Below are positions 1 through 64,000 of a stretch of 64,000 nucleotides of DNA, one piece after another. The position numbers and the translations under genes were made by a program. Numbering within the stretch: position 1 is the first letter of the stretch; the number at the start of each line of letters is the position of its first letter. Source of the DNA: Cyclobacteriaceae bacterium (GTDB taxonomy: Bacteria; Bacteroidota; Bacteroidia; Cytophagales; Cyclobacteriaceae); the NCBI GenBank assembly GCA_028285445.1, contig JANQPQ010000015.1:1-64000 (forward strand), written 5' to 3'. The notes under the pieces were generated by a model. It did no database searches and had not been told where the DNA came from. It saw only the letters and a list, made by a program, of their open reading frames with translations.

Positions 1-427
1 CTTTCTGAAAGTCGCCGGCAATTAGTTCGAAATCAAATACTTTGAAGAAGTTGCTATCGGCAAAAACGAAATTATCCGTTTTAAAATTCTCATCTTCAAA
101 CGAAATCACTACGTCTTCAAACCACGAGGCTAACCTTACTGACTCCAATACTTCCGGATACTCCGAAACCATAGTTGGTCCCATCAGACCAGATGTTTCG
201 TAGGTAAGCCTCTCCGTGCCCAAAGTTGTGTTTACATTTCGCTTATAGAGCCTGTATATGTTTTCCTTCTTACTGTGGAATTGATCATATTCCAACTCAT
301 CCAAGACAAATGTTACTGCTAACAGGGTACACGCAATGGCTATAGTAAGGCCCAGCATGTTTATGAGTAGATATGCCTTATACTTCAGCATATTCCTCAA
401 CATTACTTTTATGTAGTTTTTAACCAT
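1..427 (-). CDS. FtsX/MacB-like permease, N-terminal part (module I, first gene)
   Basis: This is a partial gene that runs off the left edge; 142 codons are visible. The protein begins MVKNYIKVMLRNMLKYKAY, followed by one membrane segment (about residues 19-43) and the start of a MacB-type periplasmic domain with the recurring pattern ...YDQFH...IYR...FPE-like...FADSNFFKVFDFELIAGD. It matches residues 1-142 of the other permeases in the window. The ATG at 427 is preceded by a predicted sigma-54-type promoter at 461-476, giving a leader of about 23 nt. It is divergent from the RR gene at 633, so it is probably the promoter-proximal gene of a third array extending outside the window. Whether the rest is intact cannot be seen. 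Confidence 0.9.
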   Translation of the reverse strand, partial: MVKNYIKVMLRNMLKYKAYLLINMLGLTIAIACTLLAVTFVLDELEYDQFHSKKENIYRLYKRNVNTTLGTERLTYETSGLMGPTMVSEYPEVLESVRLASWFEDVVISFEDENFKTDNFVFADSNFFKVFDFELIAGDFQK

Positions 428-460
428 GGAAGGGAAGTGTTTGGGTTTTTGACCACACTT

Positions 461-476
461 GTCAATGCTTATGCCA
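461..476 (-). promoter_or_regulatory. Predicted sigma-54-type promoter of module I permease array
   Basis: Read on the minus strand the element is TGGCATAAGCATTGAC. It has the -24 motif TGGCA and TTG at the -12 position with exact sigma-54 spacing, but A instead of the usual C after TTG. The predicted start of transcription is near 450, 23 nt before the permease ATG. The same TGGCAT-N5-TTG pattern recurs at 33239-33254 and 58647-58662, each before the first permease of an array. Confidence 0.55.
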
Positions 477-539
477 CAGTATTTAACTTGCTGAAAAACA
501 AATATTTAACCTCCGATTGCCATAACTATCTTTTCCGTA

Positions 540-586
540 GTGCCCATTTATGGAAAATAAAGTGCCCATTTATGGGCACTTTATTT
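540..586. promoter_or_regulatory. Direct repeat plus near-perfect palindrome, probable activator site of module I
   Basis: GTGCCCATTTATGG occurs at 540-553 and again at 562-575, 22 bp apart (two helical turns). The second copy is completed into a palindrome at 555-586, with 15-bp arms around a TT centre and a core of GTGCCCAT and ATGGGCAC. It lies between divergent genes, about 108 bp (palindrome centre) upstream of the predicted -12 element at 462. This position suits an enhancer site for the adjacent NtrC-type regulator. A hairpin or terminator role is less likely, because no gene ends here. Confidence 0.55.
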
Positions 587-632
587 CCTCATGCTTGGTA
601 TCTTAGGATGCAATTGATTAGGCAGGTCAAAA

Positions 633-2006
633 ATGAAAAAGCTCGCGGGTAACATACTCATCGTCGATGATGACGATTACATCCTTTTAACCCTAAGGAT
701 GTTCCTCGAACAACATTTCACATCAGTAATAACTATTAATAACCCCAACCAGATTTCCAACGCTTACGATGAAAGAAGCTATGATCTGGTTATTCTGGAT
801 ATGAATTTTAAGGAAGGTGAAACTTCCGGCGAAGACGGGTTGAGGTGGCTCGGCGAAATTCTCAAAATTGACGCCGATGCCAGTGTAATTATGATGACTG
901 CCTATGGCGGAGTCAACATTGCTGTAGAAGCAATTAAGCAAGGGGCAAAAGATTTTATCGTGAAACCCTGGGAAAATGAGCGACTACTGGCCACGGTAAC
1001 CTCCATCTACAACCTGAGCTCAGAGAAGAAAAATGTTCGCCAATTAAAATCCCAGCAGAAAGTTATCAACTCCACCCTCGATGAGCCATTTACCAATATC
1101 GTGGGGAATTCGGATGCAATTGAGACTGTTTTTAAGAGTATTAACAAGGTGGCCGCTACAAATGCCGAGGTACTAATTCTGGGTGAAAATGGCACCGGAA
1201 AAGAGTTGGTAGCTCGAGCTATCCATCGCAACTCCGAACGGAAAGACGGCGTGTTTATTAGCGTTGATTTGGGTTCTATCTCAGAGACTTTATTCGAGAG
1301 TGAACTCTTCGGACACAAGAAAGGAGCTTTTACCGATGCCAAGGAAGACCGTATTGGAAGGTTTGAAGCGGCCATGGGTGGAACCATTTTTCTTGACGAG
1401 ATTGGCAACTTGCCTATGGCTTTGCAGGCTAAGCTTTTAACGGTAGTGCAAAACAGAAAAGTAACACGCCTGGGCACAAACGACCCCATTAATATTGATG
1501 TAAGAATAATCTGCGCCACGAATAAGCCCCTGCTGGAGATGGCCAAAGAGGGAGAATTTAGGGAGGATTTGTTATATCGTATCAATACAGTGGAAATTGC
1601 TGTACCACCTCTAAAGGAGCGTATTGCTGATATACCTCTACTGACAGAACATTTTGTTCAACTTTTTGCCAGGAAATATGATAAAGAAGATTTAGAAATC
1701 AGCAAGGATGTATTCTCGACCCTGCAGAAGTACCCCTGGCCAGGTAATGTAAGAGAGTTGCAACATGCCATTGAAAGGGCTGTGATTATGACGGAAAACT
1801 CCTCCTTAAACTCCCAGGACTTTATGTTCCTTAGTGCTTCGGCCCTGGATGGTGACAAACCGCATGATTACAACCTGGAAAGCCTGGAAGAATGGGCGGT
1901 GAGAAACGCCATCAAGAAACACCAGGGAAATATTAGTCACGCGGCTAAAGAGCTAGGATTAAGCAGAGGAGCCATGTACCGTCGGATGGAGAAATATGGT
2001 TTATAA
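633..2006 (+). CDS. NtrC-type sigma-54-dependent response regulator (module I)
   Basis: This 457-residue cytoplasmic activator has three parts. The receiver (about 6-125) has acidic cluster D12-D14, phospho-acceptor D56 in LDMNF and VKPW near its end. The AAA+ ATPase (about 155-390) has Walker A GENGTGKE at 184-191. The C-terminal Fis-type helix-turn-helix (about 425-457) contains NISHAAKELGLSRGAMYRR. The sigma-54-contacting loop reads GAFTDA at 231-236 instead of the canonical GAFTGA, as in the other two RRs here. Its stop overlaps the HK start by 11 nt, so the two are translationally coupled and presumably cognate. The divergent permease array is the obvious target. The closest named relatives are AtoC/ZraR-like regulators. 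Confidence 0.93.
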   Translation: MKKLAGNILIVDDDDYILLTLRMFLEQHFTSVITINNPNQISNAYDERSYDLVILDMNFKEGETSGEDGLRWLGEILKIDADASVIMMTAYGGVNIAVEAIKQGAKDFIVKPWENERLLATVTSIYNLSSEKKNVRQLKSQQKVINSTLDEPFTNIVGNSDAIETVFKSINKVAATNAEVLILGENGTGKELVARAIHRNSERKDGVFISVDLGSISETLFESELFGHKKGAFTDAKEDRIGRFEAAMGGTIFLDEIGNLPMALQAKLLTVVQNRKVTRLGTNDPINIDVRIICATNKPLLEMAKEGEFREDLLYRINTVEIAVPPLKERIADIPLLTEHFVQLFARKYDKEDLEISKDVFSTLQKYPWPGNVRELQHAIERAVIMTENSSLNSQDFMFLSASALDGDKPHDYNLESLEEWAVRNAIKKHQGNISHAAKELGLSRGAMYRRMEKYGL

Positions 2007-3336
2007 AAACTTCAAGCTGAACATCATATTACGGCTGTTGCTGATGGCAATCAGTATTGCCGCGCTGCTGTATTTTGTCTTGATTACTGAACAGTATCTA
2101 CGCAGTGTTTACATCTTCGTATTCCTTATCGTTTTACTTGTGGAATTTATCTACTACGTAGATAAAACCAACCGCGACTTCACTTCCTTTCTACTTGCTA
2201 TTTTACAAAATGATTTCACCACGACCTTCTCTGAAAAAAGCAAAGGGAAGTCTTTTGAACAACTTTATTCCGCACTGAACCAGATTACCCAGAAATTCAA
2301 GAACATTAGCTCCGAGAAGGAGATGCAGTTTCTTTACCTCGAGACGCTGGTTGAGCAGATACGGGTGGGAGTTTTAAGCTTTGACGAAAAGGGAGATATC
2401 CATCTTATTAATGATGCCTTTAAGAACATAATCAACCGTCCTCATCTCAAAAATGTAGATGCCTTGGCCAAAGTTGACAAAAACCTGCTTGAGGTAATTA
2501 GGAATATTAAGCCGACGGAGAATAAACTGGTAAAGGTGAGTATAGATAATAAGTTGTCACAACTCTCAATTAATGCAGCCGAATTCAAGTTGCAGAGCGA
2601 ATACTTCAAACTGGTTTCTCTTCAGAATATCAAAAATGAATTGGAGGCCCATGAACTAGAAACATGGCAGAAACTTATCAGAGTACTTACGCATGAAATA
2701 ATGAATTCAGTAACACCGATTACCTCACTTACCGCTACTCTCCAGGACATTATTCAGAAGGAACGAGAAGAGCTGAAAACCAATGGGGAAGACAGTCTCG
2801 AAAACATTGCCGAAGGTTTAAGTGCGATAAAAAATCGTAGTGAAGGGCTGCAAACCTTTACCGAAGCCTATAAGGACTTAACGCGGATGCCACTTCCGGA
2901 ATTCCAAAAGACGGATTTATCAACAGTTTTTGGCAGAATCGAAAGATTATTTCAGGCCGATGCCAGTGAAAGGGATGTAGTGCTAACGGTCAATCAAAAC
3001 GTGGATAGAGAGGTACTAATAGACCCCGAGTTATTTGACCAGGTGCTAATCAATCTTGTGAAGAATGCTTTTGAAGCCGTTGAGGAGCAAGAGTTAAAAC
3101 GGGTATATCTCTCAGCCACTGAGGCTAACCAAAAAATAACCATCACGGTTAGGGATAATGGGCCAGGTATTGAACCTGACAAACTCGATAAGATTTTTAT
3201 TCCCTTTTTCACCACGAAGAAAAAAGGATCTGGTATTGGGCTAGCTGTTTCCCGACAGATATTGCAAATGCACAATGGCACTATCAATGTAGATTCGGAA
3301 GAAGAAGGTGGCACCACCGTTACTTTAGTTCTTTAG
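1996..3336 (+). CDS. Two-TM sensor histidine kinase (module I)
   Basis: This 446-residue inner-membrane kinase is predicted to phosphorylate the RR encoded just upstream. Two membrane helices (about 9-31 and 38-56) are joined by only about seven residues (TEQYLRS), so there is essentially no periplasmic sensor domain. A conserved stretch NRDFTSFLLAILQNDFTTTF follows, then a PAS-like region (about 105-215). The NtrB-type H box is LTHEIMNSVTPITS, with H233 as the likely phosphorylated residue. The ATPase domain has the N box around NLVKNAFEAVEE, DNGPGI and GSGIGLAVSRQ. The ATG lies inside the end of the RR gene. The 3' end overlaps the convergent LysR gene by 17 nt. The small loop suggests sensing through a membrane partner, plausibly a permease. 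Confidence 0.92.
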   Translation: MVYKNFKLNIILRLLLMAISIAALLYFVLITEQYLRSVYIFVFLIVLLVEFIYYVDKTNRDFTSFLLAILQNDFTTTFSEKSKGKSFEQLYSALNQITQKFKNISSEKEMQFLYLETLVEQIRVGVLSFDEKGDIHLINDAFKNIINRPHLKNVDALAKVDKNLLEVIRNIKPTENKLVKVSIDNKLSQLSINAAEFKLQSEYFKLVSLQNIKNELEAHELETWQKLIRVLTHEIMNSVTPITSLTATLQDIIQKEREELKTNGEDSLENIAEGLSAIKNRSEGLQTFTEAYKDLTRMPLPEFQKTDLSTVFGRIERLFQADASERDVVLTVNQNVDREVLIDPELFDQVLINLVKNAFEAVEEQELKRVYLSATEANQKITITVRDNGPGIEPDKLDKIFIPFFTTKKKGSGIGLAVSRQILQMHNGTINVDSEEEGGTTVTLVL

Positions 3337-4210
3337 CCCAAGCTTCTGTTAATTGAACAAAGGTATTTACCACCTGCTTATGCTCGGACTTACGAGAAAC
3401 CATGGAAAGGTGGGCTCTTTCTTTATAAGATGTAAGCTCTATAAATTCCACATCCAGGGCATAGCCCTGCTTTACACTGGTTGGCACGATGGAATATCCG
3501 AGGCCAGCCTCAACTAATCGAAGAATACTATTCAATTGGCTGGCTTCGTGTACTATCTGGGGACTGAAGCCAGCTTTGCTAAATATTGAAAAGATACTTT
3601 CAATCAACTGCGGAGCACAGTGTTTTGAGAAACTAAGAAATGGTTCACCCTCGAGGGTTTGCAATGCGTTTTCCCCATCTCGAGCACGCTTGTGGCCTTT
3701 GGGCAACACTAGCGAAAAGGTCTCTTCATAAACTGCAGTAGCATCGAGATGAGGATCTGAAATGGTAGCCCTGATAAACCCAACATCAATGTCTCCATTT
3801 CTTAAAGCCCTGATTTGATCTTCGTTGCTTAATTCATTGAGCATGGTTTTTATTTCGCTATGCTCCCTTTTGAGCGCAACCAGAATGTCCGGCAAAATGC
3901 AATGCATAGCTGCTCCCACATAGCCAATCTTGATTTGTCCCCGTTGGCCGGTGGCTATCTCCTTAATACCAGACTTTGCAAGCTGCAATTGCTGCAGAAT
4001 CCTGCCTGATTCGGCCAACAAGTATTTTCCCTCATCTGTTAGTACTACCTTTTTTTTATCTCTTTTGAATAGCTCCACACCCAACTCATCTTCGAGTTGC
4101 TTTATTTGGCGGCTCAAGGGGGGCTGCGACATGTGCAGGCTTTCCGCTGCCTTTCCAAAGTGCAACTTTTCGCCTACCATCATGAAATATTTTAATTGCC
4201 TCAATTCCAT
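3320..4210 (-). CDS. LysR-family transcriptional regulator
   Basis: This 296-residue protein has an N-terminal winged helix-turn-helix (about 1-60, MELRQLKYFMMVGEKLHFGKAAE then SQPPLSRQIKQLEDELG) and a periplasmic-binding-like effector domain (about 90-290). It is transcribed divergently from the decarboxylase gene across a 101-bp gap that holds repeated GTATTAA/TTAATAC half-sites (4214-4265). This is the classic layout of a LysR protein controlling its neighbour in response to substrate or product. The effector is unknown. Its 3' end overlaps the end of the module I HK. Confidence 0.92.
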   Translation of the reverse strand: MELRQLKYFMMVGEKLHFGKAAESLHMSQPPLSRQIKQLEDELGVELFKRDKKKVVLTDEGKYLLAESGRILQQLQLAKSGIKEIATGQRGQIKIGYVGAAMHCILPDILVALKREHSEIKTMLNELSNEDQIRALRNGDIDVGFIRATISDPHLDATAVYEETFSLVLPKGHKRARDGENALQTLEGEPFLSFSKHCAPQLIESIFSIFSKAGFSPQIVHEASQLNSILRLVEAGLGYSIVPTSVKQGYALDVEFIELTSYKERAHLSMVSRKSEHKQVVNTFVQLTEAWAKELK

Positions 4211-4213
4211 TTA

Positions 4214-4265
4214 TTAATACTTAATAGGTATTAAACATACACAAAAATAATATTTTTGGTATTAA
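4214..4265. promoter_or_regulatory. Probable LysR operator sites
   Basis: TTAATAC at 4214-4220 and GTATTAA at 4228-4234 form a dyad with a 7-bp spacer, fitting a T-N11-A LysR box. A third GTATTAA half-site at 4259-4265 is 31 bp further on, about three helical turns. The first pair lies next to the LysR start (autoregulation). The third half-site is closer to the decarboxylase gene (activation site). Confidence 0.5.
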
Positions 4266-4311
4266 TAATTCTAAACTACATTGGCGGAAATTAAAAGAGA
4301 TCAATACTGAG

Positions 4312-5769
4312 ATGAGAAACAGCCTGGACCAACCCTTGGATATTTTTGAAGACTGGCTGCAAAGGGCCAGCAAAATATTAATAGACACCTATAAATCACT
4401 AGATAAGTCAAATGCGTATTCTGGCCTTCAACCCCACGAAGCTCAAAAGTTGTTTGATGAAGTTTTACCTCAGAGGGAAACCGATTTCGAAAGCATTCTT
4501 AGTGAGACAAGACAAAAGGTGATTGAGAATGCAACGCTTAATATCGGGCCTAACATGTACGCCTATGTAATGGCCGGTGGAACTCAAGTTTCAGTTATTG
4601 CGGAATTACTTGCTGCCGGAATCAATCAGAACGGCGGCAAGTGGCACCTAAGCCCGGCGTTAACAGAAATCGAAAAACGCGTAATTCAATGGGGAGCTTC
4701 GTTCATTGGCTATTCTGAAAATACCGGGGGATCACTGACCAGCGGAGGATCAGCCGCTAACCTAACTTGTTTAGATGTGGCCAAAACCATATTGCTGGGA
4801 CCTAAGGTGAAAAGAGAAGGCCTTTTTGGCATGGCGCCAGCTACTGTTTACGCTTCAACAGAAGTTCATGGTTGTATTGATAAAAGTATGGAACACCTTG
4901 GGCTCGGATCTGACAATTTGCGGAAAATACCGGTGGATGACGACTTTCGGATCAACCTTGATCACCTCAAGCGCCAGCTCGCCGAGGATGTTGCTAGCGG
5001 CTATATGCCCCTTTGCGTAATTGGTTCAGCCGGCACTGTTAACACCGGGGCAGTCGATCCCTTGCCAGAACTTGCTGATATTGCCAAAGCCAATAACATG
5101 TGGTTTCATATTGATGGCGCCTATGGAGGACTTGCCGCCTCACTACCTCAAAATAAAGATCTGTTCACGGGAATCGAGAAAGCTGATTCCATCGCCATAG
5201 ATTTTCACAAATGGCTTTACCAACCCTTTGAAGGTGGCTGCGCCATGTTCAAGAACTGGGATGTGCTAAGAGATACGTACAAGCATCACGCCGCTTACCT
5301 AAGCACCGACGCCAATGCAGATAACAGAGTAGATCTAACAGACTATTCCTTCCCGCTTTCCAGGAATTTCAAGGGGCTGAAAATTTGGATGTCGTTTAAA
5401 ACTTATGGTGCAGAAAAGCTGCGATGGGCTATCGAAAAAGACATTGCGAACACTACCTACCTGGGTCAACTGATAGAGGAGGCAATGGAGTTTGAGCTAG
5501 CATCCCGGCCGGCATTGGGCATAGTGACATTTCGCTACCTCGGTGGGAACAAAGTGCTTTCGGCTGAGGAAATTGATGAATTGAATAGAAAGATAATTCC
5601 TGCATTGGAGAAGGACCGGAGAGTATTCATCACCGGAACTACCATCCAAAGTAGACCCGTAATAAGAGCTTGTCTAATTAATCACCGTCAACAAAAAATA
5701 CATGTTGAGTTCCTCCTACAAGTGATTAGAGAGGTTGGTCAGCAGATAACCGAGAGGTTACCGGTTTAG
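4312..5769 (+). CDS. PLP-dependent group II amino-acid decarboxylase
   Basis: This 485-residue enzyme of the aromatic-amino-acid/glutamate decarboxylase fold is presumably a cytoplasmic dimer. Residues fitting the family are H186 (in STEVHG, stacks on PLP), D268 (HIDGAYGG, binds the pyridine nitrogen) and Schiff-base lysine K300 (DFHKWLYQPFEGG). The mobile-loop tyrosine Y345, in LTDYSFPLSR, is retained, which favours a true decarboxylase over an aldehyde synthase. Length is usual for the family. The substrate cannot be read with confidence; aromatic amino acids, glutamate, aspartate and 2,4-diaminobutyrate are all possible. It is divergent from the LysR gene that probably controls it, and its stop overlaps the convergent DUF3052 gene by 4 nt. 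Confidence 0.9.
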   Translation: MRNSLDQPLDIFEDWLQRASKILIDTYKSLDKSNAYSGLQPHEAQKLFDEVLPQRETDFESILSETRQKVIENATLNIGPNMYAYVMAGGTQVSVIAELLAAGINQNGGKWHLSPALTEIEKRVIQWGASFIGYSENTGGSLTSGGSAANLTCLDVAKTILLGPKVKREGLFGMAPATVYASTEVHGCIDKSMEHLGLGSDNLRKIPVDDDFRINLDHLKRQLAEDVASGYMPLCVIGSAGTVNTGAVDPLPELADIAKANNMWFHIDGAYGGLAASLPQNKDLFTGIEKADSIAIDFHKWLYQPFEGGCAMFKNWDVLRDTYKHHAAYLSTDANADNRVDLTDYSFPLSRNFKGLKIWMSFKTYGAEKLRWAIEKDIANTTYLGQLIEEAMEFELASRPALGIVTFRYLGGNKVLSAEEIDELNRKIIPALEKDRRVFITGTTIQSRPVIRACLINHRQQKIHVEFLLQVIREVGQQITERLPV

Positions 5770-6167
5770 CGGTCTTTCAGTCGATAGACAAACTTTAAGC
5801 CCGACCAAACTTCATCCACTGCGCAGACCTTCACATCCACAAGGCCTTTGGCCAGGCCTGTTTTTCTAACAAGCCCATCATCAACCGTTGTTGGAACCTT
5901 GGAGGCCTTCTTCGGCCATGATATCCACATCATGCCATCCTTAGTTAGCCGCTTTTTGAGATCATTAAATTTTCTTTCCAACACCTCCGCCTCTTTGACG
6001 AAGAAATGAATGAAATCTACTTCATCATTTGGCCCCGCTTTAGTTACATCAGGTAGGTCATCGAAAAGGTTAAAATAGTAATCTGGCTCATCCTCAAGAT
6101 GAATTTTATATCCTTCTTTAATTCCTAGCTTCTTCGCAAGTGGTGTGCCTGAATATCCAGCTGGCAT
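5766..6167 (-). CDS. DUF3052 family protein
   Basis: This is a 133-residue soluble protein starting MPAGYSGTPLAKKLGIKEG, the characteristic opening of DUF3052. Further typical stretches are DFIHFFVKEAEVLE and GMMWISWPKKASKVPTTV, and the C-terminus is VKVCAVDEVWSGLKFVYR. The family has no established function. It is the last gene of a MarR-SRPBCC-DUF3052 run, 17 bp after the SRPBCC gene, so it is probably derepressed together with it. No membrane segment or signal peptide is visible. Confidence 0.88.
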   Translation of the reverse strand: MPAGYSGTPLAKKLGIKEGYKIHLEDEPDYYFNLFDDLPDVTKAGPNDEVDFIHFFVKEAEVLERKFNDLKKRLTKDGMMWISWPKKASKVPTTVDDGLVRKTGLAKGLVDVKVCAVDEVWSGLKFVYRLKDR

Positions 6168-6184
6168 ATTGATATGGTTTAAGA

Positions 6185-6676
6185 CTACAATTCGAATTTC
6201 TTTTTCAGATCAGCCTGATAGCCCTTAATAGTGCCAGACTGATCCATGAAAAAGTGTGACACGAAGCGAAAGAACGGATTATACACCTCACCATTTTCTG
6301 TTATGGTTAATGAGGTAGCACTTTCGTCGCCGGAAATTTCATAGGTCCAGGTCCCTCCAAAAGGAAGATTATCATCTAATATTTTAGCAACTAATCGCTC
6401 ATTCTCTACTTCTTCTATAATGCCAAAAGTGATGACCGTATTTTGCTTGTCAGTCTCCCTCCAGGTTTTATCGTCAATCACTTGCAAGTCCTTAATGCCC
6501 GCTCTCCATTCGGGATAATCGCCAAAATTTCTAACGGCATTCCAAACCTGTGACCTGGACATAGGCAAATTGATTGTTTCGGTAGCGATGTGTTTCACTG
6601 GTAACATCTTACCGATTATTATAATAACCAATACGATTAGGATCAAAATACCCAAAACGATGAATACCCATTTCAT
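6185..6676 (-). CDS. Membrane-anchored SRPBCC (START-like) protein
   Basis: This 163-residue protein has one N-terminal membrane helix (about 3-24, rich in I/L/V) followed by an SRPBCC/polyketide-cyclase-like fold (about 35-160). Typical features are the opening TINLPMSRSQVWNAVRNFGDYPEW and a late GEVYNPFFRFVSHFF helix region. Such domains bind hydrophobic ligands; the ligand is not predictable here. It is the middle gene of a MarR-controlled operon, 34 bp after the MarR gene, so ligand-responsive expression is plausible. Confidence 0.82.
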   Translation of the reverse strand: MKWVFIVLGILILIVLVIIIIGKMLPVKHIATETINLPMSRSQVWNAVRNFGDYPEWRAGIKDLQVIDDKTWRETDKQNTVITFGIIEEVENERLVAKILDDNLPFGGTWTYEISGDESATSLTITENGEVYNPFFRFVSHFFMDQSGTIKGYQADLKKKFEL

Positions 6677-6710
6677 GGCTTACCTAATTATTGTTTTAAA
6701 TAGAAGTCAC

Positions 6711-7184
6711 CTATCGCCTCGTCCAGCTTTTGCTTAGACTTCTGCTTTTCATTTCCATTTCAGAAGCAAATGCCAGCAAACCAAGGCCGTCAAGTGCAAT
6801 CTTTCTCTCATCTTCACTGAGTCGGCTCAGCATTGCCTCTACCCTCTCCGGGTCCAGTACTGATTTAGCCCTTTTTATTCTGACTCCTGCCGCTGTTAGA
6901 AGTAAAGAAACTTTCCGCCCATCTGCCTGGCCTTTCCTCTTTTCTACATAGCCCAATTTCACAAGTCGGTTAATGGTAATTGACATTGTTGAAGGCGTTA
7001 CACCCATATGGGTTGCCAGTTCGTACAACGTCACGGGCTCCTCCAAATCAAGATGATCCAGAATGCTAGCTTGGTTGTTGGTCAGCGTCTCATTCGTTTC
7101 AGGATCAGTAACATGACGGGTGTGACACGCAAAGTAAATTCTCGGATAAAAATCCATCAGCTTAGTCACCGCTTCCCTTTCCAT
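6711..7184 (-). CDS. MarR-family transcriptional regulator
   Basis: This 157-residue winged-helix repressor has its DNA-binding core at about 50-115: VTLYELATHMGVTPSTMSIT forms the helix-turn-helix, and VEKRKGQADGRKVSLLLT forms the wing with the usual D-x-R. Flanking helices provide dimerisation. The start at 7184 lies 16 bp from a perfect palindrome (7200-7230), so autoregulation is very likely. It leads the operon with the SRPBCC and DUF3052 genes, its presumed targets. The N-terminal CHTRH stretch resembles MarR members whose first helix region carries a Cys, so redox or metal sensing is possible but unproven. Confidence 0.9.
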   Translation of the reverse strand: MEREAVTKLMDFYPRIYFACHTRHVTDPETNETLTNNQASILDHLDLEEPVTLYELATHMGVTPSTMSITINRLVKLGYVEKRKGQADGRKVSLLLTAAGVRIKRAKSVLDPERVEAMLSRLSEDERKIALDGLGLLAFASEMEMKSRSLSKSWTRR

Positions 7185-7199
7185 CGATTTAATATATTA

Positions 7200-7230
7200 A
7201 TTTAATTTGATTAGTCAAATCAAATTAAAT
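7200..7230. promoter_or_regulatory. Palindromic MarR operator
   Basis: A perfect inverted repeat has arms TTAATTTGATT and AATCAAATTAA separated by AGTCA, extended by two further base pairs (13-bp arms in all). It sits directly upstream of the MarR ATG, where a bound dimer would block the promoter. It also lies downstream of the MbnH-like gene, but it has no GC-rich stem typical of a terminator. Confidence 0.65.
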
Positions 7231-7259
7231 AAAACAACCAAGAAAGTAGATATTCAAAG

Positions 7260-8297
7260 CTATTTAGCCGGTTTAGCATACTGCGGATTCTGTAAGAGTG
7301 TGCTGTCAGTTAGGGTCTGTAGGAATGCTATCAGCGCTTGCCTTTCATCGCCGTCAAAGTTAATTCCTATGGAGCCATCGCTCGTTAAGATTGAATCTAA
7401 GGTTGGCGAGCTTTTCACACCAAATTCATAATGATCCAAGACCTTGTCAATGTGCCTGAACCGACCATCATGCATGTAGGGATGCGTAAGCATAATATTC
7501 CTCAGCGTTGGTGTTTTAAACTTCCCCAGATCTTCTTCTTTGTGTGTTATGCGCCGCCGACCGAGGTAAATACCTTCTTTGTCGGCAGAGAAAGTACTAT
7601 CCAAACCATTGTTATGAAAGGAATGATCTGTGAACAATGGCGGCGGGTGGCAAGGGGCGCATTTGCTCTCAAATATTTGTAAACCGCTTGATTCCAACTC
7701 CGTCAAAGAGGTCTCTCCTCGTTTCCATTGATCGTACTTAGCACCTGATGAAATAATTGTGCGCTGAAATTGAGCCAGAGCTCTAACCACGTACGCTGAC
7801 GATATAGAGTCAATCTCAAAGGCTTGATTGAACTTGCTTCTATATACAGGGTGATTATTGAGACGATTGACCATAGTATCCAGATTCATCGCCATCTCAT
7901 CAGGATGAGTAAGTGGTGAGAAGGCTTGAGATTCCAAATCCTTAGCTCCTCCGTCCCAAAAGAATTCCTGGCTCCATACCATGTTGACTAAACTGGGTGA
8001 ATGTCGCGTCAGCGGTTTCCTGGAATGGCCCATCATGCTAAGAGAAACGCCATCGGTAAAGGCCCGCTCCTGCTGGTGACAAGTGGCACAAGAGATGGTA
8101 CCTGCACGGGAAAGGATAGGGTCATAGAAAAGCTGGCGACCCAACTGCACGCCTTCCTCGGTGAGAGGGTTCCGTTCCGGAATATTAGTGACTTCCGGAT
8201 AATATGAGGGCTTCTCTAGCTCAAGGGCAGTGGGCCCCTGGTTATTACAGGCATAAAGAAGCCAAATCAGAAGAACATAGATTTGGCGGTGCCACAT
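7260..8297 (-). CDS. MbnH/MauG-like di-haem cytochrome-c peroxidase family lipoprotein
   Basis: This 345-residue exported enzyme has a short lipoprotein signal with lipid-anchor cysteine C17 (LLYAC). There are two c-type haem sites, C70-x-x-C73-H74 (CATCH) and C213-x-x-C216-H217 (CAPCH), plus the family motif THPYMHDGRF near residue 271. It sits 6 bp downstream of the MbnP-type gene. In methanotrophs the MbnH partner of MbnP is a di-haem enzyme that oxidises a tryptophan of MbnP to kynurenine, and the pairing here points to that role rather than to bulk H2O2 removal. It is the last gene of a four-gene minus-strand run. A classical peroxidase remains possible. Confidence 0.87.
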   Translation of the reverse strand: MWHRQIYVLLIWLLYACNNQGPTALELEKPSYYPEVTNIPERNPLTEEGVQLGRQLFYDPILSRAGTISCATCHQQERAFTDGVSLSMMGHSRKPLTRHSPSLVNMVWSQEFFWDGGAKDLESQAFSPLTHPDEMAMNLDTMVNRLNNHPVYRSKFNQAFEIDSISSAYVVRALAQFQRTIISSGAKYDQWKRGETSLTELESSGLQIFESKCAPCHPPPLFTDHSFHNNGLDSTFSADKEGIYLGRRRITHKEEDLGKFKTPTLRNIMLTHPYMHDGRFRHIDKVLDHYEFGVKSSPTLDSILTSDGSIGINFDGDERQALIAFLQTLTDSTLLQNPQYAKPAK

Positions 8298-8303
8298 GCA
8301 TCT

Positions 8304-9074
8304 TTATTGCTGTTGCACCACTAAGGTAATCATATCCAAATAGTTTTCAGCTACTAATTCTGCGTCAGGCTTTACAAATTTAACAGTACTAAGCTGCTGA
8401 AAATCAATAGGGTTGGGATTCTTGAATGCCTCGCTGAGATCTACATTGAAATTCAATGTCGCGTCTTTGTTATTAAAAAGGTCAAGTGACAGGCTGTACT
8501 GCAGTGTAGCAAAGTTTTCATCAAAGCCAATGTGAAACACCAAGGGATCAGGAGTACCATCGCCAGGAGCAAAATATTCCCCCTCCATCAAAAAGAACTT
8601 ATAACCTACATCCCAATTCCAGGCCATTTGGTTGTTAGGATCTAAATCTCCAAAGTTGTCGGTAGAAACATTGGTAGTTGGGTCCACACCGATTGAGAAT
8701 TCCAGCTGATCATAATTATCGGCCGGTACCTGCGATAAGTCTATTTGGAAGCTGTTGTTATCAATATCATATCTCACCAGGTGGTAGCTATTTTCCTCCA
8801 CGTATGCTGTGTTAGCCGCACTATTGATCAGCTTAAGATTACTAATGTAGAACTTGAAATCTGCCACGGTGAAATTCCCCACTCCTCCCGGGTTATCATA
8901 GCTGTTGGTAGCTATTTGCAGTGCTTCCGTTCCAACCATGGCGTTAAATGTCAGCGTTACGTCAGCCGGCGTATTATCCAGGCTTTCATCGTCGCAGGCC
9001 ATTACTACTATTGACATTGCTACTATTAGAGCAACTTGCCTGAAAGGTTTAGAAGGGATCCGAAAATTTCTCAT
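8304..9074 (-). CDS. MbnP-type copper-binding lipoprotein
   Basis: This 256-residue protein has a lipoprotein signal ending VVMAC (C27) and a beta-rich body matching the MbnP-like domain: VTLTFNAMVG near the start, FTVADFKFYISNLKL, then NNQMAWNWDVGYKF (M150, W152, W154) and VFHIGFDENF (H181). In characterised MbnP a tryptophan is oxidised to kynurenine by its di-haem partner and helps bind copper; W152 or W154 is the natural candidate here (inference). It is encoded between two MbnH-like genes, overlapping the upstream one by 26 nt and 6 bp from the downstream one, so the three are surely co-expressed. Confidence 0.85.
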   Translation of the reverse strand: MRNFRIPSKPFRQVALIVAMSIVVMACDDESLDNTPADVTLTFNAMVGTEALQIATNSYDNPGGVGNFTVADFKFYISNLKLINSAANTAYVEENSYHLVRYDIDNNSFQIDLSQVPADNYDQLEFSIGVDPTTNVSTDNFGDLDPNNQMAWNWDVGYKFFLMEGEYFAPGDGTPDPLVFHIGFDENFATLQYSLSLDLFNNKDATLNFNVDLSEAFKNPNPIDFQQLSTVKFVKPDAELVAENYLDMITLVVQQQ

Positions 9075-10143
9075 TGTTAATAAAGGTGTTGTCTGTTAGG
9101 GTTTTTAGAAAGGCTATTATGTCTTCTTTTTCTTGTTGTGTAAGATGCAGCTTTATCGGCTGGTTAGGAATAATGTCTTCATTGCTGGCCTCACGAATGA
9201 GCACGTCCAGCGTGCTACTTTCTACAATATTGTCATTGTAGTGATCCAACACTTCTTCCAAGGTATTAAAACGCCCATCGTGCATATATGGTGCCGTTAA
9301 TTCTATATTTCTTAATGTCGGAGCCTTAAATTTCCCCCTATCGGTGGGATTACCAGTGACCGCTTCTAAGCCTGGCCTCAAGTTCTGATCACTATCCAGG
9401 CCATTATTATGAAAACCATCGAAGCCGGTGGTAAATCCACTGGTTAAGAATTGACTGTGGCAATCTCCGCAATTCCCTCCGCGAATTCCAGCTTGGGCAT
9501 CGGGATGGGTAAAGAACAATTGCCTTCCTCTCAGTTCCTGGTCGGTAAACTGCTCCTCCCCTCGCAGTACTCTGTCAAATTTCGAGTCTGCTGAAATTAG
9601 CGTCCTCTGGAATTGCGCCAGTGCCTTGGCTAATCGATCAGCGGTTATTTCCTGGCTGCCAAAGGCGGCTTGAAACATTGGAGGGTAATCACCAATTGCC
9701 CTTAGTTTAGTAAGCGTTGCCGGAATTGATTGATTCATTTCCAGCGGATTCTCAATGGGCAACAGCGCCTGCTCTTCCAGGCTAGATGCCCTTCCGTTCC
9801 AAAAAAATCTGGTATTCCATAATTGGTTAGCTAAAGACATCGAACTAACCGGTAGTGGTGTTCCTGCAATTCCAACTGACAGTGCTAATCCATCGGTAAA
9901 TGCCAACTGCTGATCATGACAACTGCTACAGCTCACCGAATTATCAAGTGAAAGACGTTTGTCATAGAATAGCATTCTGCCCAGGGCCACCCCTTCGTTG
10001 GTAAGAGTGTTATCGGCAGGAACTTGAAAATCGCCAAAGTAAGATGGAGTCTCCAACTCCAATGGCGTTGGGTCCGGAATTACCCCCTCATCGTCGCAAG
10101 ACCAAAGGCTTGCTACCATTATCAGCACTATCAATCGTTGCAC
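9049..10143 (-). CDS. Second MbnH/MauG-like di-haem enzyme lipoprotein
   Basis: This 364-residue paralogue of the downstream di-haem protein has lipobox SLWSC (C16), haem sites C72-x-x-C75-H76 (CSSCH) and C225-x-x-C228-H229 (CGDCH), and TAPYMHDGRF near residue 290. Relative to its partner it carries an extra glycine-rich segment before the second haem (about 212-224) and a longer loop afterwards. Its C-terminus overlaps the MbnP start by 26 nt, implying coupling. Having two different di-haem enzymes around one MbnP suggests either a two-step maturation or a division of labour. An inverted repeat lies just upstream (10170-10220). Confidence 0.87.
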   Translation of the reverse strand: MQRLIVLIMVASLWSCDDEGVIPDPTPLELETPSYFGDFQVPADNTLTNEGVALGRMLFYDKRLSLDNSVSCSSCHDQQLAFTDGLALSVGIAGTPLPVSSMSLANQLWNTRFFWNGRASSLEEQALLPIENPLEMNQSIPATLTKLRAIGDYPPMFQAAFGSQEITADRLAKALAQFQRTLISADSKFDRVLRGEEQFTDQELRGRQLFFTHPDAQAGIRGGNCGDCHSQFLTSGFTTGFDGFHNNGLDSDQNLRPGLEAVTGNPTDRGKFKAPTLRNIELTAPYMHDGRFNTLEEVLDHYNDNIVESSTLDVLIREASNEDIIPNQPIKLHLTQQEKEDIIAFLKTLTDNTFINNEKFSDPF

Positions 10144-10169
10144 GGTGCAAGTGTATCAAAAACTATGCG

Positions 10170-10220
10170 AATAAGTCCATTGCTGTTCACTTTCATGAAT
10201 TTGATAACAATGGACTTATT
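10170..10220. repeat. Long-loop inverted repeat upstream of the MbnH-MbnP-MbnH genes
   Basis: AATAAGTCCATTG at 10170-10182 is perfectly complemented by CAATGGACTTATT at 10208-10220, with a 25-nt loop. It lies between the end of the SRPBCC-GyrI gene and the start of the first di-haem gene. It could be an operator pair or a hairpin in the mRNA leader. It lacks the GC stem and T tract of an ordinary terminator. Confidence 0.5.
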
Positions 10221-10240
10221 GTGTCAGTTTGACTGTGAAA

Positions 10241-11164
10241 CTACTTTATTGGAAAATGAACCTCAGTGCGAAGCTCGTTCTCTGGCACCTCCATTGGGTT
10301 ATTCTCATAGGTTTCAAAGGGATGGATGCTCTTATTGACCTTAAATTCTTTAGATCTCTGCATGTTATACAGTGTACTCCAGGCATTGCCTAAGTGTAAA
10401 TAAGGGCCCGTATGTCCAATGGTATATACTTGCGTGCTCGGTATGGAGCCAGTGATCATATCGCCCGGTAAGCCATCTGGCGTGCTGCTAACAGGAACAC
10501 CGGAAGTATAGCTTACCTGACCTTTTACCGGATCCCATTTATGGTAAATTGAAAATGGAGCTCCGGCAATTGCTTCTTGATGCCCTCCCATGTAACCCCA
10601 GAGTTTGTCAAAGTCGCCTTTCATGCTGGGGCCAAGATCAGACATTGAGCAATCGGTTTTTATACCAACATAATTACAGCCCCCAAAGGTATTGGCGCCC
10701 TTGAAATCTAAACTGGAATGTACCTCCCCATCTTCCACATAATCCTTTAGCATAGAAAGTCCACGATCGTAGTCCATGCCAATAAATGCTTCCATCATCT
10801 TCTTCATAAAGAACAAGAAAAAAGGCATGCTACTGTCCATTAGCCACCTAACTTCAGTACTGCCATCTTTGGGCTTCAATTCAAACTTTACTTTAGCTGT
10901 CGACTTCCAAGGTTTCAAAAAGGTAAGGTCATAATCAATTGATTGGTTCTCTACCTCGGTGGTTATGGCCATATTCCCAGACCCGGTTCGGGGACCCTCC
11001 CAGCTATAGTACTTGTTGTCATCACGTACATCAACTTTAGCGTTGGGGTCCATTATCAACCAGGGCGACCAGGAAGTCCAGGTATTGAAATCATTGAGGG
11101 TATTAAAGAGCTTTTCAACAGGGGCATTAACTACCGTTGATCGGCTCACGTGCATCTTGGGCAT
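10241..11164 (-). CDS. SRPBCC - GyrI-like effector-binding fusion protein
   Basis: This 307-residue soluble protein has two ligand-binding folds. The N-terminal half (about 1-150) is SRPBCC: VSRSTVVNAPVEKLFNTLND, then WSPWLIMDPNAK. The C-terminal half (about 160-307) resembles the GyrI/AraC effector-binding domain: YVGIKTDCSMSDLGPSM, a middle VYTIGHTGPYLHLGNAW, and a final TEVHFPIK. No DNA-binding domain is present, so it is not itself a regulator; such fusions may sequester or transport small hydrophobic molecules. It starts 105 nt beyond the permease-tail remnant, with an inverted repeat at 11177-11208 before its ATG. Confidence 0.83.
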   Translation of the reverse strand: MPKMHVSRSTVVNAPVEKLFNTLNDFNTWTSWSPWLIMDPNAKVDVRDDNKYYSWEGPRTGSGNMAITTEVENQSIDYDLTFLKPWKSTAKVKFELKPKDGSTEVRWLMDSSMPFFLFFMKKMMEAFIGMDYDRGLSMLKDYVEDGEVHSSLDFKGANTFGGCNYVGIKTDCSMSDLGPSMKGDFDKLWGYMGGHQEAIAGAPFSIYHKWDPVKGQVSYTSGVPVSSTPDGLPGDMITGSIPSTQVYTIGHTGPYLHLGNAWSTLYNMQRSKEFKVNKSIHPFETYENNPMEVPENELRTEVHFPIK

Positions 11165-11176
11165 AGTGATTAGGTT

Positions 11177-11208
11177 TTGGTTTCTTCGAAATTAGTAAAA
11201 GAAACCAA
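11177..11208. repeat. Inverted repeat before the SRPBCC-GyrI gene
   Basis: TTGGTTTCTT (11177-11186) and AAGAAACCAA (11199-11208) are perfect 10-bp arms around a 12-nt loop, ending 12 bp from the ATG at 11164. The low GC content and absence of a T run argue against a terminator for the permease array. An operator or leader hairpin is more likely. Confidence 0.4.
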
Positions 11209-11269
11209 CTTTTCGACTATCAATTTAATTACGAAAGCGGCACCAGCAGTTTAGATGCTTTGTGCTTAT

Positions 11270-11338
11270 CTATTCTTCCCTCAACGCAGAGGTGGCATTT
11301 GCAAAAGCTGCACGAACTGTTTGAGTAGCCACTGTGAC
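11270..11338 (-). pseudogene. Remnant of a tenth permease: C-terminal 22 codons only
   Basis: Read on the minus strand, the bases immediately after the stop of the neighbouring permease encode VTVATQTVRAAFANATSALR followed by EE and a stop. This is the exact form of the end of an FtsX-type permease (compare SYQSLKAVFSNPVQSLRDE at the end of the 21056 gene). No start and no upstream coding part remain. The simplest explanation is a deletion, or unequal recombination between tandem paralogues, that removed a whole permease gene except its last codons. Confidence 0.8.
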
Positions 11339-13725
11339 TATTCTTCTTTCAGTGATTTTACCGGACTCACCCTGGCTGCTTTTATCGATTGAATACTCAT
11401 GGTTAGCCAGGCTATCAAAAGAATTATGCCATAGCTGAGAATGAAGGTTGCGGCGCCTAGATTGGTTCTATAGGCAAATTCTGAAAGCCACCAATCTCCT
11501 GTATACCAAACAACAGGTGTTGCAATTACTAGCGAAATAATGATTAGTACACTAAAATCTTTTAGAAGCAGATAAACTATAGAGGCAATGGATGACCCGT
11601 GTACCTTGCGGATGCCAATTTCCTTGGTTCGGCTGGCTGTTGCAGATGAGACTAATCCAATCAGACCCAAGCTTGCTATGGCGATACCCACCATGGAGAA
11701 ATAAGTGGTAAGATTACCTAACCGCTGTTCTGATTGATACTGGGCCTCAAAATCCTCATCAAGAAACGAGTAGTCAAATGTATAATCCGGATATAGTTCA
11801 GCATAAACAGCAGCAAGCTCATTGATGGTTTGACCGATATTCGCCGCTTCAACCTTAACTGTAAGATAGCCATAGGAGTTTTCGTCTACCAACATCACCA
11901 ATGGCTTCACTTCTTCTTGCAAAGAGTAGTAATGAAAATCTCTGAGCACACCAATTACCTGCCCGCTTCGATTCGAGCCCCAGGCAAACTGCTTACCAAC
12001 AGCTTCTTCGGCTGTCCAGCCTAGTTCATCTATGGCGGCTTCGTTGAGAAGAAATGCCTCTTCTGCGTCCGTGGCTACATCCTTGTCAAATAATCTACCT
12101 GCTACCACCTGCAATTCAAGATTCCGGGCAAATTCAAAATCGACAATTAAAGAAGACATTACGACAAGATTCTCATAACCTTCCGGTTGTGTGCTACGAT
12201 CTAGCAGCCACTGCCCGGGAACACTATTCGACCCAGAAACATTAATAACCCCTGTTACATTCTGCAACTCAGATTTCATCACATCCGGATTTTGGCGAGC
12301 TGCACGATTCATCCAGTTGTCTACCACAATTACCTGTTCCTTGGCAAAACCCAGGGGCTTATTATGCATGAAATTCAGTTGGTCGTAAATAATGAAAGTA
12401 CCAGCGATTAATATCATCGAGATTAGAAACTGAAAGACCACCAGCACGCGGCGAAGGTTAACGTTGCCAACCTTTTCATTTCTCTTACGCAGAATATCAG
12501 CTGGCTTATAGCTGGAAAATATAAATGCCGGATAACTGCCACCAAGTATTCCAATCAATATTGTTATACCGGCCAAAATCAACCAAAACTCATAACCCCT
12601 TAAGAACGGACTGGCAAGGCTTTTACCGACCAGCGTGTTAAATGGGCTCATTATAACCTCCACCAGACCCATAGCAACGACCACCGATAAGACAGTTAAG
12701 ACTATAGATTCAGTCAGGAACTGAGCCACTAATCGGCCTTTGCCCGAACCAATGACTTTTCTAACGCCAATGCTTTTACTATACCTCAAGGACCGGGCGG
12801 TTGACAGATTTATGAAATTGATGATGGCAAGAACCAGAACAAACACAGCGATTACAGAGAAGATGTACACGTTGGTTATACTGCTGTTGGTTTCAATTTC
12901 GGCACCTAGGTCGGAGCGCAGGTGGATATCTGACAATGGTTGCAGAAAAAGCTGAAGGTTGTAGCCAATTTTCTCAGCCTCCTCGCCATAGTAGTGCATC
13001 ACCATCCCTGCAATTTTAGATTCCAGTTGTTCTGCTTCAACACCTTCTGGAATTAACATGTAAGTATGGGTACCCAGAGCAAACCAACCGTTGATATGGG
13101 GATAGATTATTTCCCGGGTGCTATGCGAAATAAGGAAATCAAATTTGAAATGCGAGCTCTCAGGAACGTCTGGAATGAGCCCCTTTACCTCCAGTTGAAG
13201 TGTATCGCCGGTAAGGAAAACCATGCCCTGGCCTATCGGATCTTGGTCACCAAAATATTTCCTGGCATAGGATTCGGTGAGCACTATACTATTGGGCTCC
13301 TCCAATGCTGTTTCTGGATCCCCCGCTAACATAGGGTGAGTGAATATCTTAAAGAAGTCTTTATCGGCCCAAAAACCTCTGACCTCCCTAAACTTGATAT
13401 CGCCATTGCGAAGGATGCCACCGGTTTGCCTTACCCTGCTCACCAAAGACAACTCAGGGTAATCTTCTACCAGTTTTGGTGCAACCAAAGCCGACACCCA
13501 GGCCAGTTTAGTGGAGGGAGCAGATACGGAGCTAACGTCATAACCTACTCTGTAGATATTTTTGTAATGCTGGTGATGCCTGTCATAACTAAGTTCGTCC
13601 TGAACAAAAAAACTAATTAGCAGAAAGCAAGTGATTCCGATTAGCAAGCTAAGTATCTTAATGGCTGAGTATAGCTTGTCGCTTAGGATGTTCCTAAATG
13701 CTACTTTTAGATAACTTCGAATCAT
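11338..13725 (-). CDS. FtsX/MacB-like permease, module II gene 9
   Basis: This is a 795-residue double-unit permease and the last intact gene of the array. The first periplasmic domain contains NSIVLTESYARKYFGDQDP (about 145-163) and the second has FLLNEAAIDELGW. The cytoplasmic coupling-type motifs are SKSIGVRKVIGS (about 316-327) and RTKEIGIRKVHGS in the C-terminal half; the first lacks the usual KEVG, which makes it the most divergent first-half motif in the array. The tail is SPVKSLKEE. It belongs to the lineage with VINFINLS-type TM2 and an ETN...VYIFS approach (called alpha here). It starts 23 bp after gene 8. The tail of a lost tenth permease directly follows its stop. Confidence 0.92.
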   Translation of the reverse strand: MIRSYLKVAFRNILSDKLYSAIKILSLLIGITCFLLISFFVQDELSYDRHHQHYKNIYRVGYDVSSVSAPSTKLAWVSALVAPKLVEDYPELSLVSRVRQTGGILRNGDIKFREVRGFWADKDFFKIFTHPMLAGDPETALEEPNSIVLTESYARKYFGDQDPIGQGMVFLTGDTLQLEVKGLIPDVPESSHFKFDFLISHSTREIIYPHINGWFALGTHTYMLIPEGVEAEQLESKIAGMVMHYYGEEAEKIGYNLQLFLQPLSDIHLRSDLGAEIETNSSITNVYIFSVIAVFVLVLAIINFINLSTARSLRYSKSIGVRKVIGSGKGRLVAQFLTESIVLTVLSVVVAMGLVEVIMSPFNTLVGKSLASPFLRGYEFWLILAGITILIGILGGSYPAFIFSSYKPADILRKRNEKVGNVNLRRVLVVFQFLISMILIAGTFIIYDQLNFMHNKPLGFAKEQVIVVDNWMNRAARQNPDVMKSELQNVTGVINVSGSNSVPGQWLLDRSTQPEGYENLVVMSSLIVDFEFARNLELQVVAGRLFDKDVATDAEEAFLLNEAAIDELGWTAEEAVGKQFAWGSNRSGQVIGVLRDFHYYSLQEEVKPLVMLVDENSYGYLTVKVEAANIGQTINELAAVYAELYPDYTFDYSFLDEDFEAQYQSEQRLGNLTTYFSMVGIAIASLGLIGLVSSATASRTKEIGIRKVHGSSIASIVYLLLKDFSVLIIISLVIATPVVWYTGDWWLSEFAYRTNLGAATFILSYGIILLIAWLTMSIQSIKAARVSPVKSLKEE

Positions 13726-13748
13726 AATGTGGATGTTTTAGGTTTACA

Positions 13749-16166
13749 CTAATCTTCTCGAAGCGATTTGACGGGGTTGGCGCTGGCGGCCTGCATAGAC
13801 CTAAATCCTACTGCCAACCAGGTAACAAACAGGGCCACACCTGCAGCTAGCAGGAAGGGCAATGGCCCTAATGATATTCTATAGGCAAAACTTGATAGCC
13901 ATTCTTGCATGAAATAAACAGCGATGGGCAAAATCACCAGGGATGCCAACACGACTATCAACGTAAACTCTTTATTGAGCATCAATACGATATTATTGGC
14001 ACTGGCGCCAAGTACTTTTCTGATACCTATTTCTTTAGTGCGTTGCTCAGCGTTAAACGTAGCAAGACCGAATATACCCAGAGCGGCGATGACGACAGCC
14101 AGTGCTGAAAAGACAACAAGCAAACTCAGCAGTTGTTGTTCTTCACTATACCAGCGGTTGAGCCTGTCTTCCAGAAATTCAAATGTGAAGGCATATCCGG
14201 GCACAGCGGATTGCCATTGCATTTGCAGGTCGTCAATTAGTACAGCCATATCTTCTGTTGCAAACCGAATATAGGCTTGGGAAGTATTCCTAATACCACC
14301 GTATTGAAATGTCATTGGGCCAATGTATCCATGTAGTGACTGGCTGTGGAAGTTATCGACCACACCTATCACTGTCATGCGACTACGCTCTAATTCTACA
14401 CGCCTAATTTCCTGGCCGATGGCTTCTTGCGGTGTTTGCCATCCAAATTCGCGCATGGCTATTTCATTGATTACAATGGCGCCACCTCTTCTTTCGTCAA
14501 TGGTATCGCCAGGGAATTGTGCCGAAAACTCCCTGCCTGCCAAAACTTTTATTCCTAGTGTAGAGAAGAAGTTGAAGTCGACGTTAAATCGTTGCACAAG
14601 CCTATCTGTAGTTGCATCGCCACCCAGAGGCCTAAATACTTCTTCACCAATCTGGGATGCTGGTCCTTGCTGCGCATTGGTGATCGATACTATCCGGGGG
14701 TCTCCGGATATCGTCTCGCTAAAGGATAAGAATTGCTCGGCTACTTCATCATTTGCCAAAGGAACCATCAGTACATTTTCTTTATTCAATCCTAGTTCCT
14801 TTTCATTTATAAACTGCAACTGACTTGAAACTACGATAGTGCCAACAACCATTAGAATTGCTACCATATACTGTGTGAGTGTGAGTCCCTGCCTCAGCCT
14901 TTTCTGCGATCTTCCTCCTTTACTCATCTTGCCCTTCAATACATCTATGGCCTTAAACTTTGTCAGGTAATAAGCCGGGTAAACTCCGGCAACGAGGCCG
15001 GTAAGCAAGGCAATTGACAGGAGTACCAGAAATGACAGCGGGCTGTTGAGATAAGTGAGTCCTAGCTCTAATCCGAAGATGAATCCCAAACTCATCAGGA
15101 ACAACTCGCTTATACCGAATGAAATCACACCGGCGATAAGGCTTAGAAATACGGTCTCGAAAATATATTGCTGGCCAATCTGCCACCTATAAGAACCAAG
15201 ACTTTTCTTTACACCTACTTCCTTGGCCCTTTTAGAGGCCTGGGCAGTAGCAATGTTGATAAAGTTTATGGAGGCCATCAGCAAGATGAAAACTGCCACC
15301 ACTGAAAAAATGTAAACTGTGTCCATCGAGCCATTGCTTTCCCACTCATCTTGCAAGCCTGAAGTTAAATGTATATCAGTAATAGGTTGCAGATTCGCGT
15401 GTAGATTGAATCCATTGTGGCTTTGATCGCCTACATGACGCTCAATGAAATCGGGGAGCGCTGCCTGCACTCGGTTTTCATCTGTTAGTAGCAAGTACGT
15501 TTGTACCAGCAACGACCTTTGGCGCTGATGAAAATCCTCCATCCTTGGGAAAAGGGGCTGCACGTTATCCATAGTTGCGACAAAATCGAAATGGAAATGT
15601 GAGTTATCAGGCAGATCTTCGAACACAGCAGAAACCTGGAATTGCTGACTATTGTCTAAGGTGATTACTTTCCCTACCGCAGCATCGGTTCCAAAATATT
15701 TATTGGCCATCGAAGAACTAACTGCCACCTTATTTATTCCCTCTAATGCAGATTCCCTATCACCACGTAGTAGCTCGAAACTAAATACTTCAAAAAATGA
15801 AGGATCGGCAAATACCCAGCCCTCTTCATAAAACACATTGGTATTAGCACTTACCGTCCATGACCGAGCACCGAAAATGCGAACGGCGTTAAGCACATCA
15901 CTTCTCTCTTCTAATAGGTTTGCTGCCCATGCCGGAGCCGAGCGTGCTAATCCTGTGGTTCCGTCAGCGGTTTCAAAATCAGTTACTAAGCGATAAATCT
16001 TACTGGAGTGTTGGTGAAACCTATCGTAGCTGAGCTCTTTTCTTACAAAAAGAAAAATGAGCATAAAACAAGCCAGGCCAATGGCTAAGCCACCAACATT
16101 GATGGCAGTATACAACTGATTTCTCAGGATATGCCTGTAGGCTATTTTGAAAAGATTCGATATCAT
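13749..16166 (-). CDS. FtsX/MacB-like permease, module II gene 8
   Basis: This is an 805-residue alpha-lineage permease. The first periplasmic domain carries VAVSSSMANKYFGTDAAVGK; the link to the membrane unit is SNGSMDTVYIFSVVAVF. The first coupling-type motif is KRAKEVGVKKSLGS and the second QRTKEIGIRKVLGA. The second periplasmic domain has VINEIAMREFGWQTPQEAIG. The inter-unit linker reads KELGLNKENVLMVPLA rather than the more common GFDKE. The tail is NPVKSLRED. The gap to the upstream permease is only 2 nt, the tightest junction in the array, so translational coupling is likely. Its C-terminal motif ASANNIVLMLNKEF is nearly identical to gene 7, pointing to a recent common origin. Confidence 0.92.
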   Translation of the reverse strand: MISNLFKIAYRHILRNQLYTAINVGGLAIGLACFMLIFLFVRKELSYDRFHQHSSKIYRLVTDFETADGTTGLARSAPAWAANLLEERSDVLNAVRIFGARSWTVSANTNVFYEEGWVFADPSFFEVFSFELLRGDRESALEGINKVAVSSSMANKYFGTDAAVGKVITLDNSQQFQVSAVFEDLPDNSHFHFDFVATMDNVQPLFPRMEDFHQRQRSLLVQTYLLLTDENRVQAALPDFIERHVGDQSHNGFNLHANLQPITDIHLTSGLQDEWESNGSMDTVYIFSVVAVFILLMASINFINIATAQASKRAKEVGVKKSLGSYRWQIGQQYIFETVFLSLIAGVISFGISELFLMSLGFIFGLELGLTYLNSPLSFLVLLSIALLTGLVAGVYPAYYLTKFKAIDVLKGKMSKGGRSQKRLRQGLTLTQYMVAILMVVGTIVVSSQLQFINEKELGLNKENVLMVPLANDEVAEQFLSFSETISGDPRIVSITNAQQGPASQIGEEVFRPLGGDATTDRLVQRFNVDFNFFSTLGIKVLAGREFSAQFPGDTIDERRGGAIVINEIAMREFGWQTPQEAIGQEIRRVELERSRMTVIGVVDNFHSQSLHGYIGPMTFQYGGIRNTSQAYIRFATEDMAVLIDDLQMQWQSAVPGYAFTFEFLEDRLNRWYSEEQQLLSLLVVFSALAVVIAALGIFGLATFNAEQRTKEIGIRKVLGASANNIVLMLNKEFTLIVVLASLVILPIAVYFMQEWLSSFAYRISLGPLPFLLAAGVALFVTWLAVGFRSMQAASANPVKSLRED

Positions 16167-16168
16167 CT

Positions 16169-18544
16169 TTATTCCTCTCTTATTGCATCAACCGGAGCTG
16201 ACATTGCAGCCATTAACGACTGATAACTTACTGTTAGCAAAGCTACCATCAATGCTGCTGCACCTGCCAAAACGAAAACCCAAGCTGAAATATCTGTTTT
16301 GTAGGCAAAGTCTGCCAACCACAAATTCATCATGTACCAGGCAATGGGTATGGCCAGTATAATTCCCAAAGCGACCAGAATCGTAAACTCCTTATTGAGC
16401 ATGGTTACGATATTCTCAGCGGAAGCACCCAGCAATTTTCTTATGCCGATTTCTTTTCGTCGTTGCATAGTCACATAGGCTGAAAGTCCAAATAGCCCCA
16501 GGCAGGAAATAACTACGGCCAAAACGGTAAATAGGGATACCACCTTGCTTAATGTCTTCTCTTTAGCCATCAACTCCTCGAAGTTTTGATCAAGGAAGGA
16601 ATAACTTACCGGTGCCTCCAATGAGTATGAATTCCATTCATCTTCTACAAATGCTATAAGGCTACTGGCTGCCGTGGATTTGAATTTGATGGCTATTTGG
16701 CGACCTGAAGTGGAAAGGTGAATAAGCACAGGTCCTACTGTTTCTTTCAGAGCTTCAAAATTGAAATCTCTAACCACCCCAATAACATTGAATTTATTAT
16801 TTAGAATTTCTCCGATCGGATTCTCTAAGCCCAATTCCCTCGCCGCTGTCTCGTTAAGGATAACTGCATTTGAGTCCGAAGCGATATTCTCGTCAAAGTC
16901 GCGTCCAGCGATAATATCGTACCCTATGGTTTTGACATAATTAAAATCACCCCCAAAGCGATTGACCCGCAATGCCTCTTCTACATGTTTTGATTCCACC
17001 GAACCCATAGAAAAGCTACTCTGCGAACCAGGTAGCCGGCTGGACAAACTAAGCTCGACTACTTCTGCCCGCTGGGCAATTTTCTGCTTAAAACCCTGGA
17101 TATCATCACCCAAATGGTGGGCATTGCGAATTACCAGCACGTCCTCCTGACCAAACCCCAGGTCTTTGTCTCTCATGTACTCCAATTGTTTGCTGATCAA
17201 TAGGGAGCAAACAATCAATGAAACCGACAGGGTAAATTGAAACACAACAAGCACATTTCTAAAGCCCTTACTGCCACTAACATTTAAGGTACCTCCTTTT
17301 AGCACCTGGCTTGGGCGAAATGCTGAAAGGTAGAAACTGGGGTATAGCCCAGCCAGGAAGCCTATTAGTACTGCAAGGGACAAACCCAGTAGTATGTTTG
17401 AAATATTGTTCAGCACAGAGCTAATCAAAACCTGTCCCGTAATTTGTTGAAATATTACCAGGAACAATTCCGATAATCCGAAAGCCACTACCATGGCCAT
17501 GAGACTGATAAGAATTGATTCGGAAAGAAATTGAATTGAGAGTCCGGCTCGAGTCGAGCCCATTACTTTCTTGACTCCTACTTCTCTCGCGCGCTTGGTA
17601 GCTTTGGCAGTTGTTAGGTTGATAAAATTTACTGCAGCTATTACAGAAATAAGGACGGCGATGGCCAGTAGAACATATACAGCTGTTGCATTGCCTCCTA
17701 CCGTAAGGTCGAAACTAAGCACACCTTTTAAATAGATATCATCAAGAGGCTGAGCCATCAGACGATAGGCATCATCTCGCTCAAACCACTGCTCGAAAGT
17801 CAGGGTGCTGCCAAACCTGGAGAACACCTCATTTTCAACTAATCTATTCAAGCTGAATTGAACCTCCTCTGTGGTAATATCTTCAGTCACCATAACATAG
17901 TTGAAAACGTTCACTGAAAACCAGTGAAGGTCATCCGGGTCAATTGGCTCTTGCTTCTGCCTGGCCCAGTACTTGGCATTCAAATGAGAATTCAGAGCCT
18001 GGTAATCCACTACTCCTGTTACTATTAGTTCTCGCTTCTCCTCACCAAGAATGATCGACTTGCCGATAGGGTCATCGTCGCCAAAGTAAGTATTGGCCAG
18101 TTCCTGTGAGATTACAATGCTATTTTCCAGATCAAGAGCAGTGGCGCGGTCGCCACTTACAAAGGGGTAATCAAACATTTCGAAGAAATTCTCCTCAACC
18201 GCCAGCCCCTCTTCCTTGGCCTGCAGTTTGTCTGTTTCAAACTCCACGCTTCCAAGGGCATCAACTCGGGTAGTGCTCTCAATCCAATCGTATTGCTGTG
18301 GCCATACCTCGAATAGCGCAACCGGCCCATTTGCAAATTCACCCATACTCATAAATTTGGTTGCAACCCGAAGAATTCGATCGTGATTCTCAAAGTGCTT
18401 TTCATAGCTTAGCTCGTTGAAGGCGTATACCAGAATTACCAGGCTGCTGGCTATACCGATAGCCAGGCCACCAATGTTTATTATTGAATATGTTAGCTGT
18501 TTGGCCAGGTGTCTGAATGCGATCTTAATGTAGGTCCGAATCAT
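16169..18544 (-). CDS. FtsX/MacB-like permease, module II gene 7
   Basis: This 791-residue alpha-lineage permease starts MIRTYIKIAFRHLAKQLTYS. The first periplasmic domain has NSIVISQELANTYFGDDDPI; the second has VILNETAARELGLENPIGE. Coupling-type motifs are KRAREVGVKKVMGS and QRRKEIGIRKLLGA. The inter-unit linker is KDLGFGQEDVLVIRNA. Its tail APVDAIREE replaces the usual Asn-Pro by Ala-Pro. The second periplasmic unit is shorter than in its neighbours, accounting for the modest length. It follows gene 6 after 57 bp and abuts gene 8. Confidence 0.92.
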   Translation of the reverse strand: MIRTYIKIAFRHLAKQLTYSIINIGGLAIGIASSLVILVYAFNELSYEKHFENHDRILRVATKFMSMGEFANGPVALFEVWPQQYDWIESTTRVDALGSVEFETDKLQAKEEGLAVEENFFEMFDYPFVSGDRATALDLENSIVISQELANTYFGDDDPIGKSIILGEEKRELIVTGVVDYQALNSHLNAKYWARQKQEPIDPDDLHWFSVNVFNYVMVTEDITTEEVQFSLNRLVENEVFSRFGSTLTFEQWFERDDAYRLMAQPLDDIYLKGVLSFDLTVGGNATAVYVLLAIAVLISVIAAVNFINLTTAKATKRAREVGVKKVMGSTRAGLSIQFLSESILISLMAMVVAFGLSELFLVIFQQITGQVLISSVLNNISNILLGLSLAVLIGFLAGLYPSFYLSAFRPSQVLKGGTLNVSGSKGFRNVLVVFQFTLSVSLIVCSLLISKQLEYMRDKDLGFGQEDVLVIRNAHHLGDDIQGFKQKIAQRAEVVELSLSSRLPGSQSSFSMGSVESKHVEEALRVNRFGGDFNYVKTIGYDIIAGRDFDENIASDSNAVILNETAARELGLENPIGEILNNKFNVIGVVRDFNFEALKETVGPVLIHLSTSGRQIAIKFKSTAASSLIAFVEDEWNSYSLEAPVSYSFLDQNFEELMAKEKTLSKVVSLFTVLAVVISCLGLFGLSAYVTMQRRKEIGIRKLLGASAENIVTMLNKEFTILVALGIILAIPIAWYMMNLWLADFAYKTDISAWVFVLAGAAALMVALLTVSYQSLMAAMSAPVDAIREE

Positions 18545-18601
18545 GCTGGTTTGTTTTGGGTATAATTAAGTATCGTTGAATTGAACTTTGTAACAGTAAC
18601 C

Positions 18602-21016
18602 TTATTCATCTCTAAGTGCCGAAATGGGATCTGCCAAGGCCGCTCTAAATGATTGAACACTGATGGCCAACAGCGCAATGGTAGCTGAGATACCAAGGCC
18701 AAGCAGAAAAATTTCCGGCCCGATAATTATTCGCTCGCTATAATCCTGCAACCAAACCTGCATTGAGATATAGGCAATTGGCGCAGAAACAATAAAAGCT
18801 ATAATGAGCAATACAGAGAACTCTTTGCCAAAAATGGCCAGGATATCCTGGAGCTTAGCACCCAACACCTTCCTTACTCCAATCTCCTTCACTTTTTGGT
18901 TTGCCATAAATGCCACCAGACCTATCAGTCCAAGGCAACCAATAAATATTGAAAGCCCACTAAAAAGCTGAAACAGAGAGGAGAGTTTTCGTTCCTCATC
19001 ATAAAAAGCAGCTATATCCTGATCCAGGAACTGGTACTCAAAGACATCTCCGGGAAAAAAAGTACTCCACGCTTCTTCAGCGGCATAGAGAGCTTCATTA
19101 ATACTTTCCACTGAAACATTGCTAAGCTGAAGACTGAGGGAAGAGAATTCACTACTATTAGGAAACAGGCCGACATAGTCAAATCCCTCTCGGAGAGAAT
19201 TAGAATGATAGTTGTCTATCACCCCTACCACCGTTTTGTCATTGCCCATGCTTACTGTTGCACCGAGGGCATCCTCGTAGCTTTCAAAGCCAAGATCTTT
19301 AACCAGGTTTTTACTGAGAATTATTACCCCTTTTTCCTCTGACGGCTGAAAGTTTCTACCTGCCAACAATTCGATGTTGTAAAGGGGAAGAAAGTCCTGA
19401 TCAGTGAAAAGAGTCTCAAATACCAGATCATTTTCTTCCATGCCAGGCCGATAAATACTCATGAACCATGAGGATTTACTATTACCCGAGGGCGTGGTTG
19501 ATGATAAACTCGCGGTGGTAAACAGTGAATTAGTTAGCAGGTGCTGTTTGAAAACTTTAAAATCCTCCTTCCCCGCTGATGGTAGTGGCAAAATCAAAAT
19601 GCCATCCTTTTTGAATCCTAGGTCTTTGCTTTGAAAATGCTTCACTTGCAGGATTACCACGATGGTGCCCAGGATAAACACTTGCGATATTACGAACTGC
19701 ATCACAACCAGTGTGCGTCGTAAGGTAATGCCGCCGGATTGAGTTAAGGTTCTGCTGTTCACGCTTTGAATTGGGCTAAACCGCAACATCCTGGAGGCCG
19801 GATAAATGCCGGCTGCAATGGTGATTACTACTACCGCCATAACCAAGTAAAGTGCCATAATGGGTTGTAGAATTATAGCAGTTTCAACCTGTATTTGTAG
19901 GAGATCACTAATAAACAACATTGCCATCTCAGCGAGGCCTAGTCCGATAATGGAAGCAAAAATTACCAAAACAAAAGTCTCACCTAAATGCTGCAATATC
20001 AGCTGCTTTCGGTTGCTACCCAGTACTTTTCGCAAACCAACTTCCTTGGATCGTTTGATGGCCTGGGCCGTGGTGAGATTAATGAAATTGATACAGGCAG
20101 TTAGTAGAATAAAGAAACCTATAGCCAGGAATGACAGCAATTGGTTTTCGGTAATTACCCGATAGTTGAAATTCAAGAATCGTGCATCATGATGGAGTGC
20201 ACTGATATGATTGAGTATATAAAGCCTCTCCTTGGCAATCTCAGGAGCAAGGCTCTCATGCAATAGCGCAATGTCCTGCTCAGCTTGTTTTTGGGTGACA
20301 CCTTCTTTTAGCTTTACGTAGACATGGTTGTCGTCACTAACGTTACTCCAGCTGTCCATCCAGCCATAACCCTCCCGAAGCAGTGAGGAGTAAGACATCA
20401 GTACTTTAAAGGGAAAATCAGTATTAATAGGCAAGTCAGCTATTACACCTGTTACAGTGTAGGTTAAGCCGTTATTAATCTTGATCGACTCTCCAACAAT
20501 ATCTTCTTTGGTGAAAGCTTTCTCAGCAACCGATTTGGTTAATACCACCGAAAGCGGATTTTTCAATGCTTCCTGGGGATTGCCCTGCAACCATTTAAGG
20601 TTAGCTCCAAAGTCAACTACTGAGAAAAACTCGGGCTCCACGAAATAGGCATCACTCTGCACAAACTTCTTATCGCTTGCGCCACCATCCTCAGAAGTGG
20701 TAAGTTGAATTTCGTAAGAGTACTTAGCGGTACCAACATGCTCTACCGAAGAAAGCTTATCCCTAATGGCATTTGTTAATGGAAATGAAATACCAGGACG
20801 AAAGATGGAGCTGTGCTCGCCAACGCCCTGCCTCACAATTCTGTAAATCCTCTCACTATCAGTATGAAATTTATCGAAGCTAGTTTCATAATTATATTTC
20901 AAAGCGATAATCAAGAAGCTGGCTACACCCATGGCAAGGCCAGCAGTATTTATGGCTGTGAAAGTAGGTTGTCGGCGGAAATACCGAATTGCGGTTTTTA
21001 TATAACTTCTGATCAT
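18602..21016 (-). CDS. FtsX/MacB-like permease, module II gene 6
   Basis: This 804-residue permease is of the lineage called beta here, recognisable by FMANQK before the second coupling-type motif (KVKEIGVRKVLGA) and by the HHDARFLNFNYRVITENQ segment before TM2. The first motif is KRSKEVGLRKVLGS. The first periplasmic domain shows SVVLTKSVAEKAFTKEDIVG, where AFTK replaces the common KYFG. The second has IILSKNLVKDLGF. The tail is DPISALRDE. It is the only beta member placed among alpha genes rather than at the promoter end. Its leader, read towards the ATG, contains AAACTCAAAA, an A-rich motif shared with several other leaders here. Confidence 0.92.
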   Translation of the reverse strand: MIRSYIKTAIRYFRRQPTFTAINTAGLAMGVASFLIIALKYNYETSFDKFHTDSERIYRIVRQGVGEHSSIFRPGISFPLTNAIRDKLSSVEHVGTAKYSYEIQLTTSEDGGASDKKFVQSDAYFVEPEFFSVVDFGANLKWLQGNPQEALKNPLSVVLTKSVAEKAFTKEDIVGESIKINNGLTYTVTGVIADLPINTDFPFKVLMSYSSLLREGYGWMDSWSNVSDDNHVYVKLKEGVTQKQAEQDIALLHESLAPEIAKERLYILNHISALHHDARFLNFNYRVITENQLLSFLAIGFFILLTACINFINLTTAQAIKRSKEVGLRKVLGSNRKQLILQHLGETFVLVIFASIIGLGLAEMAMLFISDLLQIQVETAIILQPIMALYLVMAVVVITIAAGIYPASRMLRFSPIQSVNSRTLTQSGGITLRRTLVVMQFVISQVFILGTIVVILQVKHFQSKDLGFKKDGILILPLPSAGKEDFKVFKQHLLTNSLFTTASLSSTTPSGNSKSSWFMSIYRPGMEENDLVFETLFTDQDFLPLYNIELLAGRNFQPSEEKGVIILSKNLVKDLGFESYEDALGATVSMGNDKTVVGVIDNYHSNSLREGFDYVGLFPNSSEFSSLSLQLSNVSVESINEALYAAEEAWSTFFPGDVFEYQFLDQDIAAFYDEERKLSSLFQLFSGLSIFIGCLGLIGLVAFMANQKVKEIGVRKVLGAKLQDILAIFGKEFSVLLIIAFIVSAPIAYISMQVWLQDYSERIIIGPEIFLLGLGISATIALLAISVQSFRAALADPISALRDE

Positions 21017-21055
21017 TGTTTGTCGCTATACTTATTTTGAGTTTACTGGTTTTCG

Positions 21056-23458
21056 TTATTCATCTCTAAGAGATTGTACCGGATTGCTGAATACTGCTTT
21101 TAAGGATTGATAGCTGATAGTTGCCAGTGTTACCAGCAGCAGAACTACCAGGCCCATGGCAAAAACATACCAGGCTACTTCTGCACGATAGGCGAAATTT
21201 GCCAGCCAACGGCCTGCCACCAATATTGCCATAGGTAAGGCAAAAACATAAGCAATAACTATCAGCTTTACGTAGTCCATTGAGAGCATGCTCAGTATGC
21301 TACCCATTTGAGCACCTAATACTCTTCGAATTCCTATTTCCTTGCGCCGACGCTCAGTGGCATGCGCAGACAAACCAAACAATCCTAAACAGCTGATGAT
21401 TATTGCAACTATTGCGAAAGAGGTAAAGACCTTACCCACTTTCAGTTCGGTATCGTAAAATGACTTTAATTCTTCATCCAGAAAGTAGAACTCTGCCGGC
21501 CGCTCTGGATTGAATTCACTCCAGGCCGACTCTAACGTCTCTAATGCTTCACTTACAGTTTGCGGTTTAAATTTTACTGATAAGAACTCAGTATAATATG
21601 ATGGGCCGGTAATGTGCAGCACCAGAGGCTCAACCTTGTGGTGAAGGGATCTAAAGTGAAAGTCGTCAATTACGCCAATTACCTTCCCTTTCTTCTCAAT
21701 GGGGCCATTGTAATACCACGTTAGTGACAAGTCCCTACCAACACCGGTTTCCCACCCAAACTTTTCTAAAGCCGCCTGGTTTATGATAATCCCCTGCCTT
21801 AAATCCCCAGCGTTTGAAGTGTCAAAGAATCTGCCTTCTGCCAGCCTAAGATCGTAGGTTTGCAGGAAGTCCTCATCCACGGCAAGCGTCAGCACTGTAA
21901 ACTGCTCTTCCCCATTATCTGGTTTAACTTGAAAATCGTGAAAGCCGGATTGCATTCCTGGAAAAGCTGATGAAACAGTTGCCGCCTCAACTTGGCTATT
22001 TTGCAGCAAGGTTGTCTTCAATTGCTGGTAGCGCATTTGGTCGTTGTTAGTAACTAAATGCACGGCAACAACGGCCTCCTCATCAAAACCTAAGCTCTTG
22101 GCCTTCATGAAATCCACTTGCTTTAATATGATAATGGTCCCAATAATCAAAAATCCGGAGATTGCGAATTGCATTACTACCAGCACCCTGCGAAGAAGTC
22201 CACCACCGGAACCTTGCTTATAATCACCCTTAAGAGTTTTGCTAGGCTTAAAAGATGAGAGGTAAAACGCCGGGTAGAAACCAGCGATTAATGCTACTAC
22301 CGCTAAGCCAAGCAAACTGATCCAAACCATATTCCATTCGAATAGAAAAGTCAGTGACAATTCACGTCCAATAATGGATTCGAACGTGTACTTTAATATG
22401 ATTTCGGCCAGACCATAAGCCAGCACCAACGAAAGTAAAGTGGTGAGGAAAGTTTCTCCAATGAACTGTATTACCAATTGCTTCCTTCGCGCGCCTAGCA
22501 CTTTACGCATACCAACTTCCCTTGCTCTTATGCTTGCATGCGCCGTACTTAAATTGACAAAGTTGATTACCGCAATTACCAGGAGGAATACCGCAATGAG
22601 CATAAACATCCGTACTCCACTGTAACTACCATTGCCGGGAAGTTCATTGTCAAGATTTGACTGCAGGTGAATGTTTCTAATTGGCTGAAGGTCATAATAG
22701 CGGTTGCCGCGGCGATCATCATAAGAAACGTTATTGGCCACGAGATCATCTAGCTGTTTTGGGTCAATATTTTCTCCGGAAGTTCTCAGATAAGTAAATA
22801 CCGGGGGGTATCCCCAATTGTTGTACCATGGCATAACCTGTGGCACAGTAGAAAATGAGGCTATAAAGTCAAACTTTAGATGTGAATTGTCGGGTAGGCT
22901 CTTGATCACCCCAGTTACATTAAACTCAAACCGGTCGTTATCGTCTTTTACAACCAGCGTTTTATTGATGGGATCAACAGCACCAAAATGTCTACTGGCC
23001 GCTTCTTCAGTAATCACTACTGCGAACGGATCTAAAAGGGCGTCGCTTGAACTGCCGCTGACAAATTCAATGGCTAGCATTTCAGTAACTGTGGAATCTG
23101 CGAAGTAGAAGAGATTCTCTTTGTAGTTGTCACCTTCGGCGTATTGCACCAAAACTGGAAAAGGCATTAAGCGCAAGGTCTTCTCTACACTGGCCAAATT
23201 ACTTTGAATCAATGGAGCCAATGGCGAGTAGGTGAAAGTACTCTTTGTTGTGCGCTCACTTTGCTCATAAGTCTCCGCCACCCGATACAATCTTTCCACC
23301 CCTGGGTGGAAGTCGTCATAGCTGAGTTCATAACGTACATAAGCAAAAATCACCAAGGTGCTGGCCAACCCAACAGCCAGGCCAAAGATGTTGATAAAAG
23401 CATAGACCTTATTAGATGCTATACTGCGAAAGGCAATCTTGATATAGTTCCGTATCAT
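21056..23458 (-). CDS. FtsX/MacB-like permease, module II gene 5
   Basis: This 800-residue alpha-lineage permease begins MIRNYIKIAFRSIASNKVYA. Periplasmic-domain signatures are FAVVITEEAASRHFGAVDPI and IINQAALEKFGWETGVGRDL. The first coupling-type motif is IRAREVGMRKVLGA; the second, RRRKEIGIRRVLGA, has Arg-Arg where all others have Arg-Lys. The linker between units is KSLGFDEEAVVAVHLV and the tail NPVQSLRDE. It starts 13 bp after gene 4 ends and is followed by gene 6 after 39 bp. It has no frame damage. Confidence 0.92.
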   Translation of the reverse strand: MIRNYIKIAFRSIASNKVYAFINIFGLAVGLASTLVIFAYVRYELSYDDFHPGVERLYRVAETYEQSERTTKSTFTYSPLAPLIQSNLASVEKTLRLMPFPVLVQYAEGDNYKENLFYFADSTVTEMLAIEFVSGSSSDALLDPFAVVITEEAASRHFGAVDPINKTLVVKDDNDRFEFNVTGVIKSLPDNSHLKFDFIASFSTVPQVMPWYNNWGYPPVFTYLRTSGENIDPKQLDDLVANNVSYDDRRGNRYYDLQPIRNIHLQSNLDNELPGNGSYSGVRMFMLIAVFLLVIAVINFVNLSTAHASIRAREVGMRKVLGARRKQLVIQFIGETFLTTLLSLVLAYGLAEIILKYTFESIIGRELSLTFLFEWNMVWISLLGLAVVALIAGFYPAFYLSSFKPSKTLKGDYKQGSGGGLLRRVLVVMQFAISGFLIIGTIIILKQVDFMKAKSLGFDEEAVVAVHLVTNNDQMRYQQLKTTLLQNSQVEAATVSSAFPGMQSGFHDFQVKPDNGEEQFTVLTLAVDEDFLQTYDLRLAEGRFFDTSNAGDLRQGIIINQAALEKFGWETGVGRDLSLTWYYNGPIEKKGKVIGVIDDFHFRSLHHKVEPLVLHITGPSYYTEFLSVKFKPQTVSEALETLESAWSEFNPERPAEFYFLDEELKSFYDTELKVGKVFTSFAIVAIIISCLGLFGLSAHATERRRKEIGIRRVLGAQMGSILSMLSMDYVKLIVIAYVFALPMAILVAGRWLANFAYRAEVAWYVFAMGLVVLLLVTLATISYQSLKAVFSNPVQSLRDE

Positions 23459-23471
23459 ATCAACAATATTT

Positions 23472-25910
23472 TTATTCGCTTCTAAGACTTTTTACCGGAT
23501 CGGTGCTGCCGGCTTTAATGGCTTGATAACTCACTGTGAATAATGCTACCACCAATGCTATTGCTCCAGCAAAAACCAGAGGAAGAAGCGTCAAGTTAGT
23601 TTTGTATGCAAAATCCTGAAGCCACCAATCTGCGGCGTAATATCCTAAGGGTGCCGCGATAATGAACGCCACCAAAATCAGTTTGGTGAAATCGCGGGCG
23701 ATGAGGGTTACTATTGAAGAAACGCTGGCACCGAGCACTTTGCGGATTCCTATTTCCTTGGTCTTTTGCTCTGCCGCAAAGGCCGCCAACCCCATAAGCC
23801 CCAGGCAGGCAATAAAAATTGCTAACCCAGTGAAAGCGGTAATTACGCGACCAATAGCCACTTCTGATTGAAGAGTTCTGTCAATTGCAGAATCCAGGAA
23901 AGAGAACTCGAAAGGCCTACCTTCGGCAATCGATTGCCATTTATCCTCAACTCTTTCCACAAATCCAACCAGGTCGCTGCTTTGTACTTTCATTGAAAGC
24001 ACAGTATTTGGCATACGCCAGTGCTTTCCTTCCAGGTGGAAGAAAGCGAAAGGCTCAATGGTTTCGTACATTGAACGGAAGTGAAAATCCTTGATCACCC
24101 CAATAACTTCAAATTCCCTGCTGCCGCCATCTTTTGTGACCCTTTGGCCAATAGGGTCGTCCCATCCTAGCCTTTGCACCGCAGTTTCATTAAGAACTAC
24201 ACCGTGTATATCAGAGGGGCTTTCACGGGAAAAGTATCGTCCTTCTACCAACTCAAATCCCAATGTATTGGCATAGTCATAGTCTGTTGCGATTGTATTA
24301 ATAGGGAATTCAGCCTGGTCACTTCCCTTGGCCTTGTACAAGTCTTCGCCATAAATACGAGGGGGAGTATCAGAAGATGTTGCAATCGATTTTACTTCAG
24401 CATAGGTAGCCAACTCCTCCTTAAATGGCTCAAGGTCATTGCCTAGCCTTTGTACATTTCCTAGTAAAAGTATATTCTCCTTATCGAACCCAAGGTTTAT
24501 ATTTCTCGCGTAGTTAATCTGCTTAAATACCACCTGGGTTACCGAGATTAAGACCATAGAAATGGCAAACTGAATAACTACCAGTGTATTCCTTAATCTG
24601 CCACTTTTGAGGCCGGCCCGTAGGTTACCACGAAGCACTGAGGCTGGCCTAAACGATGACAGATAAAAAGCGGGATAACTACCCGTTAGCAAGCCCAGGG
24701 TAAGGGCCAAACCGATAAACATCGATGCCAATACCGGATCAGCAAGGCTTGTCAAAGACAGGTCTTTGCCCGAAAGCTCATTGAATGGAATCTTAAGTAA
24801 TTCAGCAACCCCTAAAGACAACAGCATGGCCACAGCTGTCAATAGCATCGATTCTGTTAAAAACTGGCCCGTTAGCCCTTGTCGAGTAGAACCGAGCGCT
24901 TTTCGAACCCCGGTTTCTTTCGCTCGTTTTGCGGAACGGGCCGTTGTAAGGTTCATAAAATTGATGCAGGCGATAAGTACGATGAATACCGCAATCGAAA
25001 TAAATACATACACATATAGTATGTCACTATGCTCTCCCAGACGATCGCCCACCGTAGCTGTATACAGGTGAATGTCTGTCATCGGTGTCAGAAAAAGTTC
25101 CCAGGTACTGCCTTTTGCCTCGTACTCTTCGAAGGTATAGCCGAATATCAGTTTCATAGAATTGCCAGCATATTTCTTGGGAACCCCCAATAATTTCTCC
25201 TCCACGGCACCGATATCAGTGTCCGGCCTCAGCTTGACGTATGTAGTCATTTGGGTCCAAATCCAACTCCATTCGTACCGTTCAATGAGAGGATCAAGAT
25301 CCATGGTAGCCAGCATATTGAAGGTAAAATGAGAATTATCTGGGATGTCAGCCACTACCCCGGTAATAACAAAGGGCACTCTGTCATCCCCCATCAAAAG
25401 GGTTTTGCCCAGAGCCTCCTCTTCACCAAAGTACTTCTCCGCTGTCGAGGCAGAGATTACTATTGAGCCCTGTTCATCAAGTGCAGTTTGCGGATCGCCT
25501 TGTAACATCTCGAAGCTAAATACATCGAAGAATGTTGAATCAGTTAGGAATATCCTGGACTCGTCAAATGCTACTGGTGAACTTCCTTGTTTGGTAACGA
25601 GCATATTGCCAACAACCCTAATGCGTGTTGAATGTTCCACCTCTGGAACTTCAGCCCTTACTGCTTCCGCTACGGGAGGGCCCGTCACACCAATTTGCTC
25701 CGTGTTGCCACTCCAAATGTTGGTCTGGTCTATTCTGAAAATCCTATCTGCATCAGCATGGAATTTATCAAAGCTTAGCTCATCCACCACGTAGAGAGCA
25801 ATTAGCAATGAGCAAGCTATACCTATAGCTAATCCCGTGATGTTGATGAGGCTATAGAATTTATCATTAACGATAGATCTGAAGGCTATTTTTAGGAAGT
25901 TTCTAATCAT
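23472..25910 (-). CDS. FtsX/MacB-like permease, module II gene 4
   Basis: At 812 residues this is the longest member of the module II array. The extra length is mainly in the first periplasmic domain, where a segment around KKYAGNSMKLIFGYTFEEYE precedes the ...TPMTDIHL approach to TM2. Other landmarks are GSIVISASTAEKYFGEEEAL, first coupling-type motif KRAKETGVRKALGS, linker INLGFDKENILLLGN, VVLNETAVQRLGWDDPIGQ, second motif QKTKEIGIRKVLGA and tail DPVKSLRSE. It is of alpha lineage and is the first alpha gene after three beta genes. It starts 51 bp after gene 3. Confidence 0.92.
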   Translation of the reverse strand: MIRNFLKIAFRSIVNDKFYSLINITGLAIGIACSLLIALYVVDELSFDKFHADADRIFRIDQTNIWSGNTEQIGVTGPPVAEAVRAEVPEVEHSTRIRVVGNMLVTKQGSSPVAFDESRIFLTDSTFFDVFSFEMLQGDPQTALDEQGSIVISASTAEKYFGEEEALGKTLLMGDDRVPFVITGVVADIPDNSHFTFNMLATMDLDPLIERYEWSWIWTQMTTYVKLRPDTDIGAVEEKLLGVPKKYAGNSMKLIFGYTFEEYEAKGSTWELFLTPMTDIHLYTATVGDRLGEHSDILYVYVFISIAVFIVLIACINFMNLTTARSAKRAKETGVRKALGSTRQGLTGQFLTESMLLTAVAMLLSLGVAELLKIPFNELSGKDLSLTSLADPVLASMFIGLALTLGLLTGSYPAFYLSSFRPASVLRGNLRAGLKSGRLRNTLVVIQFAISMVLISVTQVVFKQINYARNINLGFDKENILLLGNVQRLGNDLEPFKEELATYAEVKSIATSSDTPPRIYGEDLYKAKGSDQAEFPINTIATDYDYANTLGFELVEGRYFSRESPSDIHGVVLNETAVQRLGWDDPIGQRVTKDGGSREFEVIGVIKDFHFRSMYETIEPFAFFHLEGKHWRMPNTVLSMKVQSSDLVGFVERVEDKWQSIAEGRPFEFSFLDSAIDRTLQSEVAIGRVITAFTGLAIFIACLGLMGLAAFAAEQKTKEIGIRKVLGASVSSIVTLIARDFTKLILVAFIIAAPLGYYAADWWLQDFAYKTNLTLLPLVFAGAIALVVALFTVSYQAIKAGSTDPVKSLRSE

Positions 25911-25961
25911 TAGTCGGTTGTTAAATTTTTGAGCTGTTGTGAAATTGCTTTTGCCCCGGTT

Positions 25962-28361
25962 TTATTCATCTTTTAGGGAATCCACTGGGTTTGCCTGTGC
26001 CGCCAGCAACGAACGATAACCTACGGTACCGATTGCAATCAGCAGCGAAACCATAAAGGCCAATGCAAAGACCCAAATTCCGATATCTACGCTATAGGCA
26101 AAATCCTGCAGCCAGGTGTCCATTATCTTGAAGGCGATTGGTCCTGCGATTACCACCGCAATAAGCAGCAGCACTACAAACTCTCCAAGAAACAACTTTA
26201 GTATTTGCGGCACTGAAGCTCCCAGCACTTTTCTTACCCCAATCTCCTTAGTTTTTTGGTTTGCCATGAAAGATATTAGGCCATACAGTCCAAGCGCGCT
26301 GATCGCAATAGCTATGAAAGTAAAGATGTTGATGAGCTTTGCCAGCCTTGTCTCCTTGCGGTACATCCTATGGATTTGCGTATCCATAAACCTGAAATCA
26401 AAAATGTACTCCGGAAAAACCTGGGCCCAGGCATCTCCTATTATCTCAAGATTCTCCTCAACTCTCTCCGGGGTTGGTGTCGGTTTCATCTTTATTCCGA
26501 TTTCAAAAAAGAATCGAGGCCAATGTACCATCAAGGTAGAGGGGATATCCTGATGCAATGAGCTTACATGGAAATCCTTAACTACGCCAACAATCTCTCT
26601 CATATCTCCAAAAATGAATATTTGCTCCCCCAAGGCATCTTGGGGCTCTTCAATACCCAATACGGTTAGTAGTTGTTCATTCACCACCACGGTAAATGAA
26701 GTATCATTGCGAATACTCCTACCTGCCAGCAGTTCCAGGTCATACATTTCCAGGTAGTTCTCATCGACGGCCTTTACATTTACCCGGTGCCTGTCTTCTG
26801 CATCTGCCTGCAATCTAAAGCTGCTATCAAAATTGTTTCCTGATAACGGGCCGCCCACAGCATATGATACCTCTACTATTTGCTCGTGTTTTACCAGCTC
26901 ATTTCTGAAGACCTCCATCTTGCCTTCGTCCTGTGAGAATAAAGGCAACAACACCACTTCCTCTTTGTCAAAGCCTAGTGGTGTATTTGTAAATAACCTT
27001 ATCTGGTGGGTGATGACAATGGTGCCGATTATCAGCAGTTGCGCAATAACAAATTGCGTTAATACCAAACCCCTGCGAAACGTAAATATTCCTCCGGATT
27101 CGGTGGATATCTTCTTCTTTAGTGATTGCACCGGCTGATATCGAGAAATGACCATTGACGGGTAAAGACCTGCGGCTATACTTACGAAGACTAACACGAT
27201 GGCCAGGTAGATATACACGGATACATCCGTAACCAGGCTGATGGTACTCTCGAGGTTGATAAATTCACGGACGGAGTTAATTGTTAATTCCGCCAACCCC
27301 AGCGAGATCAATATTGCCAATAAAGTTACTACTGAAGTCTCTACCAGGTATTTGGTTACCAGTTGCATCCTGGTACTACCCATAACTTTTCTGATTCCGG
27401 TTTCTTTGGCGCGCTTAACGGATTGGGCGGTAGCCAGATTTACAAAATTGATGCAAGCAGTAAGAACCAGTATGAAACCAATGAGTCCTAACATGGCCAG
27501 CATTTGCTTTGACGCAGTACGATCGTTGAAGTTGCTAAATCGAGTGTCGAAGTGAACGGTAGCTAAGGGCTGAGCGTAATACTCATGATCCTTACCCTGA
27601 GACCTGAGTTTTTCTTCTGATATCCTTAATAAGTGGTCATCTACCTGATCTATGGTGGCATTCTCCGCCAAGACCACGTAACAATGCACCTCTGATGATG
27701 CCACGTTCCATCCATCCTCTGAATAGAATTGATCGTAGCCATCCAGAGATTTATAATCAAAAATTAGGGTAAAGGGAAAATCAGAATTTGGCGGGGGATC
27801 GGCAATAACACCAGTAATTATTGCTTCAAATTCACTGCCCAAATTGATGGTTCTGTTTAGAGCCTCTGCGTCTCCAAAATACTTTCTTGCGACGGACTCT
27901 GTTAGCACCACGGAATGAAGTGTAGTGAGTGCCTCATCTGGGTTTCCACTGATCCATTCTACATCAAACACAGAAAAATAAGACTGCTCTGCGAAGCCCA
28001 CATGATCTTCCTGAAAAAGCTTCTTTTCGCCGTTTTCTTCAAAAGAAATAGTTTCTTGATCGTGATGTTTTACCATGGCCACGTGGTCTAGCATTGGTGC
28101 CGCCTCGCGTAATACTATACCAGTTGGGTAATAAGCTCCGGGATCAAATTCATCACCGGTGGGGCTATGAGAAATGCTGGTGATTCGGTAAGTACGATCG
28201 TAATTGTTGTGGTGGGTATCGAAGCTTAGCTCGAAGTTGATTATTACGAATAGAATCAAACTGCTCCCCACTCCTAAGGCCAACCCGATTATGTTAATTG
28301 CGGTACTTACCTTGTTCTTAATGAGATTTCGTAATGATGATTTAAGATATTCCTTCAGCAT
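25962..28361 (-). CDS. FtsX/MacB-like permease, module II gene 3
   Basis: This 799-residue beta-lineage permease starts MLKEYLKSSLRNLIKNKVST. It has HFDTRFSNFNDRTASKQM before TM2, KRAKETGIRKVMGS in the first unit, linker TPLGFDKEEVVLLPLF, and FMANQKTKEIGVRKVLGA in the second unit. Periplasmic signatures are HSVVLTESVARKYFGDAEAL and VVVNEQLLTVLGIEEPQDAL. The tail is NPVDSLKDE. It lies 12 bp downstream of gene 2. Similarity to genes 1, 2 and 6 within the array suggests local duplication. Confidence 0.92.
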   Translation of the reverse strand: MLKEYLKSSLRNLIKNKVSTAINIIGLALGVGSSLILFVIINFELSFDTHHNNYDRTYRITSISHSPTGDEFDPGAYYPTGIVLREAAPMLDHVAMVKHHDQETISFEENGEKKLFQEDHVGFAEQSYFSVFDVEWISGNPDEALTTLHSVVLTESVARKYFGDAEALNRTINLGSEFEAIITGVIADPPPNSDFPFTLIFDYKSLDGYDQFYSEDGWNVASSEVHCYVVLAENATIDQVDDHLLRISEEKLRSQGKDHEYYAQPLATVHFDTRFSNFNDRTASKQMLAMLGLIGFILVLTACINFVNLATAQSVKRAKETGIRKVMGSTRMQLVTKYLVETSVVTLLAILISLGLAELTINSVREFINLESTISLVTDVSVYIYLAIVLVFVSIAAGLYPSMVISRYQPVQSLKKKISTESGGIFTFRRGLVLTQFVIAQLLIIGTIVITHQIRLFTNTPLGFDKEEVVLLPLFSQDEGKMEVFRNELVKHEQIVEVSYAVGGPLSGNNFDSSFRLQADAEDRHRVNVKAVDENYLEMYDLELLAGRSIRNDTSFTVVVNEQLLTVLGIEEPQDALGEQIFIFGDMREIVGVVKDFHVSSLHQDIPSTLMVHWPRFFFEIGIKMKPTPTPERVEENLEIIGDAWAQVFPEYIFDFRFMDTQIHRMYRKETRLAKLINIFTFIAIAISALGLYGLISFMANQKTKEIGVRKVLGASVPQILKLFLGEFVVLLLIAVVIAGPIAFKIMDTWLQDFAYSVDIGIWVFALAFMVSLLIAIGTVGYRSLLAAQANPVDSLKDE

Positions 28362-28373
28362 AAGTTTATAGCT

Positions 28374-30782
28374 TTATTCTGTTCGCAATGAATTCACCGG
28401 ATTAGCTCCTGCCGCTTTCAGCGCTTGATAACCAACAGTGGCTATGGCAATGACCACTGTCACCGCCAGGGCTATGACGTACATACCCACGGTTTGATCA
28501 CTTCGGTAAGTAAACTCTTGCAGCCAGGTTTCTAGTCCGAAATAGGAAAGTGGAGTAGCTATGGCAAACGCTATTACGAGCAACTTGAGAAATTCCTTGA
28601 AGAAAATACCGAGTATGCTATTCACAGTGGCCCCCATTACTTTTCTAATGCCTATCTCTTTTATCTTCCTGTTCGCCATAAAAGAGACCAGCCCTAATAG
28701 ACCCAAACAACCGATAATTACTGCTATCGCGGCAAACACTTTTAGCATAGTCGACATTTTGATCTCGCCGGTATAGAAGTTCTCAATTACTACATCCATA
28801 AACTGATAGCTGTAGTCGTATCCGGGATATAACTCTTTGTGTATACTTTCAAGCTGGGCTTGCAGCGCGCTTATGTTATTGAAATTTGCAACTATGCCCA
28901 TGGTTGAATAGTAGGATGCATCAGTGAACAGTGCGGTTGATTCAATTCCTCTTCGCATTGAGGCCGTGTGGAAGTCACTTACAACGCCATGAACCAGACC
29001 TTCCCTTCCCCAAACACTCACGTATTCTCCAACTACCTCCTCTGGGCTGGCATAACCCATTGATTTGGTAAGCGATTCATTGAGCAAATAACCATTGAGC
29101 GTATCACTGTCGGGTAAGCCGTTTCCGGCCAGAAGCTGGATACCGTAAGTTTTTAGATAATTAGCGTCGGCAATCTTTATGAGGGTGCTCATTTTTTTGC
29201 TTTCCCCTTCCTTATCGTATTCAAAATTTACTCTTGACGTGGAAGTGGAAGCCGGTGACGTGGCTGCCAGGCTTATTTCTTTTACATCCGCCAACTGACT
29301 AACTCGGTTCTTAAAAGCTTGCTGCTTTGATATCTCTCTTGTTGGTAAATAGATATTTAAGATCCCTTCCTTGTCAAATCCCAGCGGCGCATTTCGTACG
29401 TAGTTCATCTGGCTGGTAATTACAACAATACCAATAAGCAAAACCTGAGAAATGAAAAACTGAAATACAACCAGGCTCCTTCTTAAAAGTAAGCCACCCG
29501 ACTGCATATCATTTATGGTGGTTTTGATTGCCGCCAATGGCTTAAAGCCTGAAAGTACTAACGCGGGATAAAAGCCGGCCACAAAGGTTACTCCTACCGT
29601 TAGGCTCACCAGGAAGAGCCACATACCTGGAGATCCGAAATCAAGATCAAGGTTTAGGTTGAGAAAGTTATTGACCTTGATGAGAGAGAGCTCCGTGAGG
29701 CCAAGAGCGATTAACAATGACAGTGTTGTTATGATTAAGGTCTCAAGTAAAAACTGGGTAACTAGTTGACTACGTCTGCTGCCCAGTACTTTCTTTACGC
29801 CAACTTCCTTTGCCCGTTTGACAGCTTGTGCCGTAGCCAGGTTTATGAAGTTGACGCAAGCTGCACTAAGCAGAAAAATACCCACAAGCATAAATGCCAA
29901 AATGTTCTCTCTGCTTACAGATCGGTAATTGAGGTTAGAATATTGCTTGTCAAAGTGTACGTCAGCCAGGGGATGAATCTCATAGTAGCTTGTGCGATAG
30001 TCGTCGGGGTTAACTGGTCCGTGGTACTTGTCGCGGAATGCCGGCATTCTATCTATTACATTGTCTATACTTTCATTTTCTGCTAACAATACATAAACTT
30101 GGTTATCACTCCATGTACTGTTCCACCCTTCATCGTCATCAATCAATTCCTGCGTTATGGTTTCCAATGAAATTAGCATTTCAAATGGGAAGTCGGTTTG
30201 GCCCAGCGGGTAGTCTTCCATTACGCCTGTAATCAGCAGATCATATTTGCCATCCATATTTAAAGACTGACCAAGTACCTCCAGGCTTCCGAAATACTTC
30301 ATAGCTAATTTTCTGGAAAGCACTACAGAACCTGCATTGGTTAAGGAGTTCTTGGGATCCCCTGCCAACCACGGTCTGTCAAGGATTTGGTAGAGGTTGT
30401 CGTCTGTAAATCCAATTCCCGTCGACTCCTGGAATTTATTCTCTTCAGAAGTACCTGGATTGATGGTAATCATACCCGATTGCACATAACGGATCATGGT
30501 TACTCTTTCCAGCTCCGGAAAATCTGTTCTGGCTGCCTCAGCTAACGGTACCGGCACCCCAGGGTTAAAATCCCACCGTTCATCTGAAAAGGATTTAGTC
30601 ACGATTCGATAGATGCGATCAAATTTCTCGTGGTGAGTATCAAAGCCCGTCATGTAGCTAACCATGAGGTACATCACTAACATGCAGGTAAGGCCCACAG
30701 AAAGGCCCGTTATGTTTATTAAGGTGAAGAACCGATTCCGGATGAAGTTTCTGAGAGCGGTCTTGAAAAAATTCTTGGTCAT
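28374..30782 (-). CDS. FtsX/MacB-like permease, module II gene 2
   Basis: This 802-residue beta-lineage permease starts MTKNFFKTALRNFIRNRFFT. Landmarks are GSVVLSRKLAMKYFGSLEVL, HFDKQYSNLNYRSVSRENIL before TM2, first coupling-type motif KRAKEVGVKKVLGS, linker APLGFDKEGILNIYLP, GYLLNESLTKSMGYASPEE and second motif FMANRKIKEIGIRKVMGA, with tail NPVNSLRTE. It starts 47 bp after gene 1. The leader contains AAAACCCAACAAC, also seen before the 46441-48846 permease of module III. Confidence 0.92.
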   Translation of the reverse strand: MTKNFFKTALRNFIRNRFFTLINITGLSVGLTCMLVMYLMVSYMTGFDTHHEKFDRIYRIVTKSFSDERWDFNPGVPVPLAEAARTDFPELERVTMIRYVQSGMITINPGTSEENKFQESTGIGFTDDNLYQILDRPWLAGDPKNSLTNAGSVVLSRKLAMKYFGSLEVLGQSLNMDGKYDLLITGVMEDYPLGQTDFPFEMLISLETITQELIDDDEGWNSTWSDNQVYVLLAENESIDNVIDRMPAFRDKYHGPVNPDDYRTSYYEIHPLADVHFDKQYSNLNYRSVSRENILAFMLVGIFLLSAACVNFINLATAQAVKRAKEVGVKKVLGSRRSQLVTQFLLETLIITTLSLLIALGLTELSLIKVNNFLNLNLDLDFGSPGMWLFLVSLTVGVTFVAGFYPALVLSGFKPLAAIKTTINDMQSGGLLLRRSLVVFQFFISQVLLIGIVVITSQMNYVRNAPLGFDKEGILNIYLPTREISKQQAFKNRVSQLADVKEISLAATSPASTSTSRVNFEYDKEGESKKMSTLIKIADANYLKTYGIQLLAGNGLPDSDTLNGYLLNESLTKSMGYASPEEVVGEYVSVWGREGLVHGVVSDFHTASMRRGIESTALFTDASYYSTMGIVANFNNISALQAQLESIHKELYPGYDYSYQFMDVVIENFYTGEIKMSTMLKVFAAIAVIIGCLGLLGLVSFMANRKIKEIGIRKVMGATVNSILGIFFKEFLKLLVIAFAIATPLSYFGLETWLQEFTYRSDQTVGMYVIALAVTVVIAIATVGYQALKAAGANPVNSLRTE

Positions 30783-30829
30783 CGCTTTACTAAATTGAGT
30801 TGTTGGGTTTTCTTTTGCTAAGTCCGAAT

Positions 30830-33214
30830 CTATTCATCTCTCAGCGCATCCACCGGGTTGGCTACTGCAGCCTTATATGATTTATAGCTCACAGTTGCCA
30901 AAGCAATGAATATTGAAAAAGCTATTCCAGATGCCATTATCCACCAGGAGATATCAATTTTGTATGCAAACTCCTGTAGCCATTGATCCATAAAGTAATA
31001 TGAGGTTGGGGCAGCGATTAAAAATGCTAGAATCACCAGTAATAAGAATTCCCTAGAGAACAGCATAACTATACTAGCCACGGTAGCTCCTAAAACCTTT
31101 CTGACTCCAACTTCCTTAGTGCGCTGCGTCGCCATGAATGATACCAGGCCAAATAACCCCATGCAACCGATAAAAATGGCCAGCCCTGAAAATATCTGGA
31201 TCGTTCTGGAAGTGCGCTGTTCATCTTCGTAGTAACTGGCAATCCGATCATCTAGAAAAGTGTATTCAAATACCCTATCTGGAAAAAGCGCAGTCCACGA
31301 TTCCTCAATTTTACCTAATGCCTGCTGTATATTGGCAGAATTGATCTTGATGGCAGCCATATAGTAACTCTGCTTGCGTGAGACTATAACCAGTGGCTGT
31401 ATTTCCTGGTGCATAGATACTGACACAAAATCTTTTACCACGCCAGTTACCGGCGCACGACCAGCCCACACCCTAATCTCCTTTCCAATTATCTCCTGAG
31501 GATTTGCAAATCCGAAAGTTCGCGCCAGCTCCTCGTTTACTACCACCCTATTGGCGGTATCAGAGCGTATCAATCCTTCACCTGCTACTAACTGCAGTTG
31601 ATAAGTATCTATGAAATGTTCGTCTGCCAGCTTTATCTGCGCTTGTTCAGTCAACTCTTCATTATCAGTATATATTGTTGCATTGGTTGTCCAGACATTT
31701 GAGTTAGCCGCACCAGTGTTTGATAGGCTTACATTGACAATTGAAGATTCTTGAACCAATGTATTTCTGAAAGTCTCCTGATCTTGTTTTTCCCTGGAAT
31801 AGAATGTTACCTCGACGATCGCCTCAGAGTCAAATCCCTGGGGCGAATTCATGAAATAGTCTATCTGTTGCGATACCACGATCGTTCCTACAATCAATAC
31901 CTGGGAAATGACAAACTGCACAACTACCAGAGAACGCCTAAGAGTAGATTTGCCTTTTTCTCCACCAGAAATTCTCTTCTTCATGGCTATTGCTGGCTGA
32001 ACGTTGGCTAATACCCAGGCTGGATAGATGCCACTAAGCAAGGTCGTAACCAGGTAAACTCCCATGATAAATAGAATGGCGTAAATATTCGTCCAGTATG
32101 CAAATTCCAGGTGGAAGCCAAGCAGTTGATCTATTTGCAATGCAACCAGTTCAATAAAACCAAACGACACCACTAAGCTAAACAGAGTAATCAGGCCTGT
32201 TTCACCCAAAAAATGCGCGATAAATTGCCAACGGTTGCCTCCCAAAACTTTGCGAACTCCCACCTCCTTACTGCGCTTAATAACAAGTACCGTATTGAGA
32301 TTTATGAAATTGATCACCGCGGTGAAGAGGATAAAGAACCCAATCACAGCCATGCCATAGAGCGTTTCCTTGCTGCTCAATCGGTTAAAACTAAACCCAT
32401 ATTGAGGCTCAAGGTGGATATCTGCCACAGGTTGCAAATAGGAATTAAAGCTTACCCCCTCTTCAATTTCCCGATGGCGCGCGATGAAATCTGACAAAGC
32501 AAAGTCAATATCTTCATAGTCTACGCCTTCATCCAATTTGATGTAGCAGTGCGTTGCATCTGATACGCTGTTCCAGTTTTCAGCAGCGGGGTCACCCTTT
32601 AGCTCAAAGGGCAAATACATATTGAATTGGAATTCCGAATTGAGGGGAGGGTCTTCAAGAACTCCTGTTATTTGCAAATCTTCTTCGCCCTGGTAGGAAA
32701 TTACCCGGCCTACAACATCGGTCGTGTTGAAGAATCTCTCAGCCACCGCCCTGGTTATAACCACAGAATTTGGGTTTGCTAATGCGGTGGCTGCGTCTCC
32801 ACCCAACCAGGTGAATGTGAACATCTGCAGAAAATCGTTATTGGTAAACACCGCATTTTCGGTGTGGTTGGAAACACCCCCGTTAGTTTCAACCTTAAAC
32901 ACAGGACTTGAGAAGTTACCATCAACGATGGCTACATACTCCAGGTCTTGAATTTCATCTTTAACAGCAAAGGGCATCGGGTAGGCAACACCAGTTCTAA
33001 GATCAATTTCTCCATACACATTCGCTTCCATAACTACTCGATACAGGCGATCCAGATCGGTATGGTACTGATCGTAGCTACGCTCGAAGTTAATTATGGT
33101 GTAGATTACTATGGCGCTGCTGATACCGATGGAAAGACCCAGCACATTGATGAAAGTATAGGCCTTATTCTTTAAGAAGCTGCGGAAAGTTGTTCTGAAA
33201 AAGCTTTTGATCAT
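30830..33214 (-). CDS. FtsX/MacB-like permease, module II gene 1 (promoter-proximal)
   Basis: This 794-residue inner-membrane protein shows the layout shared by all the permeases here. One helix (about 14-37) is followed by a MacB-type periplasmic domain (to about 250) and three helices of an FtsX unit carrying KRSKEVGVRKVLGG. The whole plan then repeats (helix about 420-440, second periplasmic domain, FtsX unit with QRTKEVGVRKVLGA), ending NPVDALRDE. Such duplicated 'orphan' permeases equal a fused MacB dimer and lack their own ATPase. It is of beta lineage (FMATQR). The ATG at 33214 is chosen over one 18 nt upstream (33232): the predicted promoter at 33239-33254 would start RNA near 33228, and the other paralogues also begin M-I/L/V-K/R. 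The transported substrate is unknown. Confidence 0.92.
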   Translation of the reverse strand: MIKSFFRTTFRSFLKNKAYTFINVLGLSIGISSAIVIYTIINFERSYDQYHTDLDRLYRVVMEANVYGEIDLRTGVAYPMPFAVKDEIQDLEYVAIVDGNFSSPVFKVETNGGVSNHTENAVFTNNDFLQMFTFTWLGGDAATALANPNSVVITRAVAERFFNTTDVVGRVISYQGEEDLQITGVLEDPPLNSEFQFNMYLPFELKGDPAAENWNSVSDATHCYIKLDEGVDYEDIDFALSDFIARHREIEEGVSFNSYLQPVADIHLEPQYGFSFNRLSSKETLYGMAVIGFFILFTAVINFINLNTVLVIKRSKEVGVRKVLGGNRWQFIAHFLGETGLITLFSLVVSFGFIELVALQIDQLLGFHLEFAYWTNIYAILFIMGVYLVTTLLSGIYPAWVLANVQPAIAMKKRISGGEKGKSTLRRSLVVVQFVISQVLIVGTIVVSQQIDYFMNSPQGFDSEAIVEVTFYSREKQDQETFRNTLVQESSIVNVSLSNTGAANSNVWTTNATIYTDNEELTEQAQIKLADEHFIDTYQLQLVAGEGLIRSDTANRVVVNEELARTFGFANPQEIIGKEIRVWAGRAPVTGVVKDFVSVSMHQEIQPLVIVSRKQSYYMAAIKINSANIQQALGKIEESWTALFPDRVFEYTFLDDRIASYYEDEQRTSRTIQIFSGLAIFIGCMGLFGLVSFMATQRTKEVGVRKVLGATVASIVMLFSREFLLLVILAFLIAAPTSYYFMDQWLQEFAYKIDISWWIMASGIAFSIFIALATVSYKSYKAAVANPVDALRDE

Positions 33215-33238
33215 ATCCTGGTGATTTGACATCCCTTT

Positions 33239-33254
33239 TCCAAAAGCAATGCCA
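33239..33254 (-). promoter_or_regulatory. Predicted sigma-54-type promoter of module II permease array
   Basis: On the minus strand the element reads TGGCATTGCTTTTGGA. TGGCA at -24 and TTGG at -12 have correct spacing, but the last base is G instead of the consensus C. Predicted RNA start is near 33228, giving a leader of about 14 nt before the ATG at 33214. It is the counterpart of the elements at 461-476 and 58647-58662. Confidence 0.6.
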
Positions 33255-33317
33255 CAATTATAAGATTCTATATATCAACTACTTACGAGTATTTCCGGTG
33301 CAACACCGAATCAAAAC

Positions 33318-33358
33318 TGTATCACTTTCGTTACACAAATACGTATGTTTATGATACA
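33318..33358. promoter_or_regulatory. Probable activator dyad of module II
   Basis: TGTATCA at 33318-33324 and TGATACA at 33352-33358 are inverted around a centre at 33338, with a small ATACGTAT palindrome near the centre. The centre is 98 bp upstream of the predicted -12 base at 33240, as in module III. The half-site GTATCA is shared with the module III dyad. A short CGGTG/CACCG hairpin (33296-33308) lies between the dyad and the promoter. Confidence 0.5.
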
Positions 33359-33390
33359 CAATTTATTAAATTGGAAGATTAGCCACCGAC

Positions 33391-34761
33391 ATGGAAAAAA
33401 CCGCTGGAACCATATTGATAATAGATGACGACCGGGATGTTTTGGAAACCGCCCGTATGTTTCTGAAACAACAATTCGAGAGAGTAATAATTGACCCGGA
33501 CCCCACCAAACTACCAGCTATTCTTGAAGAAGAATCGATTGATGTGATTCTGCTGGATATGAACTTTAAGAAAGGGGTAAATGATGGGGAAGAAGGTTTT
33601 TATTGGCTTTCCGAGATTTTGAAGATTGATGACAAGGCTATTGTAATCCTAATTACGGCTTATGGGGAAGTAGACCTGGCGGTAAAGGCTATCAAAATGG
33701 GGGCCACAGATTTTGTGCTAAAGCCCTGGAAAAATCAGAAACTGCTCGGTACTATTCTCTCGGCCTTGCAGCTAAGAAAATCGAAGCTGGAAGTGGGAAA
33801 GCTGAAAGACACGCAACAAAAGCTTAACGAAGGTATCAGTAAGCAATTCTCCGATTTCGTAGGAGAATCGCCGTTAATTCAACGTGTTTATGAACTCATG
33901 GAAAAGGTGGCTGATACCGACGCGAATGTGCTTATTTTAGGTGAAAACGGAACTGGGAAGGAACTGGTAGCGAGAGGGCTGCATAACAAATCGAGCCGAA
34001 AAGACAACCCCTTTATTAGCGTAGACCTTGGCGCCATTAGTGAAACTTTATTTGAAAGTGAACTTTTTGGCCATGTTAAGGGCGCCTTTACAGATGCCAA
34101 AGAGAATCGGGTCGGTAGTTTCGAGCTTGCTTCGGGAGGTACAATCTTTCTTGATGAAATAGGCAATCTATCCCTGCCATTGCAGGCCAAGCTGCTTACG
34201 GTTTTGCAAAACCGAACAGTGAAGCGGGTGGGTTCAAACAAAGATATAAATATCGACATCCGGCTGATCTGCGCAACCAATATGCCTTTGTATGATATGG
34301 TGGAGGAAGGAAAATTCAGGCAAGACCTTCTGTACAGAATAAATACGGTGGAAATACAGCTACCACCATTACGAGATCGGGTGGATGACATTCCACTATT
34401 GACCGAACACTTTCTGAATATCTACGCTAAGAAGTATCAGAAAGATGGTTTGCAAATTGGCAAAGAGGTAATGGCTAAACTGAAGAAGTACAAATGGCAA
34501 GGCAATGTTCGCGAATTGCAACATGCCGTTGAGCGCGCCATAATTTTAAGTGAAGGCAAAAAGATAACCTCCTCTGATTTTTTCCTGAAGCCCGCGGCTA
34601 GTGGTAAGAAAGCGATTGAGGCTACCACCCTGGAAGAAATGGAGAAGGTGTTTATTCTTCAATCTTTAGAAGAAAACCAGGGGAATGTAACCAAAACTGC
34701 CCAGGTATTAGGACTAACGCGTACGGCTCTTTATCGTAGACTGAATAAGTATGGAATCTAA
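33391..34761 (+). CDS. NtrC-type sigma-54-dependent response regulator (module II)
   Basis: This is a 456-residue activator. The receiver has D12-D14 and phospho-acceptor D56 (ILLDMNFKKG). The AAA+ domain has GENGTGKELVARG, the sigma-54 loop GAFTDA at 231-236 and GNVRELQHAVERAI. The C-terminal Fis-type HTH contains NVTKTAQVLGLTRTALYRR. It is divergent from the nine-permease array across 176 bp containing the promoter and dyad described separately. The HK follows after 64 bp here, whereas modules I and III have overlapping RR and HK genes. It probably activates the array when phosphorylated by that HK. Confidence 0.93.
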   Translation: MEKTAGTILIIDDDRDVLETARMFLKQQFERVIIDPDPTKLPAILEEESIDVILLDMNFKKGVNDGEEGFYWLSEILKIDDKAIVILITAYGEVDLAVKAIKMGATDFVLKPWKNQKLLGTILSALQLRKSKLEVGKLKDTQQKLNEGISKQFSDFVGESPLIQRVYELMEKVADTDANVLILGENGTGKELVARGLHNKSSRKDNPFISVDLGAISETLFESELFGHVKGAFTDAKENRVGSFELASGGTIFLDEIGNLSLPLQAKLLTVLQNRTVKRVGSNKDINIDIRLICATNMPLYDMVEEGKFRQDLLYRINTVEIQLPPLRDRVDDIPLLTEHFLNIYAKKYQKDGLQIGKEVMAKLKKYKWQGNVRELQHAVERAIILSEGKKITSSDFFLKPAASGKKAIEATTLEEMEKVFILQSLEENQGNVTKTAQVLGLTRTALYRRLNKYGI

Positions 34762-34825
34762 GGTCAGGTTTACGACTTATACGTAATAAAGCAAAACTCA
34801 AAACTCAAAACCCTAAACCGCATCT

Positions 34826-36184
34826 ATGATTTTTAGGAGATTTTCATTCCTGGTAGGGCTACGCATTTTCTTTATCATGGGGAATCTATTGCTTATCGCC
34901 GTAATTTTTGGCGACCCCAGATTATTCTTCAACCAAATTATACTAGGTATTATTCTGGTACTGCAGGTACTGGATCTAATAAGGTTCGTAAACAAAACTA
35001 ATCGCGAGCTTTCAAAATTCCTGCTGGCCATTAAGCAGTCAGACTATTCCATAAACTTCAAGGGAACTAAATCCGGAAGTTCCTTTAAGGAGCTGTACGA
35101 TGCTTTTGACCAGATCATAAGTACTTATAAGGAAGTAAAGATCGAACGTGAAGCTCAGTACCAATTCTTGCTCATACTGGTTGAACATATAAATATTGGT
35201 ATAATCAGCATCTCCGGAAAGGACGATATCACCTTGCTGAATAAGCCAGCCAAGAAGATACTAGGTCTTTCAGACGTGCGCACATGGAAAGCCATTGAAG
35301 CCAAGAATCCCAACTTCTCCAAAGAGGTGATGAACCTGCAAGATGAAGGCCGGAAGTTGATTGAGGTAATTCATGATGGAGAAAAGCGCACCTTGTCGCT
35401 GGACGTTAGTTCCATGAAGCTAATTGGCAAAGACAACAAGCTTATAACTTTCCAGGACATAAAAAGTGAAATTGAGCAAAAGGAGATTGAAGCCTGGCAT
35501 AAGCTCATTAGAATCTTGACTCACGAGATCATGAATTCTATTACGCCGATCTCCAGTTTGACTGAAACCATGCAAATGGTCATGCAAAAAGATGATGGCC
35601 AACCAAAGAACTCGCAGGAGATTGATGATGAGTCCCTATCAGATTTACTTTTCTCCCTCAAGACCATTCAAAAACGAAGTGAGGGTATGCTGGAGTTTGT
35701 TGACGACTACCGGAAACTGACCCGGGTTCCGAAGCCAAACCCTGAAATTGTTAAAGTCGAGGAGCTTTTTAAATCTGTAGGAATGCTAATGGAAGCGGAA
35801 CTCAAGAAGGAAGGCATCAGCATGAAGATCACCACCAAGCCTGAAGAACTTGAGATTGAAATGGATCAAACCTTGATTGAACAGATACTGATAAACCTCA
35901 TTACCAATAGCCGACATGCGCTTGAAAAAACTGCATCGCCGTCAATATCTCTTTCTGCCTACGAGAGAGACGGGCGTAAGGTGGTAGAAGTTGCCGACAA
36001 TGGCTCTGGAATTAAACCAAACGAGCTTGAAGAAATATTTGTACCCTTTTTCTCCACCAAAGATCACGGGTCGGGAATCGGCCTAAGCCTCTCTAAGCAG
36101 ATCATGAATCAACACCATGGCAATATTCGCGTCAACTCCACCGTTGGCAAGGGTACCACTTTCTTCCTGGAGTTTAGAGTCTAG
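34826..36184 (+). CDS. Two-TM sensor histidine kinase (module II)
   Basis: This 452-residue kinase has helices at about 9-29 and 38-55 joined by roughly eight residues (GDPRLFFN), then NRELSKFLLAIKQSDYS, which is conserved among the three kinases. A PAS-like region (about 110-215) precedes the H box LTHEIMNSITPISSLTETM with H233. ATP-binding motifs are EQILINLITNSRHALEK, DNGSGIKPNEL and GSGIGLSLSKQIM. The leader has tandem AAAACTC units (34796-34815) just before the ATG region. The gene is not overlapped by the RR, so it may have an additional promoter. The likely partner is the RR at 33391; the stimulus is unknown. Confidence 0.92.
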   Translation: MIFRRFSFLVGLRIFFIMGNLLLIAVIFGDPRLFFNQIILGIILVLQVLDLIRFVNKTNRELSKFLLAIKQSDYSINFKGTKSGSSFKELYDAFDQIISTYKEVKIEREAQYQFLLILVEHINIGIISISGKDDITLLNKPAKKILGLSDVRTWKAIEAKNPNFSKEVMNLQDEGRKLIEVIHDGEKRTLSLDVSSMKLIGKDNKLITFQDIKSEIEQKEIEAWHKLIRILTHEIMNSITPISSLTETMQMVMQKDDGQPKNSQEIDDESLSDLLFSLKTIQKRSEGMLEFVDDYRKLTRVPKPNPEIVKVEELFKSVGMLMEAELKKEGISMKITTKPEELEIEMDQTLIEQILINLITNSRHALEKTASPSISLSAYERDGRKVVEVADNGSGIKPNELEEIFVPFFSTKDHGSGIGLSLSKQIMNQHHGNIRVNSTVGKGTTFFLEFRV

Positions 36185-36299
36185 TAATTGCCTTCGTTAG
36201 CAAGTAAAGATTGGGATTATATTAGGTTGAATAAATTCCTATTATTGTTAGGATGAATTGTGGTCTACTCTCAAGCTGAACCTCTAAACTCAAATCCAG

Positions 36300-37649
36300 A
36301 TGAATCGAAGAAACTTCATAAAGTCGGGCACCGCCGCTGGCATCGGTATTTCTGTAGCAGCTCCAACCATTTTGCAAGGTCAAGACGATCGTAAGGCAAG
36401 GTTAGCTTTTATTGGGGTTGGCCTTAGAGGCCGCAATCATCTGAGGTTGGCCCTGCAGCGATCAGATGTGGTTGTAACAGCCATTTGTGATATTGACCCT
36501 GAGGCCATTAGCAAGTCGCAAGGGATGCTTACTAATGCTGGGAAAAAAGAAGTGGCCGCGTATACTAACGGCGAGGAGGACTTCAGAAACATGGTGCAAA
36601 GAGAAGACATCGATGGAGTGGTAATCTCTACTCCCTGGAGATGGCACACCCCAATGGCCGTTGCAGCAATGGAAGCGGGCAAATATGCTGGTGTTGAAGT
36701 TTCTGCAGCTAACACCCTGCAGGAGTGTTGGGACCTGGTAGATACTTCGGAAAGAACCGGAATGCCTTGCATGATCCTGGAGAATGTATGCTATAGAAGA
36801 GACGTAATGGCCGTATTGAATATGGTTAGAAAGGGATTGTTCGGCGAACTGATACACATGGAATGTGGCTATCAGCACGACTTAAGACACGTGAAATTTA
36901 ATGATGGTAAACAGGCCTATGGAGGAGGTGTTGAATTTGGAGAAAAGGGATTCTCTGAAGCCAAATGGCGGACCTGGCATTCTGTCAACCGCAATGGCGA
37001 CCTCTATCCTACGCACGGAATTGGCCCCGTGGCTAAATATCTGAGTATTGAGCGCGGCAACCGGTTTGTTTATTTAACCTCAACGGCAACAAAAAGCAGG
37101 GGTCTGAACAATTATATCGTTGAGAATGGAGGTCCTGATCATCCCAATGCCAAAGTAAAATTCAAGCTTGGAGATGTTATTACCACCGTTATCAAAACTG
37201 CTAATGATGAATCTATTATTGTTAGTCATGATACTAACCTGCCGCGACCCTACTCGCTTGGCTTTAGAGTGCAAGGCACTAATGGCATCTGGATGGATGT
37301 CAATAAGTCGCTTTATATTGAAGGCACCAGTGAGCAACCACACCGTTGGGAGTCAACTGAATCTTATTTCGAGGAGTATGATCATCCACTTTGGAAAAAG
37401 CATGAGTCAAAGGCTGTTGGTGCCGGTCATGGTGGTATGGACTTCTTTGTCTTGCACGCATTCATAGAAGCTATCAAGAGAAAAACAGTAACGCCATTAG
37501 ACGCCTATGACGCAGCATCCTGGTCAGCCATTAGCCCACTTTCCGAGCAGTCTGTTGCCTTGGGTAGCGCTCCGGTAGAATTTCCTGATTTCACCCGGGG
37601 TAAATGGAGAAATAGGAAAGATGTTTTTGCCTTGAACGACGAATACTAA
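36300..37649 (+). CDS. GH109-type alpha-N-acetylgalactosaminidase (Gfo/Idh/MocA fold)
   Basis: This 449-residue exported protein has a twin-arginine signal (MNRRNFIKSGTAAG, cleavage near A20-A22). An NAD-binding Rossmann fold (IGVGLRGRNH, about 38-47) is followed by a C-terminal domain closely matching GH109 enzymes such as Elizabethkingia NagA: ENVCYRRDVMAVLNMVRKG, YQHDLR, LYPTHGIGP with Y236 and H239, KSRGLNNYIV, VGAGHGGMD, and C-terminal FALNDEY. GH109 enzymes use tightly bound NAD in a redox-assisted hydrolysis of terminal alpha-GalNAc. Its neighbours (symporter, nucleotidyltransferase, sugar kinase) support amino-sugar use. The stop overlaps the convergent membrane-protein gene by 4 nt. 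Other Gfo/Idh/MocA oxidoreductase activities are possible but less likely. Confidence 0.88.
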   Translation: MNRRNFIKSGTAAGIGISVAAPTILQGQDDRKARLAFIGVGLRGRNHLRLALQRSDVVVTAICDIDPEAISKSQGMLTNAGKKEVAAYTNGEEDFRNMVQREDIDGVVISTPWRWHTPMAVAAMEAGKYAGVEVSAANTLQECWDLVDTSERTGMPCMILENVCYRRDVMAVLNMVRKGLFGELIHMECGYQHDLRHVKFNDGKQAYGGGVEFGEKGFSEAKWRTWHSVNRNGDLYPTHGIGPVAKYLSIERGNRFVYLTSTATKSRGLNNYIVENGGPDHPNAKVKFKLGDVITTVIKTANDESIIVSHDTNLPRPYSLGFRVQGTNGIWMDVNKSLYIEGTSEQPHRWESTESYFEEYDHPLWKKHESKAVGAGHGGMDFFVLHAFIEAIKRKTVTPLDAYDAASWSAISPLSEQSVALGSAPVEFPDFTRGKWRNRKDVFALNDEY

Positions 37650-38200
37650 GCTGGATGCATATCTACCAGGCTAAAGACTTGTGTTACCACCGCTAGCAGA
37701 GCCATGATTCCAAACAATGATAGCACTGCTACTTCCTCGTATTTCTGAAACCGTTTACTAAAAGAGAAGTAGGCGAAGGTAGCAAGTGGGATAATCATTG
37801 CGTAGCTCACAATGGGAAAGGCTCCTTCCAAATTAGTAAGGATTGTCAGCAAAGGAATAGCCACTATCGCAACCCCAGCTATTGCCAGAAACTTATAAGC
37901 TTGTGGCCTGGTCTGGTTGATTAGATAATAGATCGTTAAGGCTGCTGCTGATATGATGGTGGTAGAAGATACAATTGATCGTAATCGATGACTAATCCAA
38001 ATCGATTGGTCTAGTGTTTTCAATACAGACCAACCATAAGGAATTATCAGTGATAAGATGAAGAGTCCCGCCACCGTTTTAAGGATGCGGTTATCCATAT
38101 CACGAAAGTACTTTATAGAAATTAGCAAGAACGCCAGAGGAAATAACAAAGCTGTCATAGTATTCGCATTAATCACTTTCATAATGGCGAATGGCGACAA
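37646..38200 (-). CDS. Small polytopic membrane protein, unknown function
   Basis: This 184-residue protein has about five to six hydrophobic helices (for example TALLFPLAFLLISIKYF, GLFILSLIIPYGW, AIAGVAIVAIPLLTIL, LSLFGIMALLAVVTQVF) separated by short charged loops. I recognise no family. It starts 17 bp after the end of the symporter gene on the same strand, so it is probably co-transcribed with it and may be an accessory to transport. It is convergent with the GH109-like gene. Confidence 0.72.
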   Translation of the reverse strand: MSPFAIMKVINANTMTALLFPLAFLLISIKYFRDMDNRILKTVAGLFILSLIIPYGWSVLKTLDQSIWISHRLRSIVSSTTIISAAALTIYYLINQTRPQAYKFLAIAGVAIVAIPLLTILTNLEGAFPIVSYAMIIPLATFAYFSFSKRFQKYEEVAVLSLFGIMALLAVVTQVFSLVDMHPA

Positions 38201-38217
38201 GGGTACAGGTCAAGCGG

Positions 38218-39996
38218 TTAATCCCGTAAATCCCGCCACAATCTGGCTATTACAAAGGCTGAAAATATGGCCAAGATCGTCAGTAGTAAGGCTGAGACTC
38301 TATTACCGAAAATCCAGAATCCCGTTGCGAATAAAGCACCGTAAACCATAAAACAGCCCATCAGCATAGCCAATATTTGCTTCGGTACTTTCCAGTCTTC
38401 TTCTTTCTCGAACTCGCTGACATCAACTCTATTGAGAAATGCCTTCCAGCCCGGCCCACCTGGTTTGGTTGATTTATAAAATGATAAGAGCTTCGCATCA
38501 CTGGTAGGCTCTGTGAGAAATGTCACTACAATCCAGCCTATGGAAGTTATGGTGACACCAATTATCAGTTGATAGTGCGCCGCAATGGCTTCAAAACCCA
38601 AACTAGTATGGACAATTTGCAAATAAATGGCCACGAAAAAGCTAATGATCATGGCAGCTATTTCACTATAAGCATTGATACGCCACCAAAACCACCGCAA
38701 GATAAAAATCAAACCAGTGCCCGCTCCCAGGAGTACCAGAATAGCAAAAGCTTGTAACGCATTTTGTAAGGCCAGTGCCATTAAGGCTGCCAGAATCATC
38801 AATACCACCGTTGATATTCTCCCTACACGTACCAGCTTTTTCTCATCGGCATTGGCGTTAATGAAGCGCTTATAAAAATCGTTTACGATATATGATGAGC
38901 CCCAATTGAGGTGAGTGGAAATTGTAGACATAAACGCCGCCATTATAGATGCCAAAACCAAGCCCAACAAACCTGCCGGCAGATAAGTGAGCATCGCAGA
39001 ATAAGCGAGATCATGGCCAAGTACTGAGTCATCTACGTGGGGAAATGCTGCCTGTATAGATTCCAGGGTAGGATACATTACTATTGACCCCAGTGCCACA
39101 ATTATCCAGGGCCAGGGGCGAAGTGCGTAGTGCGCGACATTAAAAAGCAAAGTAGCGCCCACCGCATGATTCTCATTTTTTGCTGCCAACATCCTTTGCG
39201 CTATATACCCACCACCACCAGGCTCGGCCCCGGGATACCATGAGCTCCACCACTGTACTGCCAAAGGCATAATTAATACGGCTAACAAAGTGTCCTTGTC
39301 ATTAAAATCAGGCAGAATTCGCAACTTACCAGCCACATCAACATTGTTGATTAAACCTTGAACACCTCCCACCTCTGGTAGATTTAATACCACAATGGCT
39401 GCACCCACTGCCCCAATCATTGCAATAATAAATTGAAAGAAATCAGTAATTAATACGCCACGTAGGCCACCTAACGAACTGTAGATTACTGTTACAATTG
39501 AAGCTATTAGCAGTGTCTGCCAGGGCTCCAATTGTAACATCACAGCTCCGATTTTTATGGCTGCCAGGGCCACCGTCGCCATAATCATTACATTGAGGAT
39601 AACCCCAAGGTAGATGGCTCTAAATCCTCTTAAAAAAGCAGCCTCCTTGCCACTGTAGCGCAACTCGTAAAACTCCAGGTCAGTGACCACATTAGACCTC
39701 CTCCAGAGCTTTGCGTAGACAAATACCGTGAGCATACCGGTGAGAAGAAATGCCCACCATACCCAATTTCCGGAGACGCCGTTTTGTCTCACAATATCAG
39801 TAACCAGGTTCGGAGTATCCGCAGAAAAAGTTGTAGCTACCATTGAAACGCCCAACAACCACCACGGCATATTTCTACCGGAAAGAAAGAATTCCTGGCT
39901 ACTCTTGCTGGCTTTTCGTGACGAGTAAATTCCGATGAGAAGAGACAATACGAAGAAAGCAATAATTAGCGACCAATCGAGTACTGATAATGCCAT
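38218..39996 (-). CDS. Sodium:solute symporter (SSS family)
   Basis: This 592-residue polytopic inner-membrane transporter of the SSS/LeuT fold has the first helix LDWSLIIAFFVLSLLIGIYS, then the family-typical NMPWWLLGVSMVATTFSADT and PNLVTDIVRQNGVSGNWVWW, and SSLGGLRGVLITDFFQF in the core. The C-terminal part adds helices and an interrupting soluble loop (about 500-545). Na+-driven uptake of a sugar or sugar derivative fits the neighbouring GH109, kinase and nucleotidyltransferase genes (inference). It is divergent from the nucleotidyltransferase with a 90-bp gap if that gene begins at TTG 40087. Confidence 0.9.
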   Translation of the reverse strand: MALSVLDWSLIIAFFVLSLLIGIYSSRKASKSSQEFFLSGRNMPWWLLGVSMVATTFSADTPNLVTDIVRQNGVSGNWVWWAFLLTGMLTVFVYAKLWRRSNVVTDLEFYELRYSGKEAAFLRGFRAIYLGVILNVMIMATVALAAIKIGAVMLQLEPWQTLLIASIVTVIYSSLGGLRGVLITDFFQFIIAMIGAVGAAIVVLNLPEVGGVQGLINNVDVAGKLRILPDFNDKDTLLAVLIMPLAVQWWSSWYPGAEPGGGGYIAQRMLAAKNENHAVGATLLFNVAHYALRPWPWIIVALGSIVMYPTLESIQAAFPHVDDSVLGHDLAYSAMLTYLPAGLLGLVLASIMAAFMSTISTHLNWGSSYIVNDFYKRFINANADEKKLVRVGRISTVVLMILAALMALALQNALQAFAILVLLGAGTGLIFILRWFWWRINAYSEIAAMIISFFVAIYLQIVHTSLGFEAIAAHYQLIIGVTITSIGWIVVTFLTEPTSDAKLLSFYKSTKPGGPGWKAFLNRVDVSEFEKEEDWKVPKQILAMLMGCFMVYGALFATGFWIFGNRVSALLLTILAIFSAFVIARLWRDLRD

Positions 39997-40086
39997 CTAT
40001 TTGTGGTTTCGTGTGGTTTTGCAGGGAAAAAATGCGATTATTGCGTTGATTTTCTACCGCTGCAATATAACCAAATACAACTACCC

Positions 40087-40992
40087 TTGAAACCAACTCT
40101 CTTGATACTCGCCGCTGGCATGGGCAGCCGATATGGCGGCTTGAAACAGCTCGATTCTGTGGGCCCAAGTGGCGAAACAATTATTGATTATTCCATTTAC
40201 GATGCTATCAAAGCTGGCTTCGGAAAGCTGGTCTATCTTATTAGAAAAGACATCGAAGAAGCCTTTAAGGAAAAATTTGATTCCAAATATCGAGGGCTAA
40301 TCGAAATTGACTACGCTTTCCAGGGATACGAGCTGCCGGAGGGTTTTCCAGATTCTGTTGAGAGAGCAAAGCCTTGGGGCACTGCCCATGCGGTACTCTC
40401 AGCCCGAGACAGCATTGATGGTCCATTCGCAGTGATAAATGCTGATGACTTCTACGGAGCAGGAGCTTATCAATCCGTTGCAAACTTCTTTGCGAGCCAT
40501 CCCATCGAAATGAATGGTAAAACTCAGTTCGCGCTGGTTGGCTATCGACTGCAAAATACCCTTTCTGATTTTGGCTCTGTTTCCAGAGGAATTGGAGTTG
40601 AGGACGACGACGGCAACCTGGTTGCCATAAATGAAAGACATGGGGTCGAACGAAAGGATGATGGAATCTACTACCAAACTGAAGATGGCAACATGACAAA
40701 AGTTGAAAGCTCTAGTGTATCTATGAACTTCTTCGGCTTCTCTCCAGCCATATTCCCGGAATTAGAGAAAAAGTTCAAGACCTTTGTTGCAGAGAACGGT
40801 CAAAACCCCAAGTCAGAATTCTTGATTCCTGAAGTAGTGGACCAGATGATCAACGATGGCCAGGCTGATGTTAAGGTTTTAAAGACAGACGCCAAGTGGT
40901 ATGGAGTAACTTACAAGGAAGATAAGCCCAAAGTTACTGAAGCTATGAGCTCACTGGTAAGTGCTGGTGACTACCCCACTCCCCTGTGGTAA
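40087..40992 (+). CDS. Sugar-phosphate nucleotidyltransferase
   Basis: This 301-residue cytoplasmic enzyme shows the nucleotidyl-transferase signature LILAAGMGSRYGGLKQ (G11, G13, R15, K20) and the metal-binding region VINADDFYG (D120, D121). It would couple a sugar 1-phosphate to a nucleotide. The start is placed at TTG 40087, directly before the conserved fold. An ATG at 40003 would add 28 unconserved, cysteine-containing residues and leave only 6 bp to the divergent symporter gene. The kinase gene begins at the base after its stop, so kinase and transferase are evidently made together. Confidence 0.85.
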   Translation: MKPTLLILAAGMGSRYGGLKQLDSVGPSGETIIDYSIYDAIKAGFGKLVYLIRKDIEEAFKEKFDSKYRGLIEIDYAFQGYELPEGFPDSVERAKPWGTAHAVLSARDSIDGPFAVINADDFYGAGAYQSVANFFASHPIEMNGKTQFALVGYRLQNTLSDFGSVSRGIGVEDDDGNLVAINERHGVERKDDGIYYQTEDGNMTKVESSSVSMNFFGFSPAIFPELEKKFKTFVAENGQNPKSEFLIPEVVDQMINDGQADVKVLKTDAKWYGVTYKEDKPKVTEAMSSLVSAGDYPTPLW

Positions 40993-41997
40993 GTGCAACC
41001 GCCTGTACTCAAGATAGCATCTCGCTTTGTTGATAACCCCCTAGAATATCAAATGGTGGGCCAGGGCATAATCCACCAGACCTACCTTGTTAATGCGTCA
41101 GACCGAAATTTGATATTACAAAAGATCAATTCGTCGGTTTTTGCTGATCCCTATTTACTCGTTAGAAATCACCAGGCAATTCATCGCGTTTTGCACGATA
41201 TCACAGTTCAGCCATTGCCAGATGTGGATAACAAGGGAATTGTTGAGGAAGATGGATTCTGGCGTGCGATGGCATTTTGCCATCACCATATCAATACTGA
41301 ATCAATAACCGCTGAAGAAGTTTATGAGGCAGCCAAGCTCTTTGCACAGTTCACTAGCAGGCTATCGCAGCAGCAATTAAACCTTAAACCCACCATCCCC
41401 AACTTTCACGATCCCGGCGGCAGATATGAAATAATGCTGAAGTGCATTTCAACATCACACAGAACTGATGAAGCTCAGGAAACCATCCTGAAACTAGAAT
41501 CTTTCAAGAGTATTTTGGAATTGCTTCGTAGTGTAAATCAATTGCCAGACCGAATTGTTCATAACGATACTAAAATTGGTAACGTACTTTTTGATGCACA
41601 TGGCAACGCCATAGCCGTTATTGACCTTGACACTACCATGGCTGGGAAGGTCATCTATGATGTTGGCGATCTTATAAGAACAGCTGCTGTAAATAAAGAT
41701 GAAAATAGCACTGATACTAAAAACCTGGTTTTGCTCATGGACCACCTGAAAGCAATCGTTGAGGGATACCGAGCCGGTGCCGATAGTTTAATATCCACAG
41801 AGGAAGCAGCACACTTCACCTCTGGCATGTTGCTAATAACATTCGAACAAGCCACTCGTTTCCTGACAGACTACCTCTGCAACGACACCTATTATAAAAC
41901 GGATTACCCAAGCCAGAATCTGGATAGAGCTAATAACCAGCTGCAATTGCTAGAACTGCTAATGGCTCACCGGGAGGAAATCAAACGTCTGCTTTAA
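40993..41997 (+). CDS. NahK-like sugar 1-kinase (aminoglycoside phosphotransferase fold)
   Basis: This 334-residue kinase has the catalytic loop IVHNDTKIGNVLFD (H190, D192, N197) and metal-binding VIDLDTTMAGKVIYDVGDLIR (D211, D213). HNDTK...N and IDLDTTM are typical of N-acetylhexosamine 1-kinases. It would use ATP to make GalNAc/GlcNAc 1-phosphate, which the abutting nucleotidyltransferase could convert to a nucleotide sugar. It starts with GTG immediately after the preceding stop, so it depends on translational coupling. Exact sugar specificity is inferred from context. Confidence 0.83.
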   Translation: MQPPVLKIASRFVDNPLEYQMVGQGIIHQTYLVNASDRNLILQKINSSVFADPYLLVRNHQAIHRVLHDITVQPLPDVDNKGIVEEDGFWRAMAFCHHHINTESITAEEVYEAAKLFAQFTSRLSQQQLNLKPTIPNFHDPGGRYEIMLKCISTSHRTDEAQETILKLESFKSILELLRSVNQLPDRIVHNDTKIGNVLFDAHGNAIAVIDLDTTMAGKVIYDVGDLIRTAAVNKDENSTDTKNLVLLMDHLKAIVEGYRAGADSLISTEEAAHFTSGMLLITFEQATRFLTDYLCNDTYYKTDYPSQNLDRANNQLQLLELLMAHREEIKRLL

Positions 41998-42045
41998 AAG
42001 TCTGTTTGACTCAAATTTCATATTTTCGACTCCAAGTACTAAGCT

Positions 42046-42897
42046 ATGACAACCAGTCAATGTAAAAGTTGCGGCGAAGAACTTCAAGGCCCTTACTGCC
42101 ATGCATGTGGCCAGAAAAGACTTGAGAAGACTGATAAATCTATCCGACATATTTTCGGTGAAGTAATACACTCGTTTCTTTTTGTCGAAAACAAATTCTA
42201 TCGCAGTCTGAAATTGTTATTAAGCAAACCTGCTGAGATGCCACGTGCATATATCGGTGGTGCCACAAATAAGTACCTCAAACCCGTACAGTTTTTCTTC
42301 ATTGCCAACCTCGTTTATTTCATTTATCCGGTGTTCGCGACTTTTAATACTTCATTCAATACACAGCTAAATGGGCTTCCCCACAGCAGTATTACCAAGC
42401 CCCAGGTAATCTCGTACCTGCAGGAGAAAGAAATAGACTTCGAAGAATACCAGGATCTGTATAATCGCTCATCAACTCAAATAAGTAAAACCATTGTCAT
42501 TCTTATCGTGCCCATGTTTGCGCTTGTATTTCAGCTTCTCAATCTCAGGCAAAAGCAACTGTATTTTGCAGATCACCTTACCATGTCTTTTTACTTATTG
42601 ACCTTCTTTCTACTCTTTATGGTTCAGTTGATTCCTGCGGTAATTATGCTTTTCTACAAACAACTGCTGGGCTTTGAGTTTGGAGAGTTTGAGGTTGAGG
42701 TGGTCTATTCCTCCATTATGTCGCTGAGCATTGTCTGGTATGTCTATATGATTTTTAAGGGTGTAACTGGCCAAAAAAGAATCTACATCTTCCTGAAGGC
42801 GCTCTTGGTTGCGGCTTGTTTGTTCCCAATAATACAACTCTACCGACTTCTTCTGCTGCTAGTAACAATGTCTTGGCTTGAGATCTTTCGTATATAA
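42046..42897 (+). CDS. DUF3667 membrane protein with N-terminal zinc ribbon
   Basis: This 283-residue protein begins with a four-cysteine zinc ribbon (C6-x-x-C9 and C18-x-x-C21, CHACGQKR). The DUF3667 core follows: SIRHIFGEVIHSFLFVENKF and YLKPVQFFFIANLVYFIYPVF, then four to five further helices. The family is widespread in Bacteroidota and has no assigned function. It stands alone between the kinase gene (48 bp upstream) and an orphan HK (73 bp downstream, AT-rich gap). Confidence 0.88.
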   Translation: MTTSQCKSCGEELQGPYCHACGQKRLEKTDKSIRHIFGEVIHSFLFVENKFYRSLKLLLSKPAEMPRAYIGGATNKYLKPVQFFFIANLVYFIYPVFATFNTSFNTQLNGLPHSSITKPQVISYLQEKEIDFEEYQDLYNRSSTQISKTIVILIVPMFALVFQLLNLRQKQLYFADHLTMSFYLLTFFLLFMVQLIPAVIMLFYKQLLGFEFGEFEVEVVYSSIMSLSIVWYVYMIFKGVTGQKRIYIFLKALLVAACLFPIIQLYRLLLLLVTMSWLEIFRI

Positions 42898-42970
42898 TAT
42901 TTTATAATTATTTAAATAATTTTTATAAATAAATAAATGCAATTACCTTTGGCTATCAACAACTTAAAAG

Positions 42971-43981
42971 GTGGGGTTAGCAAACATTATTATCGCAGGC
43001 CTGATAGTAGCCGGTGCTACCATGATGATCTGGGCTATATTCCAGACCTCAAATATTCGCCAAATTCTAGAAGATAGTCTCAATCACCACAATTGGCGAG
43101 CGCTACAGCATTTCATGATTATATTTCTCGCTGGTGATCTTATATCGGCCTGGGTTGTACTCAAGCATGATGTGGGGCCTCTTGGTGTAGTGACCGCCAT
43201 TGTATATTTCCTGGGAGCTATTTTCGTTTTGATTACACTCAACACCAGTCGCACAGACATTGACAAAATTCAAATGTCGAAGTTCACTTTGCAGGAAGCG
43301 GAGAATCGACTTGCCGGACTCGGGCAAGATGTAGCTCAAATTATTTCATTTACTACCGGTCACCTGCGCAGCCCGGTGAACAACATTGCCGGACTGTCGG
43401 AAGTTGCACAAGAGGCCAAAACCGAGGAAGAAATGCTGCAATATTTGAAGACAATAAGTGCAAGTGCCAGGGAACTGCAACGCGTTACCAAAATGCTTAA
43501 CTCTTTAACAGAAGGAAAGAACAAGGTGGTAATTCAGGAAATTAAATTGAAAGAAGCTGTGGAAGAGGTTATAGAAGAACTGCGCGAACAAGAAGACTTT
43601 AGAAACATAGACTTACAAATTGAAATTGATGAGTCCGTGGTTGTTTCCACCGACAGAAATCGTTTGAAAGTTATTTTAGAGCAGCTACTAAGTAACGCCT
43701 ACAAGTTTAGGGATCGCAAAGCCAAATACCCATATATTAAAATAGGGCATCACAATTCCAAGCGGCTGGTTGAAATATCAATTGAAGATAATGGGGTGGG
43801 CGTTGATAAGCAGTATCACGACAAGATTTTCCACATGTTCTACAAGGCTTCTGACCAATCAGGGGATGGCATGGGCCTTTTTATTGCCAACCAATTCGTA
43901 AAATCATTGAAGGGAAAAATCAATGTCTTTTCCGGAAACCGCATTGGCTCAACTTTCACCGTTAAGCTACCTCTCAATTAA
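42971..43981 (+). CDS. Orphan membrane sensor histidine kinase
   Basis: This 336-residue kinase has three probable N-terminal helices (about 3-25, 42-62, 66-85) with short loops. Its DHp helix carries FTTGHLRSPVNNIAGLSEV (H131), and the ATPase domain has EQLLSNAYKFRD, DNGVGV and GDGMGLFIANQFV. It starts with GTG at 42971, the only start that keeps the first helix whole. No response regulator lies beside it. Its stop is 1 bp from the stop of the convergent last permease of module III. It is of a different type from the three NtrB-like kinases (H box HLRSP instead of HEIMNS). Confidence 0.86.
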   Translation: MGLANIIIAGLIVAGATMMIWAIFQTSNIRQILEDSLNHHNWRALQHFMIIFLAGDLISAWVVLKHDVGPLGVVTAIVYFLGAIFVLITLNTSRTDIDKIQMSKFTLQEAENRLAGLGQDVAQIISFTTGHLRSPVNNIAGLSEVAQEAKTEEEMLQYLKTISASARELQRVTKMLNSLTEGKNKVVIQEIKLKEAVEEVIEELREQEDFRNIDLQIEIDESVVVSTDRNRLKVILEQLLSNAYKFRDRKAKYPYIKIGHHNSKRLVEISIEDNGVGVDKQYHDKIFHMFYKASDQSGDGMGLFIANQFVKSLKGKINVFSGNRIGSTFTVKLPLN

Positions 43982-43982
43982 T

Positions 43983-46427
43983 CTACTCGTCTCTCAGTGC
44001 TTTCACTGGGTTTGAAGTTGCGGCTCGCCAAGTCTGAGATGAAATGGTTATTAGGGCTATCACAATCAACCCGATCAAAGGCAATACGAAGAGCCACCAG
44101 AAGAGCGGGATCTTGTAAGCAAAATTATCAAGCCAGGTCCTTGTGGCATACAAACTCACCGGGATAGCAATAAAACTGGCAATTAAGATAAGCTTCAGAG
44201 ATTCTTTTGATAGAAGGACCACCACGTGGTTTACAGAAGCACCAAGTACCTTTCGTACACCAACCTCTTTCCTTCGCTTTAATATACTGAAAGAGGTTAG
44301 CCCGAAAAGCCCCAGGCAGGCTATGACAATTCCCAGCCCAGTAAATACTCTAAACACCTGACCAAATTGCTGCTCGCCTCTGTATGTTTGGTTAAACTCC
44401 TCATCCATAATGGCATAATCGAAGGGGCTTTCGTTGAAAAAATCGTCATATATGTCCTCAATTGCCGGAACTGCCTCAGAAATGTTGGTTGTATTCAACT
44501 TAACATAAAACTGGCCATTTGTACTTAGCAAAGGTTGTATAACCAATGGCTGCACGCTATGCTTCAACGACTGAAAGTTAAAGTCCCGTACTACGCCTTT
44601 TATTTCCCATGTTTTGCCGTAGATGGTTATCTCTTCCCCAACCGCCGCATCGCTAGATGGAAAACCAAGCAGCTTCACGGCAGACTCGTTAAGTAAAGCA
44701 CTGCTTAATGCCGAGAATCGATAGTCATGGTCGCCATAATTTAGATTCTCCCCTACAATTATGTCTGCCTCGAACAACTCCAGGAAGTCGTGGTCTACAC
44801 CAAACCAATTTAACATATAGCGGCCATCACTATCAGTAAAACGCGACTGCACGTCAAACACCCGACCCAAATTGTTACCAAAAGGCCGTTGGGTCATGGT
44901 CACACCTCGCACTACTGAGAGCCTGCCCACTTCACTTTTGAAGCTACTAATTCGATCAATAAATGTAGAATCGAAATTACTCTGGGATGGCCCGGGAATT
45001 GACAGTGTTTGATCCAGGCTGATACCCATATCTTTTGACTTCATAAATTCTACCTGGAGAAAAACCACCATTGAGGCCGTTATGAGAATCATAGACGCTG
45101 TAAACTGAAAAACTACCAGAAGCCTGCGGGAGGTGTTGGTGCCAGTCTGGGCACCCGAAGATCGTAATATATTTGCCGGCTTGAATGAAGAAATCACAAA
45201 CGCGGGATATCCTCCGGCCAGGAGCACTCCAAGCATAAAGAATGCCGATAGAATAACAACCATCATCTGCGAACTAAACAACCCAGTGAAGATATAACTC
45301 AATGATAATGGAACTTGTAGTAAGCTATTAAAAGCTCCCTGCCATATTTGAACTAAGGTTAGGGCGATTATTAATGCTATTACATTAATCCAGAAGGCTT
45401 CAGATAGAAATTGCAGAATTAGCTGCCCCTTGGAAGCGCCAACCACTTTCCTGATACCAACTTCCTTTACCCTGTCGAGGGACCTGGCCGTAGACAGATT
45501 AATATAGTTAATCCAGGCAATTCCAATAATAAAAATTGCGGTAGCCAGTAGTCCCCATATGGCCGTGGCGCTGTTGGTAATTCCAATCTCATACTCGAAA
45601 TCAGAATACAAGTGTGCCTCAAACAGGGGCTGCAGGTAGAACTTCTCAACTGATCCTGTAACTTCATTACCCTTGAGATGTCGCTCGCTAAAGGCATCCA
45701 TTTCAGCATTAATGGTTTCGAAATCAGTTCCCGGTTTAAGTTGAATATAGTGCCAGTAATCAGAGCTTTGCCAAGAGCGATCGGCGCTAGAGTTGAACTG
45801 AACCAGCCGGTTGTATGATACCAGCAAATCGAATTGTAAATGAGAATTTACTGGAATGTCTTCCAAAACTGCGGTTATCTTCATTGGGTCAGAAAACCCT
45901 GAAACAGCCACAACTTCACCAATTACTTCATCAGGAGATCGACCTGCACCAAAAATCTTTGCCGCCTGTGACTTAGTAACCACGAGTGCTGTTTGATCAA
46001 TTAAGGCTTGAGACAAGTCGCCTGCTGCTGCCTCAAAGCTGAACATATCTAATAACGATTGATCGGCAACGACTACTTCCAGTTCGGTATGGCGTTCACC
46101 CTCGAATTCAATGAAAACCTGGCCAAATGGCACCAATCTGGCGTTGTCTTCAATCTCATTAAAATCTTCCTTCAGAGCAGGCCCGACCGCAGAATAGGTG
46201 ATTGTGCCGTGCTGGATGAGCTCTCCATTTTGATAGCGATCATTTACTACCCGATAGATATTTTTGCCGTTTTCGTGAAAACGGTCAAAGCCTAATTCAA
46301 GGGATACATATTCCAGTATCAACAGAAATGCACACATACCAATGGCCAAGCCAAGTATGTTAATGGTTGAAAAGACTTTGTGTTTGAGTATGGCCCTAAA
46401 CGCCGTCTTTATTAAGTTTCTGATCAT
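43983..46427 (-). CDS. FtsX/MacB-like permease, module III gene 6
   Basis: This 814-residue permease is of the lineage called gamma here. It has AWINYINLSTARS at TM2, linker KDMGISLDQTLSIPGP instead of GFDKE, and FSILKR before the second coupling-type motif (RRKEVGVRKVLGA). The first motif is DRVKEVGIRKVVGA. The first periplasmic domain reads TALVVTKSQAAKIFGAG with a 3-4 residue insertion before DEVIGE; the second reads LLNESAVKLLGF. The tail is NPVKALRDE, the only one in module III not ending RYE. It is the last gene of the array, 13 bp after gene 5. Confidence 0.92.
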   Translation of the reverse strand: MIRNLIKTAFRAILKHKVFSTINILGLAIGMCAFLLILEYVSLELGFDRFHENGKNIYRVVNDRYQNGELIQHGTITYSAVGPALKEDFNEIEDNARLVPFGQVFIEFEGERHTELEVVVADQSLLDMFSFEAAAGDLSQALIDQTALVVTKSQAAKIFGAGRSPDEVIGEVVAVSGFSDPMKITAVLEDIPVNSHLQFDLLVSYNRLVQFNSSADRSWQSSDYWHYIQLKPGTDFETINAEMDAFSERHLKGNEVTGSVEKFYLQPLFEAHLYSDFEYEIGITNSATAIWGLLATAIFIIGIAWINYINLSTARSLDRVKEVGIRKVVGASKGQLILQFLSEAFWINVIALIIALTLVQIWQGAFNSLLQVPLSLSYIFTGLFSSQMMVVILSAFFMLGVLLAGGYPAFVISSFKPANILRSSGAQTGTNTSRRLLVVFQFTASMILITASMVVFLQVEFMKSKDMGISLDQTLSIPGPSQSNFDSTFIDRISSFKSEVGRLSVVRGVTMTQRPFGNNLGRVFDVQSRFTDSDGRYMLNWFGVDHDFLELFEADIIVGENLNYGDHDYRFSALSSALLNESAVKLLGFPSSDAAVGEEITIYGKTWEIKGVVRDFNFQSLKHSVQPLVIQPLLSTNGQFYVKLNTTNISEAVPAIEDIYDDFFNESPFDYAIMDEEFNQTYRGEQQFGQVFRVFTGLGIVIACLGLFGLTSFSILKRRKEVGVRKVLGASVNHVVVLLSKESLKLILIASFIAIPVSLYATRTWLDNFAYKIPLFWWLFVLPLIGLIVIALITISSQTWRAATSNPVKALRDE

Positions 46428-46440
46428 GCTTTCTAGTTTG

Positions 46441-48846
46441 TTATTCGTATCGTAGTGAATTCACAGGGTTGGCGGTGGCAGCTTTCACAGATTGGTAGCC
46501 AATAGTTATCAGGGCGACCAGCATCACGGCCAAAACCGAAATTGACATTACGAGCCAACCAATCTGGATTTTCGTGGCATAACTATCGAGCCATTGCTGG
46601 AAAACAAAGTAGGTTATAGGAAGGCCAATGATGGCAGCAACCGCTATCAGTTTTAAATAACTTGCCATTAACAGACCAAGAATGGACGACACCTTGGCTC
46701 CAAGCACCTTGCGGATTCCAATTTCCTTGGTTCTTTGCAAAACCATATACGACGATAGTCCGAAGAGGCCTAGCATGGCAATGGCAATAGCTACAATGGC
46801 GAATAAGCCGAAGACCTGACCAAAGACCTGATCAGCGCGATATTGTTTTTCAAAGAATGAATCCAAAAAGAAGTATTCGAAATGATTGTTAGGAAAAGCC
46901 TGGCGGTAAGCGGCATTAATGCTTGCCATATCTTTTTCTAGATCTTCAATAGCCAACTTTACCGAAATGTATTGATCAATTCTCTCATTGATATAGTAGA
47001 AATGAGGTTCTGCCTGTTTCTTCAGAAACTCCTGGCTAAAGCTCTTTACTATGCCAATTAATTCATATCTCCTGCTTTCAAAGGCATAATGGGTTCCGAT
47101 AGCCTCCTCGTAGTCATCAATGCCCAACTCTTCAGCCGTAACATCATTGATAATGAACTTGGCAGTAGTAGAAGTCTCGTTTGAAAAATCCCGCCCGGCT
47201 AATAACTCAATATTGAAGTTGTTGATAAAATCTTCATCAATACTGACCACCTTGGGGTAACTGCCAATATTTTCATCACCATTAAATCGATGTATCCATC
47301 GGGCCCTGGTTAGTTCGTAACCTGGCACTTGTGAAGAAGAAGAAACGCCGGCAATATTGGGGTTTTGCAGCAACTGCTGTTTAAAATATCTATAGCGTCC
47401 AGGATAAGTGGAGTCAACGACAGCAGCTTTTCTAAGCACAACAGTTTGGTCAAGGCTAATACCCAAATCCTGATTACGCATAAAATCTATCTGCTGAAAC
47501 ACAATTAGGGTACCTGAGATGAATAAGATCGAGACTGTATACTGAAATATGGTTAGGGCCTTCCTGAGATTGAGACCGCCCGACTCGTTGAGTTTTCCTT
47601 TTAATGTAGTCACCGGTTTAAACGACGACATGACTAGTGCCGGATAAAACCCCGAAAGAAGAGTTCCCATCACAAATACAATGGCGAAAATCAACAGCGA
47701 TTCAAAGCTGATGTAACCAGCTATCGATGTAACACCAGTAATAGCCTCAAAAATGGGTTGGAATAGCTGGAACAACGTAATACATAACCCAAGAGACACC
47801 AGGTTAATCATAGTTGATTCCATTAAAAATTGACGAATTAGCAGCTTCCTTGTTGAGCCCATGGTTTTTCGTATGCCCACCTCTTTGGCACGTTCTTGAG
47901 AACGCGCGGTACTGAGATTGATATAATTCACCCAGGCGATCATCAGAATGAAGAAAGCCACAAAGGTGAGGAAGTAGACCACATTGCTATTCCCGTTAAT
48001 GCCCATTTCAAAAGTCACGTCAGATTGAAGGTGAATACTTGCCAATGGCTGTGGAACAACCTCGAAGAGGCCTTCATCCGGATTTTGGTCTAGCAGATCG
48101 AATAAAAATGGATTGAATTTTTCCATTAACTCCTCCACACTCCTGTGCTGGTCAGTTTGGATATAAGTGTAGAAATTTCCCCAACCCCAATTAGTGTCGA
48201 GTTCCCAGCGAGCTGGCAGCGAGCTAAACGAAGCAAGCAAATCAAATTGCAGATGGGAATTAGGTTCAAGATCTGCAATTACTCCTGACACCACATAGAG
48301 CCTATCCCCATTCAGGGCCAGCTGTTTTCCAACAGCAGGAGTATCTCCAAAGAAATTTCGAGCTAGTGTTTCGGTTAGTACCAGTGAATTGGGGTCTTGC
48401 AAGGCGGTCTCAGAATCCCCTTCGACCCAGTCGTAACTAAACATCCGAATAAAATCATTATCTACGTAATAGGCATCGTCTACATTAAACGTAATTGCCC
48501 CAGACTCTCTCTGATAGCTGAATGCGAAGGAAGACATTAGCTTTTCGGGGGATATAACCCTTGTGTATCTCTCGACTTCAGGAAATTCCTCCCGCAGGGC
48601 AGGTCCAAGCGCCGGCATGTTGCTTGCATAGAAATTGACCTGCTCGCCCCCACTTTGCTTACGGATTACTCTGTAAATTCGCTCTCTCTCCTTGTGCATA
48701 TTCTCATAACTCGTTTCGTAGGAGACATACTCCATGATGAGCAATGAAGCGGCCATACCAAGGCCAAGGCCTACGATGTTAATAGTAGAAAAGAGCTTCT
48801 TCTTCCAAATTCCTCGAAGTGCAATCTTTAGGTAATTTTTGAACAT
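46441..48846 (-). CDS. FtsX/MacB-like permease, module III gene 5
   Basis: This 801-residue gamma-lineage permease starts MFKNYLKIALRGIWKKKLFS. Landmarks are NSLVLTETLARNFFGDTPAV, NGNSNVVYFLTFVAFFILM and AWVNYINLSTARS before the first coupling-type motif ERAKEVGIRKTMGS, linker QDLGISLDQTVVLRKA, IINDVTAEELGIDDYEEAI and second motif YMVLQRTKEIGIRKVLGA. The tail is NPVNSLRYE. The leader contains AAAACTCAAAACCCAACAAC directly before the ATG, resembling the leaders of module II gene 2 and the module II HK. It lies 52 bp after gene 4. Confidence 0.92.
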   Translation of the reverse strand: MFKNYLKIALRGIWKKKLFSTINIVGLGLGMAASLLIMEYVSYETSYENMHKERERIYRVIRKQSGGEQVNFYASNMPALGPALREEFPEVERYTRVISPEKLMSSFAFSYQRESGAITFNVDDAYYVDNDFIRMFSYDWVEGDSETALQDPNSLVLTETLARNFFGDTPAVGKQLALNGDRLYVVSGVIADLEPNSHLQFDLLASFSSLPARWELDTNWGWGNFYTYIQTDQHRSVEELMEKFNPFLFDLLDQNPDEGLFEVVPQPLASIHLQSDVTFEMGINGNSNVVYFLTFVAFFILMIAWVNYINLSTARSQERAKEVGIRKTMGSTRKLLIRQFLMESTMINLVSLGLCITLFQLFQPIFEAITGVTSIAGYISFESLLIFAIVFVMGTLLSGFYPALVMSSFKPVTTLKGKLNESGGLNLRKALTIFQYTVSILFISGTLIVFQQIDFMRNQDLGISLDQTVVLRKAAVVDSTYPGRYRYFKQQLLQNPNIAGVSSSSQVPGYELTRARWIHRFNGDENIGSYPKVVSIDEDFINNFNIELLAGRDFSNETSTTAKFIINDVTAEELGIDDYEEAIGTHYAFESRRYELIGIVKSFSQEFLKKQAEPHFYYINERIDQYISVKLAIEDLEKDMASINAAYRQAFPNNHFEYFFLDSFFEKQYRADQVFGQVFGLFAIVAIAIAMLGLFGLSSYMVLQRTKEIGIRKVLGAKVSSILGLLMASYLKLIAVAAIIGLPITYFVFQQWLDSYATKIQIGWLVMSISVLAVMLVALITIGYQSVKAATANPVNSLRYE

Positions 48847-48898
48847 GTTGTTGGGTTTTGAGTTTTTATTCCTTGGGGGCAGCTATTCCTTATTTTTC

Positions 48899-51310
48899 TT
48901 ATTCGTATCTCAGTGCCTTTACCGGGTTCTCGCGGGCTGTTTTCAGCGTAAAAAGACTGGCTGCAAACAGAGCAAGGGCTAATACCAAGGCTGCTGGCAG
49001 CACCAAAAATCCCCAAGTGAGTTCCATATGATAGGCATAGTTATTCAACCACAAATTGAGCGCCCAATATGACACTGGTAGAGCAAACAAGCTTGCCAGT
49101 AGTACCAAAACCACAAAGTCTTTAGATAATAGCGCGATAATGTGCGTTACCGTAGCCCCCAGCACCTTCCTGATACCAACTTCCTTGGCCCTTTTTGAGG
49201 CATAAAATGAAGACAATCCCAATAGGCCCAGGCAGGCAATTACTACCGATAGGCTGGTAAATACTTTAAAGAGTAAACCAAACCTCTCCTCTCCCTGATA
49301 CTGCTTCATATAAAAATCATCTACAAAAAAATATTCAAAAGGGCTCCCGGGGAATAGCTTCTGATAGGTGCTTTCAATACTGGCCATTGCTTCCGGCATT
49401 GCCGTAGCTGATAGCCTTACACTGTAGAAATTGAATAAAGACCTTCCGTTATGAATAATTAAGGGATCGATCTGTAAACGCAGTTGTCGCTGATGGAAAT
49501 CTCCGATCACTCCAACAATCACATTTTCGCCGAAGCCATTTCTCAGTCTTTTTCCGATGGCATCGTGGGCATCCGACAATCCCAGTTTTTTCAAAGCCGA
49601 TTCATTGATCAGTATTTCCGGCTGCCCGAGGCGTGGCGATCTGCCGGCAAGGGTTGGCACCTCATAGTGATCTGTGAAGGATGTGTCAGCAACCATCAAT
49701 GAAAAAATGGTTGCAATCGGTTCACCATCCAGTTCTACATTTCTGCTAAATCGAAATATCTCCCTACCTGGAATTTCGGTGGATGCCGTCACACTTTCCA
49801 CAAAAGGATATTGGCTTAACTCTTGCCTGAACCTGGGAAAATTAGGGCCAGCAACACGCTCCTGCCTGGTACCAACCTTCGGGGCCTTAATTGCCACTTG
49901 CTGCTCCAACTTCACTCCTAAATCCTTTTTCTTCATATAGTATAGTTGGTTGGAGATAACCAGCGTAGAGGCAATCAACATTATGGAAACTGCAAATTGC
50001 GCGAAGACCAACAGCTTCCGTGAAGAAGCGCCGGCAGTGATTGTCAAATTTCTACCTTTCAGAATCTGCGATACTTTTAATCCAGAGAGATACAATGCGG
50101 GGTAGATGGTGCTGCTTAATAGGCACAGCAGCCACGCTCCCACAAACAGAGAGGTAAGAAAGAGGCTATTGAAAATAGTCGCGTGAAGCTCCACGCCCAT
50201 GGTGGTTCTAACCACTGGCACGAATACCTGTACCAAGGTGAAAGCGAAGGCGAAAGCAATGAGGTTTATTAGAACTGATTCCGCGAAGAATTGTGTTATT
50301 AATTCCTGACGATTGGCCCCAGCCGCCTTTCGAACTCCGACTTCACCCATCCGGGCAGTGGCCCTCACCATGCTTAAGTTTACGAAATTCAGGTAGGCCA
50401 CAACAATTATCACCAAGGCTACTAAGGCCAGGAAGTAGATATTCCTCGCATCGCCGTTAACCTCAGCTTCAAACTGAATATCTGAACGGAGGTGTATGTC
50501 GCGAAGTGGTTGTAAATGGTATTGCCAGGTTTGACCTGCCTCAACCAGTTGAATCGTGTTACTCTTGGCAATCGGTTGGAACTTCTGCTCGAGTTCTTTC
50601 GGATTAACACCATGCTGCAAAAGCATGTAGGTGTAAGTATTATTCCATTGCCAGGAATTGTCGAATTGATGCCCAACAAATTCGAACAAAGTTGGATAAG
50701 AGATCAGAACATCAGGATGGATATGGGCATTCTCAGGTGTGTTAGCGTATACGCCCCTAACCACAAAATTTACTGAGCCATCCAGGTTTAAGCTGTTAAT
50801 CTCAATCGTTTTATCAATAGGGTCATCATCACCAAAAAGAGCTTTCGCTGTCCTCTCAGAGATAACGATTGAAAATGGATCTTCCATTGCTCTCCCTAGA
50901 TCGCCAGCAATGGTTCGGTATGAGAACACATTGAAGTGGGATTTATCGGTTAAAAAGATCTTGGTTTCATTGAAGTGGCGATCTCCATTCGAAACTATAC
51001 CGAGCCCGAGAATTATCATTCTTGTAAAATCCCTTATCTCAGGAAACTCCTGGCTGAAAGCCTCGGTGGGGCCCGGAGCTACCCTGGCACTTTGGTTTTC
51101 CAGTGTTCCATTTTTGTGGTAGCCCACTGAAAGCCGATAAATATTGTCTGCATTTTCGTTGTGGGCATCGTAACTGAGTTCATAATCAATGTATTGAACC
51201 AATATCATGGATGAGGCGATGCCAAGGGCAAGACCCACAATGTTTATCGCTGAAAACAGCCGATGTTTAACCAGGTTTCTGTAAGCGATTTTTATGTAGC
51301 TAAATAACAC
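48899..51310 (-). CDS. FtsX/MacB-like permease, module III gene 4
   Basis: This 803-residue gamma-lineage permease has the most altered first coupling-type motif in module III (ARMGEVGVRKAAGA, Gly in place of the usual Lys). TM2 reads VVAYLNFVNLSMVRA. The linker is KDLGVKLEQQVAIKAP. Periplasmic signatures are FSIVISERTAKALFGDDDPI and LINESALKKLGLSDAHDAI. The second motif, KRAKEVGIRKVLGA, is fully conserved. The tail ENPVKALRYE shows the RYE ending typical of module III. It follows gene 3 after 19 bp. Confidence 0.92.
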   Translation of the reverse strand: MLFSYIKIAYRNLVKHRLFSAINIVGLALGIASSMILVQYIDYELSYDAHNENADNIYRLSVGYHKNGTLENQSARVAPGPTEAFSQEFPEIRDFTRMIILGLGIVSNGDRHFNETKIFLTDKSHFNVFSYRTIAGDLGRAMEDPFSIVISERTAKALFGDDDPIDKTIEINSLNLDGSVNFVVRGVYANTPENAHIHPDVLISYPTLFEFVGHQFDNSWQWNNTYTYMLLQHGVNPKELEQKFQPIAKSNTIQLVEAGQTWQYHLQPLRDIHLRSDIQFEAEVNGDARNIYFLALVALVIIVVAYLNFVNLSMVRATARMGEVGVRKAAGANRQELITQFFAESVLINLIAFAFAFTLVQVFVPVVRTTMGVELHATIFNSLFLTSLFVGAWLLCLLSSTIYPALYLSGLKVSQILKGRNLTITAGASSRKLLVFAQFAVSIMLIASTLVISNQLYYMKKKDLGVKLEQQVAIKAPKVGTRQERVAGPNFPRFRQELSQYPFVESVTASTEIPGREIFRFSRNVELDGEPIATIFSLMVADTSFTDHYEVPTLAGRSPRLGQPEILINESALKKLGLSDAHDAIGKRLRNGFGENVIVGVIGDFHQRQLRLQIDPLIIHNGRSLFNFYSVRLSATAMPEAMASIESTYQKLFPGSPFEYFFVDDFYMKQYQGEERFGLLFKVFTSLSVVIACLGLLGLSSFYASKRAKEVGIRKVLGATVTHIIALLSKDFVVLVLLASLFALPVSYWALNLWLNNYAYHMELTWGFLVLPAALVLALALFAASLFTLKTARENPVKALRYE

Positions 51311-51329
51311 TTTCGTAAACAGTTAACTC

Positions 51330-53693
51330 TTATTCATATCTCAGAGAATCAATAGGGTTGGCTCTAGCGGCCTTGATGGTTTGATAGCTAACGGTACCCA
51401 CAGCAATTATTATCGCCAACACACCCCCTACCACAAATGTCATGGGGCCTGGAGAAATTTTATAGGCAAAATCTGAAAGCCATAAATCTGTTGCGAACCA
51501 AGCAATTGGGATCGCAATCAAGAATGAAAACAGCACCAGAATCACAAAGCCCTTTGAGAACATGAGTACCAGATTAGACATTGTGGCACCCATTACTTTT
51601 CTGATGCCCGTTTCCTTTGTTCTTTGTTCCGTTACGAAAGATGCCAGCCCGAATAGCCCCAGGCAAGAAATGAAGATCGCCATAAAGGCGAAAACATTTG
51701 CAAGCTTACTTACGGTTGTCACACTGTTGTAGGCTCTCTGAAACCTATCATCCACGAATTGGTATTCGAACGGATACTCCTGCTCAAACTGATCAAATGT
51801 AGTTTTGATGCCTGCGATTGTGGCTTCGGTGTTATGGCCGTCAATCCTAACCATTACTTGCCAGGCGGCAGTGGGATTCAATTTTATTATAACCGGCTCA
51901 ATAGGACTGAACAACGATTGATGGTGGAAGTCCTTCACCACGCCCACGATTTCTCCAGGATTATCGTCCCAAAATTTTAAGCTCATCCCTATTGGATCTT
52001 CCACCTCCATCATTCTTACCGCCTCTTCATTCACCAGAAAATGATTGTATTTGTCATTGTATTCCTCAGGAAGATTCTTGCCTTCAACCACTTGGATATC
52101 AAAAGTCGATACAAACTGATGGTCAGTCTGTATAACATTGAAGTTAAAATCCTGTTCCTCCCCTTTACCAGGCCAGGTGGGGTCTGATGTTTGGTTGCCG
52201 ATGCCGATCGGATTTTGGTTCGTATATGTGAGTGAGCTTACCCCATTGATGTCCAAAATCAAATTATCAAAGACATCCTGCTTATCTAAGATGCTGCTGT
52301 ATACCGGCATTTGCAGCACATTATCTTTATTTATGCCCAGATCTTTCGTTTGGATAAACTGTATTTGCTGATAAATCACTACTGTAAAGATGATAAGAAC
52401 AATTGCCAGAGTGAATTGAGTAATCACCAGTACTCTGCGCAGGCCGCCCATCGTAGCTTTAGATTGGAACCGATTTGATAATGCCTGTACTGGCTTAAAT
52501 GATGAAACATAAAAGGCTGGGTAGCTTCCGGCGATTAAAGCTGTAACCACACTAATTGCCAGCAAGCTTGAAACGAATATGCCGCTTGTATAGGGCATGG
52601 TGATGGATTTACCGGTGATTTCATTAAAGACAGGCAGCAGCAAATCGGCCAAAGTTATTCCGGCGACTGTGGCCAAAATGGTAATAAACAGAGATTCACC
52701 AATAAATTGAACGATAAGGAAACCACGCCATGCACCTGACACTTTTCTGATCCCCACTTCGCGCGCCCTTTTCGCCGATCTTGCTGTCGACAGGTTCATA
52801 AAGTTGATACAGGCAATCAGAAGTATCACAACGGCGATAACGGAAAACATGCGTACATATTGGATTCTGCCAGTGGGTTCCCTGCCGCCGCTAAAATCAG
52901 AATACAGGTAGCTATCTTTAAATGAGTGCAGAAACAATTCCTCCTTCTCTGAATTTTCCTTGTGGGTTTGTATGAAATCGAAGATTTTTTCCTCAACCTC
53001 GCTCTTAGTGTGTCGTGGATCGATCTGTATGTAAGTCGCCAGATTATAATTACCCCAATGTTTCATCCAGGGTCTGGTGCGTTCGTATTCCAAATAATTT
53101 ATGAGAAAATCGAACTGCAAGCTTGAGTTTGTTGGAGGATCCTTGATGACTCCGGTGACAGTGAACCCGCTTTTACCTTCACGACCCCTAAGGGTTATGA
53201 TCTGCCCTAAGGCTGATTGTCCGGGAAAATATTTTTCTTCTAAGGTTGTAGTGATGACAATATTCTTCAGTTCTCTCAGTGCGATTTCAGGATCGCCAGC
53301 AATAAACTCAAAGTCGAACATTTCTGTGAAGGTGGAATCCACGAAGTACCCTCTTTCTTCGAATTTCACCTCACCATTCTGAACAAGAATACGCTGCGGA
53401 TATGTAACCCTCGTGATATTCGCAATCTCCGGAATTTCTTCTGCTAAAGCCGGAGCCAGCGGACCTTGGGTACTTTGCCAGATCTGGGTAGCGCTCAGGC
53501 CCAAGTCAACCATTATCCTGTAAATATTCCCTCCATTTTTATGGAATCGATCGTAACTCAACTCGTCAGCAATCCAAAGCGAGATAAGTACGAAACAAGA
53601 GATACCAACGGCCAAACCAGAGAGATTGATGGCCGAAAACACTTTGTGCTTGAGTAAGTTTCTGAATGCTATAGTGAGGTAACTGCGAATCAT
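51330..53693 (-). CDS. FtsX/MacB-like permease, module III gene 3
   Basis: At 787 residues this is the shortest intact permease and the only alpha-lineage member in module III. It has LIACINFMNLSTARS at TM2, KRAREVGIRKVSGA, linker KDLGINKDNVLQMPVY and FVTEQRTKETGIRKVMGA. Periplasmic signatures are KNIVITTTLEEKYFPGQSAL, where PGQ replaces the usual GDD, and LVNEEAVRMMEVEDPIGM. Despite its alpha body, its tail ARANPIDSLRYE matches its gamma neighbours. Its leader contains AAAACTCAAAAG about 35 nt before the ATG. It lies 67 bp after gene 2. Confidence 0.92.
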   Translation of the reverse strand: MIRSYLTIAFRNLLKHKVFSAINLSGLAVGISCFVLISLWIADELSYDRFHKNGGNIYRIMVDLGLSATQIWQSTQGPLAPALAEEIPEIANITRVTYPQRILVQNGEVKFEERGYFVDSTFTEMFDFEFIAGDPEIALRELKNIVITTTLEEKYFPGQSALGQIITLRGREGKSGFTVTGVIKDPPTNSSLQFDFLINYLEYERTRPWMKHWGNYNLATYIQIDPRHTKSEVEEKIFDFIQTHKENSEKEELFLHSFKDSYLYSDFSGGREPTGRIQYVRMFSVIAVVILLIACINFMNLSTARSAKRAREVGIRKVSGAWRGFLIVQFIGESLFITILATVAGITLADLLLPVFNEITGKSITMPYTSGIFVSSLLAISVVTALIAGSYPAFYVSSFKPVQALSNRFQSKATMGGLRRVLVITQFTLAIVLIIFTVVIYQQIQFIQTKDLGINKDNVLQMPVYSSILDKQDVFDNLILDINGVSSLTYTNQNPIGIGNQTSDPTWPGKGEEQDFNFNVIQTDHQFVSTFDIQVVEGKNLPEEYNDKYNHFLVNEEAVRMMEVEDPIGMSLKFWDDNPGEIVGVVKDFHHQSLFSPIEPVIIKLNPTAAWQVMVRIDGHNTEATIAGIKTTFDQFEQEYPFEYQFVDDRFQRAYNSVTTVSKLANVFAFMAIFISCLGLFGLASFVTEQRTKETGIRKVMGATMSNLVLMFSKGFVILVLFSFLIAIPIAWFATDLWLSDFAYKISPGPMTFVVGGVLAIIIAVGTVSYQTIKAARANPIDSLRYE

Positions 53694-53760
53694 GGTGTTA
53701 GTTTTTGGATGGAGGTGTTCTTTTGAGTTTTACCTTGAGGGTTGTCAATATTCGATTAAG

Positions 53761-56145
53761 CTATTCGTATCGGATAGACTTTATTGGGTTAGCTCTTGCT
53801 GCTTTAAGACTCTGCAGACTGATAGTTAGCAGGCAAATAACTAACACAGCAATAGCCGGAACTACCAGCAGCAGCCAACTAAGATCAATGCGTAGCGGGT
53901 AAGATTGCAACCAACCATCTATGAGATAGTAGGCCAAAGGCAAACCAAGCACAATGGCTATCCCTACCAGTTTCATAAACTCCAGGTTCAATAAGCCGAT
54001 GATACTACCATCCGAAGCACCCATCACCTTTCGAATGCCAATTTCTTTCATGCGCTGTATGGTTGAATACAGTACCAATCCGAAGAGGCCAATACATGCT
54101 ATAAATAGAGCCAGTGCTGAGAAGATGGTAAAAATGACGCCAAACTGTTTGTCACTCTTGTACTGCCTATCGAAGCTTTCGTCAAGAAAGAAATAATCAA
54201 AGGCATTCCCGGGAAACATCTCTGCATAAACCTCTTCTATGTCGGAAAGAAGCTGCTGGTACCTGGTAGTGTTAAATGCTATTGAAATGTGGTTAGAGGA
54301 TGCTCTATACAATAAGGCTAATGCGGGCTGTGCTCTTTTTACCGAAAGATGATGATAATTTGCATAGACCCCGATCACTTCTCTATCTCTTCCCCAAAAA
54401 CCCATGTGTATCAATTTCCCGATAGCTTCTTCAGGCGAATTAATACCTAGTCTGGCAAGTGCAGATTCGTTTAGGATTACACTGTTGCTGTAATCTCTTC
54501 CCTCCACATAAGCCTGACCGGCCAGCAGCTGCAGCTGGTATATATCCGCAAAGGTCTCATCAATACCCAGCATTTGCACATTAATACCCTCCTCCTGGTC
54601 CAGCAGCCTAATGGATGTCCCCCAGGTAATTTCTTTACCAGGAACACTACTTGAAAGCGTTATTCTCTCTATGCTACTTTTACTGGCCAATTGATTTTTG
54701 AACGAGACCAATCGGCTTGCAAATAGTGAGTCCCTAACTGCTGGTCCCATTACCACCAACTTGTTATCGAGGGCAATTCCCAGATTTGTCTGACGCATGT
54801 GGTTCACCTGCAAGTAAACCGTAAGTGTCAGGGCTATCAGCACTACTGAAACAGCAAACTGGAATATAACCAGTCCTTTTCGGAGGTCAAACTTCTTGAA
54901 TGACGCTGCACTGCTTCCTTTCAAAGCCCGGGTTGGCTTAAAAGCTGATTGAATGAAGGCCGGATACAAACCTGATAGAAGGGCTCCAATCGCGAGAATA
55001 CCAAGGAGCATAAGCCAAAAAGGAGATGGAAACGCAGGCATAATCAGGGAGCGGCCCACTAAATTTTCGAATCCGGAAAAAGTGGCCTGCACAATTGTAA
55101 AACCAACCACAGTACTGATGGTATTTACCACTACTGCCTCTAGACCAAACTGTGCAGCAACTTGCCTTTTGCTGGCACCAATGGATTTCCTAACGCCCAC
55201 TTCTTTCTCCCTTTTGGTTGATTGGGCAATTGACAAGCTGGTGTAATTGGCCCAGGCTATGATTAATATAAGAGCACCAACTGCCAATAGGAAGTAATTA
55301 GTCTTGGCGTCACCGTTGGTGCTTAATTCACCGGGCATGTTAGATTGAAGGTGAATACTATTAAGTGGCTGTAGTATATGACTGAACCCTTCCTCATCGG
55401 GGAATGTAGCTGCAGTATACTGGTTAACCATTTCCTGGAAGTCTGTTCTTTCAACACCGGGTTGCAGCTTCACATACTGGTAGTGGTCGCTCCACCTATC
55501 CATAAATTGATAGACTCTATGGCTCTCCCAGCTGCTATATGAGAAAAGTATATCGAAATTGAAATGAGAATTAGCAGGCATGTCGGCGAAGACCCCGGTC
55601 ACCTTATAAGTGTTGGTTCCATTTTGAAGCATCAATTTTCCAATTGGATTTTCTTCACCGAAATATTTCTTTGCAGTACTCTCCGACAGCACTACCGAGA
55701 AAGGTTGGTTAAGTAGATTCTCCCGATCGCCGCCTAAAAGTGGAAAGGAAAAAACCTTGAAAAATCCCTCTTCAGCAAAAATTGCTTTATCTAAAGAGTA
55801 GACCTTTTCATCGTAGGCCAAAACAAAATTGCCCATGATGCCAGACATATTAATGAAGTGCGCATAATCTACGACCTGAGGATATTGATCCCTAAGGTCT
55901 TTACCGACACTACCAAATGTTTTAACTCCTCCACTTATGCTACCATCGTTTTCAGTTTGGCTGGTTACCCGATAGATGTTCTCTGCGTCAATATGAAATG
56001 AGTCGAAGCTGAACTCAAAATTTACATAAAGGAATATCATCATGGCCGACCCCACTCCTATTGACAAACCGACAAGGTTTATCAAACTAAACACCCTGTT
56101 CTTTACCAGGTTGCGAATCGTTACTTTCAGATAGTTCTTGATCAT
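53761..56145 (-). CDS. FtsX/MacB-like permease, module III gene 2
   Basis: This 794-residue gamma-lineage permease starts MIKNYLKVTIRNLVKNRVFS. Landmarks are FSVVLSESTAKKYFGEENPI, NGDAKTNYFLLAVGALILI, AWANYTSLSIAQS (Thr-Ser replaces the usual Ile-Asn), first coupling-type motif KREKEVGVRKSIGA, linker TNLGIALDNKLVVMGP, VILNESALARLGINSPEEAI and second motif YSTIQRMKEIGIRKVMGA. The tail is ARANPIKSIRYE. It lies 11 bp after gene 1, and a 67-bp gap separates it from gene 3. Confidence 0.92.
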   Translation of the reverse strand: MIKNYLKVTIRNLVKNRVFSLINLVGLSIGVGSAMMIFLYVNFEFSFDSFHIDAENIYRVTSQTENDGSISGGVKTFGSVGKDLRDQYPQVVDYAHFINMSGIMGNFVLAYDEKVYSLDKAIFAEEGFFKVFSFPLLGGDRENLLNQPFSVVLSESTAKKYFGEENPIGKLMLQNGTNTYKVTGVFADMPANSHFNFDILFSYSSWESHRVYQFMDRWSDHYQYVKLQPGVERTDFQEMVNQYTAATFPDEEGFSHILQPLNSIHLQSNMPGELSTNGDAKTNYFLLAVGALILIIAWANYTSLSIAQSTKREKEVGVRKSIGASKRQVAAQFGLEAVVVNTISTVVGFTIVQATFSGFENLVGRSLIMPAFPSPFWLMLLGILAIGALLSGLYPAFIQSAFKPTRALKGSSAASFKKFDLRKGLVIFQFAVSVVLIALTLTVYLQVNHMRQTNLGIALDNKLVVMGPAVRDSLFASRLVSFKNQLASKSSIERITLSSSVPGKEITWGTSIRLLDQEEGINVQMLGIDETFADIYQLQLLAGQAYVEGRDYSNSVILNESALARLGINSPEEAIGKLIHMGFWGRDREVIGVYANYHHLSVKRAQPALALLYRASSNHISIAFNTTRYQQLLSDIEEVYAEMFPGNAFDYFFLDESFDRQYKSDKQFGVIFTIFSALALFIACIGLFGLVLYSTIQRMKEIGIRKVMGASDGSIIGLLNLEFMKLVGIAIVLGLPLAYYLIDGWLQSYPLRIDLSWLLLVVPAIAVLVICLLTISLQSLKAARANPIKSIRYE

Positions 56146-56156
56146 AGCTTGTGGGT

Positions 56157-58631
56157 TTACTCGTAGCGCAAGGCTTTTATCGGATTAGAGGCAGCGGCTT
56201 TCGTTGTTTGCACGCCGATGGTAATAGCAGTTATGGCTAATATCATGAATGCGGGCAAGGCAATTACCCACCATCCGAGGTCAATACGAAAGCTGTAGTT
56301 GCTTAACCACTGATTTAAGCCAAACCAAATCAGTGGAGACGCAACAACAATGGCGATGACAATTAATCGGATGAAGCTACGGGACAGTAGCACCACAATT
56401 ATCCAGTGGTCTGCTCCTAAGACTTTTCGAATACCAACCTCTTTAGTGCGCTGCACAATGGTGTATGACGAAAGCCCGAAAAGGCCCATCATGGCAATGA
56501 CAATGGCAAGCATTGAAAATGTGCCAAATATTTGCCCAAATTGCTGATCAGCCTTGTACTGAGCATCGAAGTTCTCATCCATAAAGAAATAATCGAAGGG
56601 AGCTTCTGGAAAAGATTGTTTCCATGAATTCTCCACAGTGGCAACGGCTTGCTTCACTGCTTCTCCCTTAGATTCAAAATCACCTTCAGGAATATTGAGC
56701 TCTATCGTATAGAAATTACTCCATATGCTTAGCACAAAAACCAGCGGTTGATAGTCGTTCCTCAATGATTTGAAGTGGAAATCTTTCACTACTCCTCTTA
56801 CTATTAGTGGTACAGTGAACATTCTATTTTCAACAACCTCGCCGATGGCATCTTCCGGCGAATCAAACCCTAGCATTTCAACCGCTCTTTCCGAAAGTAC
56901 TATATCGCCACGTGACCATGGGTTGTCTCCCTCCTGATAGAAGCGGCCCGCGACCAACTCCAAATCATAGACGTCCATAAAATCCTGGTCCAGGGCAATG
57001 TGGTAGAAGTAATCAGTTACTTCCTGCGTCTGGCCTTTGCGTTTGTATCCGCTTTGAAACCAGCTAATGTCCTTGCCCGGAATTGCGCTTGATGTCGTCA
57101 TGGCCAGCGCTTCAGGTTGTCTCAGTAATTCAGTTTTGAAAGTATTTACTGCATTTGTGGTTTCAGATCCATCTATGATATTGCCCGGAGGTGCGTTGAT
57201 TATTAACAAATCATCAACCTTCATACCCAGGTCCACATTCATCATATAATTAACCTGTCGATAGACAGTAATTGTTGTGGCGATCAGGCCCAATGAAATG
57301 AAGATTTGAAAAACAACAAATGACTTTCTCAACCAGATACCCCTGGTGCCGGTTTTCACTTTTCCTGATAAAGCTTGCAATGGTCTGAATGCGGAAATTA
57401 TAAATGCCGGGTAAAGCCCCGAGAGAACAGACCCTGTGATGAATACGCTGAGCAGGCCAACTAAAAACACGGGCTCAAGCCACATATTAATTGCGATCGG
57501 CTTACCGACTATACGCTCTGCATACGGACTAAGTAACTGGGTAATGGTGAAGGCTATAACTAACGCCATCAAACCTATCAGTACAGATTCGACCAGGAAC
57601 TGGCTAATGAGCTCTGCCCGGCCTGATCCTAATGATTTTCTAACACCTACCTCCTTGGCCCTTTCTACAGATCTCACTGTGGAAAGATTGATGTAATTGA
57701 TGTAAGCGATGGCCAGAACTATTATGGCCACAGCCAACAGTGCCTGTACCGTTAATCGGTCGCCGTTGGCTTTGAATTCAGCCACCAGGTGTGAGTTAAG
57801 ATGAATGTCTTCAAGCGGCTGCAAGTCCATTTCCCAGGTAAGGCTGCGGCTTTTTAGCTGCTCTCCTAAATTACGCTCTATAATAGCATCCATTTTTAAT
57901 TGCAGTTCTTCCTTTTCAAATCCGGGAGTCATTTGCAAATAGGTATAGTATCCGCTCCAGCCCCAGGAATTTGTTGAGCCCTCCGCTATGGCTTCATAAG
58001 TTTCTGTAGCTATTAAGAAGCTGAAATCAAAATGTGTATTCTCTGGCAGGTCAGCAATTACACCTACCACTTTAAGATTCATAACGCCAGTATTACCGCT
58101 AAAACTGATAACCTTACCTAGAGGGTCATCGGACTCAAAGTACTTATCAGACACCTCTTTGCTTACAATTACAGTGTTAGGTTCTGACAATGCGCTGCTG
58201 ATATCACCGGCGACTAAGGGAAATGAAAACATATCGAGAAAATCCGCATCAGCAAGGTAGATACCTGACTCATTGAACGACTTCCTTGTCCCGTCAGCTT
58301 CATGACTTACCAATAGGTTCTGGTGATCAAGACTATAAAATCGACTAAATCCCTCTACTTCAGGTATCTCCTCTTTGAAAGCAATTCCAAGAGCTGATGG
58401 CACCCCAGCGAAACGATCTTTTAATGCCCCACTTTCATAACGATCAACCTTCACTCGAAATACTTGATCCCCCTTGGGATGAAACTCATCGTAGCTATGT
58501 TCAAACAACACATATTGTAAGATGAGTAGGAACGCTGCCATGCCAATAGCCAGGCCTAAAATGTTAATGCCGGAAAACACTTTGTTTTTCAGCAGGTTTC
58601 TCAGTGCAATCAGTAAGTAATTCTTTGCCAT
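56157..58631 (-). CDS. FtsX/MacB-like permease, module III gene 1 (promoter-proximal)
   Basis: This 824-residue gamma-lineage permease starts MAKNYLLIALRNLLKNKVFS. Starts 27 and 39 nt further upstream (58658, 58670) lie in or beyond the predicted promoter at 58647-58662 and add residues absent from every paralogue, so 58631 is preferred. Landmarks are NTVIVSKEVSDKYFESDDPL, AYINYINLSTVRS, ERAKEVGVRKSLGS, linker VDLGMKVDDLLIINAP, IVLSERAVEMLGF and YTIVQRTKEVGIRKVLGA, with tail NPIKALRYE. If the promoter call is right the leader is only about 5 nt, nearly leaderless. Confidence 0.91.
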   Translation of the reverse strand: MAKNYLLIALRNLLKNKVFSGINILGLAIGMAAFLLILQYVLFEHSYDEFHPKGDQVFRVKVDRYESGALKDRFAGVPSALGIAFKEEIPEVEGFSRFYSLDHQNLLVSHEADGTRKSFNESGIYLADADFLDMFSFPLVAGDISSALSEPNTVIVSKEVSDKYFESDDPLGKVISFSGNTGVMNLKVVGVIADLPENTHFDFSFLIATETYEAIAEGSTNSWGWSGYYTYLQMTPGFEKEELQLKMDAIIERNLGEQLKSRSLTWEMDLQPLEDIHLNSHLVAEFKANGDRLTVQALLAVAIIVLAIAYINYINLSTVRSVERAKEVGVRKSLGSGRAELISQFLVESVLIGLMALVIAFTITQLLSPYAERIVGKPIAINMWLEPVFLVGLLSVFITGSVLSGLYPAFIISAFRPLQALSGKVKTGTRGIWLRKSFVVFQIFISLGLIATTITVYRQVNYMMNVDLGMKVDDLLIINAPPGNIIDGSETTNAVNTFKTELLRQPEALAMTTSSAIPGKDISWFQSGYKRKGQTQEVTDYFYHIALDQDFMDVYDLELVAGRFYQEGDNPWSRGDIVLSERAVEMLGFDSPEDAIGEVVENRMFTVPLIVRGVVKDFHFKSLRNDYQPLVFVLSIWSNFYTIELNIPEGDFESKGEAVKQAVATVENSWKQSFPEAPFDYFFMDENFDAQYKADQQFGQIFGTFSMLAIVIAMMGLFGLSSYTIVQRTKEVGIRKVLGADHWIIVVLLSRSFIRLIVIAIVVASPLIWFGLNQWLSNYSFRIDLGWWVIALPAFMILAITAITIGVQTTKAAASNPIKALRYE

Positions 58632-58646
58632 ATCTGTTCGTATCTT

Positions 58647-58662
58647 TCCAATATGCATGCCA
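58647..58662 (-). promoter_or_regulatory. Predicted sigma-54-type promoter of module III permease array
   Basis: On the minus strand the element is TGGCATGCATATTGGA. It has TGGCATG at -24 and TTGG at -12 with exact spacing and, as in module II, G where the consensus has C. Predicted RNA start is near 58636, just before the ATG at 58631. Confidence 0.6.
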
Positions 58663-58727
58663 TCCGACATAACCCGTTATATATCAGATATTTACATATA
58701 GAATATACTTGAAGTGAACACAAAACC

Positions 58728-58765
58728 GTGTCAATTTGATACGATAAATTGTATCAACATGACAC
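58728..58765. promoter_or_regulatory. Two-tier perfect dyad, probable activator site of module III
   Basis: Outer half-sites GTGTCA (58728-58733) and TGACAC (58760-58765) and inner half-sites TTGATAC (58736-58742) and GTATCAA (58751-58757) are arranged with exact symmetry around 58746.5, with an 8-bp centre. A further pair, GAACACAA (58716-58723) and TTGTGTTC (58777-58784), surrounds it slightly off centre. The dyad centre is 98 bp upstream of the predicted -12 base (58648), a typical enhancer distance for sigma-54 activators. GTATCA is shared with the module II dyad. Confidence 0.6.
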
Positions 58766-58808
58766 AAACCCTATAATTGTGTTCGATCAATAAAATAGTA
58801 TATAGAAT

Positions 58809-60170
58809 TTGAAAGGAAGAATTCTTATAGTTGATGACGATCAGGATGTGCTTTACACCGCAAGGCTAATATTAAAGGAGCATTTCACGTCTGTTGACAC
58901 CATTAGCAACCCTGCTGACATCATTCCAATTTTGAATAAAGAGCATTTTGACGTGGTACTGCTCGATATGAATTTTGTTCAAGGCGCGACAAGTGGTAAG
59001 GAAGGCCTCGATCTTTTAGAGAAAATATTGAAGGCAAAGCCTAACACCAAGATCATTATGAATACTGCCTATGGCGATATCGATCTTGCGGTTACAGCGA
59101 TGAAAAATGGGGCTATTGATTTTTTGGTCAAACCATGGGAGAAGGAAAAGCTAATTTCAACTGTTTCCGCTATCTGCAAACTCAGCCAATCTGAGCAAGA
59201 AGTAAGTCACCTGAAGTCCAAGCAGAAAGAACTACTGAAAGACACCAACAACCACTATGTGGAGATAGTTAGTAAAGCCCAGTCGATGGAGCCAATTTTA
59301 GAGACTATCGAGAAGGTGGCAAATACCGATGCCGACGTGCTGCTTTTAGGGGAAAATGGTACTGGTAAAGAAATAGTTGCTCGAGATATACACCGACGCT
59401 CATCCCGAGCACAAGAGGCGTTTATCAAAGTAGACCTGGGCTCAATAACAGAAACGCTATTTGAGTCGGAGCTATTTGGACATAAAAAAGGTGCTTTTAC
59501 CGATGCCAAGGAAGATAGGCCGGGAAGATTTGAGATTGCGACTGGTGGCACCCTGTTCCTGGATGAGATTGGCAACTTAACGATGCCCTTACAGGCCAAA
59601 TTGCTCTCGGCATTGCAGAACCGGCAAATTACCAGGGTGGGAGCCTCTGAGCCCGTTCCTGTTGATATTCGCCTAATATGCGCCACAAACAAACCCATCT
59701 ATTCGATGGTAGATGAAGGGGAGTTCCGTCAAGATTTACTCTACAGAATGAATACTGTGGAATTGCGGCTGCCACCACTGCGGCAAAGGCAAGAGGATAT
59801 TAGTCTACTAACTGATCATTTCCTCAAGGCCTACGCTTCCAAATACCAGAAGGGTAGCCTTAGAATGCAGAACGGAGTACTTAAGAAATTGGAATCGTAT
59901 CGGTGGCCTGGCAATATCAGAGAGCTTCAACATGCAGTGGAACGAGCGGTAATTATGAGTGACGGCAAGGAACTTAAATCTGCGGATTTTCTATTGACGC
60001 CGAAAAAGACTACTAGCGCGCCTTCTTCATCACTTAAAATAGAAGATAGAGAGAAAGAAGCTATTGAACATGCTTTGGAAAGTTGCCACGGCAACTTAAC
60101 TAAGGCCGCTGTTGAATTGGGCTGGGGCCGAAGTACGCTATACAGAAAAATGAAAAAGTATGGCCTCTGA
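58809..60170 (+). CDS. NtrC-type sigma-54-dependent response regulator (module III)
   Basis: This is a 453-residue activator. The receiver begins directly after the start (MKGRILIVDDD), with phospho-acceptor D53 in VLLDMNF. The AAA+ domain has GENGTGKEIVARD and sigma-54 loop GAFTDA (228-233). The Fis-type HTH contains NLTKAAVELGWGRSTLYRK. Translation must begin at TTG 58809: an in-frame stop lies 6 nt upstream (58803-58805) and no ATG or GTG precedes the receiver. Its stop overlaps the HK start by 11 nt, exactly as in module I. The divergent six-permease array is the probable target. Confidence 0.92.
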   Translation: MKGRILIVDDDQDVLYTARLILKEHFTSVDTISNPADIIPILNKEHFDVVLLDMNFVQGATSGKEGLDLLEKILKAKPNTKIIMNTAYGDIDLAVTAMKNGAIDFLVKPWEKEKLISTVSAICKLSQSEQEVSHLKSKQKELLKDTNNHYVEIVSKAQSMEPILETIEKVANTDADVLLLGENGTGKEIVARDIHRRSSRAQEAFIKVDLGSITETLFESELFGHKKGAFTDAKEDRPGRFEIATGGTLFLDEIGNLTMPLQAKLLSALQNRQITRVGASEPVPVDIRLICATNKPIYSMVDEGEFRQDLLYRMNTVELRLPPLRQRQEDISLLTDHFLKAYASKYQKGSLRMQNGVLKKLESYRWPGNIRELQHAVERAVIMSDGKELKSADFLLTPKKTTSAPSSSLKIEDREKEAIEHALESCHGNLTKAAVELGWGRSTLYRKMKKYGL

Positions 60171-61506
60171 CCGATTCCGACTGCGTATTGTCTTGCGCAT
60201 TGCCTTAATACTGGCAATGGGTTATGCTGCCATCTATGTGCTTACCCAAACTCATTTTTGGCTGGTATCATTCTGGTTGGTGTTATTTACAATTATCGCC
60301 ATCTGGGAACTCATACGTTATTTGGAAAGGTCAAAGCGCGAACTCAGCAACTTCCTTGTATCAATTCAGCAGGAAGACTTTTCTACAACTTATCCTGAAA
60401 AAAGTCAGAATCAAGCTGATTTTGATATTCATCGAGCATATAATCTTATTAACAGGGAGTTTCGAAAAATTCGTAGGCAGAAGGAATCAAATTACCACTA
60501 TTTGCAAGCCGTGGTAGAACACACGGGCGTTGCCATGATCTGCTATGACGCAGAATCGCAAGAGATCCAGCTTGCTAACAAGGCTGCCAAAGAGCTCTTC
60601 AATAAGCCTTACCTGCGCAAAGTCGAAAACTTCGATAATATTAACCCTGAATTGACTCAGATTATTAAAAGACTAAAGTCTGGTGAGCGCGAATTATTTG
60701 ACCTACAGGGGGGGACCGATCTCAAAACCTTGTCGATCATGGCTAAGGAGTTAAGGCTTGAAGAGAGACTCTATAAGCTAGTCTCATTTCAGGATATTAA
60801 ATCTGAGTTGGAGGAGCAGGAAGTACAATCGTGGCAAAAACTGATCAGGGTGCTCACCCATGAGATTATGAATTCTGCAATACCAATTTCTACCCTGATC
60901 TCTGTTATCAACGAAAAATTAGAATCGAACGGCAAGTCATTTAGTGATTTAACCACTGAAGATGAGGACGACCTGCGAGGTGGTTTGAAAACAATTGAAA
61001 ACAGAAGTAAGGGACTGATAGATTTTGTAGAATCCTATAAAACTATAACCAAACTACCTAAGCCTGCTTTTGAGGAGATTAAAATTGAAGAGCTTTTTTC
61101 ACGAATCTCAACCCTGCTTACGCCGGCCCTGAACCATGAGAATATTACGTTTACAGTTTCAAACCCAAAAGAAGATTTAATACTAAAGGCGGATGCCAAA
61201 ATGATTGAACAAGTACTTATCAACTTAATTACTAATGCCAAGGATGCAGTATTAGAAATGGCTAACCCAAGGATCAAAATGCGCGCGCAAGAAGCTGAGG
61301 GCAAAGTTGTAATTACTGTAGCGGATAATGGCAAGGGGCTGGATAAGGAAACGCTGGAGAATGTTTTTGTGCCTTTCTTTACCACCAAAAAAACCGGGTC
61401 TGGTATTGGGCTTAGCCTATCAAGGCAGATTATGAAAATGCATCGGGGTAGAATTACCGTCAACTCGGCACCAGGCGAAGGCGCCGTGTTTGCTTTGGAA
61501 TTCTAG
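60160..61506 (+). CDS. Two-TM sensor histidine kinase (module III)
   Basis: This 448-residue kinase has helices at about 9-29 and 36-54 with a loop of about eight residues (TQTHFWLV), then KRELSNFLVSIQQEDFSTTY. A PAS-like region (about 108-215) precedes LTHEIMNSAIPISTLISVI with H234. In the H box, Ala-Ile replaces the Val-Thr/Ile-Thr of the other two kinases. ATP-binding motifs are EQVLINLITNAKDAVLE, DNGKGLDKETL and GSGIGLSLSRQIM. It overlaps the RR gene by 11 nt. Its stop directly abuts the stop of a convergent lipoprotein gene. It is probably the dedicated kinase of the module III RR. Confidence 0.92.
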   Translation: MASDRFRLRIVLRIALILAMGYAAIYVLTQTHFWLVSFWLVLFTIIAIWELIRYLERSKRELSNFLVSIQQEDFSTTYPEKSQNQADFDIHRAYNLINREFRKIRRQKESNYHYLQAVVEHTGVAMICYDAESQEIQLANKAAKELFNKPYLRKVENFDNINPELTQIIKRLKSGERELFDLQGGTDLKTLSIMAKELRLEERLYKLVSFQDIKSELEEQEVQSWQKLIRVLTHEIMNSAIPISTLISVINEKLESNGKSFSDLTTEDEDDLRGGLKTIENRSKGLIDFVESYKTITKLPKPAFEEIKIEELFSRISTLLTPALNHENITFTVSNPKEDLILKADAKMIEQVLINLITNAKDAVLEMANPRIKMRAQEAEGKVVITVADNGKGLDKETLENVFVPFFTTKKTGSGIGLSLSRQIMKMHRGRITVNSAPGEGAVFALEF

Positions 61507-62013
61507 CTACTGTATAGATTCCAGGGGTAAGGATTCCGGAATTCCCTGAGGAAACCTCGCGTACTCACCGATATCTTCCCAGGAATAGCCTGGATAATGT
61601 ACGTAATTATCGCGGCGACTTTCGGCGGTAACCGTACCAATACCGGTACCTACCCACATTGGGAATGTAAATATTAGGAAGAAACCATTTGAAATGGTTG
61701 AAATGCCACCAACAGTTGACCAGATAGCGTAATGGCCATTGCTACTTCTATGCACCACAACCACCGCCGAGTTTATATCCTGCCTGGGGATGGATTGAAT
61801 GCTACTATTTTCAGGTAAAAACCAGACCTCATGATCATCCACAGCTATGAGTTCTCCTTGTATGCCGTTGTTAATATTTACCCAGCCCCCCTTAGTAAAT
61901 TGAGGAAGCTTAGTTCGTATTGGTACACTACCAGTAGGCGCCATTGCAATCTTAGGGCTGCACGAAGCGGCCAAAATCAATGAAGTTAGGGCAAATAAGC
62001 TATTTTTTAACAT
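61507..62013 (-). CDS. Uncharacterised small lipoprotein
   Basis: This 168-residue protein has a lipoprotein signal (LILAASC, C18). A small beta-rich part contains GGWVNINNGIQGELIAVDDH and VWFLPENSSIQSIPRQDINS, read as an Sm-like or barrel-like sheet by pattern only. A hydrophobic glycine-rich stretch (about 97-125) follows, then a polar C-terminus. I do not recognise the family. Its start overlaps the end of the larger upstream lipoprotein gene by 14 nt, so both are probably one transcription unit and may form one envelope complex. Confidence 0.75.
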   Translation of the reverse strand: MLKNSLFALTSLILAASCSPKIAMAPTGSVPIRTKLPQFTKGGWVNINNGIQGELIAVDDHEVWFLPENSSIQSIPRQDINSAVVVVHRSSNGHYAIWSTVGGISTISNGFFLIFTFPMWVGTGIGTVTAESRRDNYVHYPGYSWEDIGEYARFPQGIPESLPLESIQ

Positions 62014-63541
62014 ATCTCGAATTCCAAAATACCTGCTCCATAGAAGCTTCCATACCCTTGTAAGTAGCAGCCTCTTTCTTTAAATACCGTTTTGGGCGAT
62101 GGAATGCCTGCCAGAGCTTTTTCAAATCCTGTTCTTTCACCCACTCTTCTCTCATCCATTCGAGGTAATATCCTGTACTATTAAGGAAATACTCATAAGA
62201 GCCGGAATTCCCGGGCTTTGCAAATACCAGTTTATATTCATCTCCTGGCATAGTAATTAGAAGATCATCCCCATCTAGCAGTTGAGCTAATACGTCTTCC
62301 TGCTGTTCACCCTGCTCATCAAAAACAGCTTCAATTGGCAAAATTTCCGGCTGGGTTTTTCCTTCCAATGAACCTAGAGCCAGGTAGTTTATCCTCCACA
62401 TGCCTTTGGTCATCCTTAGTTTCACATTCACCTTCGAACCTGAGGTAGGCGGCAGCGGAACTACATCCGTGTCAGTAGCAATCGGCCCGGCTTCATTCAG
62501 CCTGTCAACCTCTTCCCAATTGCCCATGTCATCCTTAACAAATATCTCTATCCCGCCGAGTTCTCGATAAATGCCCTTCCCATCGTAATCATAATTGAAA
62601 TTACCACGCTCCATTTCGGTGAGCCAATGAGCGGCCGACCGACCCATATAAGAAAGTGTTTGATAGAATAAATAAGTAGTAAGCAAACTTTGGCGCTTAG
62701 AAATGATGAGGCCCTGCTTTTCATCTAAATCACTTGAAGTAAATGAGAACTCCAGCTCTACTTTGGCTGCCAGGTTTGTGGAGTCGGATTGGTCAAACCA
62801 CTCCTTACTATCAAAGGCCTGTAGTTTTTCCAGAACATCTTCTTGCTGTAAAGAAGATGATGTTGCTCCTCTTAGTTGAGACACGCGCCAGAATTGGTTC
62901 TTAGCATCTTTGAATACTCTCTCAGCGCCCTGCTTTTGCACAGCAGCCAGCTCAATAGACCTGATGTAGTGAGTTTCCAGCGCTTCATTTGTAACAGTAA
63001 TTTCCGGAGCCCGATTATTTTGCGGCACATAATTGTAAAGCATGTCCATATCTGACTCCTCTAATTGAGGAGAAATACTCCTCGAGAACCCCTCAGCCAT
63101 AAGTTCTTGCCCATCGGGGCCATTGGCATAAAATGTAGGACAAGAACCAAAGCAAGATTTTGGGTTTATAATGCAGTTAATTGTAAAGCCAAGAGTTATT
63201 GCTGAAACCAACACAAGCCCATGATTGATACTATTGCCTGTGTCATTGGTTTCAAACAACGCAACATCTGAAAATGGTATTTTGAATGGACCATTAATAC
63301 TAGTCTCAATAGGCCGCCGGTTATGGTCCAGATAGCTACCCTTCCCCACCACCTCCGATTCACTAGAGCTGATAAACCAATCATTGAGCACGTAGACTGA
63401 ACCATCCTGCATGTGTACTTTGAGATAGCGATTTTGAGGATTAATACTTGCTGCCTGGCTTACCTCATAGGTTTCTCGGCTTACCTTCACGGCTGTGCAG
63501 TTTAGTACCAGCAATACTGGAATCAGCAGGAGGACTCTCAT
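62000..63541 (-). CDS. Uncharacterised large lipoprotein
   Basis: This 513-residue protein has a lipoprotein signal starting MRVLLLIPVLLVLNC (C15). A start 51 nt further upstream (63592) would bury that signal, so 63541 is used. The N-terminal part (about 30-120) resembles a small beta domain (VHMQDGSVYVLNDWFI). A hydrophobic segment (about 105-125) is followed by INPKSCFGSCPTFYA, a cysteine-pair motif. The middle (about 170-350) is largely charged and helical. No catalytic motif was found. It is encoded upstream of, and overlapping by 14 nt, the 168-residue lipoprotein gene. Function is unknown; envelope location is confident. Confidence 0.75.
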   Translation of the reverse strand: MRVLLLIPVLLVLNCTAVKVSRETYEVSQAASINPQNRYLKVHMQDGSVYVLNDWFISSSESEVVGKGSYLDHNRRPIETSINGPFKIPFSDVALFETNDTGNSINHGLVLVSAITLGFTINCIINPKSCFGSCPTFYANGPDGQELMAEGFSRSISPQLEESDMDMLYNYVPQNNRAPEITVTNEALETHYIRSIELAAVQKQGAERVFKDAKNQFWRVSQLRGATSSSLQQEDVLEKLQAFDSKEWFDQSDSTNLAAKVELEFSFTSSDLDEKQGLIISKRQSLLTTYLFYQTLSYMGRSAAHWLTEMERGNFNYDYDGKGIYRELGGIEIFVKDDMGNWEEVDRLNEAGPIATDTDVVPLPPTSGSKVNVKLRMTKGMWRINYLALGSLEGKTQPEILPIEAVFDEQGEQQEDVLAQLLDGDDLLITMPGDEYKLVFAKPGNSGSYEYFLNSTGYYLEWMREEWVKEQDLKKLWQAFHRPKRYLKKEAATYKGMEASMEQVFWNSRYVKK

Positions 63542-63624
63542 GGAAAGTGGTGGTTCAGAGTACATTATAGCAATTTTGACTACCAATTTCAAGAATTGAG
63601 GTGCCCACGAAACGATCGCGAAAT

Positions 63625-63655
63625 AAAAAAGGCCACTATCAAAGCGGCCTTTTTT
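63625..63655 (-). terminator. Rho-independent terminator of the DUF2911 gene
   Basis: AAAAAAGGCC (63625-63634) pairs with GGCCTTTTTT (63646-63655), forming a stem with an 11-nt loop and a T run on either strand. It lies 19 bp after the DUF2911 stop on the minus strand and before the next minus-strand gene start at 63541, so it ends the DUF2911 transcript. Confidence 0.8.
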
Positions 63656-63673
63656 GCAATGTTATGTTATATG

Positions 63674-64000
63674 CTAGAACTCTACCGGAATGGTAACAAG
63701 TGTGTTACTCCAGGCCAAGTGAAGGTTAGTTTTCTTTGCTCCACCAGGGTTAGCAAAAGTAATGGTAAAAGCTTCTACATTTTGATCGAACGCTTTCGCC
63801 TCTGCAGAGAACCTTACCAGGTCTTGAGACTCATCATACGCGAAATGGCCCCAAGTGTGCAATTTCTTATTTATGATGACAGTCCAATTACCATCTGCAG
63901 GAATAGTGTAAAGTGAATAAGTACCGGCTGCCACTTTCTCGCCGCCAATAGTAACGTCTTGGTAAAGAGTTAACTCAGTAGTTTCATTAGCGCCAGTTCT
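63674..64000 (-). CDS. DUF2911 family protein, C-terminal part
   Basis: This is a partial gene entering from the right edge; 108 codons and the stop are visible. The visible protein runs RTGANETTELTLYQDVTIGG, AAGTYSLYTIPADGNWTVII, NKKLHTWGHFAYDESQDLVR and a final HLAWSNTLVTIPVEF, which is the characteristic DUF2911 fold. The family is common in Bacteroidota and is usually exported; its role is not established. The N-terminal half, including any signal peptide, is outside the window. Confidence 0.88.
   Translation of the reverse strand, partial: RTGANETTELTLYQDVTIGGEKVAAGTYSLYTIPADGNWTVIINKKLHTWGHFAYDESQDLVRFSAEAKAFDQNVEAFTITFANPGGAKKTNLHLAWSNTLVTIPVEF

Follow-up and report, generated by a model that had tools for sequence, protein, structure and literature searches.

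Our analysis of a 64,000-nucleotide stretch of Cyclobacteriaceae DNA (hereafter, the window) revealed three modules in which a plus-strand pair, comprising an NtrC-type regulator (RR) and a short-loop kinase (HK), lies back-to-back with a minus-strand array of duplicated MacB/FtsX permeases. Each of these modules probably serves as an insulated sigma-54 switch that controls a group of type VII ABC permeases. Duplicated FtsX/MacB permeases make up several percent of some Bacteroidota genomes and, to our knowledge, no role has been assigned to them in this phylum. The modules tie a subset of these proteins to specific sensors, regulators, and operators, and they therefore provide direct handles, i.e., each regulon would be separately inducible, deletable, and assayable.

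As the original prediction had it, the three pairs (positions 633-3336, 33391-36184, and 58809-61506) each face permease genes, namely a partial one at 2-427, nine at 11338-33232, and six at 43983-58670. The RR and HK genes occupy 633-2006 and 1996-3336 in module 1, 33391-34761 and 34826-36184 in module 2, and 58809-60170 and 60160-61506 in module 3. All three RRs contain a receiver, a sigma-54 AAA+ domain, and a Fis-type HTH (Pfam matches above cut-offs), and their activation loop reads GAFTDA instead of the canonical GAFTGA; because this is a one-letter variant, RR function was judged from the promoters. The genome (5.48 Mb) encodes seven RR-HK pairs of this family, and all seven HKs have two TM helices (about residues 6-30 and 31-56) with a connecting loop just a few residues long, in keeping with the short-loop kinases of Bce modules.

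The array permeases are ~800 aa long, and those scanned displayed two MacB_PCD and two FtsX matches each, i.e., the ADOP-like arrangement of MacB_PCD-FtsX twice per chain. The nine and six permeases are intact, with the first start codon of the former array more likely at 33214 and the RR-proximal start of the latter more likely at 58631 than at 58670, given a promoter at 58649-58662. The partial gene at 2-427, which encodes the N-terminal 142 aa of the RR-proximal permease of module 1, reflects a contig end, since the first base of the window is also base 1 of contig C18, contig C20 ends within a permease devoid of an N-terminus, and the two fragments cover residues 1-141 and 152-796 of one ortholog. 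By this putative join, the array would hold four permeases (locus L001 comprises this gene and three more), giving array sizes of 4, 9, and 6 for modules 1, 2, and 3. For the permease remnant proposed beside the nine-member array, a tblastn search of the masked window with every collected permease gave no match at 1e-3.

A permease structure model displays two halves, and its top structural match is 9ge6 (E. coli YbbAP-TesA; E = 2.8e-19, TM-score only about 0.45, 12% identity), likewise a single-chain duplicated type VII permease with a separate ATPase, for which we know of no array or two-component pair. YbbAP-TesA extracts hydrophobic compounds (PMC12646458). The permeases also align over their full length with TIGR03434 (ADOP, Acidobacteria), a duplicated MacB_PCD-FtsX family that often occurs in many copies, but their scores of 243-315 bits (14 window permeases scanned) fall short of the 622-bit cut-off, and no RR-HK link is described in the ADOP literature that we found. 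Dyadobacter genomes have been reported to carry 28 and 33 ADOP copies (PMC11573002). We regard the window modules as a variant form of type VII ABC systems under two-component control.

Each RR-permease gap contains an array-facing sigma-54-type box and upstream dyads, those of module 2 being imperfect, which bears out the predicted succession of promoter, dyad, and operon and provides the -24/-12 promoter with upstream dyads expected at targets of a sigma-54 activator. In module 1, the box TGGCATAAGCATTG (463-476, minus strand) lies 49 bp before the array ATG, and the paired operator (540-579) consists of GTGCCCATTTATGGGCAC (562-579) and GTGCCCATTTATGGAAAA (540-557), with similar letters in the module 1 orthologs L042, L046, and G015_C12. 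Module 2 combines the box TGGCATTGCTTTTG (33241-33254, minus strand) with the operator region TGTATCATAAACATACG..TGTAACGAAAGTGATACA (33318-33358), for which the orthologs L162 and L099 have clearer dyads, and module 3 combines TGGCATGCATATTG (58649-58662, minus strand) with the paired operator TGTGTCATGTTGATACA-N6-CGTATCAAATTGACACG (58727-58766). Among 67 RR-linked regions, 32 contain the strict TGGCAY-N5-TTG on the array strand, compared with 0.13 expected from shuffles and 2 on the opposite strand. The genome has one rpoN gene. A 2025 survey found sigma-54 promoters to be enriched before COG0577/FtsX-like permeases in Bacteroidia (PMC12316311); in that survey we found no account of the RR-HK pairs and arrays, of the operators and their co-change with the helix, or of permeases controlled in trans.

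The dyads upstream of the boxes are paired and NtrC-like, and their letters vary by module. Since scoring of generic dyad pairs lacked power in many regions (in an all-dyad test, many were no better than shuffles), we detected operators with clade-specific motifs and shuffles, and the paired operators were matched by these motifs. Operator letters change along with the RR recognition helix (LSRGAMYRRM, LTRTALYRRL, and WGRSTLYRKM in modules 1, 2, and 3), even inside one clade: the helix TRTALYRR pairs with TGTATCR or GTAACG, and TRATLYRK with AT-only sites. Such operator-helix pairs constitute a natural data set on the insulation of paralogous NtrC-type regulators.

The original prediction regarded each pair as a dedicated switch for its array. 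The sequence supports this reading, given the array-facing boxes, the paired operators, the co-change of helix and operator, and the orthologous units of RR, HK, and array found in another genus, but it does not support exclusivity. A genome-wide search for the array-type operator pair returned five sites versus none in the reversed control, all directly upstream of permeases and three of them without a linked RR. Arrays routinely lacking an RR-HK pair had been named as evidence against the prediction, and many arrays in this genome do follow a PadR regulator, yet the permeases in those arrays belong to another type, which carries a prefix domain. The operator pair precedes 9 of 53 unlinked unprefixed permeases (0.2 expected) versus 0 of 26 prefixed ones. 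Because about ten unlinked permeases have the same operators upstream, each RR regulon probably extends to permeases elsewhere and is not restricted to the neighboring array.

In the explanation that we favor, the kinase, which is embedded in the membrane and has hardly any periplasmic loop, would read transporter activity or membrane state and signal to its partner NtrC-type regulator, which would bind its own dyad pair about 90-130 bp before the array, contact RNA polymerase-sigma-54 at the -24/-12 box, and activate the array together with a few solitary permease genes at other sites that bear the same operator. The permeases, with both halves in one chain, would most likely pair with an ATPase encoded elsewhere, and perhaps also with an adaptor from elsewhere (the DarD/DarC-like pair of a further module, C46, supplies candidate shared partners). 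As transmembrane subunits able to stand in for one another, they may remove or export envelope-active compounds or lipids.

We found no ATPase gene within or beside the three modules and no adaptor in the window, and PADLOC returned only generic AAA/ABC matches and no defence system. The permeases had accordingly been called orphans, a term that suits the gene order but not the conservation of their coupling motif or the presence of a DarD-like ATPase gene elsewhere. The motif ExGxRK..G, located in the cytoplasmic loop of FtsX in type VII ABC permeases, is present in both halves of the proteins from ATPase-less arrays and is as well conserved there as in exporters. Because this ATPase-coupling motif is kept, the array permeases probably borrow an ATPase in trans, a proposal built on the motif and on the presence of the ATPase gene. 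These arrays make it possible to test whether ABC permeases share a motor. We advance only tentatively the wider idea that dozens of interchangeable duplicated permeases, divided among regulons that each possess a separate sensor kinase, a regulator, and particular operator letters, have one or a few ATPase/adaptor units in common, with the specificity of one envelope machine being swapped transcriptionally.

A less likely alternative is that these are MacAB/Dar-type exporters of the usual kind, with the ATPase and adaptor simply encoded at another place and nothing special but the number of paralogues. The search for the RR-HK-permease layout in related genomes, as originally proposed, took in culturable relatives such as Fulvivirga marina and Splendidivirga corallicola and showed that it recurs across phyla and that the pair usually faces a complete adaptor-ATPase-permease exporter; the C46 module has this form, with a DarC-like adaptor and a DarD-like ATPase (scores below curated cut-offs). 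The permeases also share the MacB_PCD/FtsX fold with MacAB-TolC and the darobactin exporter DarBCD, in which DarB is likewise a duplicated permease. However, the window arrays lack an adaptor and an ATPase (DarC-/DarD-like genes occur only at C46, with none adjacent to these arrays), place many permeases under one regulator and sigma-54 control, and score 112-157 bits with the DarB model (cut-off 700). Moreover, ATPase-less arrays are confined to one RR-HK clade that is kept across genera together with its arrays, and single permeases elsewhere carry the same operators, which argues for a stable derived arrangement.

It is unlikely that the ATPase-less permeases are sensors or mechanical transducers rather than transporters, with large periplasmic domains that bind ligands and a short-loop kinase that reads them in the membrane, akin to BceS/BceAB but ATP-free. 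The kinases have no periplasmic sensor of their own, the arrays have no ATPase genes, and in Bce modules an FtsX-type permease is the sensor of an intramembrane kinase (PMC10314905). Yet Bce sensing itself requires a functional ATPase (PMC10314905), the coupling motif persists at exporter levels, and a single kinase would have to read four to nine different permeases. The window modules share with BceRS-BceAB of Firmicutes the pairing of a short-loop intramembrane kinase and an FtsX-type permease whose extracytoplasmic domain is large, but differ in their NtrC-type sigma-54 RR, their duplicated permeases in arrays, and the lack of an adjacent BceA-like ATPase.

Three modules within 61 kb and tandem arrays might suggest recent local triplication and amplification, as the description of an amplified system had implied, but we rejected this as very improbable. 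Within arrays, identity to the first member is only 29-36%, the three RR-HK pairs fall into three subclades with partners in other genera, and a genome of another genus (G015) carries four orthologous modules on four separate contigs, so the modules, judged by these orthologs, are old units. Furthermore, 17 of 20 array members best match the corresponding array in the other genus (5.5 expected). The recurrence of modules with matching operators in other genera points to an old, insulated regulatory system and not a chance cluster.

For about 40% of the RR-HK pairs collected, no adjacent permease operon was called, and most of these pairs belong to a separate clade. The class count is conservative because a small intervening ORF interrupts the walk at L140, L157, and L158, which are labeled "no permease". 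In the genome itself, six of the seven pairs face a permease operon (five directly and one via adaptor and ATPase genes). Despite about 172 duplicated permeases in 5.48 Mb, chance adjacency is a negligible explanation and was rejected, given a binomial P of about 1e-6 to 1e-8 for this association, the cross-phyla layout, and the boxes and operators.

Our analysis of the window, the first 64 kb of contig C18 in an assembly of 5.48 Mb in 57 contigs that its nearest relatives place in the Cytophagales, confirmed that a pair of an NtrC-type response regulator (RR) and a short-loop kinase (HK) lies back-to-back with a permease array three times. The plus-strand RR-HK pairs of modules 1, 2, and 3 (633-3336, 33391-36184, and 58809-61506) face, on the minus strand, a cut permease (2-427), nine permeases (11338-33232), and six permeases (43983-58670), respectively. 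Domain scans revealed a receiver, a sigma-54 AAA+ domain, and an HTH in the RRs and a HATPase in the HKs; the HKs have two TM helices joined by a loop of a few residues. Each permease scanned contains MacB_PCD and FtsX twice, and the window permeases, 29-36% identical to the first one, are old paralogs by sequence. The original prediction counted a remnant with the nine-member array, but the window search found no permease remnant outside the listed ORFs. In addition, GAFTDA replaces GAFTGA in the sigma-54 contact loop of all three RRs (633-2006, 33391-34761, and 58809-60170), and a gene for a HisKA-type kinase from a different family (42971-43981) converges with the last module 3 permease across a gap of 1 base.

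Array 1, described in the original prediction as one partial permease, does contain a cut permease, but its shortness reflects the contig end, which is its left edge. Contig C20 (78,943 bases) ends inside a minus-strand permease without a start, with three further permeases downstream. The C18 and C20 fragments span aa 1-141 and 152-796 of one ortholog in another genome, itself the permease nearest the RR in the orthologous module, and we infer an array of four permeases across a putative C18-C20 join.

The dedicated switch proposed for each array is backed by predicted promoters and operators. In 32 of 67 divergent regions, the array strand carries the strict sigma-54 box, TGGCAY-N5-TTG (0.13 expected from dinucleotide shuffles; 2 on the other strand), and in 45 it carries a looser box (1.4 expected; 6 on the opposite strand). 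Two dyads, centred about 20-23 bp from each other, lie upstream: GTCCG-N4-CGGAC and CGTTCA-N4-TGAAC in exporter-type regions, and TGTnnCA-N3-TGnnACA twice (gap 6 bp) or module-specific versions in array-type regions. Operator letters and RR recognition helices change together: module 1 and its orthologs have GTGCCCAT..ATGGGCAC in common (helix SRGA[ML]YRRM), module 3 has TGTGYCA..TGATACA (GRSTLYRKM), the C4 module, elsewhere in this genome, has TGTTTCA..TGAAACA (GRTTLYRKI), and module 2 orthologs have TGTATCR..YGATACA (TRTALYRRL), with TR[ST]SLYRR in exporters. Within the module 2 clade, a helix switch to TRATLYRK accompanies AT-only sites (e.g., TGTTTAATAATTAAACA). This co-change is the best sequence evidence that the switches would be insulated and dedicated.

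The comparison set combined eighty loci of named genomes with stretches from relatives; some loci entered from the same genomes by two routes, so not every count is independent. Adaptor-ATPase-permease operons commonly face the RR-HK family in Bacteroidota, as well as in MAGs of Zixibacteria, KSB1, Rhodothermota, and Acidobacteriota. A tree of 116 RR+HK pairs places every one of the 22 permease-only pairs inside one 34-row group (support 100), and the window's three pairs occupy three different subclades, each with other-genus partners. Since orthologs of modules 1, 2, and 3 and the C4 module lie on four contigs of another genus (G015), 17 of 20 array members best match the corresponding array (5.5 expected), and the permease tree agrees, the RR-HK-array units have been passed on together and did not arise in a local burst.

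Genome-wide, candidate counts from a first look gave about 172 duplicated permeases (roughly 7% of 5.48 Mb), more than in any relative searched (3-117). There is one rpoN gene, and close RR-HK pairs number only seven, three of them in the window; the others face two permeases (C4), one permease (C24), or an adaptor, an ATPase, and four permeases (C46), the seventh (C14; L007 10875-13602) having no exporter nearby. This last pair falls in a widespread separate clade of pairs without an adjoining exporter. A second permease class carries a prefix domain (NF038404) and follows PadR regulators; 20/21 PadR-linked permeases reach at least 850 aa, against 0/45 in RR-linked exporters and 3/64 in RR-linked ATPase-less arrays. 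PadR-linked arrays with permease prefix domain 2 (L009 4086-19999, L010 10268-18472, L012 8619-16768, and L005 5158-18622) are a second regulatory class within this permease superfamily, with three or more permeases each.

Regulons may also extend in trans. The tandem array-type motif (≤3 mismatches) has five genome sites, each immediately before a permease (reversed control, 0), and three precede single permeases remote from any RR (C49, C24, and C48). A module 1-type site and a sigma-54 box lie ahead of the permease at C24:184368-186764. The operator pair (≤3 mismatches) precedes 9/53 unlinked unprefixed permeases (0.2 expected; locus L225 doubtful by position) and 0/26 prefixed ones, and the loose sigma-54 box 7/53 (one, at -312, doubtful) and 0/26. 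From the operator letters, we infer a putative RR for each single permease gene.

In both FtsX halves, ATPase-less arrays conserve the coupling motif ExGxRK..G to the same degree as ATPase-linked exporters do, which makes it most likely that the array permeases continue to work with an ATPase. The candidates are DarD-like ATPases, the best being C46:63822, which adjoins a DarC-like adaptor. One permease, modelled with AlphaFold2 (mean pLDDT 81), matched YbbAP best, then MacB, LolCDE, and BceAB, with modest TM-scores. The HK, without a periplasmic sensor, probably senses the membrane or transporter, by analogy with Bce modules, whose kinase input comes via the transporter (PMC10314905). The contig of the C46 exporter module also encodes a permease (L002 1889-6964) with an ATP-binding protein and a TolC-like protein close by, possibly a second ATPase and an outer-membrane partner.

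We regard the modules as a variant among the type VII ABC systems under two-component control, set apart from ADOP, Dar, and Bce because the window modules show some, not all, of their defining features. A 2025 promoter survey reported sigma-54 promoters ahead of COG0577/FtsX-like permeases in Bacteroidia (PMC12316311), and multiple copies of ADOP-annotated permeases were reported in Dyadobacter in 2024 (PMC11573002). In the literature searched, we found no description of RR-HK-array modules, their operators, helix-operator co-change, or trans regulons.

Other window genes include an MbnP/MbnH-like cluster (7260-10143), in which an MbnP-family protein (8304-9074) lies between two di-haem cytochrome c peroxidase/MauG proteins. 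The stretch that separates modules 2 and 3 (36300-41997) holds genes for a GH109-like oxidoreductase, a sodium-symporter-like protein, a nucleotidyltransferase, and an APH-type kinase, which may form a sugar salvage cluster.

Follow-up and report, generated by a model that had tools for sequence, protein, structure and literature searches.

The three permease arrays of the window (the whole stretch of DNA analysed here, 64 kb) are very probably transcribed from RpoN promoters that the neighbouring regulators would open. The TTGG or TTGA of their -12 elements would then be a conserved Cytophagales variant and not a product of decay. This interpretation is drawn from sequence comparison. A promoter set of sigma-54 type with a conserved, regulon-specific TTGR appears well supported and is a better description than “weakened”, the term used in the initial annotation.

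Promoter elements, regulators and predicted activator sites

The pattern TGGCATNNNNNTTGR has exactly three matches in the window, all on the minus strand. Shuffling of the window gives an expectation of 0.72 ± 0.79 for TGGCAT-N5-TTGR, and three or more matches were reached in only 2 of 100 shuffles. The elements and the arrays are as follows.

462-476, minus strand: -24/-12 element of array 1, TGGCATAAGCATTGA = TGGCAT-AAGCA-TTGA (motif match)
33240-33254, minus strand: -24/-12 element of array 2, TGGCATTGCTTTTGG = TGGCAT-TGCTT-TTGG (motif match)
58648-58662, minus strand: -24/-12 element of array 3, TGGCATGCATATTGG = TGGCAT-GCATA-TTGG (motif match)
1-427, minus strand: leading permease gene of array 1, truncated at the window edge (permease profile match)
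11338-33232, minus strand: array 2, nine MacB_PCD/FtsX permease genes separated by 2-57 nt
43983-58670, minus strand: array 3, six MacB_PCD/FtsX permease genes separated by 11-67 nt

TGGCA is present at -24 in all three elements, and the TTG of the -12 follows at the exact sigma-54 spacing (N5) each time. A C after this TTG is a strong preference of the sigma-54 consensus, not an invariant feature. It is absent from all three elements, whose final bases are A, G and G in order of coordinate. Because of this missing C, the elements were filed as variant sigma-54 promoters. Each of them is located upstream of a first permease gene (MacB_PCD and FtsX); on its other side, a response regulator with a Sigma54_activat domain is encoded divergently. 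Were three sites placed at random, the chance of finding one of them within 80 nt of each array start would be ~1e-9. The initial annotation had described three minus-strand matches of this kind, with exact TGGCA-to-TTG spacing, no TTGC and a position in front of the first permease gene, and all of this is borne out. Its sites were also right, but its spans were one base too long and it gave the final bases in another order.

The divergent genes encode the three response regulators, each with a histidine kinase gene beside it.

633-2006, plus strand: response regulator RR1 (Pfam receiver, Sigma54_activat and HTH_8; loop GAFTDA)
1996-3336, plus strand: histidine kinase adjoining RR1 (HATPase_c)
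33391-34761, plus strand: response regulator RR2 (Pfam receiver, Sigma54_activat and HTH_8; loop GAFTDA)
34826-36184, plus strand: histidine kinase adjoining RR2 (clear ATPase domain)
58809-60170, plus strand: response regulator RR3 (Pfam receiver, Sigma54_activat and HTH_8; loop GAFTDA)
60160-61506, plus strand: histidine kinase adjoining RR3 (domain match)

All three regulators contain the Walker A motif GENGTGKE. The HisKA match of the kinase at 34826-36184 is sub-threshold (E 0.0059). In the genome as a whole, eleven true activators bear a Sigma54_activat domain. The targets of the regulator class to which RR1, RR2 and RR3 belong are either FtsX/MacB permeases or an HlyD-type fusion protein with an ABC ATPase.

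Upstream of each element, palindromes were found that are probable activator sites.

541-578, minus strand: array 1, tandem palindromes TGCCCATAAATGGGCA (563-578) and TTTCCATAAATGGGCA (541-556), centred 96 and 74 bp upstream of the -24
33319-33357, minus strand: array 2, GTATCATAAACATAC (33343-33357) and the better supported TGTAACGAAAGTGATACA
58728-58765, minus strand: array 3, tandem palindromes GTGTCATGTTGATAC (58751-58765) and GTATCAAATTGACAC (58728-58742), centred 98 and 75 bp upstream of the -24

For arrays 1 and 3, none of 200 shuffles was as good. The blind palindrome scan is weak for array 2 (10 of 200 shuffles as good), and the first palindrome of this array is weak. A scan with the consensus of the orthologues gave a best pair equalled in 1 of 1000 shuffles, with its main member, TGTAACGAAAGTGATACA, centred 74 bp upstream of the -24; the second site was assigned by eye, and the support for the pair comes mainly from TGTAACGAAAGTGATACA. 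In the window and in relatives, the members of a pair are 20-24 bp apart and stand at fixed distances upstream of the -24, namely ~97 and 74 bp at permease-type loci and 83 and 63 bp at HlyD-type loci. Pairs pass the shuffle test in 31 of 46 independent orthologous loci. Two adjacent upstream dimer sites are a usual layout of NtrC-type control.

These features suggest the following scheme. The kinase would phosphorylate the adjoining response regulator, which would bind the two tandem palindromes ~97 and 74 bp upstream of the -24. The bound regulator would assemble its AAA+ ring and open the RpoN polymerase waiting at TGGCAY-N5-TTGR. The permease operon would then be transcribed with a very short leader, from the predicted start sites. 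Tight dependence on the activator, as previously proposed, fits sigma-54 biology and the tandem palindromes, but nothing ties it to the -12 base.

Recurrence of the element and of its -12 base

In 19 genomes of the order, regions around activators were chosen without regard to the motif. They contain 26 intergenic TGGCAY-N5-TTG; six other spacings gave 3-13 each, and the reversed pattern gave 2. In the sampled parts of the own genome, the count at spacing 5 is 19 versus a mean of 4.4; this sample was largely drawn around motif sites, which biases the count but leaves the -12 base unaffected. Whole-genome counts of the TTGC, TTGG and TTGW versions in the 19 genomes are dominated by coding matches.

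As a second test, 80 orthologous regulator loci were fetched by protein similarity, from Cytophagales such as Fulvivirga, Chryseolinea and Roseivirga and, with L286, from outside this order; 78 were scanned on the divergent strand, where the element is expected. They yielded 46 TGGCAY-N5-TTG. The other spacings occur 0-3 times, except spacing 2, which gives 25 and corresponds to a TTG inside the spacer of HlyD-type promoters. About 30 of the 78 loci are without a full core near the regulator, and some of these have a degenerate TAGT or TCGT. This could mean that the element tolerates variation or that the target of such loci lies elsewhere. At L213, L215, L216, L221, L224, L227 and L232, TGGCAY-N5 is followed in place by TAGT, TCGT or TGGT, with T at -12.

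The -12 base was then compared, in counts that come from related sequences and therefore overstate independence. It is G in 15, A in 5 and T in 1 of the 21 full-core promoters of the regulon, with no C. The 46 independent orthologous loci have G 42, A 3 and C 1. Within them, the permease-type subset of 18 loci, which spans many genera with divergent spacers, has G 15, A 3 and C 0 (p ~6e-8 for G against base composition). The picture differs at groES, where nine promoters of the form TGGCAY-N5-RTG, taken from the own and related genomes, have C 6, A 2 and T 1. The difference in C between regulon and groES has p ~1e-4 with the first set and 2e-5 with the second, both made optimistic by relatedness.

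Since C is found in 6 of 9 groES promoters of the same lineage, the missing C seems to be mainly a feature of the permease/HlyD regulon, and C would remain an accepted base in the lineage. The departure from TTGC, suggested earlier to be lineage-specific, thus stands within the regulon (a single C in 46 loci) but for the most part does not extend to groES. Other putative promoters of the own genome have A, C, T or G at -12, for example dnaK with TTGA and Hsp20 with TTGT; in an unbiased count, the few non-regulon sites show a modest excess of C and G at spacing 5. Both groES and dnaK are mapped sigma-54 targets in Flavobacterium psychrophilum (PMC9723704). The sigma-54-like elements upstream of dnaK (L191:9958) and Hsp20 (L204:15723) are in keeping with this mapped flavobacterial chaperone regulon. 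At L052 (~14582) and its orthologues, a gene for a sigma-54 activator is found ~4 kb away from groES, which in nine genomes is preceded by a TGGCAY-N5-RTGC element of its own. The proximity of groES to an activator gene recurs in F. psychrophilum (PMC9723704).

Two further candidate features were discarded. A T at -35, present in 19 of 21 regulon promoters, does not clearly repeat in the independent loci. A second overlapping promoter through the TTGGCA of the HlyD-type element fits L087 and not the other loci.

RpoN, the activator loop and rival readings of the -12 base

The genome has one RpoN copy (G000:C14:142492-142968, L001), with an intact RpoN box, ARRTVAKYRE. The -12 GC is read by three residues of the sigma-54 helix-turn-helix, His377, Ser379 and Arg383, in the solved structure of the closed complex (PMC9770992). 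Alignment places Asp, Ser and Arg at these positions in the own genome and in all 17 relatives with a readable motif (L148-L164), Asp replacing His377. The corresponding code, M-D-x-S-T-[IV]-S-R-V, occurs a single time per genome in 78 of 148 genomes of the phylum, with no control match. A pattern search for His at residue 377 across the phylum gave matches at chance level. The replacement of His377 could relax the need for C at -12, and this altered helix-turn-helix probably permits TTGG and TTGA to be kept across Cytophagales. As sole cause it was set aside, because the change is phylum-wide while groES keeps C.

A neutral version of this idea is that the RpoN of the phylum needs no C and that any base serves, the G of the regulon being due to common descent. 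The wide occurrence of Asp for His377, counted by exact pattern in more than half of the phylum genomes, and the mixture of all four bases at other putative promoters of the genome are in line with it. The skew of the permease-type loci towards G, maintained across many genera while their spacers diverged, and the mostly conserved C of groES in the same lineage argue against it. We consider neutral relaxation possible but not probable. Under the preferred reading of a conserved variant, G or A at -12 looks kept and not decayed, and we infer that it is under selection.

The loop of the activators also bears on the -12 base. The GAFTGA-type loop contacts sigma-54, near the DNA at -12 (PMC7057263). 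The exact GAFTGA is absent from RR1, RR2 and RR3. GxFTDA replaces it in 39 of 40 regulators of the class from the own and related genomes, a count in which two truncated fragments (L144, L146) are taken as members; in the second set (L207-L286), the figure is 80 of 80. Other activators of the same genomes have GAFTGA, GSFTGA, GSFTSA or GAFTSA. It may be hypothesized that the loop and the -12 base are functionally linked. In its strong form, promoters with G or A at -12 and GxFTDA regulators would be co-adapted, a private pair that shuts out GAFTGA, GSFTGA and GSFTSA activators; this we regard as unlikely. A strict link is disfavoured because L286, an orthologous module outside Cytophagales, pairs a GAFTDA loop with TTGC. 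Asp for the second Gly of GAFTGA is compatible with activity in known proteins. DVU2106 of Desulfovibrio vulgaris has a natural GAFTDA loop and is regarded as able to activate (PMC4641369), and the equivalent NorR change, G266D, kept activity and escaped repression (PMC2941729). Unlike in these single cases, the loop variant marks here a whole regulator class of an order.

According to the initial annotation, a weakened -12 would keep the promoter silent without its activator. The consensus C is indeed missing in all three elements, and the -12 region is where melting begins (PMC9770992). However, the strong and non-random preference for G or A argues for a maintained sequence, groES keeps C in the same lineage, and sequence gives no measure of promoter strength. 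Moreover, alterations of sigma-54 where it meets the -12 region can lead to activator bypass as well as to loss of function (PMC9770992, PMC7057263), so that an effect of either sign could be expected. A weakened promoter is thus distinctly unlikely.

The GC doublet could also have shifted one base downstream (TTGGC), with a spacing one base longer and no changed base. In favour of this, the R is followed by C in 14 of the 21 promoters of the regulon, among them nearly all of HlyD type (TTGGCA). However, arrays 2 and 3 of the window read TTGGAAA, with C at neither place, and the next base is mixed in permease-type orthologues (about A 8, C 5, T 3, G 2). We therefore judge the shifted doublet very unlikely.

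There is a negligible probability that the motif is due to chance or coding constraint, or that the arrays have a sigma-A promoter of the ordinary kind. The plain pattern is common genome-wide, mostly in coding DNA, but placement at the array starts, the specificity for one spacer length and replication in orthologous loci (46 at spacing 5 vs 0-3, spacing 2 aside) argue against these readings, the replication already contradicting chance. As to sigma-A, the spacers AAGCA, TGCTT and GCATA have no TA where TAnnTTTG, the Bacteroidota sigma-A box (PMC9723704), requires it.

Permease arrays, scope and known systems

The nine genes of array 2 probably form one operon, and so do, probably, the six genes of array 3. 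A promoter scan inside the nine-gene array gave hits at chance level, and terminator-like sites are in slight excess there (25 vs 18.1 ± 4.7 in shuffles). No ABC ATPase was seen within the nine- and six-permease arrays, whose permeases are 27-37% identical to one another. In the whole genome, at least 150 MacB_PCD matches are listed.

The predicted transcription starts are 450, 33228 and 58636, as expected in the initial annotation. For arrays 2 and 3, the ORF starts that were called mechanically (33232 and 58670) precede these positions. For this reason, the in-frame ATGs at 33214 (MIKSFF) and 58631 (MAKNYL) are most likely the working start codons. With the ATG of array 1 at 427, the predicted leaders are 23, 14 and 5 nt long for arrays 1, 2 and 3.

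The canonical sigma-54 promoter is TGGCACN5-7TTGCT (PMC12316311). The present elements resemble it by TGGCAY at -24, the spacing to TTG, upstream sites, an adjoining activator gene and a genomic RpoN, and differ from it by G or A for C at -12 in nearly all members. In the same study, COG0577 permeases (the permease component of ABC transporters of antimicrobial-peptide type) are reported as enriched among predicted sigma-54 targets of Bacteroidia; its passages on this describe neither a divergent regulator module nor the -12 variant. The sigma-54 regulon of F. psychrophilum (motif SM4) belongs to the same phylum, and its groES and dnaK targets carry elements in the lineage of the window too (PMC9723704). 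Unlike here, no permease arrays are among its listed targets (PMC9723704).

Provided that the -12 variant is functional, a search requiring TTGC will overlook this regulon across Cytophagales. The regulon also offers a natural experiment on the fit between sigma-54 helix-turn-helix, -12 base and activator loop at the point from which the promoter melts, and its sites can serve to study the switching on of very long transporter operons.

The earlier statement that the element stands before every permease array is true of the window but not of the genome. Elsewhere in the sampled genome, permease first genes that have no regulator neighbour number about 14, and 2 of them carry the full motif (L169:9944 and L204:1743). 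At L169:9944, palindromes of GTATCAATATTGATAC type, resembling those of the window regulators, are found at the same distance, and this permease may be controlled in trans. Within the window, region 7260-10143 contains an MbnP-family gene flanked by two genes for di-haem MauG-type peroxidases.
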